The notes beneath the pieces are model-generated. The model did no database searches, was not told the origin of the DNA, and was given only the letters and a program-made list of their open reading frames with translations. A program made the translations under genes and the position numbers. A DNA stretch of 64,000 nt. It comes from Liolophura sinensis. Its lineage: Eukaryota > Mollusca > Polyplacophora > Chitonida > Chitonidae. The stretch spans positions 69,905,058 to 69,969,057 of the forward strand of contig NC_088295.1 in the NCBI RefSeq assembly GCF_032854445.1, in the 5' to 3' direction. Of this stretch, positions 1 to 64,000 are shown one piece after another; position 1 is the stretch's first letter, and the number at the start of each line of letters is the position of its first letter.

Positions 1-1200
1 TTCAGCCGAGCATAGTGTGCATATGGAGATGTAAGTCGCTGCTGTTGAAGTATTTACATGAACCCGTGATTATGGTTGACGATGGGAATACGAATATCTG
101 TTATGTCTCTTGTGTCTATTATAACGCCTAGATATTTTTGATAATATAATACACTCCCGAACCCCCTAGATTTATAACCCTAGCCGCTGACAAGAAAACA
201 CAACCCTCCACGAATTGAATTATTGCTGATGAAACTTCTCACTAATTTAACATTTAACCAATCAGTAAGAGATCTTGACCATATCCATGCATACTGCTAG
301 TCATGCAGTAACCACATCTCCGCAGGCCCAAATTTCTCCAACTTTCCTTACCCACAGCACGATTATGATTTATGTCAACACCAAAACTTCTCTCACAAAC
401 ATGGTAGAATCTCGTGGAATTGGTTGCCATAGAAATGAGCAAGCATCTCGTTTCGAATGGAAATGTCCTTCTTGCCAGTATACTGCGCCAGTGAAGCGTA
501 AGATCTCAATGGGACAGGGCTGCTCTATCCCGTGTACCTTTTCACGACAAGAGGTGATCAATCCGCAAAAATGAGCCGAGTCCAAAGTAGAAATTGGCCA
601 ACTCGCAGCCTGTTCGTTGTGCTGAGGGCTAATTGCGCGAGGCTTTCTCAATGGAATCATTAGATCAGAAAATCAACATACAACCACAGTATTGACAGCT
701 TTGGGGAAGACCGTACGCTCTGTAAATTGATTAGAAACTCGATCGGCTTGAGAAAAAGCGGAGAATAAAACCATTACGGCGTGGCCAATTCATTTAAGGT
801 TAATATCTGGCAAATTCTAGATTATTAAAATAACCGCATTCAAAGACATTCATGGCAAAGAAAAAACAATTCCATAATCTTTCGGACTACAGGAGAGGGT
901 CCTAATAAAAATAAAAACTTATGTCCTACCATTACAGGGATAAAGCCTGAAACTATGGACTTTAAATCAAAAAGTTTTCCGTGATAATTTACGATTCATT
1001 TGTGTACAGTTTTTAGTAGAATGTGAGCCATAGAAAAATGCATCATCCATACAGGAAATCTAATACCATATGAACTGGCTGTTTGGATAAGATTTCAAAT
1101 GTATTGTACATCATGCATGCATGTTTAGCTACTTTGTGAAAATGTTTTGCTTCTGCGTCATGTAAATTTATTTGATATTGCACATAAATTCTTTTATAAG
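1..1200. other. Intergenic DNA, no gene recognised
   Basis: Unique-looking AT-rich sequence. Short open frames of 60-100 codons occur on both strands around 254-660, but they overlap one another, lack splice context and resemble no family I know. No RNA gene or repeat is recognisable. Confidence 0.5.
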
Positions 1201-1204
1201 TAAG

Positions 1205-1579
1205 ACCACTCCCTGCGATGATGAAGATACTGATGGTGATGATGATATTGATGTAATGATGATATTGATGGTGATGATGGTGATAATGATGACACTGATG
1301 GTGATGATACTGATGGTGATGATGAAGACACTGATGGTGACGATGATATCGATGATGATGGTAGAGTTACTGGTGATCATGACATGGATATTAATAGTGA
1401 TGATGATGATACTGATGGTGATGATGAAGGTGATGATAACGACGAATATGATGATGGCGGCGGCGGCGGTGGTGGTGATGATGATGACGATGATACGACG
1501 GCGACGATGACGGTGGTGGTGGTGGTGGGGATTCTGGTGGTAGTGGTGGTGGTGGCGGTGGCGGTGGTGGTGGTGGTGA

Positions 1580-1613
<34 letters not shown>

Positions 1614-1750
1614 GATGGTGATGATGGTGGTGGTGGTGATGGTGGTGGTGGTGGTGGTGGTGGTGCCGATAATAGATGTTACAGAAATAATTATGACAAT
1701 GATAATTGTGGTGGAGATGGGGCATGATAATAATGTAGGTGGTGGGGTGA
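1205..1750. repeat. GAT/GGT trinucleotide microsatellite
   Basis: About 500 bp of imperfect trinucleotide repeat, mainly GAT then GGT with GAC and GGC variants, flanked by looser GATGATACT-type repeats. Because the unit is three bases, all frames stay open: the minus strand reads as a poly-His stretch and the plus strand as Val/Met/Asp runs. This is low-complexity DNA, not a gene. Confidence 0.95.
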
Positions 1751-1759
1751 GGGTTTTGC

Positions 1760-2925
1760 CGTTAGTTAAAATGATGGCATCCTAGATGGAATGTAGGTAT
1801 GCAACACAGAAAAGAAACGCGTTCACGACAAACTGAGTAAAAATTACAGACATTTTGATTCTTAAAACTCCTATATTGTACACAGTTTGACGTATAAAGT
1901 TCCAAGTTTGCGTACACTTTAAAAGCTTGTGTCAAGGACTAACGGAAGTCCAGATGATTTCGTAATTCCTACAAACCACAATCTCATTGAAAAACTAAAA
2001 CCACTCATTAAAGAGTTTAGCAAGAAGAGTATTTTTACTTCTCGCACCATTGATCAGAGCAAAAACAAGTTCCAGATTTGTGGAGAAAGATTCATTGTTG
2101 GTCTCTAACACGAACAGGAAACTTGTTGACAGAGTAAAGTGCAACATAACACGAGTCAATGGGAGAAAGGCCAACTTCGGATGAAACTCGATGTCCGGTT
2201 GGTCAGGAATAGATTACTTCAACTACTATTTCACGATCAGACTGACGGACACAACCAACTCAGCTGTCCCAGACTTGAGAAAGCTAATATTTTATAAGGT
2301 TGGTGTGAGCATCAAACCTATTGGCAAATGATCCCACTTCCCGGAAATCTGAGCATACGGGTCATTCTGCCCGGCTAGTCACGAAACAGGCTAATCGGGT
2401 GCAATCAGAATTGGGCAAAGTCTCGTAACTCGGACCTTCTATGTAGCAAATCGGGAGTCTGTCCTACTATTTTCGGAACTATTAAAGTATTAGTCCATAC
2501 TGTCCAAATGAAGAGAAAGCGACGGGCGAGGCGTCATCAAAAAGTGATCTGACTCAGTTTAACATGAAGTGAAATGGCGGTTTCAATTGCTGGCGGAGTA
2601 AAACAAAAGTACACTACACAGCTCTTCCTTATATGGGATCGACTTCACTCCCGATCGACTTCACTCCATCTGTTTTCATACATTGCCATGTTGCTTCCCC
2701 ATACATAGTTTTTTGAGTCTAACAATCCGTCATGTGATTGGTCAGGTCAGTTCTTTTTTTTTCTAATATCAATTATATCTCAGGGTATCTCACATTTGCA
2801 TAACCTAAGAACGAAAATAAATCTCCCTGGATTTACTAGTACATAGGTTTATAGGTTCAAATCCATTGTGGAAATTTATTGTTAAAATAGTCACCAATAC
2901 AGCACAAGTATATAGCAGTATTCCG
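1760..2925. other. Intergenic DNA, nothing recognised
   Basis: No exon, RNA gene or clear repeat was recognised. A short direct duplication, GATCGACTTCACTCC, occurs at about 2638-2670. Confidence 0.45.
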
Positions 2926-2929
2926 ATCT

Positions 2930-3285
2930 GAATCGTGAGTTGAGCACAGTGGCCCTAAATGTGTGAGGCTATGGTCAGTGAATCGTGAGCGGGGCACAGT
3001 GGTCCCAAATGTGTGAGACTATGGTCAGTGAATCGTGGAGCGGGGCACAGTGGTCCCAAATGTGTGAGACTATGGTCAGTGAATCGTGAGCGGGGCACAG
3101 TGGTCCCAAATGTGTGAGACTATGGTCAGTGAATCGTGAGCGGGGCACAGTCGTCCCAAATGTGTGAGACTATGGTCAGTGAATCGTGAGCTGGGCACAG
3201 TCGTCCCAAATGTGTGAGGCTATGGTCAGTGAATCGTGAGCTGGGCACAGTCGTCCCAAATGTGTGAGGCTATGGTCAGTGAAGC
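2930..3285. repeat. 50-bp tandem array, about 7 copies
   Basis: The unit begins GTCAGTGAATCGTGAGCGGG and continues GCACAGTGGTCCCAAATGTG. Copies recur every 50-51 bp with few substitutions (GCGG/GCTG, GTGG/GTCG), which suggests recent expansion. It lies between genes and next to no recognised exon, unlike the five arrays at splice junctions elsewhere in the window. Confidence 0.93.
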
Positions 3286-3425
3286 GTGGGATATAGGGAA
3301 ATAGGTTAGGCAACTGACGAGGTGCGGTGCCATTATCCGGTCACTCCAGTTTCCTACGCCATATAAGTGAAAAATCATTTAACACGGCGTTAAACTCCAA
3401 TTATTTAAATATTTAAATAATTTCA
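3286..3425 (+). repeat. Degenerate SINE 3' end
   Basis: The stretch around 3345-3420 (ATATAAGTGAAAAATC, then ACGGCGTTAAACTCCAATTA) is a diverged match to the 3' end of the full SINE copies at 35445 and 58734. The tRNA-like head is missing, so this is an old or truncated copy. Confidence 0.6.
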
Positions 3426-5298
3426 AAAAGACATTACAGACTTTATTACCTAATATATATCATTAATTTCAAAAACCACGTGTGCTTCTAATCACAGCAG
3501 AAGCTTCCGCTGGGCTTTCCAAACACATCCATCATCCAGAGACCAGTCCTTCTCACAAAAATTAACTGCCACCTAATCTCTCATACACAAAAAACCCACA
3601 TGCATAATAAACAAGATTGGTTGCATGTAAAAGAGAAGGAGTTGGAGATTTCGACTGATATCTGGTTGAACTTACCGGCTTATCCAAGGACGTAATTCAA
3701 ATCACATTCCATGTTCGATGGGAAGTTTCATAACATATTGTCAGATTACAATATTTTCAACATTTATAAGAATTAACACAACACCTAGAATTGTTAATTT
3801 GACATAATATTAAGTTAGTTTACAACATTCTGTAAGCATTTTTGTAAAGTGTTGAATTTCTAACACACACACATAGTGATGATTTAACATAATAAATGCT
3901 TTCTCCCCCTACCACAGCTAAAATGTTGGATTTAACATTATCAAATTATATCATTTCAGGTTTGAGTGTGTACATGACAGAAGAAGCAACGACTGAATGG
4001 GTATCGAGCCTATGGTGAATGCGTTGTGTGTGAGAATACAGTGTATGAGCACAATATATGCGCATAATGACAAGCATAGCGAAATCAGCATATAACGTGA
4101 TAATACCGTATAGGATATAACGTATAAATACGGTGTATGAATACAAGGTATGGTTACAGTACGTGGTCAAAACAAGCTAGTTACGCTCAGTTGGGCAAAC
4201 TAGTATTTTTATCCACAAATGCTGACTCCTTTAAAGTATTTATGTAAGAACCCATTCGTCTACTTGACATCCTTGGAATAAAACAGTGGATGAGATCTTT
4301 GCAAAGGATGTCTGAAGTCTTCCCTTTAGGCTAACCTGTAACGAATACGTACATCAACTTGGTGTGTACATGAGTTAAATTGGTAACACCATCAAGGGCC
4401 GTTGGATTTCTCCAAGCACAACCACATGTAAACACAAGACAGCGTCCGTGTTTTGCACAGACATGTCACTGTCATATTCACTAAATTAAGACACGTATGT
4501 AGATAATAATAGTGCAGACCCTTGAAGATTGAGGACATACTTTATGAATCGTGTGTTTTTTTTAAATTTTGCCATCATGGTATGACAATGCCGTGTTGGG
4601 GTTGATAGTCCATAGTGCCTATAGAAACTTGTCCTTATGAATATTCACTGATTCCATATAGCTCGTTTCTTTTCACTCGGCTGAAAGTCGTGAAGTCGTT
4701 CAGCTGAAAAGGCGGTCTGATCATTAACATTTTCCCCCTGTGTACGGACAAGTGAGTAGAGCCTTTTCCCCCAGCAAAAGCGGCCTTAGACAGAGTCGGG
4801 ACGTTCCTCTCTTCTTAAATGACCATTTAGCATTACAGACTCAGGAGGTGTCAAAGCATTATTTAATTATATGGGCCTTATTCACCTTTGACTGGAACTG
4901 GCCTGCCTCAATGATAAAAGGTGTGCGCAGTGTTGTAGAAAAAGCCCAGCTCTTTTGAGCCAAGAACGTCTTGAGAGTTGGGCAGTGTAAGTTGGATTAA
5001 CGAGTGGAAACGGGGTGTAGGGAGACTGATCGGCTTCGACTAGTCTCAGAACACGTGGGGAGAGGAGGCACCTTAAATCGGGCAGATGTCAGTAGAGGTA
5101 ATTAGCGGCTAATCACTGGACACTGCAATGATATCGATATAGTCCACCGAGGTATCAGTCTGTGCTCGAGATAAGTCTGTGAATGTGCATTTGGCAACAT
5201 AAACAAGTTTTTAAAGTAAGACCGACGCTTCAAATGTAACAATCCGTTTGATCTCGGTGCAACGTTTCTAGGGTTCCTCAAGATCTCAGGATATACTC
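3426..5298. other. Upstream flank of RFX4
   Basis: No coding exon is recognised. If the exon ending at 5317 is the first RFX4 exon, the promoter and 5' leader lie in the last several hundred bases here. No TATA box, CpG-rich core or known operator could be assigned from sequence alone. A 72-codon open frame at 4740-4958 has no recognisable similarity. Confidence 0.4.
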
Positions 5299-5317
5299 AT
5301 GGAAGGGGCAACAAATG
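5299..5317 (+). CDS. RFX4: Candidate first coding exon of RFX4
   Basis: ATG at 5299 opens MEGATN and leaves one extra base before a consensus donor (G|GTAAGT at 5318). That phase is exactly what the next recognised exon needs: it starts at 11391 with two bases completing a Glu codon, giving N-E-D-W-L-D-Q-C. Vertebrate RFX4 has a similarly short first coding exon before its E-S-W-I-E-R-C sequence. The evidence is phase, donor quality and position only; the peptide is too short for homology, so another upstream start is possible. Confidence 0.5.
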
Positions 5318-8300
5318 GTAAGTAGAAAAAAATTTCCATGTAGCAAAATTCTTCTTTTGCAGCAATTATATTGAAATGTACAAATAGATAAATTATACGA
5401 AAATTTCGTACGTCGTGTGTTTGATAACTGTTATATTTATTACTTCAGTATTTGGAGTTACTTTCTGATTTTACCGATGACGTACCAGAACGAAAACTTG
5501 TCCTGTCCATTGTGTTCCCTGTTTAGTTCATGACACCGCCACACATTTTTAATTCCATTGAAATATGTACAGAAAAGTTGGTGAAATTAAAGCTTGATAA
5601 GAAACTCTTTTCAAATATTCCCTGCAGTTCGTAGTATAGGTTTTAATTAACCGCGTGTAACTTTGGTCTCGCAGTCAGCAATTTGACTTCCCTTCCCTGC
5701 ATTTTACTGTGTCCGTGTATCTCTCTGTGTGGAATATTTCCATCGCCTCATTTGTGAATAATGAGACAAGCCAAGAATCATAACGTTTACTACATGCATG
5801 AATTTTTTTCTTTCATCATTGCATATGTCATTCAAACATCTATTCATCCAACATACATATATATGTGCACAACATCCTTTATGTGTAACTGAGTTGATTT
5901 CTTTGTCACGTTGTAAACAAGTTCAAACACTTTTATCTCATTTTTATTTCACCGAAAACTAACTCATTTTTCAATTGAAAACATTAGCTATTTGATTAAA
6001 TGCCATTACAATTGATCTCAGATGTCACCTGTAGTCTACAGCTTTAAGCCTTGTAGCTGGTAGATTTCTATAAGAGCCACAATATGCATGTTTCTAGCAC
6101 CTGCTCAATTAGCTCATTAAGTAATCAGAGGTGAAATGACAAACTGAGAGAGATGCTATGAATCTGTCCCGATTAATCAGCGCCACAGGTGGAAATTACA
6201 GGTAACTACCTGGATATTGATAAGTAGTGATTAAGCAGGTTAAGCTACTCCCTATGGTTTGAGCAGATGCTGCTTAGTTCCAATGGAAAACTGTAACACT
6301 TACAAAATATGTATGTATGCAACCCTCTGGACACGTGCCAGCCTCAATACCAAACTAAAATATCATAATAATAAAATATAAAACCAACTAAATAAATAAA
6401 ACATCGCGCAAGAATGTCAAGATATTTTCTGCCTACTAAAAGTATCACCATCAAATATTAATAAACAAATTAGACTGGCGGTATTTTCTTGAAAGTTATA
6501 GTCTTTTCGTTCAAATAGCAATGTGTATTAACAGGAAAACAAAATCTCATATCATGACTCAAAATTTCGGTTTTTATTTTGCTATCATTAGGAGTCAACT
6601 CTGTTAAAGTAAAAATGTAAGCCGAAACAATGAGCAATAATGACGCCTTCATTTTTTGGAGAGACACAACTGGTGCACCTCTTTACTTAAAGCTTATCAG
6701 TGACACTAAAATATTTCGTAATAATTGTATACCCGTGAGGTTTAAATTTTTCAGTGAATATGTCCAAAAGCAAAAACCGTTGATAAAATATAAAGGTCAC
6801 TTGACGCATTGTTTTCCGAATGAAAATAAAAAAACGAATCGGAATTTTGTACATAAAGCTTAAGTTTAAAGAGAATGATTTGTGAGGCGTGCATGTTACC
6901 ATCTGCCTTCACCGCTTGTCAGCATACCTGGGGTGAAGTGATTACAAACTCTGCTAAACAGCTTAACCAGCAGGGGGTGTTGGCATGCCACTGGGACGGC
7001 CCCACAACCACACCGGAAAACATATCCTATTCTGGCCCTCAATTTGCTGCAAAGGCTTGATGGCCTAATGATGATTTTGTCGTGAATGCGACCATTTTAT
7101 TGCTGTAAATCTACACCCGGTGCGCCGTTTGGGGAAGCTATTCAGACCCAACCGTAAGTGTTAACCTCACAATGCAGATAAAGGACTTGGGACAAAAGTA
7201 AAGTGAGGGTAAGAAGCTTATCTCCTCACAGGTAGTGTTTACGATGTACAAAGCCTCTTTCCCGGTCAGGTATACACGGGAGTCGTCACTAACAAGGCTT
7301 CTAAGCTCACTCGAACGGTTTACCTGTCTCTGTCTCAGCCTGCTTCATTAGACTAATGCCATATGAGTAATGACTGTTCATTGTGAAGGCGTGGTCGTCA
7401 AAACACAGTTATCTTAGTTCGATCGTTTATCTTACCTGGCAGCTACCTTAACTGACATATTCGATTTAGTTTTTCACAGCCCCTGGACCAAAATAGTAAA
7501 ATTACTTCACGTTTTGTTCAACGCAAACTCTCACATGAGTATCATTCTGCTCAGTGAAATGTTAACCAGTAAATGACAACAGTTTGAGGCACAATACGGT
7601 ATAATTGCTGGTTTGTGTTCATTGCTTTGATTAAGCTGACCAAATAAAGAACCTCCTTAAAGAACTAAACTTGGTTGAAAACTTATTTGACTCGTTTCGA
7701 ATTTGAAGGTAAATGTCCTCCACGAGAATTAACTATGCTGCTTAATTTTTCAATTCAAATTCACTCGCTGGAAATTATCTCCCAATTCCTCGTGTAGTTC
7801 CTGCACAAACATATTTTTAGTGCACTGATTTTATGTAGGTGTTACAACCGAAAACAGCTTACAAGTTCACTTCGACATGTATTGGTTTATGACATGTCCC
7901 AAACCCATCTACACAAGTAGACTGGATTTCCTGTTCCATATACAGTGTGTCAGTGAAAATAATTCTAAATTGAAGGTTCCTTTTAACGAGGTAAAATTTT
8001 TCGGGACTGATTTGCAAGTATAATGAGGACCTTAAATTCTATAAAATGTTTTTCTAAGGCATTTGTCCGCGTCTGGTTTATATTGAGCTGTTAAGAGCAC
8101 ATGATAGCCGTTTTCACGGCCAGCCTAAACGTGTACACGAGGGAGGTCGGATTTGTAAAGGAATCATCGGGGCGTAAACTAGACCCATGTAACGAGGTGT
8201 CAAAAAGGAATAAAAGAAAACTTCAATAACAAAATATAGCCAAATTCATAAATCAAGTGATATGGATGAGACTTACAACTGATTCCTAGATGTCTCAATA

Positions 8301-11300
8301 ACTGCGAATAGCTATATCCTCTATCAATAACACAGAGATTCGGGCTTACTGTGGTGCACGTATACTTTCTGTTAAGGCCGACTTGTGAGGTCTTTAGTGT
8401 TAGGGTGGGCTTTATAACGGGACCTAATAACAGTACTTGACAAACTCCGGTATTTTGACTTGTTATACACTTTTCTACGAGTCAAGGTGCAGGTGTGTGG
8501 TATTCAAGACGCATTAAATATAAATTTATTATGCTAAATATTAGGCATAAAATACCCCATTTGAATATATACAAATGCAAACATATAACTCTTGTTTAAT
8601 TTATTTCTTTATTTAATTGGTGTTACTTAATACGCCGTACTTAAGATTATTTCACTTATAAGACGGCGACCAGCTCTTGTTTAAAGGTAGAGGCTTATAA
8701 CAATCATAATCAACATATGCAGTTCTATCTTATTGAAATAAACAGGCCCACTGTGTTTAATAAGACATGGATATCAACTCCTCACACCCCTTGCTCATTC
8801 TTTTCTTGAGTGCTTACTATTATCACAAAACATAGTCCCAGGAATATGATTTGTTCATCATACGATAATTTAAAAATTATCTAAATCTGTTGTTCTTGTT
8901 CTCTCATTTTCTTTTACCATCTGCTCAATATGATTTCTAAAGTTAGTTTGCCTGCGTTCGTGGAAACGTGTACAAGCTTCATGGAATGAATGCATGAATA
9001 AATAATTGAGGTTTAACGCCACATTAACAATATTTCAGCCATGTGGCTGTATCCCTCTGTTGAATATGTGTGATCATTGGTATGGGGTGATTGTTGAACT
9101 TCTGTTAGATTCTAGCGGAAACAGCTTTTGTATCAAAGTGTAAGTTTGCATTTGCTTCAGAAGATAGACAGTCAATGTTTATACGAATGATGGTGTGTGT
9201 AAGACTGCAGCCAATATTTATATGAAAGTGTTATTTTGCTCAAGGATGTGTATGTGTACCAGATCACTGACTGTGATTAAGTTTGTACTAAAGTGTTAGT
9301 TGGCATAAGGTTATATGAGTGTTACAAAAGTTTGATTGAACTAACATGTTTCGAAAGTATTTGGTGGTATAAGAAAATGTGCGGTCTACAACAAGGTTGG
9401 CTATATCATTATTTAGATGTTACAGATGATTGACTGGGCCATGGTTGTTATGGACATGTTTATCAGCATGTGTCTGTAAGAGTGTGTGTTACAGATGATT
9501 GACTGGGCCATGGTTGTTACGGCCATGTTTATCAGCATGTGTCTGTAAGAGTGTGTGTTGCAGAGGATTGACTGGGCCATGGTTGTTACGGCCATGTTTA
9601 TCAGCATGTGTCTGTAAGAATGTGTGTTACAGAGGATTGACTGGGCCATGGTTGTTACGGCCATGTTTATCAGCATATGTCTGTAAGAGTGTGTGTTGCA
9701 GAGGATTGACTATGCCATGGTTGTTACGTCCATGTTTATCAGCATGTGTCTGTAAGGGTGTGTGTTACAGATGATTGACCGAGCCAGTGTTGCTATGTTC
9801 ATGTTTATCGGCATGTGTCGGTAAGAGTGTGTGTTACATAGGATTGACTGGGCCATGGCTGTTACGGCCATGTTTATCAGCATGTATCTGTAAGAGTATG
9901 TGTTACATAGGATTGACTGGGCCATGGCTGTTACGGCCATGTTTATCAGCATGTATCTGTAAGAGTATGTGTTACAGAGGATTGACTGGGCCATGGTTGT
10001 TACGGCCATGTTTATCAGCATGTGTCTGTAAGAGTGTGTGTTGCAGAGGATTTACAGGGCCATGGTTGTTACGGCCATGTTTATCAGCATGTGTCGGTTG
10101 TTATGGTCATGTTTATCGGCAAGTGTCGGTAAGAGTGTGTGTTTCAAAGGATTGACTGAGCCATGGTTGTTATGGACATGTTTATCAGCATATGTCTGTA
10201 AGAGTGTATGTTACAGAGGATTGACTGGGCCATGGTTGTTACGGCCATGTTTATCAGCATGCATCTGTAAGAGTGTGTGTTACAGATGATTGATCGGGCC
10301 AAGGTTGTTATGGTCATGTTTATCAGCATGTGTCTGTAAGAGTGTGTGTTACAGAGGATTGACTGGGCCATGTGTGTTACGGCCGTGTTTATCAGCATGT
10401 ATCTGTAAGAGTATGTGTTACAGAGGATTGATCGGGCCAGGGTTGTTATGGCCATGTTTATCAGCATATGTCTGTAAGGGTGTGTGTTGCAGAGAATTTA
10501 CCGGGCCAGTGTTGTTATGTTCATGTTTATCGGCATGTGTTGGTAAGAGTGTGTGTTACATAGGATTGACTGGGCCATGTTTGTTATGGCCATGTTTATC
10601 AGCATATGTCTGTAAGAGTGTGTGTTGCAAAGGATTTACCGGGCCAGGGTTGTTATGGTCATGTTTATCAGCATGTGTCTGTAAGAGTGTGTGTTACATA
10701 GGATTGACTGGGTCATGGTTGCTATGGCCATGTTTATCAGCATATGTCTGTGAGAGTGTGTGTTGCAGAAAACTTGCTAGGCTAGGGTTGTTGTGAACAT
10801 ATTCATCAGCATATGCTTTTGTATGTGTTACAGAGTACTGACTGGGCCAGCTTTGTTATTGCCAAGAACTGACTGTGCAAGGGCTGTTATAGTCATGTTC
10901 ATCAGCATGCCTTTATGTGTGTTTGTTGCAGAGGACTGACTGTCCAAGGGCAGTTATAGTCATGTTCATCAGCATGTCTTTATGTGTGTTTGTTACAGAG
11001 GACTGACTGTGCAAGGGCAGTTATAGTCATGTTCATCAGCATGTTTTATGTGTGTTTGTTGCAGAGAACTGACTGTGCAAGGGCAGTTATAGTCATGTTC
11101 ATCAGCATGTCTTTATGTGTGTTTGTTACAGAGGACTGACTGTGCAAGGGCAGTTATAGTCATGTTCATCAGCATGTCTTTATGTGTGTTTGTTGCAGAG
11201 GACTGACTGTGCAAGGGCAGTTATAGTCATGTTCATCAGCATGTCTTTATGTGTGTTTGTTACACGGAACTGACTGTGCCAGAGTTGTTATGGCCATGTT

Positions 11301-14300
11301 TATCAGCATTTGTTTATGTGTGTTTTATTACAGAGGGCCAGAGTTTCAGTGCGATGGGTATCAATATGTGTTTATGTGTGTTTATTACAGAGGACTGGCT
11401 GGACCAGTGCTTTGACAGCAGTAAATCGCCGGAGGATATGGAAGAGGAGAAGTACCAACCGACTTTCACGGAGGTGGACGAACTTAGTACAGGTAAAATC
11501 ATGATTGACTTTCAAGGAAGTGGACAATACAAACATGAATGACTGATGGAGCTGATGGAATAGGTGAAAACATGATTGACTAATGGAGATGGATGAAGTT
11601 AGAATAGGTACAATCATGATTGAAAAACGGGGATGGATGCACTTGGGATAGATGAAAAGATAACTGACTAACGGAGATGGATGAAGTTAGGATAGGTGAA
11701 AACATGATTGACTAATGGAGATGGACGAAGTTAGGATGGGTGATAACATGATTAACTAACGGAGATAGATGAGGCTAAGATAGATTAAAACATGACTGAT
11801 TAACGGAGATGGTTGAAGTTAGGATAGGTGAAAACATGATTGACTAATGGAGATGGATGAAGTTAGGATAGGTGAAAACATGATTGACTGATGGAGATGG
11901 ATGAGGTCAGGATAGGTGAAAACATGATTAACTAACGGAGATGGATGAGCCTAGGATAGATTAAAACATGACTGACTAACGGAGATGGTTGAAGTTAGGA
12001 TTGGTGAAAACACGATTGACTAACGGAGATGGATGAGGCTAGGATGGGTAAAACCATGATTGACTAAAGGAGATGGATGAAGTTAGGATTGGTTAAACCA
12101 TCACTGACTAATGGAGATGGATGAAGTTAGGATAGGTGAAAACATGATTAACTAACGGAGATGAATGAGGCTAGGATAGATTAAAACATGACTGACTAAC
12201 GGAGATGGTTGAAGTTAGGATAGGTGAAAACGTGACTGACTATTGGAGATGGATTAAGTTAGGATAGGTGAAAACATGATTAACTAACGGAGATGAATGA
12301 GGCTAGGATAGATTAAACATGATTAACTAACGGAGATGGATGAAGTAAGGATAGGTGAAAACATGGTTGACTAACGGAGATGGATGAGGTTAGGATGGGT
12401 GAAAACATGATTAACTAACGGAGATGGATGAAGTTAGGATTGGTGAAAACATGATTGACTAACGGAGATGGATGAGGCTAGGATTGGTAAAAACATGGTT
12501 GACTAATGGAGATGGATGAAGTTAGGATTGGTGAAAACATGATTAACTAACGGAGATGGATGAGGCTAGGATTGGTAAAAGCATGAATGACTAACGGAGA
12601 TGGATGAAGTTAGGATTGGTTAAACCATCACTGACTAACGGAGATGGATGAAGTTAGGATAAGTGAAAACATGACTGACTAACGGAGATGGATGAAGTTA
12701 GGATTGCTAAAACCATGATTGGCCATTGCGGGATGAACATGACATGGATAAAGCATGAATGACTATCACAGAGATGGTCGTAAAACCATGATTGACTTCC
12801 GTGGAATGGACGAATGTATCATAGGTAAAACCGACACTTTGTTCAAGTTATATGAACTTTGTTGTAAAACTATGACACCATGAACAAAGGGGCACAGCTT
12901 AGGATACAGTATCTCTGACATCCCATGTCAACATATAATATATTGTGGTGAAGAAGTAAAAAGAACAATACCGTTTCGTGCTTTATATTTTTTGCACAAA
13001 TCGATTAACACGGAATAGGTACTACATAGCTTTCCTTAAAACAAAGCCAACAAATTTTACTTTTGAAATCTGGGACATTGGTTATAATACTGTATTTCAT
13101 GCATAAATTTCATGCTATAAATACTGTTGCGGTCAAGTAATTTACCTGACAAAGGTCAGACATTTACTCCGGGCACACTTCGTTTCCTCACCCATGAGCT
13201 TGACATTAAACATTCTTAAGCAAGGCGTTAAACACCAGTGAAATAAATAAATAAATAAATTTAGTCAGGTATTACGTTGTTTTATGAGGTGAGGGTATGA
13301 TTACAAATGAGAGTTGTGTTTTAACCTACAGTTGACCTGAAGAGACGGAAAGCGTCCAGACCACATTCCACACCGCTGACGCTTAAATGGTAAGTTGACA
13401 ACGAGAGTTTAGCCGTTACTCATTTAACTGTTTTCAAGAGCGAACACTTTCTGGTCGAACAGGAAAACGAAATGTATCTTACTTAGTAACATATTCGATT
13501 ACTTGTCAGGGTAAAGAACTTCAGTCTTTCGACATATTAAGGGAAGCCCTTGTTCGATGTGGAGCCTACGTCGCGTGTGTGTGCGTGTGTGTATATTTTC
13601 GACGTGCGTGTCTTATTGTGACATTTTCCCGTACCTTGTCATACACGTCTATGTACTGTATGGGCCGTCTGTATTTCCCCCAGGCTGGAGGAGAACTACG
13701 AACTGGCTGAGGGGGTATGCATTCCACGCAGTACTCTGTATTACCACTACCTGGATTACTGTGAGCGCAACGACACGCAACCTGTCAACGCGGCGAGCTT
13801 TGGAAAGGTATAACTAGTTTCTTTCCATATTATTCCCCCTCCCCCCACCAACTCCCTCTCCTTTCCATTTGTTGTGTTATACTGTCCTGTATTTAATTTA
13901 TGAAGCAATAAGTAACACGATTTATAATGCTAGTAAAAGATCAGAAAAACATGTTTGTTATTAGAAGACAGATTCCATGTTGCTGCGTGAGTTACACGTG
14001 TGTACCGGTACTAGAACTACTTGCTGTTTATTTTGTTGCATATCTAATGAGTTAGAGTGACATCGTATAGGCATTTGTGGTTGTGGTTGTTTTGTTACAT
14101 TCACTCACATACAACTGAATTTTATTTCAGATAATTCGTCAGCAATTCCCACAAATAACAACTCGCAGGCTTGGCACACGAGGGCAATCAAAGTGAGTAT
14201 ATGCCAGTGGTTGTAAGATTAACACAAGGCCCACTTGTGTCCACACTTCTGTTCAGATTGACGCCTTGCTCTGAGCGAAGACTAATATCCACTGTTAAAG

Positions 14301-17300
14301 CAGTATCAACTCTGAGGATGTACTTGGTATTTAAATAACGGGTAACATTAAGGTATAACTCCTTTATTATTTAACACTCTGTGGCATAATTGTACAGTTA
14401 ATGTTCTTGTGAGATTTGTATGCATTATAGGCCTATCATTAGAGAAGCATTAAACAGCATGCATGGAAGTGCTCTTCATTAGCTTGAGGATCCACCGGAA
14501 TGTACCCACATGGCTTATATAACAACTATTTCCAACAGATATCATTATTACGGGATAGGAGTCAGAGAATCGTCCCCATATTACGACCTGGTATATTCGG
14601 CTAAAGGAGCCCAACTGTAAGTTATTGTTGAATACGGATTAAAACGCTAATTGAATAAATGAATTCAGCTGCATGTTAGTATTGCCACACAAGTAGCATA
14701 AACTGGAAGTAACGAAAGGCCCTAATATCGTATTGTAGTTGATAGGCTCTTCCCTTTAATCTGTACGATGTGAAAAAAGTTTCTCCAGACATCTGACAAA
14801 TGAATAATTCCATGATTACATTTGCCATTATTTCACTAAACTATTCGCTCTCTTTAAGATATACATCGGATCACTATGCTGTAGTTTCTATTGTTGAGAT
14901 TATGTGTTATTTATAATTTTGCTTTCTTTTAGATCTTGTGATGGTAAAAAGGACCCCGTAAAACAGGTAAATTTTACGCACAAATATGACTCACAATATT
15001 TCAACTTATACAAAAATATATATATAATTAACGGAGTATATCCTGTAATAATCCTGAACAACGTACTCCAGTGAATTACAAAAACCGTGTTCAACCCACG
15101 AGTCACACGCAGAGTTAATAACCACATTGTATTAGAAGTTGACACTTTGTACACGCAACAGAACAAACCGAAAGCCCTTTCTCCATACAGAACCGAACTC
15201 TCCAACCACTAGGTCACCATTTTAGCCCATTAAAGCTTTCATTCCTACTTAAAAGACTATAAAATTAAATTATTATCGTTTTGTACTTTAGCATATCCCT
15301 TTAAATTGTTTTAAAAATGAAAGAACCGCACTCGATACAAATTGAGAGAAATATAGATCAATAATATTTTCCATCGACAGAACTGAAATGTGTACATAAT
15401 GAATAGCTGCATGTGTGCCCAGTAATATGGTGACAATGGCAAAAGTGCTATTTAACATACTCCAGCCTGTTTTATTTTAACCGGCTTATTCAAAGAGTGT
15501 AGTGCGATGCAAATGGATATAATAGATGGTAGTAGTAGATCATATGATATCTGTTCACTTTGCTCCTCTCCCCTTCACGGAATTTCTCTGATGAAGAATA
15601 TACGTATATAGGGATTTCTAAAACCGTATAACCACAAAAAAGAACTCAGATCCAATTCCAACCATCAGTTTTTCAACTAGATTCTACTATAACTGTTATT
15701 CAACAAGTAAATGTACTTTATCCCTTCCTGCAGATTGTGGCCTATTCTCCACGCTCGAAGCTAGGGACACTTCTTCCAGATTTCCCGGAACTGAAAGACA
15801 TCAAACTTCCAGCTAACATAGAAGAGTCTAAGGTAAGTGAAGAGCTAACATCTAAAATATCTGAAATGCGTCTCAGTATTGACTCAGCCAGACATATAGA
15901 GTTCATTTGGTACGGAAGGGCACGGTTATAGGGAAAATCGTGCCTTTTGCCAAGCTACACCAATAGCATAAAAAAGTGTTACAAAGAGAAGGTATAGCTT
16001 TGTCATACCTGATGATTGTATAATATATGTGGAAATGTTGAGTCTCAACGATTTCGGTCGAACGCAACTTGTACATGATGGAAAACTGACCAGCAGTTTA
16101 AAACAGGTTTTACCAGTTACATGTCACCAACTTTATACTCAGACGCTTTTACTGCGTTATGACAAGATGTCTTTACATTCTTAATGCACAATTCGCACTG
16201 TTTTGCAGGTGGTCACTTTCCTGATGATGTACCGTGCCCACTGCCAGAGAATTCTCGACACTGTCATTAGGGCCAACTTTGACGAGGTAAGAAAACCAGA
16301 ATCTTTTAGTAGTTTTACCGGGCTATTAGTTTTTGTCACAATTTTTTTTTTTGCCTTTACTTTAAAGAACAATTCCACTTTACGCTGGAATGAGACTTAA
16401 CGAGTGAAATACAGATGTACCGTTGTGAATAAAAACTGAGGATTTACACCTTCTGGTATAGCACACATTCTAGAGCTGAAAAATGACAACTGCAGTCGTC
16501 TGGTGACCTCTGTCATGTACATAATCAAAAGCAATTGCATCATGCAGTATTTTGTTTGAGACGATTTCTTTTTACATCCACTTTAGCCTTGCGTCAACAG
16601 GTTATAGTGATTTTTCAATGCCTTTCATTGTAGCCATGTTTGTTGTGGATATTTCAGGTGCAGAGCTTCTTGCTTCACTTCTGGCAAGGCATGCCCCAGC
16701 ACATTATCCCCATCCTGGACAGTCAGACGATTGCCACCCTTGTCGGGGTCTGCGACTCGGTTTTGTACAAAGCCATCGCGTCTGTTCTCATGCCCACGGT
16801 ATTCCAGCCTCTACCAGACAGGTTCGTCTTCAGTCAGGCGCAAGTCAATGGCTGTTTGGACATTTCTTTGAGCTTTCAAATAATCTCTGTATCTCCGTGT
16901 CTGGAATAAACCATACCTCGTCGTTTTGGAAATATAAACATCAGTATGCTTACCTGCTGAAGATCAAAAACTGAAACATGTATATCTTAAATGAGCATTT
17001 ATGGGTTAACGATACATCCTCAGCATTCCAGCCAAATCTTGCAAACATGGGTCACCAGTTTTCATTATAAATATATTTATTTATTTTATTTTTTTTTTAT
17101 TTATTTATTTATTTGTGTTTAAGGCCATACTAATGAACAACTTGATATATAAATAACATTATTATAATCTGCATGAACACACAGGTATACATGATTCCAT
17201 GATGCTGTTACCTTCCAGTTTAACCCAAGTTATTAGACGATTTGCAAAGCAGTTAGACGAATGGCTGAGAACAGCTTTACAAGGGCTTCCAGCAAAACTC

Positions 17301-20300
17301 ATAAAAATCAAGTTTGACCGTAAGTACCTTCCTATTACTGATTTGTTTATTTCTGAGAAATACTGAACTGCCAAATGACATATTTAAAGCCATGTTGAAT
17401 TAAGTGGTTACGCTTGACTGAAGGCAAAATTGGCTTTCTTCAACAGTTGCTCGTCGCTTCGCCCAAGTACTTCGTCGTCAGACATCATTAAACCATCTAT
17501 GTGTCGCTGCCCGTTCAGTCATCCATAATGCGGAAATTACGTCACAGATGCTTGACGACTGGTTGAATATTGACCTATCAAGTATCGTTAAACAGACTCT
17601 TTACACCATGGACCAGTACAGCGAAAAGGACCATCAAATAATATTTAACTGTGAGTGAAATTATGTCATTAAGAACTAATGCAGAGTGACCTTATTATGC
17701 AATCTTACATTCATTTATCCCCGTATTCAGCAATGCCAGTAGGTACTTTTCAGAACAATTATTAATACTATTTATTTAAAAACGTAAACCTGCGTATATA
17801 CAGATCTACAGAGAGAATTCAGGAGATTAGAAAGACCGATTCATACTTGTTTTATGCCGTTATACATGTAGTTACATAAACCGTCTGAACAGAGATTCCA
17901 AATCTGGCTTTCCGAAGTCTTTGTAAGATTCTTTTTGACTTTCATATACAGTATGTAAAGAGCTGGAGCAGCTGTTTGAAGACCAAGCACCCATCGAGTC
18001 GTACATCGCATGGCTGGACTCTATGGTAGACCGATGTGTAGCCAGTGTAAGCATAGAAGATTTAATGGTATACAACCAATATGTGTAAAGAAACAAGGCC
18101 TCTCTAATCAACCCGCGGAAGAAGCTGAGCACAGAGAACAAACTATACAAGTTCACACTAGCAAAAATCAATTTTTTTTATAATATGTGAATTGATGTCA
18201 AATACACAGTTTTTGTGCATTGTAAATTACCAACACTTACTTACTCACTTATAAAAGACTATCCTATTCATTCGCTCAAGAAGAAATTCCAGTTAGGATT
18301 ATCATTTTCTATGTTATACTCCCTCTTTCAGTGAGCACTTGATCTTGAATCTTTACTTCAGTACTTTGAAAAGCCTTTCACGTCTTGCTCTGGTCTTAAT
18401 TTCAGCCCAGCAATAGACGACCTGGTATCTTACGCAAACTGGCTCGGCAGTTTCTTTTAATGTGGTCGTGTTTCGGTACCCGAGTCATACGCGATATGAC
18501 CTTATACAGTGCCCCCAGTTTCGGTAAGTGGTGTATTTTCTATGTAAAAATATAATCTTGAGTGTGACATGAAATCTCAGCCATGTAAAGAAATAAATCA
18601 ATTTTGACGATGCGTAAGTGGGAATGTCAGCCAGCAGTCTGCGGATGATCATAGGTTTTCCCCGGGTTCTGGCCCGTTTCCTCTCACTGTGATGCTACCC
18701 GCTGTCGCATAAGTGAAATATTCTTGAGTACGGAGTAAAACATCAATTAAATAAATAAATATTCGACGATGTGATTTTTATGAAGAGCGGAAGAGGAAAT
18801 GTAACAGAAAGCAAGAGGATGGTCTATTTCTATTACATTAATAAATTCTTTCAATAACACATGGACAGCACCAAATAAATCACCAGAGAAGACAAAGACA
18901 GAACTGTGTTATATAGTATTGGGGGTTTGTTTCATATGATGATAATTGCGTTAGTATAAGAATTCTTGTCTTGTAATGGTTTGTTCTACCCTTATACTTG
19001 AATTTAAATTAGCACCCGAAACAATTAAGAATAAAAAAAATAATAAAAAGTAAATTAATAACCCAATAACTATCAAGATTCTTTTGATATTGTGTATATA
19101 CGAAACGTCCCGGAACAAACATCAGTAATCCATATATATGTTATAAGATACTCACTCAATCCTGGCTGCCTGAATTCACAGACATTCAAGATCTTTAGTT
19201 TTTATCGAAAGGCACAAACTAAACAGAATTATTAACAATCTTGATGTTGAAAACACCATTTTGTTCAAATAGAAGACAATAATCGTCAATACAGTTCATT
19301 ATGTGGACCCGCTTTTAACCCTTCAGACGGGATATCATTAGAATGACAGGCCATACAGTTGAGGTCTCTTAAGAAGCAGTCCTTTGCACGTGTTCCGAGC
19401 CGTGATTGACAGGCCCCCGGTGGAGAAATCAAAGGGGGTCAGCGGGTATTAATCGCCATTATTCAAATTAAGAGAAACCACGCATGCTCTATGTTTGATC
19501 AATGACAAGGTTAAGGTGCACTGCAGAAGATTTCGCGGTCAACGAGGAATTGAATAAGGGCTCTGAACAACAAAGGGGCCCGGACATTGTCATATGCATG
19601 AGTGTGAAAGATGCCTTAATGAAAGATCCTCTCGTAAAGGAAAACAACTTGTCATTTGTTGGAAGCAAAATCGACAAGGACGCGTTTATCCGTTGCTTGA
19701 TAACCTTGTGTATGGGGGTCTACATCTATAGGCTTTTATTTCATCCGTGTGCTAAATTTATCGGAATAGCCGCTCCTGTCTGGTTTATATTGTTCCAAAT
19801 TTTGTTTGCAGGGTTGTGTTTATTTAGATGTACTGCACATGAATCGTGCATTGCTATCAATTGTATTAAGACTACATCAGTAAAAATGACATTTGGGTAT
19901 CTTCATCACCTTATCGGTGATATTGAGACAGTCAGTGTTGACATCATTATTAATAACCTGACTGTATGTTATCAGGCTCATTTCACCTGCTTCACCTTAT
20001 GTTTGATGAGTACGTCCTGTACCTGGTGGAAAATCTCCATAGTCAGGAGAGGACACGGGAGTACCTTGCCGTCATCAAAGGGGAGGAATGTCCAGGTAAT
20101 GTATCCTCTTATACGCTGAATTGTCAGTAGAATACTTAACTACGTTCAGTTAACCATGTTAGCTATGCAGTGTTGATGCTTTGGTAGCCTTTTGCATGAT
20201 GATGGCCTGGTGATTTGATTTATTTGATTTGGTTTGATTTAACCTTCCTATGCAGTTTCGCGTCATGTGATAACTTCACATTCGCGTGTTACAGACGCAA

Positions 20301-23300
20301 GTGACGAAGTCGTTCTGCCTAACCCCGTACTAAGCAAAGATTCCTTTGGAGTGAAGACGTCACTGAGCCTGGACACGGGCACGGACAGGGTGTGTATGGA
20401 GAGATCTACGGTGATCACCAATGGACGGGACCATCCTCTGTCAGGTGGGCTGTAGTGTTGTTGTTCATTAAATGTGCTGACAACACAGCATTTTGACCAG
20501 TTATGTCTGATAAATTGCATGTAACATGATTGCATTTTTTAAAGTTACTAAAGTCATATTGCTACTATTTAAGCATTTACATGAACAGTTGGAATAAACC
20601 ACTAGCTGATTTTACCTGTTATGTGTGTGACTATTTTCTAACTTTCACACCGTCGTCGCTGCTCTGGTTTTACTGTCTGTGCTATAAGAATCCGAGTATA
20701 ACTTTAAAGAAACGCTCAGTCCCAAGAGGTCGCATGTTTATGTGACTGGCTATTTTCACTAGTTGTCATGGCCCTGACGTTGGAAGGAAACTCGCAGACA
20801 TAGCAAGAATCAGAGATTAAGATATTCTTGCCCTGCATGTCATCTGAAGCTATGGTGCATGAAGCGGTTCTCCACGAAACCCTTGAAGATTCACCACGTT
20901 CACCAGTATATCAGTACACTAGTATGGTACCGCATAAACTATGTGGGTACTGATTAAATTTATGTACCGAGAACATTCCTTGCGTGGTTTAGGCATTACT
21001 GAAAATATTTGTTATCATTGGCAAACTGGTGAAATTCAGAATCAAGAGAAACGCTGTTCGAGTGTTTCCGGTTAATCCTGTGTTATCAGAGAGATAAACG
21101 TATATGTTTTAGACCCTAACCGAGTCTCACAATGGAAAGCACTGATTGTTCTTCTGTTCCCCAGGTGCGAGTTTTGCCCCGATGTGCCCGACTCGGTTTG
21201 ATGATGTTTACTCTAACAACAGTTCCCCCAAGTCATCTGTGTCCAGCTATTCTCCTGAGGCCACTCCTAATACGGACTTTGGTCAGCCTCCAGTGCTCAA
21301 TGACCACAAGGCTGGACACGGGTCATGGTAAGTTTGAGATCTCTTGACCGACAACAATGCACAATGCTGCTGCTTTATTTGAAATATTGCTTGCAACAAG
21401 AGTATGTTATATATTTTTTTATCAGTATTAACAATATCAACAATATCAGTTATGTTGTCTTTGAAGCGAGCAGCGATTTGACAACTACGGATACTCTTAT
21501 TTTGGCGGAGTCACTTCCGGACCACAGGACTGCCAGGCCGGCTATACATATGCATTTCCGATTAATACACCACAGGTAGGTCTATATAAGCAGATTTGTA
21601 AAATCATAGGATCGAGAGTAATTTGTTGAGGTGTATTCTTATATACATTTAATTACAAGATATGAAATAGCCACATTCTATTAGTAACATGGGTTTTAAG
21701 GTGACAAGTCGTTAAACTTCAGTCAAGATGACAACTGAATTCATATTCATATTCAATTTTTTTTTGAAGTTGGGGTTAATTTGATTGTTACTCACTAAAA
21801 GCATTCATGTACACATTAACTGCAAAAAATTCGCACAGGAACAGCATTGCGTACATTACAATATTTATATGCGTGCACTTTTAATTATTTATTTATTTAT
21901 TTGATTGATGTTTTACTCCGTACTCAAGAATATTTCACTTATACGACTGCTGCCAGCATTATGGCGGGAGGAAACCGGGCAGAGCTCGGTGGAAAACCCA
22001 CGACCATCCGCAGGTTGCTGACAGACCTTCCAACATACGGCCGGAGAGGAAGCCAGCATGAGCTGGACTTGAACTCACAGCGACCGCATTGGTGAGTTTC
22101 TTCTGGGTCATTACGCTGCGCTAGCGCGTTAACCATCTGAGCCGTACACTTTTAATGTATACCAAAGTGTATACCTGTGATGCATATCTAGTTTACATGG
22201 CGAGTTAAATAAACATGCAAAATGGTACACATTTGCTAGCTGTTTGCACATCATCTCTGTACAACCGTTTGTGTTAAGTTACCTAACTTATTTTATTATT
22301 CTGATCTAACAGTACAGTTCAGGCGGTAGCAGTGATGGGAGAACGACAGTATCCACGACCAGTGCTGAATGGGCCTCCGAAATCCCAAGGTACTGTTCAT
22401 CAGCACAGACTGAGCAGTCCAGGTGAGGGTCATTTCTCTGTAGCTAGGAAGATTCAGAGGGGAAAAACATTGCTCTGTCTGCTAGACATTGTAGTCCTAT
22501 CACTTTTAGAAAAGGAAATTTTTTAACAGACACCTGTTATCTCTGTTTAGTAAAACATATGAAGTATTTTTTTTTGTTTGTGTAAGTTCATCGAGTGATG
22601 GTTTCTCAAGATTTAAATCTTTGCATGATGGTTTCTCAAGATTTAAATCTTTGCATGCAGTACCCCATAACAACACGAATGGTAATGGAGATGTGTAGTT
22701 TAACTCCGAAAACCTAAGGGCAGTGCCCTCTCTTGGCTACCATTATACCTCTAATTCTTCTCATCCAAAATCCTACCCACGATTCTTCCTCACATTACTC
22801 CGTTTCTTGAGTCGATCAGTATTTTTAACTAACTCCTCTAAGCATAATGTATGACTATGTATTCGGTATTATAAGTTAACAGTCCAAGACAAAAAATAAA
22901 AGAGAAATGAAAATCGAGTACAGCCTTTGTGGCTTCATCATTTTATTTCCCAGATGCATCGTCCCAACTTCTCTTCACATTTCTTTCAATATTTTCCATG
23001 CTGTCCCTGTTCTTCGTGGCATTTATAGGCAGATGGTGGTCATATCTGAATTTTATTGGAGGTCCCTATTCTTCCACCACTATAGCTCTTGGTTGAAATA
23101 ACTTCTGATAGTTCGTTTGACTAAGAATTTCGCCTTTGGTGATTACAGGTCAGAGATGGGCTCGACATCCTCGTGCTTGTCTCCCGGAAGTTCAGACTTC
23201 AACTACCCAGTCTACGACTATGGCTCTTACCCTGGACAGCATTATCCTTTACACACACAGAATGGACACGCGAGCGGTTACCAAGGTTTCGGCGGCCCAG

Positions 23301-23452
23301 TTGTGGACTGTCATCAGTTTGCCATCTCTCAGGATAACCAGAAAAGGAAACAGTCAGTGAGCGAAGCAGTCAGCTCAGCCACCGCTTCTTATAAAAGACA
23401 TAAAACCAGTGATGACGTATTTGATTACATTCCATCAGTAACGTATACGTGA
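5299..23452 (+). CDS. RFX4: RFX4, RFX-family winged-helix transcription factor
   Basis: Sequence-specific nuclear factor that binds X-box DNA; RFX4 orthologues act in neural and ciliary gene programmes. Exons: 5299-5317 (tentative), 11391-11492, 13332-13389, 13684-13807, 14131-14192, 14539-14616, 14933-14966, 15734-15832, 16209-16286, 16658-16821, 17219-17319, 17447-17650, 17952-18046, 18406-18523, 19976-20095, 20295-20444, 21165-21327, 21467-21575, 22313-22422, 23149-23452. All introns are GT-AG and every phase closes, giving about 763 residues; vertebrate RFX4 is about 740. The DNA-binding domain (residues about 50-135) is nearly the same as vertebrate RFX4 ([35 protein letters not shown]). 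The extended dimerisation region follows ([54 protein letters not shown]). The Ser/Tyr/Gly-rich tail diverges. RFX6 fits less well in all these blocks. Confidence 0.94.
8597..8675 (-). repeat. SINE 3' fragment, minus strand
   Basis: TTTATTTAATTGGTGTTACT followed by ACGCCGTACTTAAGATTATT and CACTTATAAGACGGCG is the reverse complement of the 3' end of the main SINE family. Only about 80 bp is recognisable. Confidence 0.65.
8985..9060 (+). repeat. Fragment of a GTTTAACG-type dispersed repeat
   Basis: GAGGTTTAACGCCACATTAA, then CAATATTTCAGCCATGTGGC, matches the start of the element at 32965 (GGTTTAACGTCGTACTTAAC, then AATTTTTCAGCCATATGACG). The two share an orientation and differ by scattered substitutions. 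Confidence 0.6.
9410..11390 (+). repeat. Minisatellite ending on the RFX4 exon 2 acceptor
   Basis: About 28 units. The first 20 or so are 69 bp and carry GTTACAG, AGGATTGACTGGGCCATGG and CATGTTTATCAGCATGTGTC. From about 10830 the unit is about 67 bp and contains TGTTACAGAGGACTGACTG. The last unit ends TTTATTACAG at 11390, the real splice acceptor, and runs into exon 2 (AGGACTGGCTGGACCAGTGC). Each unit therefore holds an acceptor-like AG plus about 20 bp related to the start of exon 2. Units nearest the exon are the most exon-like. Confidence 0.93.
11493..12725 (+). repeat. Minisatellite beginning on the RFX4 exon 2 donor
   Basis: About 28 units of roughly 43 bp, consensus GACTAACGGAGATGGATGA, AGTTAGGATAG, GTGAAAACATGATT. 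The end of exon 2 plus the intron start reads CACGGAGGTGGACGAACTTA, GTACAG, GTAAAATCATGATTGACT, so the unit is about 30 bp of exon-like sequence followed by the donor and about 14 bp of intron. The array ends near 12725 and the rest of the intron is ordinary sequence. Confidence 0.93.
13120..13262 (+). repeat. Second-family SINE, 3' part
   Basis: Ends AAGGCGTTAAACACCAGTGA followed by (AATA)n. The body (ACATTTACTCCGGGCACACT, CACCCATGAGCTTGACATTA) aligns with the reverse complement of 27955-28080. The shared AACACCAGTGAAATAAATA end separates this family from the AACACCAATCAAATAAATA family. It lies in the intron before RFX4 exon 3. Confidence 0.6.
13332..14616 (+). other. RFX4: RFX4 exons for the RFX DNA-binding domain
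   Basis: Four coding exons (13332-13389, 13684-13807, 14131-14192, 14539-14616) encode the winged-helix domain. It starts at [11 protein letters not shown] and ends after Y-Y-D-L-V-Y-S. The basic wing segment [16 protein letters not shown], which contacts the X-box in RFX proteins, is intact, and no frameshift or stop interrupts the domain. The small exon 14933-14966 that follows ([11 protein letters not shown]) corresponds to the variable lysine-rich linker seen in RFX4. Confidence 0.93.
18524..19975. other. RFX4 intron between the FGTRVIRD and SFHLLHLM exons
   Basis: A 1452-bp intron, AT-rich around 18900-19300. It contains a SINE 3' half at about 18600-18765. An open frame from 19502 runs into the next exon in the wrong frame and is not credible. 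Confidence 0.6.
18600..18768 (+). repeat. SINE 3' half
   Basis: CAGTCTGCGGATGATCATAG, the GGTTTTCCCCGGGTTCTGGC block and TAAGTGAAATATTCTTGAGT followed by ACGGAGTAAAACATCAATTA and (AATA)n match the 3' half of the main SINE. The tRNA-like head is missing. Confidence 0.8.
21886..22146 (-). repeat. Full tRNA-derived SINE in an RFX4 intron, with TSD
   Basis: Reverse-strand copy of the main SINE: (ATTT)n tail at the left, then TTTTACTCCGTACTCAAGAA, the GGCGGGAGGAAACCGGGC block, and a tRNA-like head ending GCGCTAGCGCGTTAACCATC TGAGCC. It is flanked by a 10-bp direct repeat, CACTTTTAAT, at 21876-21885 and 22147-22156, a target-site duplication. It lies antisense in the intron before exon 22313-22422. 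Confidence 0.9.
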
Positions 23453-25110
23453 AGTGCTAAGACCGTGTTAGATATGAAGTCTGACCCTTACCTGAGTTCA
23501 TGTGACGAGATGGTTCCAGGAGTGTTTCACTGACTAATTACCGCGGTCAGTCAAATTAGTACATTTGCCAATGTGAAAACCTCGTACAAGGGACACAAGG
23601 CAGATGACGCCACCTTGCCCAACAAGTGAGTTTTAAAGAAATGCCGTTCGGTGAAAGGATTTATCGTTATTCTGATGATCTGTAAAGAGTGTTCTACCTT
23701 GGTGTAAGATGACGCGGCTCTCTGACTGGTGTGAAAAAACATGATATATACGGTACAATGAAGCCTTGAATCATCCACGGTATCAACCTTGCATGGAAAC
23801 GCCAATCCTGCAACTGCATGCAAGAATTCTGGTGCGTCGCATTTCGTTAGCATGTTTTCTTCGTGCATGGGTATACCTGTACAAACTCCACTACATACAA
23901 TTCACAGAAGCAGGTATACGTATGTATTTCGTCACATTTAAATGCCAGAGACACGAGAAAACCTTATGGACACCCATGTTACAGGCTATGTGGTTGTCCA
24001 TAACTAACCCTTCTGATGACCTTTGAGATAAAATCTTTCACACATCGCACCCATGCACAATTCGGTTTGAAGAGGGTTTTTGTGTCATCTGACGTATTGT
24101 TTGTTGTTTAATTATGCATATATGAACCTATACTTAATTATTTATCTCGTTTTATAAACTTTCATCGCTGAAGTGTATGCATATTCAGGCTGAGGGGTTG
24201 TACAGTCCATTAGCATTCACTGCAAATGCGTGTAGGCCTACATTGTCTTGAATGAACATGCGTATTTTTACTCTAAGCATATGAACCAAATATTTTGCAA
24301 ATCCTCCTTCTGTCTTCCACAAGTTTAGATATTCACTGTGGCATTTTAACATGCTACTGCAGATGGTTTAAGTAGAAGATGTCTATATAGTGGTACTGCC
24401 ATTGAAAGCTATCGCTAGAAAACACACCCTTCGGCTATATAACTTGAAAGATTTTATAGACATTACCAACTCATCAAAACTTCATATATTGGTGCGGTTT
24501 TAATTTGCTTTGAGTGTCATGGTTTATATGAATGAATTAAAGACGAGATTTTGAGCATCTCCACATGAAAACTTTTACTGTGACCAAATCAAAACCCTCT
24601 CGCCGGAATGCATTGAAAACTCACCAAAGTACCAATTTTTGCTCAGAACCTCATCTTCAAATTATTAAACGCTAAAATTGTTCTTTGGAGAGCGAATACT
24701 TGCGTTCCATAAAAGATGTTATATGTGGTCATTATAGAAGCAAAAGGTCCACCTGAAAATTGTCATTTTCTGAAAATTAACTACTCCTTTAAAAAGTTTC
24801 ATGCATTGTATATTGAAATACATTTGCGTGAACAACCACAAGTGCATGCGTTGCCGAGCAATATGTTTTTGTTCTTCTTCTTTATATTCTTTGTTTGTTA
24901 AATAGTTATCTTCCTGTACATATAATTTATATAGGGGAACTGTCCCGCATTGGTCTCTGTGATAGACTTATTCCAGCATTGATTAAAATTCAGAAATGAA
25001 ACATATATGCTGTATATATGATGATGTACATAGAAAGAGATGGACGTGCCGTCTTAGATCACCTTCTAGTTGGTTTGTGTGAACTGTATGAATAAAACGT
25101 TGATGGTCAA
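23453..25110 (+). other. RFX4: RFX4 3' untranslated region (predicted)
   Basis: No coding exon follows the TGA at 23450-23452. The sequence stays AT-rich and free of recognised repeats for about 1.6 kb, up to an AATAAA signal at 25091-25096. I infer this is the 3' UTR; the cleavage site is not visible. Short open frames here (for example 23766-24026) have no recognisable similarity. Confidence 0.55.
25091..25096 (+). terminator. Likely RFX4 polyadenylation signal
   Basis: Canonical AATAAA about 1.64 kb after the RFX4 stop codon, followed by a T-rich stretch at about 25122-25137. SINE copies begin soon after. Confidence 0.5.
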
Positions 25111-25260
25111 TACAGTAGATTCCTCTCTTTTTAAAATATATTTAACTTCCACAATCTTTTAACTTAATACCGTACGTTAGATATGCAGTATTACCCTTAA
25201 ATCTGTTATCTACGTAGCACGCATGCATTGTTATTTATATCGTTAAAAGAGCAGGTGATA

Positions 25261-25494
25261 TTTATTTTATTTCTTTATTTTATTCGTGTTTTACGCTGTA
25301 CTCAAGAATACTTCACTTATACGACGGCCATACGCATTATGATGGGAGGAAACTCACGAACATCCGCAGGTAGGACAATCCCACATACGGCAGGACAGGA
25401 AGGCAGCCTGAGCTGAGCGTGAACTCACGGGCAAAGCATTGGTGCGAGGCTCCCGGGTCATTGCGCCGCGTTGGCACCCTAGTCGCCTCTGCCA
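25261..25494 (-). repeat. tRNA-derived SINE with TSD
   Basis: Minus-strand copy, somewhat shortened internally. The T-rich tail is at the left (TTTATTTTATTTCTTTATTT), then TTTTACGCTGTACTCAAGAA. The direct repeat AGAGCAGGTGATA flanks it at 25248-25260 and 25495-25507, showing retrotransposed insertion. Confidence 0.88.
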
Positions 25495-25567
25495 AGAGCA
25501 GGTGATAAGGACGGTTGTTAAAGGTACAGCCATTCAGAATTAAAGTAACCATATCATATAAGTCATA

Positions 25568-25805
25568 TTTTATTTATTTATCTATTTGATCGGTGTTTAA
25601 CACCGTACGCAAGAACATTTCACTGTTCTTCAGCTGAGAGCGTTATGCTTAGCTTGCGTTAGCTTGTAAGCTTAGGGTTTAAAACAGCGTTATGGTGGGA
25701 GGAAATCAGGGCAGCCCGAAGGAAGCCCACGACTGTTTGCAGTGTATAGTATCGGAGAGGAAACCAGAATGAGTTGGGTTTGAACTGTAGTCCTTACATG
25801 ACCAT
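25568..25805 (-). repeat. Diverged SINE copy
   Basis: TTTATTTATTTATCTATTTG, ATCGGTGTTTAACACCGTAC and GCAAGAACATTTCACTG, then ATGGTGGGAGGAAATCAGGG, are clear but diverged matches to the main SINE on the minus strand. An unrelated stretch of about 60 bp interrupts it around 25628-25685. I saw no target-site duplication. Confidence 0.7.
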
Positions 25806-25885
25806 GCAGTAAAAACATGCGTGGATATTTAATTCACTTCTTATTTATTTTTTTGTTTATACCCCATGTCGTACTTGTACGATAA

Positions 25886-26373
25886 TCGCACACATAGGAC
25901 AACGGTAGGGCAACAAAATATCGTAGGACAAATGTACGATAAAAAAAATGTCTTGGACTACACGCCGCATTGTGAAACTGGGCCCTGGCCTTTATGACCA
26001 GAGCATACGTCGCATCGATTTTTTTCGCCACCAGAGCTTATATTCTCATGTCACTTTAACTATTTGTGTATTCCTAAAATACAATGAACGTACAAAGGTC
26101 TCAATCAATGTACCCACAGGGAAATACATAGCCTACGAGACGTCATTTTGCATAACACTCTATATATATATGGCCAATACATGAAAAGCATATGTACTGT
26201 GTGGAATTTAAAAAATTGAATGGATTTTGTTCGTTGAACATTGCAAAACGATATTCTCTGATAAAGTTTTTATTGGTCATCTTTATGATGATTATATTAG
26301 TTGGGTAGTTACAATAATAGTTCGTGTCCTGCTTCCCAACATTATCGCCCACATAGGACAACGGTAGGGCAAG
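25886..26373. repeat. Segment flanked by a 29-bp direct repeat
   Basis: ATCGCACACATAGGACAACG GTAGGGCAA at 25886-25914 recurs, with one substitution, at 26345-26373. The roughly 430 bp between has no recognised coding sequence. The repeats could be ends of a mobile element or a local duplication; I cannot tell which. Confidence 0.55.
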
Positions 26374-27214
26374 CCTTGAACCAAATCAAGTTCAGTAAAA
26401 TAGGGTATTTTCCGTCTGAAATCTATTGGGGACATAAATCACGATGATCTCATCCTAGACAGATAAATAAATGTTTGGCAAAACGATGTTAACACTGATG
26501 TTAAACATATACCAGAGGAGAAAAGTTAACATAGATAGCAATGAAAGGCCTAAGAATGGAAAAATGACAATTGTGCCTGCCCAAATACATGTATGAGTAT
26601 TATGGAGCTAATTTCAAAAAACTTCAGTATTTTCAGGCAAATACTTTTTCGGAATATAGTTGACTAGGTTAAAACGCACACCCGACGAGACATATACATG
26701 TGCCCTAATAGTTACAAGAATGCATAAATCAAGTTAAGCGAAAATGCGCTGAGATGTATCACAGGTTTTACTTTTCGGGTCGGCAAACGATCGTTCAACC
26801 TGATCATAAATATCGATGTTGCAATTTACACTTTCGCTTACCTTCAAACAAGCTCATTGTCCCGTGATAATCCAACAATATTGATGATGTGGTTATTTCC
26901 TGATCATATTCAATGCCGCAAAACTGCTCTATAGTATAATGTATGTTGACTTGCCGTATGCTTTACGAAATGCTATAGTTTCGAAGATCTAGGCTGACTT
27001 GCACAAGTGCTTAAATAAAAAATCATTATGAGTCACAGCGATATATCTCTGCCTACAAAACTTTGCATCACACATCACCAAACACCTTTGCTGCATCATA
27101 ATAATATGCTCCTCAACGAAAAAAAATCCTGATTAATTCAGTGCTATTTTTTCTCTTAATCATTGCCCTTTTTTCGAAAAACAAACCAATAATGATCAGA
27201 ACAACCAACAGTTA
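26374..27214. other. Spacer between RFX4 and MYCBP 3' ends
   Basis: AT-rich unique sequence between two convergent genes. No exon, RNA gene or repeat was recognised. Confidence 0.5.
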
Positions 27215-27227
27215 ACAGAAGATTATC

Positions 27228-27233
27228 TTTATT
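27228..27233 (-). terminator. Likely MYCBP polyadenylation signal
   Basis: TTTATT on the plus strand is AATAAA on the minus strand, about 630 bp past the MYCBP stop codon. It is the clearest signal downstream of the gene, implying a 3' UTR of roughly 27210-27860. Confidence 0.5.
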
Positions 27234-27860
27234 GACTTCTGCATGGCATAGTTGAGTCACAAATGAAGATGAGGATTCTCAGCTTTATAGCAAGAGATGG
27301 TCCAGGAAGGCAGCCCATGCCTGTACTATCTTCACATAAACAATCTGCTCTCAGCATTAGCTCACCAGGTCCTGCAGAGCACACTGGATAGCAGGAAACC
27401 AGCAAAACCTCCAAAGTTCTTAACAAACATAAGTAAACATAACACTCGGCCACACTTGATCTCTATGTGCTTTGAATCAACTACTATGGATCATTTAAAA
27501 AAAAATGAAAGGTGACAGCATTTGTTGATCAACTTTTAACAAATCTGTTTCATGGACTGCATGGGTGCATGACTGCATCAGTGAAAGGTTTTATCACATT
27601 TATACAGTCCAGAAAATAGTCATTCTGTGTTAAATTACCATCAACTAATCAACAAAGAACATATACCCCATGTATACAGAAACTAACAAGAATCCTACAC
27701 AATCTTGTACATGTACCAGTAACTGAAGATCACTTGTTGAACACACTTAAAAAAGACAAAATCTGTGTGTCCTTCTACCCGAATGAAACATAGTGAGTTG
27801 AGTCAAATGATAATAAACTAAAGCTCTTAAAATGAAATGTCTATATGAGAATTCCATGGA

Positions 27861-30800
27861 TCAGTTTTCAGCCTGAGGTTCTTCTGCTTCGGGTTCAAAC
27901 TGTGACAGCTACAAAGACAAAGAAGGTATACACAAGTAAGAAACCATACTATGCTTATGTATTTATTTATTTCACTGGTGTTGATCGTCATACTGAAACA
28001 TTTTTTGCTTACATGAATGTGGTCAAGTTTATGAGTGGATGAAGCCAGGATGCCAGGAGTAAATCAATGTCATCAAGGTACCTGACAAACCAGGTTACTT
28101 AAAGCCGTTGCTGAACTATGCAGAGCCATGACAAAGGAGATAGCAAAACTGTCAAGAGTATAATACATCTACCGTCCTAATTTCTTTACCACTTCGGAAA
28201 ATGATTAATTTCCCTACCTTGTCACATCAGATGTATTTTTAAATGTCCCATTTCGCCACAAAAATATATTAATGTCTTTTGTCATTATGTTACAATTTTT
28301 CTTTCAACAAAATTCAAAAATAGTTTCTATGTGAATTAATTACATCTAGTCATTTGTGACCATAGCTTGCATGTATGCAGTTATCCTGTTCCGATGACAT
28401 TAACAATACAATCAAACAACAATATGACAAAGTGCAATACTAGAAGAAATCAAAATAATGAAAACATTATGTAAAAATATATATAATTTCAATTAATAAA
28501 AGTGTGAATAATCACATGGGACTTTCTTAAAGGCTCTTTCAATTTTACTATTATAATTCATGGAAGCATAGGGAATTCTACCTAAATTCTAAGTACATTT
28601 AAGTGAATATGTCACAACAGAAAACAGTAAAAAGCATTCACATTGCATGTAATATCCTAGTTGGTTATGTCAAAGGTAAATCAAAGACAAACCATAAAGC
28701 TTTAAGATTTTACCTTTGTTTTAAGTTCAGCATTTTCTTCATTAAGTTGCTCAACTTTCTGTCTGAGTTCTGTGACTTCTAGTTTCAAGGCTTCAACATC
28801 TGCAGTCTCTGGCCCACTGGCCCCTAGATGCTGCTTCAGAAAACTGATACAGTTAAGGCTCCATAGTGAGATGGCAATAGCTCAAAAATTATGATGTACT
28901 GGACTCAGAAACAGGGCCTCTTTCATCTGGCTGATTAAGAACCAACAGAGTTATCATATTACCAAACATTGGTTTCTAACAACTTTACAGGTGCACATTA
29001 GCTCTATGGTATGCTAAATTCAATTTATACATGTTCGTGTATTTCACTCATGAGCACAGTGCCTCCAATAAAAAAACAAAATTGGAAAATACATACAGAT
29101 GGACATAATATGGGTCTTAACAGTATGTGGATGTTTGGAAGTTCTGTACAGCTACTTTTAAAAAAAGTTGAGAAAATTAAGAGTTCTATGAAGTATTAAT
29201 TTTTAGTAAATTGTCTTGTAATTCAGTTATGAAAAAGCTCCAACAAATTTTATCTAACGAAAATAGCTCCTAGTGGCTGTGCAGATGAAAACCACAATCA
29301 AGGCAAATTCCTTTCATCTTCATCTCCCACATGCAGATTTTAAATAAAAGCTAATTTACTTTAGAAAGAATTTCTGCTGTATAACTATTCAATTATATAT
29401 GCAAGAACTAAAATAGTAACTTTGATGTGCTGTTTATCTACAATACAGGTTGCACAGTCAAAGGATACTCTAAGGCATTGTTTGGCTTTTCAGGTTCTTC
29501 ATACAAGCCCACCAAGACTGAAACAGATGAGAGCGAATGTTAAGAAACTGGAGTTATATGAGCTAGAGACTTCATTCAAGGATTTCACTTCTCAACAGTA
29601 CAGTATAATAAAATTTGAAAAAGCAATAAATACATTGTTGCCTAGACTGTCATATCAATCTAAACAAGTAAAATAATAAACCAATTTGTAAAAAAAAATC
29701 AAATTCACCTACTCAACCATGTCTTATAATTTGACTTGTACAAAACTGAACAGAATTTAATGGTATGCGATGTACTGAAATTTTAGCTGTTCTTTGCCAA
29801 CACATGTACAGAAGTTAAACTTACCTTTAGTTAAGGCATCCAAAACACCTGCCTTTTCCAGGTACTTTCTGAACTCCTCTCTCTTAGAATCTGCAGCCTG
29901 TAAAATGACAATTTTAAAATTTAACTAAGCACCAGATGTTATGTATCATGTACAAAGTTGTAAATTGTTTTATTTCCTTAAGGTTCTTCATGGTTACAAA
30001 AGTTCTAAAAAAAAACTGATTCCAAGTCTTCAAAATGGCCACTGTCTTCTGTTTGTTACGATGTAGGATACTGTGGTTATGATGGTTCCAGGGCCTTGCG
30101 GCTGCAAATAGTAGGAATATGTGGCCCAAGAACTCTAGACCACCAGACAGATGAAATCTTGAGTGGATCGATCAACGTAAAGGTGAATATCCATACATAC
30201 ATCCATGATAACCACTGTATGCAGCATTGTAACAGACAGCGGCCATTATGAAAACTTGGAATCAGCGGCCAGGTTGAGCTTGATGAAATATGAATGGATA
30301 CTTGCATTTGGGATGACTGTCAGCTCAGGATTTTATCTAGAAACAACTGCTCCAACGGTTACTGAACTAACCACTGTTGCAAATGCTACCCGGTTCAAAG
30401 CTGGAAGTTAGTGCCCACACCGCTTAATCAAATTGCAATTTCTACAGCTGCACTCTGCATGAAGCTAAACACTGAGGAAGCCCGCCACTTAATGAAATAC
30501 CTTCCACTCGCTCACCCGAACAGGTCACCCGAACAGGTCACGGGCCACCATGTTGCACCAACTGCAAAACCAACAGGGAATGCATCTTGAATTGTGATGA
30601 TGACGACCTGGTGGCCGGTGACCTGTTCAGGTGAGCGAGTGGGAGGTATTTCGTTCCTAGTGAGGTACAGCAGCGATGTGGGGAATAAAGGCAGTTAGTC
30701 CCAGATTGATCTAACATTAGGCTAGGCCAAGGATGGCCCTAAACCAATGTCACAGCATGCTTAGGTTTGCAGACACTAGTATTCTTTTTCAATGATCTTT

Positions 30801-31766
30801 TTGTTGGTCAATTTTTCGTAAGCACAACATCCATCTGTTACTTCCTAGGCTGCAAGGGTCCGAGATTCCTCAAATCCAACGGCTGTACCGGCAACCTTGA
30901 CACATTTGATAAGGACAGGTAACTGTATCAGGTTTTTAAATGGAGCATGCCTTGGCGTTGGTTTGGGGCCATCCATGACCAAACAAATTTGGCAACCTAA
31001 CATTAGAGAAATCTCATACTAGGTGGCTGGCTTTCTCAGTGTTTCTGCTCCACACGGAGCATGGATGAAGTGGTGCCTGGCCTAAATTGAACTGTGCAGG
31101 GACAAACTTCCAGCTTTGAACCGGGCTGCATGGTGCGTACATTAGTTCAGTGACTGTTGGAGCAGTTGCAGCTGGATTTTATCTGTCAGGCTGTCTGGGA
31201 CCTTAAAAATTGCAAAGCAGTAACTAGACAGGGCGGGGAGGTTAGTAATCGACTGCTTTCCAAAACTACGATGTTTCCTTTCGAAATGATTAGGACCTAG
31301 ACATGACTATGCAAGCGCCAGTCCCATTATACAACAGCTTCCAGGGCTAATATGTGGCCAACCGTTATGTGATATGATCAGTTAATGACGTGAACATCTT
31401 TATCTCTCGCACATTTTAGGCTAGTGTTTACTGGTCACAGCATGTTTTACTCAGTCTGAATCCGATCACGAATTAACTGATATTCAATTTCACAAAATCT
31501 CCCAAATATCGCGAATCTAAGACTTATATTCTGTATTCATATGGGCTTCCACGAAAATTCGACGTAACTAAAAATAGAAGGCAATCAGAAAATATCTGGT
31601 GATACAATTTTTAAAAATCGAATCATCAGTCAAATACAACAACAACATATCTGAGCATGCACAAACATGTGGTTGTTACAAATGTCAAATTCTCCCTTTC
31701 GTTGAAAATTCTAAGATATTCATCCGACTCAAATTTTAACGAAATACTTACTCTGTATGAAGACAT
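27861..31766 (-). CDS. MYCBP: MYCBP (AMY-1), c-Myc-binding protein
   Basis: Small conserved adaptor that binds the N-terminus of c-Myc and A-kinase anchor proteins. Coding exons on the minus strand, in order: 31766-31752, 29897-29825, 29517-29469, 28843-28714, 27908-27861. All introns are GT-AG and phases close, giving 104 residues against 103 in human. The protein starts MSSYRAADSKREEFRKYLEK, continues AGVLDALTKVLVGLYEEPEK, PNNALDFLKQHLGASG and LKLEVTELRQKVEQLNEENA, and ends QFEPEAEEPQAEN. The C-terminal half is a predicted coiled coil of Leu/Glu/Lys heptads. The 49-bp exon at 29469-29517 is easy to miss but is required: it supplies the conserved LYEEPEKPN block. The start is fixed by a five-codon first exon matching the vertebrate arrangement. 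Confidence 0.96.
27955..28080 (-). repeat. Second-family SINE fragment in MYCBP intron 4
   Basis: TATTTATTTATTTCACTGGT GTTGATCG at the left is the reverse complement of the AACACCAGTGAAATAAATA end at 13235-13262, and the body aligns with 13140-13230. It sits just inside the intron, about 50 bp from the last MYCBP exon, in the same orientation as the gene. Confidence 0.55.
30018..30267. repeat. Inverted repeat, about 65-bp arms
   Basis: The left arm 30018-30086 (TGATTCCAAGTCTTCAAAAT, ACTGTGGTTATGATGG) is the reverse complement of 30203-30265 (CCATGATAACCACTGTATGC, GAAAACTTGGAATCA) with scattered mismatches. The loop is about 115 bp. The right side continues into sequence related to 34247-34350, so this is a dispersed family. 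Confidence 0.85.
30330..31200. repeat. Long fold-back element with nested palindrome
   Basis: The outer arms, about 30330-30490 and 31040-31200, are reverse complements: CCCGGTTCAAAGCTGGAAGT in the left arm and ACTTCCAGCTTTGAACCGGG in the right, with matching flanks. Inside, 30494-30550 pairs with 30605-30653 (CACTCGCTCACC and GGTGAGCGAGTG; CAGGTCAC and GTGACCTG). The structure resembles a fold-back or MITE-type DNA element. No transposase is present. Confidence 0.82.
30845..31020 (+). repeat. Dispersed repeat copy (matches 33100-33270)
   Basis: ACACATTTGATAAGGACAGG TAACTGTATCAGGTTTTTAA, then GGGGCCATCCATGACCAAAC, matches ACACATTTGACAAGGGCAGG TAACCGTATCAGGTTTTTTA and GGGCCATTACTGACCAAACA near 33134-33225. 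The copies share an orientation and differ by about 15-20 percent by eye. This copy sits inside the loop of the fold-back element. Confidence 0.75.
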
Positions 31767-32180
31767 CTCTGTGTAGTTCCGAATTTATCGTGTAATCGTT
31801 CCTACCACCAAAGACGAATACTGACAAACGTCAACAAGTAGCCGTATTTATTCCGCCGGTGTTGTTCGTTGCTATATGCGCGGGGCAAGTGCGTGGAGAG
31901 TGTTGCTAGATATATATAGTCGATAAGGTGGGTTATTGTTTATCATCAAAAAATAAAATAAATACCAAAACCTATGTTCATGCAATGTACTGAACCACCT
32001 ATAAGAAACTATAAATGACTTTTTTGTCTGTTTTATGGAACATAAAGCAAAACGATGTTTATTTTTCTTATGGATTGTTTACCTGCCTTTTCTCGCGGGA
32101 AAGACCATCATGGCTGACTGGAAACGAAAAGCGAAACTGTGAAGATAAAATTCCTTCTACTCCATGATAGCGTGTAAGAT
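31767..32180. promoter_or_regulatory. MYCBP promoter, possible shared MYCBP/ATM regulatory region
   Basis: This is the region just upstream of the MYCBP start on the minus strand. It contains a GC-rich patch (ATGCGCGGGGCAAGTGCG at about 31875-31892) and, at 32088-32102, TTTCTCGCGGGAAA. The reverse complement of the latter contains TTTCCCGC, an E2F-type site. A 10-codon open frame starts at 32113 in plausible context and could lie in a leader exon of the oppositely oriented ATM gene. No transcript start can be read from the sequence, so bidirectional use is inference. Confidence 0.4.
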
Positions 32181-32964
32181 TTATTGTTACAAGCTGGATA
32201 AGCAAATTGTACTTTCTTATCAATGATTACAGAGCATACAACTTGTTACGCGTTCTTGCTGACAGTGGATATGTTTTCTTATAAGATTTTACGCACGTCT
32301 TGTACCACACGTCAAACTTGTGGTTTTAAAGCTATCCGGATGTGGCAGTTGTCAAAAAATGTGCACATCTGTATTTGACTATAGCTTTGTCCCTCTTTTA
32401 TATAGCACTACAACCAACACATCAAAATAACCCCCAGAACACTAAGGGTATACTAAGCATATCAAGACTATACACTTAACATGCTAAATTTTGTAATTTC
32501 TAGTATGAAATTGCTTTAATGTTAATTTTTATTGTTAGTTTGGACAAAATTTTGTTCGGCCATTCTGTATGACGAATCGGAAGCTAGAGAACACATGATC
32601 ACCTTCTTAACAAAAGAAAAAAACGGTTCTACCACCTTATTGCATACAAAAAAACCTTTAGGCCCCCTATTTAATCTCTGTCAGCAATCTTGTATTTGTT
32701 GGATTTATGTAACCGTTAGTTTTCAAGATAGTATAAGTATTTCTGCAGAGCATTTGTGATATTATTTTGTACAACTAGGCCTTACTGGTCGTTAGCAAAG
32801 TGCCAAAAAGTAACCTTTTTCCCAATGCTTTAACATTGGGCGGCCATTTTGTTTTAGACAGGAAAGGGCTGTCACATGACCTCCAACTTCCCACCCGTCT
32901 TACAGAATGGATGGCTCCAAACTAACATCAGAGTGTGCTCCTTTTAAAAACCTGATGCAGTGGC

Positions 32965-33275
32965 AGTGTGAGTGAGTGAGTGCTTGGGGTTTAACGTCGT
33001 ACTTAACAATTTTTCAGCCATATGACGACGAAGGGATCCTTAGATGGCATGTAATGTGCTTCCTTGTTGCAGGATGGATTTCCACTGCTCTTTTATCTAG
33101 TGCTGCTTCCCTAAGATGCCTTACCGACAGCCTCAACACATTTGACAAGGGCAGGTAACCGTATCAGGTTTTTTAAATGGAATGTGCTCTGATGTCGATT
33201 TCGGGCCATTACTGACCAAACAAAATTTCGTCAAACCTAATCTCAGAGCAATCTCACTATCTTGTCAAACATTTA
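32965..33275 (+). repeat. GTTTAACG-family dispersed repeat
   Basis: Starts GTGAGTGAGTGAGTGCTTGG GGTTTAACGTCGTACTTAAC, then TTCAGCCATATGACGACGAA, and ends in the block shared with 30890-31020. I associate this sequence type with molluscan genomes, from memory. A 60-codon open frame within it is not a gene. Confidence 0.75.
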
Positions 33276-34059
33276 GTGGACAAGAACAAGAAGGACTGTA
33301 TAAATTTTAACCTCAATGACACGAACTGTGACTCAAGACCAGCGTTGTACATCCCTCTAGGGCACCCTACCCACATTTTTGGAAATTTCTGGCAATAACA
33401 GTGTCAAATTGATCATCCAGAGATTTTTGTCGGTTATTTTTCTTTAGCTGTTAACTAGTATAAAGTATATTTTCAAAAAGCACAGGTGGGGTGCCCCACA
33501 TTACCACATTAGGGTTGCTTTACATGTTAGGTAATACATGTATATGAGAAATACGAGAGAAATGTCGCTATCTTTGAACATAATTTAGATTAATCTTAAC
33601 TATTGGTTGTTTTATTTACATGTATGCTGTATATTTCCAATGTTAAATAATGATAATATTAACCAAGATATGGTTGAAAACAAATTTGCAGAAATCTGAC
33701 TTAATTAAGTTTACTTACTGTGACAGCTTTGGCACATAGCCCTTTGTCCGTCAATATCTATGTTGCATCTGTTACTCCTAGATTTTCTGCCTGTAAACTT
33801 GGAATTAGCCTGTTGTACGTCTTTATCATCAAAATAATGCATGGGTCAGCCTAGCCCTGGGTAACTATCACATCACTTTTTATATTTGTACTGGCGCTCG
33901 CATAGTCATGTCTGGTTCCCAGTCACCCCTGAAAGAAGCATCGGAAAATTTTGGAGAACGTACGATTCCAAACTTTCTTGGCATGTCCAGTTATTCCTTT
34001 AAAATGGTTTGGGTCCGAGACTGCCAGACAAATAAAACCTTGTAATACTGATCATTCTA

Positions 34060-34350
34060 TAGGTAAGTACCCATCCATATTTGATCCAATTAAGATCAAC
34101 CTGTCCCCTGATTTGAAATTCCCAAAATTGCCGTTGTCTTCTGTCTGTTATGATTCTGGATGCAGTGGTTATTATGGTTCCCAGTTTTCATGACTGCCCA
34201 GGAACCCAGATGGTGTATATGATAGGCGGCCATCTTTGTGAACTTCAAGCAAGCGGAGAAGTTGAACTCACTGAAATATGGATGGATATCGATAGCTCGG
34301 GATTTTTTCTCTCTGGTGGTCTCAAATCCTAAAGATTTTATTGGAGTAAC
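34060..34350. repeat. Second copy of the fold-back repeat family
   Basis: GTTGTCTTCTGTCTGTTATG ATTCTGGATGCAGTGGTTAT at 34133-34172 matches the 30041-30083 arm. GAAATATGGATGGATATCGA near 34273 matches 30285-30305. CCATCCATATTTGATCC at 34073-34089 is an inverted match to 34265-34285. It is therefore a shorter, more decayed fold-back copy. Confidence 0.65.
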
Positions 34351-34559
34351 TGAAGCTAGTAAAAGACTGTTTTCCAAAATTTTCTGACACTTCTTTGAGG
34401 GATGAATGGGACCCAGTCATGACTATGTAAGTGTGAGTACAAATATAAAAACAGCCTAGCAAAGAAATCGGCGTTGAACTTTTTATATTGGGTAAGATCT
34501 AGTTCATTGTTGAAAGGACATCTTTAGTAAAATTCCTGTATTGGAACAGAGCCTTCTGG

Positions 34560-35372
34560 CGAGAAGGTTGGCTGAACAGAAATAGGTGCCCAAACTTATG
34601 TATCATGGGCAAAAGGCAGGTGAATTATATTTGCTTATGACTTTGCAGTCTTCTGCACAATTTCATTTTTTGTCTCATTCCTTGCCATTTACGAGTGGTA
34701 ATTCCGTGGTATCTTGCTTTCATGCCCTACTCATAACTGTCACGACAGCAACATTTTACAGCAAGTCAACTCACTGCCAAAGTGTCAATTTCTTCTCATT
34801 TTAAAAGCGTTTGGTGCTTCATACTTACATACATCACTTTAGAATAACCTGTTAAAACCAGATTTTGAGAAGATTAGGCTACACATAAGTGACCGTATCA
34901 CAAAAACTTTTGCGTGAACATTTACCAATGCAAGCAGTCAAAAAGAGCACATTTCAGTTTGTGTTATGGTCACATGTGTAGCTGACCCCTCTGAAATTCA
35001 TTCTTTATGCCCTGCTGTCTGTCATTCCGATCTTTATGCTGGCCCATAAAGCATTCAGTAAGGTAGCTTAAAGCTGTGAAAACCTTATGTTAGTGAGACA
35101 TATCACTGATTATTTCGGGAGTCTGTGACTTCACACAGGTTTAGGCAAGATAAGGTGGGAGCTGTCCCAAACTAACTCAGCTTAAAGACATGATTTTACA
35201 GTAGCTCCTAATGGCGCTGTTGAACCAGCAGAGCCGGCTATGAAAGATGTAGGCCTATGTTTAGGCCTGGTTCTAGCAAATATTGTAAATCATGCCTTGT
35301 GTTGTCCAACCTGTGTGATGTAAAATAAATTTGTATGACTTCAGAACAAATAAAGATGCAAAAAAAAAAAAA
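34560..35372 (+). other. Possible retrocopy or 3' end with A-tract
   Basis: AAATAAATTTGTATGACTTC and then CAAATAAAGATGC are followed directly by a run of about 15 A ending at 35371. Two polyadenylation-type signals close to a genomic A-tract are typical of a retroposed transcript. I recognised no coding sequence upstream, and the 5' limit given is arbitrary. A chance A-rich tract remains possible. Confidence 0.4.
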
Positions 35373-35444
35373 AAGAGAGGTATAGTGAGTAGGTTAAACA
35401 TTTGATTCATTGTTGTAATATCAATTATAATATCAATTATAAGC

Positions 35445-35709
35445 GGGGCCTCCGTGGCTCAGTCGGTTAAAGCGCTAGCGCAGCGTAATGACCCAGGAGT
35501 CTCTCACCAATGCGGTCGCTGTGAGCTCAAGTCCACCTCATGCTGGCGGCCGTACGTGAGAAGGTCTGTCAGCAACCTGCGGATGGTCGTGGGTTTCCCC
35601 CGGGCTCTGCCCGGTTTCCACCCACCATAATGCTGACCGCCGTCGTATAAGTGAAATATTCTTGAGTACGGCGTAAAACACCAATCAAAAAAAAAAAAAA
35701 AAAAAAAAA
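35445..35709 (+). repeat. Full-length tRNA-derived SINE with 13-bp TSD
   Basis: The head GGGGCCTCCGTGGCTCAGTC GGTTAAAGCGC resembles a Pol III A box, and GTGAGCTCAAGTCC resembles a B box. A conserved body follows (GCAACCTGCGGATGGTCGTG), then TAAGTGAAATATTCTTGAGT, ACGGCGTAAAACACCAATCA and a poly-A tail. The direct repeat ATCAATTATAAGC lies on both sides (35432-35444 and 35710-35722). This is the best reference copy of the family here, about 1 kb upstream of the ATM start. Confidence 0.95.
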
Positions 35710-36475
35710 ATCAATTATAAGCAAAATTCTGTGTGTTTTCCTCAGATTATTGAACCAAATGTTTCAGAACTAACTCCTGTTTAAATTTAACTTGTCAATA
35801 ATTCAAACAAAATCTACCAATTTTTTTATGAATGTCGATTTCATTTTCTTTTTGCATTGTCTCAGGTGTGACAGCTGACAGAACAATTAAAGATGTATAA
35901 TAACCTTCCTGGCTTGTTGATCATTTGGTGAGCACTGTAAGAGAGAAATGACACCATAAAATCAAACTTTCTTTTGGACGCTGTTCAAGATTGGATTTTA
36001 TTTAGATAAAACACCAAAGCATGGCCATGATGGATACAGTAACCCACCATTTGACTGAATGAACAACACGCTGAATTTATGTCAGTTTAAAGTGTACTTC
36101 ATTTTTAAGGGGAAAACAAAATACAGCTAAGTAGGAAGATGGAGACTCAGTATATAGATGTTAGAGAAATTGTTGGTACATGTAATGGTCTAGTTTTAGA
36201 ATGGATATTTCAAGTTTGGAGTTGCTTTCGAGTTTACATGTACAAGTTTGTTTACTCCTACATTTAATTAGCCTACTGGTTTTAATTCTTTGGCAAGTGT
36301 TATAAGTGTTTACAAGTGTTCTTTAATTTATATTTGGATGAATATTTATGGATATTATTATATTTATAAAAAAACCTTTAACGGGGACAAGTTACTGGTT
36401 TGTTAGTATGTACATTACTGGTATTAAGCCTTTACCTCTCATCATTTCAATTCTTCACAGTATCAGAACATCAAA

Positions 36476-36493
36476 ATGAGTTTCCCTTTCTGA
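36476..36493 (+). promoter_or_regulatory. Upstream ORF in the ATM leader
   Basis: ATGAGTTTCCCTTTCTGA encodes a five-residue peptide, ends 17 bases before the ATM start and lies in the same exon (acceptor TTCTTCACAG at 36451-36460). An A at position -3 gives it a fair initiation context. It could reduce translation of ATM; this is inference. Confidence 0.45.
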
Positions 36494-36510
36494 AGGAGAC
36501 AGCAATCAGC

Positions 36511-37191
36511 ATGGATAGCTTATCTGACCTCATTCATTGCTGTAGAGCACTGGACACAGATAAAGTCACAGAAAGAAAGGTAAGTTTCATATCTGCTGAA
36601 TAATATCTATGTATGACAATGTCATTTTACTTTATTTTGGTTTAGATTTATTTATTTATTTATTTGATTGGTGTTTTACGTTGTACTCAAGAATATTTCA
36701 CTTATACAATGGCGGCATTATGGTGGAAGGAAATGTACTGCCGGAGAGGAAGCTGGACTTGAACTCACAGCGACCGCATTGGTGAGAGGCTCCTAATTTA
36801 TTGCGCTGCAGTAGCACGCTAACCAACTGAGCCACGGAGGCCCCATTTTGGTTTAGAGGAAAGTATTTGAACGTATCACCTTACTTGAACACTATGCAGT
36901 TTTACGAACTTCTAAATTTAGGCCACCTACTGGTGTTTTCTGAATGTAGATCAGGAAATCATTTAAATGCAGTTCATTTTTTTTTTTGTTCGAATTTCAC
37001 AATCAACACATTGAAGTACTTTTATGCTAAAAGATCAGTGTTAAATTGGTTTGTATCTCTTTCAGAAACAGACAGAGAAACTGAAGTTGCTTTTGGAGAA
37101 AAGTGTAGTACAGAAAGCCTTGGATGATAACACTGATGCTAAGCAGATCAGCAAAGAAAAGAGCCTGTTTGCCTGGGATAGTGTTTTCAAA
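36511..37191 (+). other. ATM: TAN motif of ATM, split by an intron
   Basis: Exon 1 encodes MDSLSDLIHCCRALDTDKVT ERK and exon 2 continues KQTEKLKLLLEK. This fits the Tel1/ATM N-terminal pattern of Leu, Lys/Arg, Glu-Arg-Lys, then basic and hydrophobic residues. In yeast Tel1 and vertebrate ATM this motif is needed for telomere and damage-response functions. The 486-bp intron interrupts it after ERK and contains a SINE. Confidence 0.88.
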
Positions 37192-40100
37192 GTATGCAAA
37201 ACCTTTATAGGTTACCTGAGTATAACTCCAGGGATCTAATACTAAGTCCATCTGGCATCCATGTTACCTTTTGTAACAAGCAGTGCTGTGAATGGTGAGC
37301 GATGTGCTTTGATTGAAACTAACAGGCAGCGGAAAGTCACTGTGTTATCAGGCAATACTGGTGATACGGAAAGAGGCCAAACAGCTGATCGATGTAGCCT
37401 GACTTGTCGTTGTTTCGCCACTAATTTCTGTCAAGCCTATTTTGTCTCAGAATGACTGGCCCGCCCCACCCCCATAACCCTTAACACATCGATGTGCATA
37501 GAGTTATTTTTTGTGCTAGCACTTCTAAGTCTAGTGTGACATATTTATTCCATATAGCACATACCTCTCACTGCAGCCACATCCCATGTTATGTCTAACT
37601 CCTGTCAGTTTGAATAACTATGGTGGAATCTGATTAGACCATGAGTTATGCATATTTTAGAAGGAAAGTTCATGGCTTTGAAGAGTTTTACAGCGCGGTA
37701 AATCAAGGTAGGTGTTGTCGGACATTGCTAGCTTGACGATATGAATTTGATAGACACTAAATCCGCAACAGATTTGACTATCAACATTTTGCAGGTTTTG
37801 GAGATTTTATGTTAGCTGTGTATGTATATATGTGAGGATTGTAATTATTCATATTCACAGGAATCATTAAACCTAACTGGATTCTAGTTATGACAAGGGT
37901 GAGAAAGTAAGTCCTTACTTATCCAAGCTTACAAAAATGATCTAAAATCGCTCAGTCACAGATATTCTGGAATTTTGTTTGTTATGGTACACAGTTTGTG
38001 GTTGACTTGGTTCTGGTGGAGACAAATTGCCTGAGAAAAGCCAAGGAGAGCAATTCTCAAACAGCAATCAACAATCGTGAGAAAAAGAAGCAAGACATCA
38101 GTGGCCTGGTCAAATTTGTGGTGCGAGTGACTGACAAAAGTGAGTTCTGCTAGACCATTTTAAGTTACTAAAACCGGCAAAATCTTATCATAAAATTGCT
38201 TAGAGATAATGGATAATACATCAAACTGATAATTCAAAAATCAAAGTCGTGCAAATTGGATTTTGTTCAAAACCTTTAAAAATCTTCTGCAAAACGGCTG
38301 ATGGGATTGATCTGAACTTTAAACTGTAGTTGCACTCGTACATTCAGGGTGTCCTTGAAAACTTTGTGCGTTAAAAATTATAGAAGCTGGCTATTGGGTG
38401 AACATGTCATGTGACCGAAAAGTTCGTTTTTTGCTAATAACTTCTACACTTTTACAGATAATGTCCTACAAATAGTCCTGTCAGATGCAGTTTTAGACGC
38501 TGAGTCCAGATATGCTAATTTTGGGAAACCGGAAGTGACGTCATCAAAACTGAAAATGTGAATATCTCCATAACCAGTGAAGCTGGAGTCTCAGTCTTAA
38601 GGCCTAACATCATCCCAAGGCATGAAGAGAAATTTGATATAACCAGAAGTGACGTCAGCTAACCGGAAGTAGTACATCCCAAAACGAAAATGACTATTTT
38701 TACAAGTTTCAAAATTGAAAAACGTCTGCGGCTAAATTAGCATGGCAGAAATGCGTGAAATTTAACTAGGTAGTAGGAGTAGGGACTGCCTTTTATACGA
38801 ATAAAAGTGTAGGTGTCCCAGTTCACGTGACCCAGCTGCCATGTTGGGTTGCTACTAAAAGATTTGGGAAGCATTTTCTTCTGAACTTAACATCCGATTG
38901 ACCTGACATTCTCTACATGGAACAACTGTTGCCTGTGAATTATTTTGACAGAGGCAGAATGCAATATGTCGGGGAAAAAACGGAAACGGAAGTGACGTCA
39001 TCTCAAATCAAAAATTTTGAATTCGAGTCTTTTAATTATGCTACCTGACGTAATTTGACGTCATGATCACGAATCTGGTCTTATTTTATTCCAGTTGTGC
39101 ATATTTTTGTCGCAAATTGCAATCAAAGTGCGAAAAGTTGCAATTTTCCCCCATTTCTGGAAGTCACTTGACACAAAACGGCTGGGTGCAAAGGGCTATA
39201 TGTGGACTCTGTGTGTGCGGAAAATCTTTAAAATGGCTTATTAAATGTGGGAGTTGCAGTGTTTGAAAAATTGTTCAAAGGCTGATTTATGATATTTGGC
39301 ACTCTGACGTCCCCATGTTATACAATGCATTATAAATGCGTTTATGACTAAGATGAGAGTAGAAATGTTCACAGCCAGCTACCCGACCTAGTTTGACGTC
39401 CTGATCACAAATCTCCTCTTATTTCTTTGCTACGATGCATATTATTTTCGCAGATTGCATTTTGCCCCATTTTTGCAAATGACATGACAGAAAACTGGTA
39501 AAGCTGTAAAGCTGACGATCTCCCAATGAATAGTGCTATACATGTTCTTTATGTGTGCTAAAAATCTTTGAGCTACCCCCAAAAATACAGCATCTACATG
39601 GAGGTCACAAAACGGTTATAGCTGTAAAGCTGATTATCACTGAGTGCAATGTGCTATATATGTGCCCTATGTGTTCTGAACATCGTTAACCCGTTTTGAA
39701 AAAGAGGGGACATTGGACGCCTTTAAATATTGTCCAAAGCTGGAAATACTCCGTTTGGCACGGTACATGACACAAATTGGTTATAGCTGTAAGGCTGAAA
39801 ATGGCTGAGTGCAAAGGGCTATATGTGTACTGTATGTGTGCGGAAAATCGTCAAAGTGTCTTAATAAATGTGGAAGTTCCAAAGGCTGATTTACTATATT
39901 TGGCACTTTGACGTCCCCATGATATATAATGCATTTTAAATTCGTTTATGACCAGGATCTTTAGTTCTTTTCTTTAGTGTGACATGCTATCAAAGTGCGA
40001 AAAAGCGCAATTTACACCATGTTTCGGAAGTCTTGTGGCAGAAAACTGTTATAGCTGTAAAGCTGAATGTCACTGAGTGCAAAGTGCTATATATGTGCTC

Positions 40101-43100
40101 ATTGTGTGCTGAACATCACTGAGCTGTGCTGAAAAAGCAGGGACATGCCCGCCTTCAAATATTGTCCAAAGCGTGATCATGGTCTTATTTTATTTTCCGG
40201 CAATGTGTATTTTTTTGAATTTAACAATAATGTAAGTATGCCACCCTGAGTAGTTCGGAGCTCTTGTGACACCGCTGATATCCTTGTACATTTTTCTGGT
40301 TTAATCATGGAGTATTATATGAATATACGTGTTCATAGTTTTTTGGTAGTCAAGAGTGGAATGCTTTTAAGAAACTGTCGCAATTCACCAGGTACTTGGC
40401 GAACTGTATACTTCTTGTTGTTTCTAGTGCACAAGGATCCACATCTATTGCATATGCGCCGATACATGCACATACCGGCCCTACTGGCTTTAACCCCGGC
40501 ATCGCTGTCCCTGACAGCTATATTTATTTTTACATTTCTGGGTTATTTTTCAGGAGGTGAAAGGTTAAAATGTTTCAGTGTGATGAATCACATCATACAG
40601 GTGCTGAAAGACCCGTTCACATGTCAGGCCTATGGCGCAGACTACAGCAGTCTGCTCCTCAAGAATATACTGTGTGTGAGGAAATATTCCACAGAGCTGA
40701 CCAGTAAAATGTGGCAGGGTAAGTGTGTATTCCGTGTATGTGTGTGAAAAAATATGCCACAGAGCTGACCAGTAAAATGTGGTAGGGTAAGTGTGTATTC
40801 CGTGTATGTGTGTGAGATGATGCCACAGAGCTGAGCAGTAAAATGTGGTAGGGTAAGTGTGTATTCCGTGTGTGTGTGTGAGACGATGCCACAGAGCTGA
40901 CTAGTAAAATGTGGCAGGGTAAGTGTGTATTCCGTGTGTGTGTGTGAGACGATGCCACAGAGCTGACTAGTAAAATGTGGCAGGGTAAGTGTGTATTCCG
41001 TGTGTGTGTGTGAGACGATGCCACAGAGCTGACTAGTAAAATGTGGTAGGGTAAGTGTGTATTCCGTGTGTGTGTGTGAGACGATGCCACAGAGCTGACC
41101 AGTAAAATGTGGCAGGGTAAGTGTGTATTCCGTGTGTGTGTGTGTGAGACGATGCCACAGAGCTGACTAGTAAAATGTGGCAGGGTAAGTGTGTATTCCG
41201 TGTGTGTGTGTGAGACGATGCCACAGAGCTGACTAGTAAAATGTGGCAGGGTAAGTGTGTATTCCGTGTGTGTGTGTGAGACGATGCCACAGAGCTGACT
41301 AGTAAAATGTGGTAGGGTAAGTGTGTATTCCGTGTATGTGTGTGAGACGATGCCACAGAGCTGAGCAGTAAAATGTGGTAGGGTAAGTGTGTATTCCGTG
41401 TATGTGTGTGAGATGATGCCACAGAGCTGACTAGTAAAATGTGGCAGGGTAAGTGTGTATTCCGTGTATGTGTGTGAGACGATGCCACAGAGCTGACTAG
41501 TAAAATGTGGTAGGGTAAGTGTGTATTCCGTGTGTGTGTGTGGGACGATGCCACAGAGCTGACTAGTAAAATGTGGTAGGGTAAGTGTGTATTCCGTGTG
41601 TGTGTGTGAGACAATGCCACAGAGCTGAGCAGTAAAATGTGGCAGGGTAAGTGAGTATTCCGTGTATGTGTGTGAGACGATGCCACAGAGCTGAGCAGTA
41701 AAATGTGGTAGGGTCAGTGTGTATTCCGTGTATGTGTGTGAGATGATGCCACAGAGCTGACTTGTAAAATGTGGCAGGGTAAGTGTGTATTCCGTGTGTG
41801 TGTGTGAGATGATGCCACAGAGCTGACTAGTAAAATGTGGCAGGGTAAGTGTGTATTCCGTGTATGTGTGTGAGATGATGCCACAGAGCTGACTAGTAAA
41901 ATGTGGCAGGGTAAGTGTGTATTCCGTGTATGTGTGTGAGATGATGCCACAGAGCTGACTAGTAAAATGTGGCAGGGTAAGTGTGTATTCCGTGTATGTG
42001 TGTGAGACGATGCCACAGAGCTGACCAGTAAAATGTGGTAGGGTAAGTGTGTACTCCGTGTATGTGTGTGAGACGATGCCACAGAGCTGAGCAGTAAAAT
42101 GTGGCAGGGTAAGTGTGTATTCCGTGTGTGTGTGTGAGACGATGCCACAGAGCTGACTAGTAAAATGTGGTAGGGTAAGTGAGTATTCCGTGTATGTGTG
42201 TGAGACGATGCCACAGAGCTGAGCAGTAAAATGTGGCAGGGTAAGTGTGTATTCCGTGTATGTGTGTGAGGAAATCTGGTACAGAGCTGACCAGTAAAAT
42301 TTGACAAGGTGAGTCTATTCAGATGTATGTGTGAGGAAGTGTGCAACACAGGGGACCAGTTGTGTGTGATAGGGTGAGTCTGTATTCAAGTTTGTGTGTG
42401 AGGAAGTGTGCAATACAGTGGACCAGTAGAGTGTGACAGGGTGAGTCTGTATTCAGATGTGTGTGTGGGGAAGTGTGCAATACAGTGGACCAGTAGAGTG
42501 TGACAAGGTGAGTCTGTATTCAGATGTGTGTGTGAGGAAAGTGCAACACAGTGGTCCAGTAGAGTGTGACTGGGTGAGTCTGTATTCAGATGTGTGTGTG
42601 AGGAAGTGTGCAACACAGTGGTCCAGTAGAGTGTGACAGGGTGAGTCTGTATTCAGATGTGTGTGTGAGGAAGTGTGCAACGCAGTGGTCCAGTAGAGTG
42701 TGACAGGGTTAGTCTGTATTCTGATGTGTGTGTGAGGAAGTGTGCAACACAGTGGTCCAGTAGAGTGTGACAGGGTGAGTCTGTATTCAGATGTGTGTGT
42801 GAGGAAGTGTGCAACACAGTGGTCCAGTAGAGTGTGACAGGGTGAGTCTGTATTCAGATGTGTGTGTGAGGAAGTGTGCAATACAGTGGACCAGTACAGT
42901 GTGACAAGGTGAGTCTGTATTCAGATGTGTGTGTGTGAGGAAGTGTGCAACACAGTGGTCCAGTAGAGTGTGACAGGGTGAGTCTGTATTCAGATGTGTG
43001 TGTGAGGAAGTGTGCAATACAGTGGACCAGTAGAGTGTGACAGGGTGAGTCTGTATTCAAGCGTGCATGAGGAAATGTGTTACAGAACATGGTCTGAATT

Positions 43101-46100
43101 CCGCTAATGACTGTTGGCTTTTATTTTCAGAGCTGATCTCTCTCTACCTTAAGCTGTATTGTGACCCACCTAATGGATTTAATCGTGTCATTTTGGCACA
43201 GTTAATCCATGCGCTTGTCATTGGGGCATCTCAACAACTGGACATGAGACCAAAGAAACTGTTCGCATTTTTCACTGAAGTATTTAAAAATATTAGGTGG
43301 GTAGTCATTACTGTTTGTGTTTTAGATTGAAGTTTTTGCTGTGTCTGACTTTCTCTCTTTTAATAAACATGGAAAATTTATTTGACTGATGCCTTGTGAA
43401 TACAAACTCATTTGCCTGAAACTAGTAGGATTTTGTATATTAAATCATTTGGGTTATTAAGGTGTTATTAGGTGAATTAATGTGACTGTTGGTTATTATG
43501 ATATTATTATGTCCCAAATATATGTAGAACAGTTATTATTCATCCACATTTGTTAACTAAGACATTTGCATGAGGAATCCTGGTGCAATAACACCAGAAA
43601 GTAAATCTTACGTGTAAATAAAAATGTCTGCCTTTGAGGTAGATATTAACAAAAGAAACTTGAAGTCTTAATTTAAAAATCTCCACTTTTACAACGTTTT
43701 TTTGTTTTGTTTTGTATATTTTGATTAGGCAGGAGAAGAGCACTGTTGTAATAGAGCACTTAGTGTTGGCTATGAATACAGTTGTCCGGTATTCCTCTAC
43801 TAATGGCAGAAAGCAGGTGTGTCGCCTAGGGGAGGAAGTGTTTATCAACCTTCTTTTTCTGCTCACACACAGACCCACAGTCAGACTAAAGGTTCGTCTA
43901 TGTCTCTCTTTGTATATGCCTATATTACAGATCATATCGCAGTACTATATGGCCTTGTCAGTCCACAAACTTTCTGGCGTTACTTTTCTAGAGTTATTAA
44001 ATTTTTTGACTGTTTGCCTCTGCCAAGATAGCAGAAAACCAATTTGCAATCACTTAAAAATTCACAATTCAAGAGTTATGCCCCTTTTGGTATTTGAAGA
44101 ACTGTTGCACTTAGAAGTTAGAGCTTGTTATTCAGTCTGCCATGATGAATGCATCTTTTGTAAGTACTGTTACAATGTGTAATCATCAGAAATGTGATTA
44201 CATTGGGAAAACTGCACAGATATTTTATGAAGACCTATACCTTAATGCTTGTCTATAAATTATTTCAGACTTGTGATTCTTTAGTACATGCAATTGGGAT
44301 GTTTGCCGTGTATATGTACATGTGCAGCGAGATGTGTGTTAAGCCCTAAACCAGATAAATTAGGGTTGCGCACAAGAATGTTTGGAATGTTCGTAAGAAT
44401 ACGCACAGCCTATTTGGCAGTGGTTTCTATGAAACGTAAACAGTGATTTATGGATTGACGCGATGGATTGATCTCATATATAAATAGGAATGTGCCCAGG
44501 AGTTTCTGCACCTGCAGCTGATGGCACACCACCCTCATGGGGCCCGCACGGAGGAAAGTGGGGCGTTCGCTCATGACTGGAAGCTTTGGGCGGTAAATGT
44601 GATGTAATGTCTTCTGAATAAACTATACTCAAAGATTAGCGACTATAATTACAGATGAAGTTTCAAAAGTTTGAAAGATCTTAAAGTTTCAAGTGAAGTT
44701 CTTTGCTTTAAAACTGGACAGTTACCTAGGGTTGGTCAAGTAGACCCAATGTTGTGATGTTATTTTAGGTCCTGTCACATGACAGTTTAGTCTAGTGGCC
44801 ACTTTTGTATCATCTTAGTATTGTTCAGATGTGAGTTGGATGTAAATTGCAATTGTCCACATCAGAGTTATAAGAGGATGTTCACGAAAATTCTATTCTT
44901 TTATTAGAATTTGGAAGAGCCTGATGTAATTTTCACATTGTCCTGTGTTTTGACCTCAGAGTCACTTGAGGAAGCTGTATGATGCTGTGTACTCAGACCT
45001 GAGACAGGTGGGAGGTAGAAACAAGTTCTCTACTGGGTACGTATGTTGTTTTGAATGTTGAACACAGCATTTTCATATTACATGTATATATTTTTTAGAG
45101 AAGTTTATCAGACTGTTTCGCATTATGGTATGAATGACATAAGTGTGCAGATGTACATGAACTGTGTGTACTAATTTCTATTATTTAACATTTGATTAGG
45201 GATTTTGTTGATTAACTTGACTGTTTGTGGGGATTTTGTGATAGTGAGTGGTAGACGACTTACTTTCGAAAAACCCTTTCCTGCCACCGATACCCATGAA
45301 GCTGACTTCCATCATATGTTAAGAACACAAATAACTGAGTATGACGTTATGAAATATATAAATAAATATTAAATAATGTAATAATATTTTATCGACATGT
45401 GATTTTACTTTTAAAAAACAGTGAAGGAAAAAAAGTAATAAAATTGAATAACAGTGTTTATTAGTGATTAATCTGATGGTGCCTGCTTCAGATTTCGCTG
45501 TCTGTAGTATTAACTCTAGTGTACATTTACCTTCTTCAGTTTTAAGGAAGCTATCCTCAAACCTGCTTACTTGGAGTTGATAGCTGACCTATGTCACCAG
45601 GTGAGATTGATCAAATAACATTTTGCCTCATTGTGTTAGTAATTGTCTGAAAACTAACTAACATTCAGGAGAAGTGCGTTTGATTTTTGTTTTCTTATTG
45701 TTAAACTTTCTGTATTTTGTCTGTCACACTTAGGACAAATATCTAAAAATTGTAACCTCCTGGGACTACATGTGTAAACTGCACATTAAATTCAGGTTTG
45801 AAATTTTTTTTAAGTAAAATCGAGTCCTAATTTTTTTTCATTTGGACTCAGAAATGTGAACTTTTGATCCATTGTATATTCAAAATAATAATTGTGGTAT
45901 TTTCTGTCTTGTATATTACTGTATATTAATGTCTATATGTATGGTTCAGTTGTTCACAGAGCAGCCTGGCTGTATTGAGGTGACACAGGTCAGCAGTTTG
46001 GATGGAGGACCAGGGGTTAAGAAGAGGAGACTGGAGTCTGGGTGGTCAGCACTGAGGGATGCTATATCCTCCACAGGGCGCACTATGCAGACAGTACCAT

Positions 46101-49100
46101 GGTGGGTGATACCAAAGATATTTACTGTAGCATTAGGTGGTGGTAAACCTAACTGTAAACTGAGTTAAAGAAATTCTGTCCAATTAGCCTCACAGATTGT
46201 GTTGATTGTGGATATGATCTATGTCATAGAGAGTTATTGAAAACTTTGCATTGGTCAAAGTTCTTGAAAATACTTGAAGTTTGTTAATAATCTAAAAATA
46301 GTCTTAAATATTTTATTTTCCCTGGAAGTACTTGATTTTTCTATGTTGATTAACATTTTGCTTTATGTTTGAAATAGGTAGATAACAAATATACCTCAGT
46401 AATATCTATTAATCTCACATGAATTGTTGTAATTTAAGTGATTTGTCCCAGAAAGTAATGGCAAACACAGGATATTATTTCCTTGGTTGTTTTTTATTCT
46501 ATACCTGGGCCCTGTTGACAAAGAGAATGTATCTTTCATCAGACTTAACTGTCATGACAACACATATTGTAGAGATATATTGCCTGGCCTGATATTAAGA
46601 TAGAAAAAAACTACAGATAGTGTTATTTCAGCTCTCTAGATGTACCTCATAGCCAAAGATTTTTAAAGTTCTGTTACTAAAAATGACTTACATGTGAGTT
46701 GAGTTGTTTGTCAGCTCAACCCGTAAATTGTACAATGCCAAAGGGATGTTGGTTTTCATTAGGTTACAGTTACTGAGTCGTCTTCTGAGGAAACACCCTG
46801 AGAGTCTTCCCTGGGAGGAAGTGTCATCTCTGCTCCAGACCCTTATCCCTATACTCACTGAATGTAAACGGTATGTGAGGTACAAAGTAGATGTTATGAC
46901 ATACATGACATACATCATGTCTTATTGTGAACAAAAAGTGCTTGCTAAAAGCGTTTTCGGCATGTTGCCTAGTGCTCATGATAAAGTTTCAAAGAGAGAA
47001 CAGAGACTTTTTATAAAAGTTAGCAACAGAATGAAAACCATCAAGCATAACTGTATTGAGTTCTTGACAGAAATCTGAGAACACAACCTTGTTAAATATC
47101 ACATGTAACAATCAGTCTTGCAAGAGTTGTTATTGATATCTACATGTTTGTACATGTAGACCCTGATTGAAAAACTGACAGATAGTTTTGGTAACCATTT
47201 TCCTGGCCTGATATTAATACCCGTGTATTTTCCTTTCCCTAAATTAAAGCTGTTTAGCAGGTAGAATTAAATGTATTCTCTAGTTGTGGAAATGATATTT
47301 TGTTACACAGGAGTGAAGTAGTGAGCTACAGCTTGATGTCTGTGGAGGCATTAGTTCTGGCTGTGGGCGCCCGGGCTGACTGGGCACACTGCAGACAAGA
47401 CTCTGACCTCACCCCCTGGCACAAGGTCTGGGCAGCAGTCCTTAGGTAGGTAGTCATCCAATACATGTGTCTACAGATATTTAGGTTAATTCATCAATGT
47501 TAATTTCGTCAAGAGTTCTCTCTGTCTGAAAAAGATTTCTCAATCTCATATGGGTAAAAAGTTGAGAATTCTTGGAGTTACGAATATTCATGAGGTTAGA
47601 CCAGGATTTGTATTATTTTCAATTAGACTCAGTGAAGAGATCTGATGGAAATGACAGTTTTCTGAAGACATCATCATTAAAGGACAAATGAACATTATTG
47701 TTTTTATGTCTATGTTATTAACGAGAAACAAACATGTTTCATTAACAAAGCACCACACATGGAGTATTGAAAAGGTCAAAAAAAATAAATAGATAAAAGA
47801 AGAAAACTGATGCAAAGCAATGATTTCCTTGGAGAAGAGTACAACAGTAAAATATATTTTATCCATTTTCTTGACAGATTGATAAGTCTCCATCATTCAG
47901 CAAAGGAAAGCTTCTCAGTTATGTCTGCTCTTATACAAAATCAGCTGATAACACCAAAGAAGGACATGTGGAATTTATTTTTTTGTAACATTTGTACTCC
48001 GACTCAGGAAAGTTTGGAATTCTTAATGAACTATCTGAGTTCCCATGACCTTCCTGACAGTTACCAACCCTCTGTGCTGGGTATTACCCAACCTAATGAC
48101 AATGGGGCCTTCGTCCTGAGAAAGCAGCTTTGTGATTGGCTCTTGGTCAGCCATTCAGATCTAAACGACCAATCAACCAGAGAATATATCGCTTCCAACC
48201 AGCGGCTAATTGCTGAGATTTTATCTGCATTGGTATTGAGAGATTGTCGCAAAGGATTTCAACAGAGTGTTAAAAAATTGAAGGGAAATTCTCATGCTAC
48301 CTTTCGTGAAAATACGGAGCTGCAAGACCTTTATCTGGCATACACATTTAATGATAGGCCAGAGTTTGAACCAGCTTTTGGCACATCTGACTCCTCCTGT
48401 GGGCCGACTCTGGCCAGTATTGGTCAGCTGTATGAGTACATAGAGAAGCTGATCAAGTCAGATGTCCAATCTCTGGTGGAGATCACAGAGCATCCGGTAA
48501 GCTGACTCAAGTTTCCATGGTACATTTCATCTTTGTATTTGTAGCTAATTTTTTGTAACGTATATTTTTGATTTTACAATTAAAGTTTTAAGTCACGAGG
48601 AGCTGAAAAGAGAATTGAATGTTTAGACATTATGGTCTGAAATTTCAACAACATATTGTACATATTTAATAAGATTAATTAAACAGCTGTTGAAATGTTA
48701 ACGGAAATTTTTTAGACTGTGATATGAAATTTCTGCAAATACTCAATAGATTTAATAGGATAAATTTTCGTTGGAAGGTGAATTAGTACATATTCCTTGA
48801 GCCCCCACCCACCAACTTTTCCCCAAAAATTGGTCTGGCATGCTCTAGAACATTGGTGTGATACAGTATGAAGTGATATTTATGTATTATGGTGCACTGA
48901 ACAGATAATGACCCTGGAGTGGATGACCCGCAGGTGCACCATAGGACTGAAATTTGTACAGAGTCTTTTACAGCTGAAGGTGCTTACTGAGGAGAAAGTG
49001 TTACAAAACCCCATACTGGAAGCTGTCAAGGTATAGATTTCTGTGAACCTGAATACTGAGTTTAAATTACAATGTGGACAGAGTAGTTGAAAACATCTGT

Positions 49101-52100
49101 CGTGGAGGCTGTAAAAATATAGTTAGATTCAGATTTCTGTGAACCTGAATATTCATTTGAGTTTGAATTACAATGTGGAAAAGTGTGTACAAAGTGCTGT
49201 CGTGGAGGCTGTCAAGGTACAGATAAATTCAGATTTCTCAGAACCTCAATGTTGAGTTTGAATTACAGTGTGGAGTGAGCAGTTACACAGTACTATTGTG
49301 GAGGCTCTAAAGTTATAGCTATATTCAGATTTTTGTGAACCAAAATATTGAGTGTGAATTACAATGTGGACTAAGCAGTTACGAAATGCTGTCGTGGAGG
49401 CTGTAAAGTTATAGCTACTGTAGATTCAGATTTTTGTGAACCTTAATTTTTGAGTGTGAATTACAATGTGGACTTAACAGTTACAAAGTACTATTACAAA
49501 AGAGCTATATTTACATTTTTGGGCAGAATTTTTTCAGAATATTGAGTATGAATTACAATGTGGACTGAGCCTTTATGTAGTGCTGTTGTGGAGGCTCTCA
49601 GTGTACAGCTATATTCACATTTTTGGAACTGGAATATTGAGTGTGCATTATAATGTGGACTGAGCAGTTACAAAGTGCTGTCGTGGAGGCTAATGTATAG
49701 CTAGATTCAGATTTCTGGGAATGTGAATATTGACAGAGAGTTACCGTGGATTCTTGCTTTTAATGCTTTTAAAACTGAACATGCTCGAGACCTTATTTTG
49801 CATGATAAATGGGTGAAGTCATAAGTGAAATGTTTGGTGTTATGAGGTGGGCAGGAAACCTGTCAAGAAATTTCACTCCATTTTGCTGTGATTGAAATAT
49901 GTCTTGTGTTTGTTTCATGTGTTGTTACAGGTGCTGTTGAAGAACCTGTCCTTACACTTGTCTGATGTGGTAAAGAAGAGTGGTATTGGTGCTGTGCACA
50001 CTGTATTACAGGCCCTAGAAGAGATGGCTGGAGTTTGCACAGATGATCCCAGCCAAATTGAGGTCATGTCACAGCTCCTACACACTGTCACCCCAGCCAG
50101 GCTTATAGATACATTACTGGAGGAGGCCATGAAAGTATGATATTCAGTTGACAAACCATAGAACAATATTGGCCTGACCAGAATATGTTTTTACCACTCA
50201 CAAATGTTATATTTGTCTCAGTACTTTTTTTTCATGAATTATATAAAACTTTCATGAACATGTTACGGGTTTTCCAGGTGTGAGGGTATATAGATTATGT
50301 TAGATATTAGGCATTGCATTGAAGAAGGCTCTATTTATCAGAATAATGGATATTTAAAATATGTGAAAGTCCCAAGTGCAAATTGTTCTTCTTGAGGTAG
50401 AGATCTATATTTAGAGTCTTACATGCATGCAGTGTTTACATGCATGTAACTTACATACATAATAATTTTTTGCAACTTATACTATTGCAGATATATGTGT
50501 TTGTTTCTAGTCATCATTGATAAGACAGCACACTGCCAGTAGACAGGATTCCTCTCGTAGCTCCACCAGTAGAATGGCTAGTGTTGTGTCGGATGACTTT
50601 GACCTGGGCTTTGACATATCTTCCACAAACACTGAAGAACTAGGCATGGACAGTTCTCCACCGGATCTAGAGGAGTCTGCTGATAAGTCTAAAGGTTTCA
50701 TAAACTTCCATTCAGTTCATTGCAAATAGTTTTATAGACCATATTCAATATTCAGGGGAGAACACTGTGTTAAGGTACATGCATGCAATTTCTCTGTTAA
50801 TAGGTGAAAATGGTTTTTAGGCTATATTGAACCTTGTTGCTCACACATAGATTAAAAGAATATTCTCCCCTGAATAGGTGAATAAATTCTATAAAATGCA
50901 ACTAAAGTTTCATTATTTCAGGCCATCTCCATAGAGGATAATCATAGTGCTTCAGTGTGACATACATAAATGTTGAGCTTATTTTGAAAACTTGAAATTT
51001 TTATTTGTTTCTTTGATAAATTTCTTGTTGTTCACAGATGTTCTAGACATGTGCCTAATTTATATGTAAAATCAAAACTGATATAAAGAATAGTGATGAT
51101 ATCACAGAATAAAGATGAGATTAGGAAAGCATATCTCATCAGTCTGGAAGTTGTAATGGATTTTTATTGTATGTGTCTTTATTATGACAGTTTATTGTGC
51201 CAGTGTGGTGTCTGCGGATGCTCTCAGTGACCTCCAGCAGGCTCAAGTTCAGGTTATTCGAGTGTTGGTCAGGTGGTGCCATAGCAACCCCACCAGTTTT
51301 ACTATCAGAGAAAAACTGGAAGACCTTCTTGATGACCCCAAGTTTGACCCAGCCAGAGCTGTTGACGTACATATTGTGAGTACTTATAACCATGTACAGA
51401 TAACTGCATTCAGAATAAAAATGAGCATGTCTTATTGATAATTTTGTCATTTTATTATGAGAAATAACATGCAGGAAGATGTGGAATTAATATTTTGCAG
51501 TAAAGCCTGAAGATAATATTTTGCAGTAAAATCTGTAAATCAAAGGAATATTAGTTGGGTCCTGTATTTGCTTTTGATTAGTGACATATGTTCACTGTTA
51601 ATGGTATGCTTAGTAATATCAGAGGTATGGTTTTGTGCAGTGGAATTGTTGTATTGTTTAGGTGAGGGAGATTGTCCGTGGGTACACGAGCCAGAATCAG
51701 CTGACGGGTGACAACTTACAGAAGATACTTGATGCTTTGAGGTAAGAGTTATAATTCCACGATAATTTCCAAACAGAAATCATGCTATTGCTAAAACATA
51801 CATTACATATTTGCTGGTGAATAGACTTTGGTAGCACCCGGATTTGATATTTTCAGCTACTTGTCAAACTCTGGTACAAAGTCACCTGCCTGAACACAGA
51901 ATTACCTGTCCCATTTGTAAGTAGTTCTGAAAATCACTGAAGTGAGTGGTACATGTAGCATGAAAATGCCTAATTATTTAAGAAACCTACATGCAAATTA
52001 ATTTCAGTACTTGCATATATTGCTTTAATTACCATCATAATGCTTTAAGCTTCAGACTTCTCCTTTTATGTACTGATCTTCATTATTTTTCATGTGGCTT

Positions 52101-55100
52101 TATCTTAAGTCTTATTGTTTTTACGTAGTATTTATTCTCCGCTCAGTGGTGTTTGAGATAACTAGTGAAAAACTCCCACCTGATGGTTTGAAAACACAGA
52201 ACTTTTGGGAGTAGTCACAAAGTCTAGTATTTGGAATAAGGTATAATAGATATAATATTATTAAAAAAACTGAATGAAGCATTAACAAACTAGCGTATTG
52301 AAACCTGTACTCAGACTTTCGTTCAAGGTTTGACTTCATTATATATTCCAGCAGCGTATTCCAGTGTATGTTATAACCTGTTCAAACTTACCATGTCATA
52401 GTTGGTGTTTCTTGTGTTTCAGACAAGTCGTAGTTGGTGTTTCTAGTGTTTCAGACAAGTTGTAGTTGGTGTTTCTTGTGTTTCAGACAAGTCGTAATTG
52501 GTGTTTCTTGTGTTTCAGACAAGTCGTAGTTGGTGTTTCTAGTGTTTCAGACAAGTTGTAGTTGGTGTTTCTTGTGTTTCAGGCAAGTTGTAGTTGGTGT
52601 TTCTTGTGTTTCAGACAAGTCGTAATTGGTGTTTCTTGTGTTTCAGACAAGTTGTTGTTGATGTTTCTTGAGCTTCAGACAAGTCGTAGTTGGTGTTTCT
52701 TGTGTTTCAGACAAGTTGTAGTTGGTGTTTATTGTGTTTCAGACAAGTCATAGTTGGTGTTCCTTGTGTTTCAGAAAAGTCGTTGTTGGTGTTTCTTGAG
52801 TTACAGTCAAGTCGTAGTTGGTGTTTCTTGTGTTTCAGACATTGTATCTGGTGTTTATTGTGTTTCAGACATATGGCTAAATGTCATCGGCATGACCAGG
52901 AGGTGTTTGTGGTTGTGTTAGACATGCTGTCAGTTCTCATACCTCCACTGTCACATGAGGACTGTGCACTAGATAAGGAGGTGAAGGCAGAGTGTGTCAC
53001 CATCATCCTCAGGCTCATCTCAGCTTACTGGTGAGTCTGCAATGTTTTACTGATGCAGTGCTGGTATACTGTTTCAAAGCAAGGGGACAGTGACCATTTA
53101 TCTTTTATTTCCAGTAAGATAAATGGGAAAATTCTCTGCAAGGCTTTTTGGTTTTTAAGGAATAATGATCCCTGTTTACAGTTCTATTGGTTCTGAGAGA
53201 CAATTGAAAATTTTATTTTTTTATTTCTTACTGTTTAGGAAAATACAGGAAAGAGGAGATGCAATGCACAAAGTCAGACTTGCCCTTGCTAAATGTTTGC
53301 AAGCTTTTATTCAAGTAAGTCAGTAGATAATTTCAAACATGTGTTAATATGAAAAATATTTGGTGCTAGGCTTTGAATAATTTGATTAGACCTTCTGTGG
53401 GAATACAGAAGAGATGATTCTTGTTCATGTAGATATGGACTTTTAGGTATGTTGCATGCAGTGTTGCGGTATAGTAACTAATATTGTTTCAAGCATAGTT
53501 ACTACACTGCTACCACTAATCTAAAAGCTTATGTCCATAAGAATCATGTTAAATGCTAAATGCTATTCAAAGATATATCTTCTGTGAGAATACAGTTGCA
53601 TTTGTTTATTCGCCTGTTTACCTTGATTTTGTTATATATATATATATATATATTCTAACTCAAGGTATTCAAGGTCGTCAGAATACGTTCTGGAGTGAGA
53701 TAAAACATTGTATAGTATTCATGTAATCTACACTCGTAATCAGTGACTGTTACATTGACAGAGTGGCCTGTGTGCCGAGTTCCCGGTGCTGTGTAACACG
53801 TCTGGGGGGTCAGGGGATGAGACAGAGATGCGTGTGTGGGAGGCTTTCCTCTTCCTTGTTAGTGACAACTCCCTACTGGTCAGGTGGTACACGGCCCAGG
53901 CTCTCACGTGGTGAGCTGCTCAGTTCTTGATGTCGTTTTGGAGCAAACCCTGGACATACTCCTATAAGTACTGTAGTAATTATTGTGAACTGAACTTGTG
54001 AATATTGTGATAGATTGGAAATTGACAGTAGAACTTTTTCATTAATTCACTGCACTGATTCCATTACTTGCGGTGGCAATGTGTCCCCTCCTACATTTGC
54101 CCTGTTAAGAAGTCACCATCATTACCCATTGTTTCCTGTCTTCCTCCATATACAGGTACATGTGTGTATATTTATCTCTCTGGCTTATAACTTATACAGT
54201 TATGTATATATATATATATATATATACAATATATGTAAGTGAAGTTGTGTCTTCCTTTTTTTCAGTCTTTTCAACCAGAGAAGTAAACAAGATGTTTTGC
54301 CAACTCCACACGATGTGTTTGCCAAAATGTATGAATTTGTCCAGGACACTTTATCACTAGAGGTAATCATGAAGTTGTCGGGTCCTTACGCTTTTGTGTG
54401 CTTAGGAATGATATACACACAGATGTGATCTGTATGCTTGACACCCTTCTGTGTACAGAACACATGTGCGTAATTGGTCGTGGCTGAGTGGTTAATTTGC
54501 TTTCCTTTCAGTCGCCAGGTATCTCAAGACATGGTTTCAAACTAAGTCTCAGCAGAGAATTTTCAAGATACCTCTGCTTTTGTTGTTTTCAAAGCCATGA
54601 TGCCAGTATCCCAAAGCAGTCTTTGGTATACTGCAATGAAAAGTTCTGTTAAAAAGTTCTTAAATAACATCATTTTAGCTTGTCTAAATGTTGACTTGGA
54701 ATACACCATTAAACTTAGTTAATACTCACATAGGGTCTTTACATTTCTTAAATAAAAAGTACACTCACTATAAATGGTGGTGGTTTGCAAATCTGTGTAT
54801 CTAAAGCACCTCTATTAAAATGCTCCCAATGTTTGTTTGCTTTGGTAATTAAGTGCGTAGCTCTGTAAGATTAGTGATAGAAATTGACTGATTTACCATT
54901 TCTTTTGACCCAGAGTAAGTTGAACGTGGATGAGCAGGCAGATGAGGCTCTGAATCGTACCTCTAGCTTGCTGAAGGCGCTGGTCAATGTTGCCTGTTAC
55001 AGTCCTGTGTGTGAGAAGAAAGCTGTCTTCACCTGTGTTCAGCTCATTAAAGAGAAGAACTTTAGTGTGGAACTAGTTAGAAAGGTAGGATTAACCAAGA

Positions 55101-58100
55101 TTTAACCGAGACCATCTGACATATCAAGCTGTTTTATGGTAAAAATGTGCGATAAGGCTAATGTCACTCGATTCTTTGTTTCCTGTCTAAGTGTTTCAGA
55201 GAATTGGTGCCAGCAGCAGAGCAAATTTTTTTTTTTTCAGTATGATTATTTTATGATAATGTCATTTTTTGTGAGAATTTCTGTGACAAAAATGAAACAT
55301 TGAGTTCTGTTGCAGGGCTGAGATTTTATATGGAGTGTGTATGGAAACAGTGCATCATATGTGATAGGCCTAAAGTAAATGTGTTCATACATATAAATGT
55401 ATATACACTGAATATGCATACATGTATGTTGAAATGTTGGCCTGTTCCTTGGCATAATAACTCATTAACATTGATTCTTCTTTGTGACTGAATGCATGTA
55501 TAATGTATCTAGGTAAATGTTACCTAGACTTAGTGAAAATGTGATGCATTGGAAGTCGTTTTGTGATAAACATCACAAACATCTGACTGTTGGAAGTGAG
55601 GTAGTACATCGATGTTAGGTGTGATTGACAGGGCATGGATCAGGCAGCAGGACAGCTGGGGTACAGAGATGTCAGAGCTTACCTCTCCACTCATCTGCAG
55701 TTCTTAGTGTGTCACTGGCTGGAGCTCAATTATGACATTCTGGAGCTCCCACATGAACTGATGAACTACACAACCAGAGCTGAACTCTTCCAGTAAGCTT
55801 GTTTTGCATTCTGATGTACATGTAAACTCACTCACTTTATTGATGGGGTTTACAGAGACATATAAAACTGCGTCATGAATGTGTAGACTCACACAAGTCT
55901 GACTGTATTAGTGGTCCACGCTATCCTAGTGGGACATCTCGTGAAATCGTTTGGATTATTGTTATTATTCTTAGTCAGCTCATAAAATTGCTATGTCTTG
56001 AAAGCTGGTAAAGGCAGTTTTAATAGAAAAGGTAGAAAAACGAAACTTTGCAGTTTTAATAGAAAACATATGAAGCAACTTTTGACGTTTTGTGGTGTTT
56101 GCATGGTCAGTCTCATGATTTAGCTGCCATTTAGAATTTTATCGATACTTGGCAACAACTCTTAGCCTTATTGTCATTTTCTTGTTCTAACCTAGGGAGC
56201 ACTACCATGTAATCTTCCCATGTCTGTTCATGCAAAAGAAGTTTGGAAAAGTCAAGGAGATGTGTACTGAGCTGAATGCTGATTGGTTGAAGCTGGCAGA
56301 GGATTGTATACCTGACAGCCTGGTGTATGTTCTGCCAATGTTTGCCCTGTGTAGCAGTGGGGAGGTTGAAAAGGACGAGGCACTGAAGGTGCAATACAGT
56401 CAGGCCTCTGCCTGTTATGACCTCCTCCTGAGAGAGGTCACTGATCAGGTATGTCCCCATCCTGCATAGATTTCCTAATCAAAAAATTATGTTTTAACCA
56501 GCATGTATGTCTGTCTGTCTGTCAGCAAGTCATGAAAGGATTTTGGTGAATTTTTTTGTGCTCTCGTTTGCATTTTGGTGGTTGCCTAGATGTTGATCCA
56601 GGAATTTTTCAATCAGTACTTTATCATTGCTAGAGTGCCACTTGGTCTGTAGTTGGGCAATTTTGTACATTCAGTTGTGTGAGAGTTTAGCGGTCTCAGA
56701 GAGCCTTCTAGTTCATACATAAAATGATTGAGAAAAATGCAAAAGATCAACTCAAAATATTGATTAGAAAGTCATGTAATTTTGCTCAGTTATGGAGATC
56801 TTCTTTATTGCAAGTCTTGTATTTGGTCTATTTTGTTGACCTCTTTTATGCAGCAGAATTGCTCTCATAACTGCTTTAGCTTGCTCTATGTAAAGAATTC
56901 AACAAAATGAAGTAGGCAACTAAACAAACTGTATACTGATAATAAAAGTACATTACTTGTTTTGTAGATTTTTTGCACTGACTAAAAATCCTGTGTTGTG
57001 TATTCTAATTTCCAGGTGGTTGACAAGTGCATTGTCTCAAATCTGGACCAGATTGTGGTAAAGATCCTCATGACCTTGTATGACCCAGATGAATCCAACA
57101 TGGACCCTCAAAGGTGGGAACTGGAGACTCTGTGACACCACTGTGGATACTGTAACAGCATGTTGTTGATGGAAGGGCAGTTACCAGCCCAGTGCTGTAG
57201 TGTGTTGTCCTGGTTGGCCATAAGCCCTTGACCAACATTATGAAGTCATTTGTTCAAATAGAGCCCTTCAAATTGTGCTGAATTCAGAAGGTATTTTAGG
57301 TAATGGTAGGTTGTGGATATTCCTCATGAATTGTGTCTTGTTTCTCCATCCTTGATAGTTACAGTAGTAAATGAACCATTCAAGGGTATGTTATCACTGC
57401 TCTGTGTGAACAGTACATGTCAGAAATAAATGTTATGTCTTTATGTTATGAAAGAAATTTTCCCAAGTGTATGATGTACATACATGTAGGTATAGCCAAG
57501 ATAACAGGCAAAAGGTTGTATTGCCTTAATGACTTCTGTACCTTTTCATATGCAAATGGATTAGAACTGTCCATTTGCAAGCTAAACTGTAACTTTGCTT
57601 GCGTGTTCATATTGTATTGTGTTACAAGTTCAAGCAGGTTTGATCGGTGTCATTTCACTTCTCTTTTAACATGAAATTAAGTGGCTAAAGTGGCTTAATT
57701 TTCACGTTCATTACATAACATACAGCTGAAGGTGTGTAATTTGACATACATTTTAGTACAATGTACCTTCATCATAAAATAGATCGAAAGCCTTAAAATT
57801 CTGTCTGTATGCATGTGGTATAGAATCCGCTTCAGTGTAAGATTATGTGTTATAGTGAAGCAGACCCGAAACCAAACCCACCGTACTACAGCACTGCTGT
57901 CATCATATCCACCCTGGACTACCTAACTCAGAACTTCTCAGGCAGAAACAGGACTTTGGTCTCAGTCCTCTCAAAAATGCAGGTGAGACAGTATTCATTT
58001 GTGTTTTGAAAGTTAAGTGGTGAGAACAAGTACTAGTAGGATATTCCTGTAGTAGATGTAACGGAAAGTAAACATTTTATTTCTTGTATAAGTCATTAGT

Positions 58101-61100
58101 CAAACTCAGACTTGTTAATCATATCTTTTTAAACCCTGATATGAATATTGTTGAGTGTGACAATCAAATAAATCCTCAGATTCAATTTCTTCTCATGTGT
58201 CTTGATGTAAATATGATATGATAATCATCTGAGTTGCGCTTCAATAATTCTAATTTTTCTCCTTTAGTTAAATATACAGATAGGATAGATCACAGCAGGT
58301 ATTATAATCAGATCATTGTTCAGCGTGTAAAATCAGTCCATCAGTTAACCCAGGATTTGTTAACAGGATGCCATTCAGAACATTCTACTGTGCTTGGCTG
58401 TCAATGTAGAAAAGGCCAGCAGGTGCTTTGAGAAGCGGCGTGTGTTGCTGATGTACAGGGTATTCATCAGACTGCTCATTAGAGAGTTCCACCAAAAGCT
58501 GGGAGGAAGCTGGGCCTTTGTACTGAGGGAGGTGATCTACAGAATGACCCAGATATTCACTAACACCAGCTTTAGACCCCCCAAATGGTATTCTCTTTCT
58601 TCGTCATGAATATTTTGTGACATATGTCCTTCAAGAAATGCTTTTGCTTTGGCAAATTCAGTATTTGGACTAAAATATATCAAACACATTTTGCTTTTCA
58701 ATGTCACCAGCTGTATCTGGTCACTGTAGTATTGGGGGCCTCCGTGGCTCAGTTCGTTAGCGCGCTAGCACAGCGTAATGACCCAGGAGTCTCTCACCAA
58801 TGCGGTCGATGTGAGTTCAAGTCCAGCTCATGCTGGCTTCCTCTCTGGCCGTATGTGGGAAGGTGTGAAGCAACCTGCGGATGGTCGTGGGTTTCCCCCA
58901 GGCTCTGCCTGGTTTCCACCCACCATAATGCTGGCCGCCGTTGTATAAGTGAAATATTCTTGAGTATGGCGTAAAACACCAATCAAAAAAAAAAAAAAAA
59001 ATCACTGTAGTATTAATATTAAATGAACCTACCTTTAAACATTAGTTCTGTGTTAAAACAAATTTATGGATGGGATGAAAACAAAGGATGGGAATAAAGC
59101 ACAGTGTATTATCCACATCTGTTCTATTATTATAATCAACTGTACTCACTGTTTCAGGTTACAAGCCTCAGCATGGGAGTCTCAGTACAAAGCCTCCATA
59201 CAGAGCCTGTGCCTGGACATACTACAGACCATGTGCCAGTCAGCCATGGAGCACTGCCCTCAGGTCAGATGGCTGGTGTTAAACTCCTGCTTGAATGGTC
59301 ACAGTGGTTCATGGGGTGCAAAATTTTGTCTCAACAATTGTAACAAATGAAGTCTGCATGTAATGTTTGCATAGACAGTGTGATAACAATTTAAATGGTA
59401 GGCTGCATTGTATCAAAGATTTTTAATAACAATCTTCTGTGCTCAGTATTGGGGGAAGTAAAGGAACTGTTTGGCTTGTAATCACTGACCAATAGTATGA
59501 TGATGAACAGTGCTTCGGTGATCAACATTAACAACATGTGATTGCATTGGTAGCTGCTACAAGGACACCATAACCTTACATGATTGACATAAGATTTAAT
59601 GTGAGTTGAAATCTACAGTAATTATTTTATTATCAAATCAGATCTTTACAAAATTATATATGTCATGTAAAATACCTGAAATGTTGATGTGATGACATTT
59701 GACAGGAGCTGGGCAAGTACCTGTCCTGGATTGTGAGTCATCTGGTGGGCCATGTCCATGATGCCTATAATGTAGGGACAAAGGTCAGGTTTGCTTCAAC
59801 TTTATAAATGTGCCCTTCCTAATCCACTGTATTACAGACAGGCAGAATCCAGAATATCAACTGACTAGTCTGAGACAAAAGATTGGGAAAGTAACTCTCA
59901 GATTGATGCCTTGTTTTGGGAATTAGTATATCGATCTTAACCCAAAGTTAACTTATTCCCAAAGTCTTGAAGTTACTCCCCTACTCTTTCACAAACAGAT
60001 AAATGTTTTTTTGCTTCATTCATTATTAATAAATTAATAACAATGTAGTATTGTATAAGTGAAATATTCTTCAGTACTGCGTAAAATACCAATCAAATAA
60101 ATAAATTGTGTGTTGAGTGGGTTGTAACTACCATGTCTTGAACATGTGTTGCCATGGTAGTATAATCAGAAAGAATCGCTCTTTATTTTGTGGTTAGGTT
60201 GTGAAGATATTAGAGTACCTGTGTGTGGAGAATGCTGGCACCCTCACTGAGCAGATTGCTAGCCTGGATCAGTTCCCAGATGACCCTGCGGTAAAGAACC
60301 TGCAGAAAGTCCACAGGAAGCTCAAGTATGCCAAAGGTCCCTATACCCTAAAACAGGTGAATGGTGGTTGTGGTTCTACCAGTGCCCTAAAACAATCCAT
60401 CCTCTTTCTGTTTACAAACAAACCCGATTGCTTCTTGCATTTAGTAATAAATAACAGACGCTACCTTCGGTTTCATTTTCCATGATGGATCATCACCCAG
60501 TCAAGGCCATCTTTTGTCATGCAGCCTGGGGCTGTGAACATGTGTCCTGGAGAGGGGAGCAGTTTTCCTGTGCTTATATACCACAAGCTAGAGGGAACTC
60601 CCCACTAGTCTCAGATAGTAGAGAGCAGGACTTTGACCGATACGATTTTAAGTCTCACTGAATGAAGCTGATAGCTTTTAAATGCAATCTGTTAGGACAT
60701 GTACGTCACCTGAACACAAGGTACACTTCACCCATCACACCCATCACTGGAATACTCTTTTACACATCATTAGAACACCTGCGTTCATATAAATTATGCG
60801 GGGCAGACCAGTTGAAACATATGACATGACAATATGGCAGACAATGGAGCCATTGTGTAAGGTTAGGTACCTCTTAATGCTGTTGAATCAATAAATCATC
60901 ATACAAGAAGATACAAGGTTCCTTCGTGAAACCTGTTCCCACTGGTTTCACTCTAGCTTTTACTCTGAAGGATTTCAGGAAAGGCAGTCATTTCCTTCAA
61001 CCATGGCCAGGTATCCTCCACCCATAAACCTGACTACTGTAATTCTTCGGCCTTTTCGCATGTTTGCAAGTTCTGTATTCAAGCATATTCTGAAGGCATT

Positions 61101-63898
61101 ATACTGAGTAGACTGATAAAACCACACTTTTTGTCAAGCCATTCCAATTGGCCATTCCAACCAATGTGGTTTTACCTTCAAATTAAAAATTTGCATAAAT
61201 TTCACTGAAAGTTGCTTTTTCATGTGCGAAAAGACTGAGGAATTAGGGTATCATCGTATGAGAAATATTCTTCAGGATGGCATAAAACCACAAATATTAG
61301 AAAACTGAATAATCAGGAAATGGTATGTTAGTGCTGTAATTCTCTGGTAGCATGAACCCTGTTTATTATTGACATGGGTATAGTGATAATGGAAGTATTG
61401 TTTTCAGGAGATCACTCACTTCCTGAGTGCAGACATCCATCACAGAGGTGCAACAGAAAGTAGGCTGGGGGGCTTGGAGTTCTTGTATAACTTCCTGACA
61501 GCGCATGCCTCGGATCTCTCCCAAATGGTCTCACAGCCTGAAGGTTTGGTGCATAGTTTTACACAACTGGATGTATTGTAAGATAAATGTAATTAGTGGC
61601 TGTGGCTACATTGGTAGTTATGTTCATGTAAAACTGTGTGCTTTGTAAATCAGGTCCCAGGATAGCACACCTGAATATGTGCATGATCAAACTTTAATTT
61701 ACCTGTATATAATATTGAGCATGTAAGGTGTCTCTAAAGGCAATGTCTTCATTCAAAAACTACAAAAAAAAAGGAAATGAGGTCCATATAAACTTCAGGC
61801 ATATTTTTGTTGAAAAAATTTGTTAGAACATGATTAAATGCACACCTCTATTTTTTGTCATTCATTGCAGACAGTCCAGATAAGAGTCTGTTGAGTCGAT
61901 TGATCTGGGAACTAGTCTACCTTTGTACCTCCCCAAACAAAAGAGTTCAGACTGCTGCCAGTCAGTGTCTTGGGGAGATTGGGCCTGTGAACCTGGGGTT
62001 GGTTTCGAAGCCGGTGTCCCCTAACAGTGCTGCCTTAGAGCAAGCTCTCCTGGAGTATGAACAGTCTCCAGATCTACAGAAATACTGTGTGGTGTTCCAT
62101 CTTCTGAATGAGTGCCTGACTAATGTGAAGTAAGTTAGGTTTGTTGAGTAATGATTAGATGATAACTGAGAATCATCCATGAATTGGTAGCCTGAGAGGT
62201 ACCGTGAAGAAATCTTCACAAATATTGTTTAACACCAACTTTTTCAGCTGTTGTATTGAATCATTTGTTGTAATGAAGAGAGGTATAACAAGGCACAGGT
62301 GTTTTTAATGGAAGGAAAACGTAGTTAAAGGTTCTGCTTCATTTGTTAGATTTATGTGTTACATTGTGTACTTGCAGTGTTGAGGTGGTGCAGTCAGCCT
62401 CGTGTGTGCTCAAATCTCTGCTGGCCACCACCACAGGCCAGAGGTTCTGTGCTGACTACAAAAATAAGCTCACTGACAAGGACTTCCTATTTCACTATCT
62501 CCATCCATTCCAAACCAGCAAGAAATCTGTATGTTAAATAATTTCTTTGATATCATTTTTTTTTTGCTAATTTTTCTGTACAAAAATTCACATACATAAT
62601 TGCATAATTCACAAACCTAACACCAAACACTAAAAGTATAAATCAAGTCATTATTTCTTCCATGTATTCCAAAGTTTGTGATCTGAAATAAGATGTCGAC
62701 CTTTGTCTGTAGACCTCTTATAAGGTTGACATGTTCTTACAGAAACATTCATGTTGTCTATGTACAAAGAACTTGTATGAATTCAATTTGGTATAGATTT
62801 TTTGGCTGGACCATATTGTTCCGAGACATATTAATGCCTATCTGAATGTTGTTTCTTAGTGTGTGGTAATGTTTTTATGATGATTTTTGGATCCATCCTT
62901 TAGATTTCTCGGGCCAAGCCCCCTGCCATCCCTCGGAGAACAACCCCATTGAGGTTAGACGATGAGACGCTGTGGTGCCCGAGTGACACTGATCACAAAC
63001 AGTGGATTATAACTCTAGTTGTCTCCCTTCTTCACTCTAGAGAAGTTAAAGATGAACTTTTGTCTCTCCTTGAGCCAGTTTGTCAAGTAAAGGTACAGCA
63101 TATTTATTTGTGATAATTAATCTAATCCACATATGTGGTGCCTTAATAGTTAAAATTGAGGGTCACAAAATTACATGGAATTCCTTTTTTTTTTCTTCTA
63201 AAAATTCCTGAAGCAGAAGAAGTAACATATATATAAATACTTGAAGATTAAGTTGAAGATTTCAATGCAAAAGAAGTTCACGAACAAAAAACGTATTTGA
63301 CATGGCCAAATTGTTCGAGTTTTCATGACAAAAAAGATGGAAAGAAAAGTAATTTCCCTGCATACACGTAGCTAAAATATGAGATGTTTGTATTGTGATA
63401 TTTCTAGGCCAAGTTTTGTGAAGCTGTGTTACCATACCTGATCCATGACATTCTGGTCAGAGGGTCAGAAGAAGAGAGTGCTAACCTATCCTCACAAATC
63501 AATAACTTCTTCTCTCTGCATTGTGAACACACATCAACGGAAAATAGCCAAACTTCATCAGCCTCTGCATCTCACAAAGGTAAGGGTTTCTCTGCATTTT
63601 TTATGAGGTGGATGATAATTTTAATGGCAAATGTTCTCAGGGTAGTTACTGTGAACTCTACCAGGGATCGCTTCGTGAAACTTGTTCATGGACTGTTTTT
63701 TTTCTCCAGTATATATATGTGTGCTCCCTAAATTAACCAAGAATTAACTACATTTCGTGTCATGTGTCAATATAGAGTATGGTAACAAACAACTGTTTTA
63801 TGTTTAGATAAGAAGTTGATCTGTATGAACAAGGAGTCCGTGAAGGTGTTGTTGTCAGTGGTACAATATCTTCGTCATCAAGACCGAATTGTCAGCAG
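36511..63898 (+). CDS. ATM: ATM serine/threonine kinase, N-terminal two thirds (partial)
   Basis: PI3K-like kinase of the DNA double-strand-break response. Exons: 36511-36579, 37066-37191, 37995-38139, 40554-40718, 43131-43296, 43729-43891, 44488-44592, 44960-45036, 45540-45600, 45950-46101, 46763-46870, 47311-47445, 47878-48496, 48905-49030, 49931-50134, 50511-50694, 51191-51375, 51662-51741, 52869-53030, 53239-53314, 53762-53910, 54266-54362, 54914-55084, 55632-55792, 56196-56448, 57016-57113, 57856-57982, 58367-58587, 59158-59263, 59706-59783, 60198-60356, 61408-61543, 61871-62129, 62378-62528, 62904-63092, 63408-63579, 63808-63898. Every phase closes over 5726 coding bases (about 1908 codons), with no stop. 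Diagnostic blocks include the TAN motif, YGADYSSLLLKNILCVRKY, GGSWAFVLREVIYRMTQIF and VLPYLIHDIL. The last exon aligns to roughly human residue 1985 of 3056. FAT, kinase and FATC are beyond the edge. The start matches the vertebrate start within a few residues. Confidence 0.97.
36647..36844 (-). repeat. Internally deleted SINE in ATM intron 1, with TSD
   Basis: Minus-strand copy with its (ATTT)n tail at the left. The body is shortened: the block between AATGTACTGCCGGAGAGGAA and the usual GGGAGGAAACC region is missing. The direct repeat ATTTTGGTTTAGA flanks it at 36634-36646 and 36845-36857. It fills about 40 percent of the 486-bp intron. Confidence 0.92.
37192..37994. other. ATM intron 2, no feature recognised
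   Basis: About 800 bp of unique sequence between the exons ending WDSVFK and starting FVVDLVLVE. I saw no repeat or exon. Confidence 0.6.
38280..40280. repeat. Degenerate repeats in ATM intron 3
   Basis: Phrases recur across 2 kb of this 2.4-kb intron. TTTGGCACTCTGACGTCCCC near 39296 recurs as TTTGGCACTTTGACGTCCCC near 39900. GAGTGCAAAGGGCTATATGT has variants near 39185, 39645, 39808 and 40075. GATCACGAATCTGGTCTTAT has variants near 39063, 39402 and 40173. This is an old, scrambled tandem or nested repeat. Unlike the other large intronic arrays, it does not extend to an exon. Confidence 0.75.
38536..39063. promoter_or_regulatory. Cluster of four TGACGTCA (CRE-type) sites
   Basis: Perfect TGACGTCA palindromes lie at 38536-38543, 38650-38657, 38993-39000 and 39056-39063. 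Two are preceded by CGGAAG (ACCGGAAGTGACGTCA at 38528; ACGGAAGTGACGTCA at 38986), an ETS-plus-CRE composite. They may belong to a repeat family rather than being selected regulatory sites. Confidence 0.4.
40673..42285 (+). repeat. 66-bp minisatellite spanning the ATM exon 4 donor
   Basis: Twenty-four GTAAGT donors, at 40719 and then roughly every 66 bp to 42241, sit in near-identical context (TGTGGCAGGGTAAGTGTG). The unit holds about 44-46 bp matching the end of ATM exon 4 (CCACAGAGCTGACCAGTAAA, ATGTGGCAGG) plus about 20 bp of intron start. The first junction (40718/40719) joins correctly to the next exon. In the copies the exon-derived part has lost 2 bp relative to the true exon, so they are frame-shifted. 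Confidence 0.96.
42286..43062 (+). repeat. Diverged continuation of the ATM exon 4 donor array
   Basis: About 12 units of about 66 bp, consensus GTGAGTCTGTATTCAGATGT, GTGTGTGAGGAAGTGTGCAA, CACAGTGGTCCAGTAGAGTG, TGACAGG. Order and spacing match the preceding array, but the donor is GTGAGT instead of GTAAGT and the body has its own substitutions, so it is a subfamily. With the preceding block it fills about 97 percent of intron 4. Confidence 0.93.
49000..49745 (+). repeat. About 96-bp minisatellite spanning the ATM exon 14 donor
   Basis: About eight diverged units. Exon 14 ends GTGTTACAAAACCCCATACT, GGAAGCTGTCAAG, then GTATAGATTTCTGTGAACCT. Copies read CAGTTACAAAGTGCTGTCGT, GGAGGCTGTCAAGGTACAG, near 49106, 49203, 49297, 49395, 49588 and 49683. 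Each unit therefore holds about 30-35 bp of exon-like sequence, the donor region and about 60 bp of intron. Only the copy near 49203 keeps a donor close to the original. Confidence 0.88.
50511..50694 (+). other. ATM: ATM exon 16, serine-rich acidic linker
   Basis: Encodes a low-complexity Ser/Asp/Glu segment (RQDSSRSSTSRMASVVSDDF, then SSTNTEELGMDSSPPDLEES). It corresponds in position to the acidic serine-rich linker in the vertebrate ATM solenoid. Its donor (AAAG|GTTTCA) is weak, but it is supported by phase closure with exon 17. Confidence 0.75.
52395..52868 (+). repeat. 31-bp minisatellite ending on the ATM exon 19 acceptor
   Basis: About 15 units of TTGTAGTTGGTGTTTCTTGT, GTTTCAGACAA, varying between TCTTGTG and TCTAGTG. 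Every unit carries a pyrimidine-rich stretch followed by TTTCAG|ACA. The last unit ends TTGTGTTTCAG at 52868 and joins exon 19 (ACATATGGC), the real acceptor. Exon-derived sequence in the unit is limited to the first few bases. Confidence 0.92.
58734..59001 (+). repeat. Full-length tRNA-derived SINE in ATM intron 28, with TSD
   Basis: Same family and orientation as 35445-35709: GGGGGCCTCCGTGGCTCAGT head, B-box-like GTGAGTTCAAGTCC, GAGTATGGCGTAAAACACCA and a poly-A tail. The direct repeat TCACTGTAGTATT lies at 58721-58733 and 59002-59014. Confidence 0.95.
60046..60106 (+). repeat. SINE 3' tail fragment in ATM intron 30
   Basis: TGTATAAGTGAAATATTCTT, CAGTACTGCGTAAAATACCA, then ATCAAATAAATAAA is the last 60 bp of the main SINE. 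No head is present, so it is a 5'-truncated insertion. Confidence 0.85.
61250..61300 (+). repeat. Short diverged SINE tail in ATM intron 31
   Basis: GAGAAATATTCTTCAGGATG, GCATAAAACCACAAATA resembles the SINE 3' end but is short and diverged. Confidence 0.4.
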
Positions 63899-64000
63899 GT
63901 GAGGCCAGTTTATACGCAGTGATTGTCACTTTCTGGTAGTCTTCCTGTTTTGGAACATGACTTTAAATGTGCTGATTTTGTTCTAACCATGTGAACATAT

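Follow-up and report, generated by a model that had tools for sequence, protein, structure and literature searches.

Tandem arrays spanning exon-intron junctions of RFX4, ATM and dynein genes in the chiton Liolophura sinensis, and their likeness to the mirages of amphioxus

Arrays and gene models in the window

The window analysed here is a stretch of 64,000 nucleotides of the L. sinensis genome (assembly GCF_032854445.1, contig NC_088295.1), in which genes were modelled from collinear tblastn matches of human RFX4 and ATM combined with a splice-aware exon predictor. Exon edges throughout are predicted from homology and splice signals, and the RFX4 exon number follows the earlier note on this DNA. 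That note described five arrays at RFX4 and ATM splice junctions, and all five were confirmed by TRF together with sequence reading (Table 1); of the unit lengths then given (69, 43, 66, 96 and 31 bp), 66 and 96 were unchanged, 69 was joined by a second period, and 43 and 31 each grew by one base.

Table 1. Junction arrays and the exon between two of them; positions are those of the window.
Feature	Position	Strand	TRF coordinates	TRF period (bp)	Splice dinucleotide retained	Basis
Acceptor-type array, ~28 copies, terminating in RFX4 exon 2, whose modelled 3' splice site and first bases it includes	9418..11420	+	9418-11336 (two rows)	69/67	AG in 20/28 copies walked	TRF to 11336; diverged last copy and exon start read directly
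RFX4 exon 2 (model), flanked by arrays on both sides	11391..11492	+				Exon predictor
Donor-type array, unit with ~31 nt of exon end	11462..12721	+	11560-12721	44	GT in 21/28 copies	TRF from 11560; start read directly
Donor-type array, ATM exon ending 40718	40673..43059	+	40689-43059	66	GT in 35/35 copies	TRF from 40689
Donor-type array, ATM exon 48905-49030, diverged	48990..49733	+	49035-49733	96	GT in 0/7 copies walked	TRF from 49035
Acceptor-type array, reaching acceptor of ATM exon 52869-53030	52395..52871	+	52395-52871	32	AG in 14/14 copies	TRF

The modelled RFX4 exon has acceptor and donor scores of 6.4 and 6.2 and a phase fitting the next exon (13332-13389), with a tblastn protein match of only E 8.9; the ATM exon ending at 40718 falls within a tblastn ATM match (E 4.7e-10). 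The other two ATM exons of Table 1, each without a tblastn match of its own, are predicted from splice signals, reading frame and position between matches, and presumably resemble human ATM. Exon prediction without protein support returned many false short exons and was replaced by protein-supported models; the predictor also called decoy exons inside the junction arrays, which is a warning for annotation. The remaining two larger arrays (1217-1665 and 2929-3288) lie outside the gene models. The five junction arrays of the window are G-rich on the coding strand.

Exon sequence, splice sites and homogenisation within the arrays

Exon sequence in the units was assessed by aligning the 60 exon bases at each junction into the array and comparing the score with those of 167 control exon flanks. 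The exon edges at junctions 11492, 40718 and 49030 aligned into their own arrays (scores 20, 41 and 21, respectively) better than 167 of 167 controls; the best control at 40718 scored 40, and we infer that this control is that very exon, its edge displaced by one base. At acceptor 11391 the score was equalled by 4 of the 167 controls, and the unit of this upstream RFX4 array probably contains exon sequence; acceptor 52869 gave no exon-side signal, 6 of the 167 controls doing equally well, and its 32 bp unit comprises the acceptor and only ~3 exon nucleotides. The earlier count of four exon-carrying units in five is upheld for three and probable for the fourth. The 66 bp ATM unit consists of ~46 nt of exon and 20 nt of intron, and its array occupies nearly the entire intron.

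When junction arrays from the window and elsewhere were taken together (19 arrays, unit length 26-125 bp), 12 beat all control exon flanks, one was probable and six were without signal. The 12 clear arrays are eight donor-type and four acceptor-type, and include three of the five window arrays, all donors. In a TRF-free test, 15 of 484 junction 30-mers (at 14 of 245 exons, a non-random sample) recurred in their own intron, compared with 0 of 458 exon-interior 30-mers, a contrast partly expected, as only a long unit could extend 48-78 nt into an exon. Units holding exon were longer than mid-intron units (mean 82 vs 53 bp, P 0.008, window included), as geometry predicts; the six arrays without exon-side signal ran counter to this trend, their units being short (mean 37.5 bp), and our own estimate suggests that units stopping so close to the splice site outnumber what uniformly spread breakpoints would produce.

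GT or AG was retained in 246 of 358 copies walked in 18 arrays (D3_27_A and D3_34_D were out of register and counted as 0 retained; D3_2_D, with one copy, was skipped). In several arrays most copies scored as well as the modelled splice site: 25 copies of the 66 bp ATM unit equalled or exceeded the modelled donor in score, as did 10 of the 32 bp unit the modelled acceptor, and intact decoy sites numbered 35 donors in ATM and 22 acceptors in one dynein gene. Sites had decayed in some arrays, namely the RFX4 donor array, where GT was mostly kept yet no copy scored >3, and the acceptor array at C1:95580461. Across copies the splice dinucleotide showed no greater uniformity (0.79) than did the other positions of the unit (0.81), and purifying selection on the copied sites was dropped as an explanation for that reason.

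The outermost, exon-adjacent copy is the modelled splice site, as had been proposed, and in 15 of 17 arrays the interior copies were more alike than this authentic copy is to any of them (P 0.0003). At the far end of the array the last copy was not set apart in this way (10 of 17, P 0.22); the test used the same walks, the two out-of-register arrays included. Arrays were seen at differing stages, from a two-copy 58 bp donor duplication to arrays with up to 60 copies walked, along with lone diverged copies whose distances from the junction were 102 and 203 bases. Possible microhomology was noted by eye at two birthplaces. A whole-genome search with a two-unit query of the 66 bp ATM array matched its own locus only among the best candidates scored, as was the case for both of the window units (2 of 5) so searched; such private units point to local tandem duplication, and for the two units searched they speak against a dispersed or mobile element.

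Array placement relative to junctions, and rival explanations

The same pattern recurs in dynein genes of L. sinensis. Among 34 intronic arrays tested in ~260 kb of further sequence outside the window, eight had units containing ≥15 nt of exon, five more reached a splice site, and 21 neither spanned a junction nor sat at a splice site. The intron table and array classes were entered by hand because the predictor missed real exons of the D3 dynein gene (34820-34929, and another from ~5937, recovered by reading frames) and called SINE copies exons, which were removed by hand. The count excluded the window arrays at 1217 and 2929, which lie outside gene models, arrays <80 bp, the D2 array from 48693 (which runs off the sequence end in an unsupported model) and D3 2209-2335, the duplication that prompted the choice of D3; three junction duplications seen by the 30-mer test only (D3 13293, C4 3860, C12 5243) were outside it, and four loci of C1:14948219-14952751 were unused. 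D2 27589-28269 and 47156-47424 were each merged with neighbours into one array, and C4_b, present in one of two array listings, was entered as non-junction. An intron end that could not be placed was set to 300 bp for C12_D and RFX4_A, and the intron start was taken as the edge of available sequence for D2 262-972 and D3 451-546.

Given only unit and intron length, 4.15 of the 34 arrays would be expected to have exon in the unit and 5.59 to have a splice site inside the array; the observed counts were 8 (P 0.036) and 13 (P 0.00084), respectively. If ancestral introns are assumed to have measured 300 bp, the expected numbers rise to 7.8 (P 0.54) and 10.5 (P 0.21) and the excess is gone; the splice-site count showed a deficit at 150 bp, and P 0.0086 at 500 bp. 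The median array-free intron was 328 bp in D1, 520 in D3, 446 in the window and 1165 in D2. Junction placement thus exceeds chance modestly at most. To the earlier note the seeding at junctions looked non-random, and it suggested that junctions may be preferred starting points or that only copies starting there are tolerated; since the excess vanishes at 300 bp, tolerance alone may be enough and the preference was overstated, although the ~twofold excess over a tolerance-only expectation at observed intron lengths leaves room for a real preference.

Such a preference would be explained if splice junctions were true hotspots, where co-transcriptional structure, a paused polymerase or the AG/GT words themselves raise the duplication rate. 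The splice-site count at observed lengths is consistent with this, as are the window arrays (five of five, a set selected by the earlier reader) and the splice words, which stood in triple tandem, per occurrence, 1.46 (donor) and 1.23 (acceptor) times as often as reversed controls (division of counts). The motif matches, however, cluster in single arrays (by eye, ~20 donor-word and ~15 control-word arrays among ~100 places listed each), and the counts are insensitive, few observed donor arrays containing AGGTAAGT; they were set aside as genome-wide proof and kept only as a bound. An R-loop or strand-composition cause was rejected on finding both signs of GC skew in junction arrays elsewhere, and a skew without constant sign also speaks against hotspots, as does the loss of the excess at an ancestral length near that of many array-free introns. 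We consider hotspots unlikely. The wider proposal, that hotspots act at ~2x the geometric expectation, that junction-born arrays are a main engine of intron growth and that splicing must choose the exon-proximal copy, is doubtful; if true, the chiton genome would be a natural experiment on splice-site choice.

Coincidence in a repeat-rich genome, with common intronic minisatellites sometimes touching exon edges, agrees with the 21 arrays away from junctions and with the D3 dynein gene, where 18,244 of 42,154 intron bases belong to arrays. It fails to explain exon sequence in the unit beyond all controls in 12 of 19 arrays; coincidence is refuted for arrays of that kind and may hold for those with 0-7 exon bases, and as a general account it is quite improbable. 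Retention for a function, in which repeated sites would regulate splicing or intron removal (e.g. by recursive splicing or kinetic delay), might be read from the many copies keeping GT/AG and matching the modelled site's score, but the decayed arrays and the lack of extra uniformity at the splice site argue against it, and we hold it to be very improbable.

Interpretation and comparison with known systems

We think it likely that the arrays are mirages, by-products of a high rate of tandem duplication that persist where the exon stays whole, without a job of their own. Each would begin when a short segment crossing an exon-intron junction was locally duplicated in tandem, after which the array would grow and homogenise within the intron. 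The junction-derived units, the two private units, the homogenised interior copies, the spread over several genes and the absence of special site uniformity are observed directly; the mode of duplication, normal splicing and neutrality are what we infer from them. Duplications would arise widely, and those straddling a junction would survive, where exon-breaking ones would not, because the exon-proximal copy leaves the exon and its splice site whole and the coding sequence intact. The intron would lengthen, extra exon-edge copies, often with a working-looking GT/AG, would remain as decoys, and the spliceosome would presumably use the exon-proximal site. With near-identical splice sites next to a single real one, such arrays allow this exon-proximal choice to be tested directly.

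The earlier note knew of no described class with this property; mirages had in fact been described in amphioxus (lancelets), in Adh3, the globins BflGb6 and BflGb9, troponin C and PGBD5. There the unit (~10-160 bp) spans the exon-intron boundary with exon sequence, 5' and 3' boundaries are both affected, AG/GT survives in many copies though not in every one, interior copies are homogenised with boundary copies left out, and regular mRNA splicing is undisturbed, with length polymorphism and somatic instability. The chiton arrays are alike in spanning the boundary with exon sequence (12 of 19), in affecting both donors and acceptors, in a unit length within that range, in keeping AG/GT in many but not all copies, and in homogenised interior copies from which the exon-adjacent copy is left out. 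They differ in belonging to a mollusc, another phylum, where 14 of 245 exons (a non-random sample from one assembly) have junction copies. What is new here is mirages in a mollusc, in several genes, with many intact decoy splice sites; this extends them from cephalochordates, and from single cases to that fraction of exons, so mirages may be a general way for introns to lengthen and for new splice sites to arise.

In human segmental duplications, internal tandem repeats at exon-intron boundaries are reported (PMC2812944) to give rise to new introns and to alternative transcripts among paralogues of recent origin; minisatellite-length units at boundaries, altering introns, are common to both, whereas novel introns and transcripts are reported there and the chiton arrays are known from genome sequence alone. 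Two origins of introns cited in PMC3087553, one from tandem arrays (Zhuo et al. 2007) and one by internal duplication (Gao and Lynch 2009), likewise involve splice or proto-splice sites duplicated in tandem; they differ in that intron gain is, as cited there, their subject.

Arrays and exon edges in the window

All five minisatellites placed by the earlier note were recovered with Tandem Repeats Finder, and reading of the sequence agreed that 5 of 5 cross or abut exon edges. Human ATM and RFX4 sequences were used as tblastn queries and gave collinear matches across 13340–20085 (RFX4) and 36520–63887 (ATM); exon edges at the arrays were predicted by a splice-aware program, with these matches as hints. 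The RFX4 exon between its two arrays is predicted from splice signals, an open frame and its place between supported exons. A further array (2929–3288; 50 bp x 7.2, 96% matches) lies outside the gene models.

Predicted exon features beside the window arrays (window positions)
Feature	Position	Adjoining array	Basis
RFX4 exon	11391-11492	9418-11420; 11462-12721	Predictor; own protein match E 8.9
ATM exon end	40718	40673-43059	Predictor; sole array-side exon with a strong protein match of its own
ATM exon end	49030	48990-49733	Predictor; splice signals, open frame, position between supported exons; no own protein match
ATM exon start	52869	52395-52871	Predictor; splice signals, open frame, position between supported exons; no own protein match

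Genome-wide searches covered 609,464,459 bases in 632 contigs, the window being C1:69905058-69969057; the assembly (632 scaffolds) was first published under Liolophura japonica (PMC11068029), a name later corrected to L. sinensis (PMC12441733). Among the best-scoring candidates, two units (ATM, RFX4) matched their own locus only.

Dynein genes and the count of arrays at junctions

Dynein heavy chain exons were found by the PF08393 profile (86 matches), and the replication sample comprised 30 loci of about 3.2 kb each, three 50 kb stretches (D1 on contig C1; D2 on C11, picked for widely spaced exons; D3 on C2, picked for an already noticed two-copy donor duplication of 58 bp) and 10 kb of C12 selected ahead of any knowledge of its arrays; together with the window this made 278,016 bases scanned for arrays. 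D2 and D3 each held many. The C12 acceptor array has a 92 bp unit with 37 nt of exon inside, and the donor array an 83 bp unit with at least 60 nt; the latter (locus L047 from about 8441; C12:3990441 on) is cut off by an assembly gap. No array of at least 80 bp was found in the D1 scan, whose gene (C1:27056000-27105999; L032-L036) has 56 predicted exons, 29 of them paralogue-supported, and short introns (median 328 bp), whereas arrays occupy 14 of 40 D3 introns.

At L037 (about 2846-3121; D2 oriented 46880-47155, C11) a tRNA-like SINE, inserted in a junction array, splits it in two, and similar pieces were miscalled as exons in D2, D3, C12 and near window 58827. One intron holds, away from junctions, about 105 copies of a 34 bp repeat (L038 about 4394-7944; D2 oriented 32057-35607, C11). 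Dynein heavy chain matches lie within 1.8 kb at C1:14949719-14951562 (L012, L016, L018, L022), where a long, 563 aa open frame occurs together with several in-frame stops; this is perhaps an intron-poor or retrocopied dynein.

The earlier note suggested that splice junctions may be preferred starting points for tandem duplication, or that only copies starting there are tolerated. For each array, unit length and the length of the intron minus the array gave the probability of a junction being straddled by a randomly placed unit of the same size; intron ends and classes were set manually, and the D3 two-copy case was excluded. Among 34 arrays outside the window, exon lay within the unit in 8 (expected 4.15, P 0.036) and a splice site within the array in 13 (expected 5.59, P 0.00084); the five window arrays, biased as reader-picked, gave 4 (expected 1.34) and 5 (expected 1.71). 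The counts exceed expectation at observed intron lengths, but the excess depends on how long the introns were before the arrays arose. Outside the window, ancestral introns all set at 500 bp give 5.1 (P 0.12) and 6.8 (P 0.0086); at 300 bp the excess is lost (7.8, P 0.54; 10.5, P 0.21), and at 150 bp (12.9 and 17.6) the observed counts are in deficit. Median lengths of introns free of arrays are 328 bp in D1, 520 in D3, 446 in the window and 1165 in D2. Across the whole genome, triple tandems of the donor word AGGTAAGT numbered 626 vs 468 for the reversed word (singles 26,576 vs 29,085), and those of the acceptor word TTTNCAGG 1,754 vs 828 (singles 127,347 vs 74,151), a per-occurrence excess of 1.46-fold and 1.23-fold; since the matches cluster in single arrays, no firm genome-wide excess follows. 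A preference of tandem duplication for splice junctions is possible, not shown. At C1:1904043-1905286, AGGTAAGT recurs every 126 bases among the matches listed, which looks like a tandem array whose period lies beyond the pattern range used.

Units as junction copies, and their divergence

Exon content was tested in 19 junction arrays, 5 of them from the window and 14 from other loci, by aligning the 60 junction-adjacent exon bases to the array, with 166-167 further exon flanks as controls. The view that units repeat the adjacent exon stood for 12 of 19, which scored above every control, but not for the 6 without exon-side signal in this test (ATM 52869; C1 locus 2803; D3 5937, 28500, 30357 and 38756), which still reach the splice site and hold 0-7 exon bases; at the RFX4 acceptor array 4 of 167 flanks equalled or beat its score. 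The nearest control of ATM 40718 scored one point lower, and we infer that it is the same exon shifted one base. Independently of Tandem Repeats Finder, junction 30-mers (18 bases of exon and 12 of intron; up to 7 mismatches allowed) were copied in the adjoining intron at 15 of 484 junctions, in 14 of 245 exons (a set that takes in predicted exons without protein support), vs 0 of 458 exon-interior 30-mers, a control partly dependent, as a deep-reaching unit must be long.

In 15 of 17 arrays (P 0.0003) interior copies were more alike mutually than the authentic copy adjoining the modelled exon was to any of them; the far-end copy showed no such separation in the same comparison (P 0.22). GT/AG was retained in 246 of 358 copies, including every copy at ATM 40718 (35/35) and D3 48013 (22/22), and was largely lost elsewhere (ATM 49030, 0/7). 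The splice site was no more uniform among copies than the remaining unit (0.79 vs 0.81); its identity to the authentic copy was 0.70 vs 0.57 for the average place, which we take to reflect constraint acting on the authentic copy rather than on the decoy sites inside the array.

Proposed course and known systems

A local tandem duplication would straddle the junction, with both the complete exon and the splice site preserved in the exon-proximal copy, which would leave the protein unchanged; later copies would sit in the intron, multiply there and homogenise. Longer units straddle junctions oftener, with which the longer units of arrays with exon in the unit agree (mean 82 vs 53 bp, P 0.008); geometry gives no account of the shorter units (mean 37.5 bp) of arrays merely reaching the splice site. 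By eye, imperfect direct repeats (exonic TTAACAAAG and intronic TTAACCAAG) flank the repeated stretch of the two-copy duplication, and at C1:95580461 the two breakpoints share ACACAG; these two cases are suggestive of an origin via microhomology or slippage. Of the 42,154 intron bases in D3, 18,244 belong to arrays of one kind or another, which thus matter for intron length.

The earlier note named no described class with this property; such minisatellites have already been reported in amphioxus as mirages. There, regular splicing was seemingly undisturbed, many copies carried AG/GT and lengths were unstable. Further cases are troponin C and, with imperfect repeats, PGBD5 (PMC3902484). Tandem repeats at exon-intron boundaries are also known in human (PMC2812944). 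No report of mirages in molluscs was found in searches of the open-licence literature. All the anatomical features of amphioxus mirages that were tested were found in the chiton arrays.
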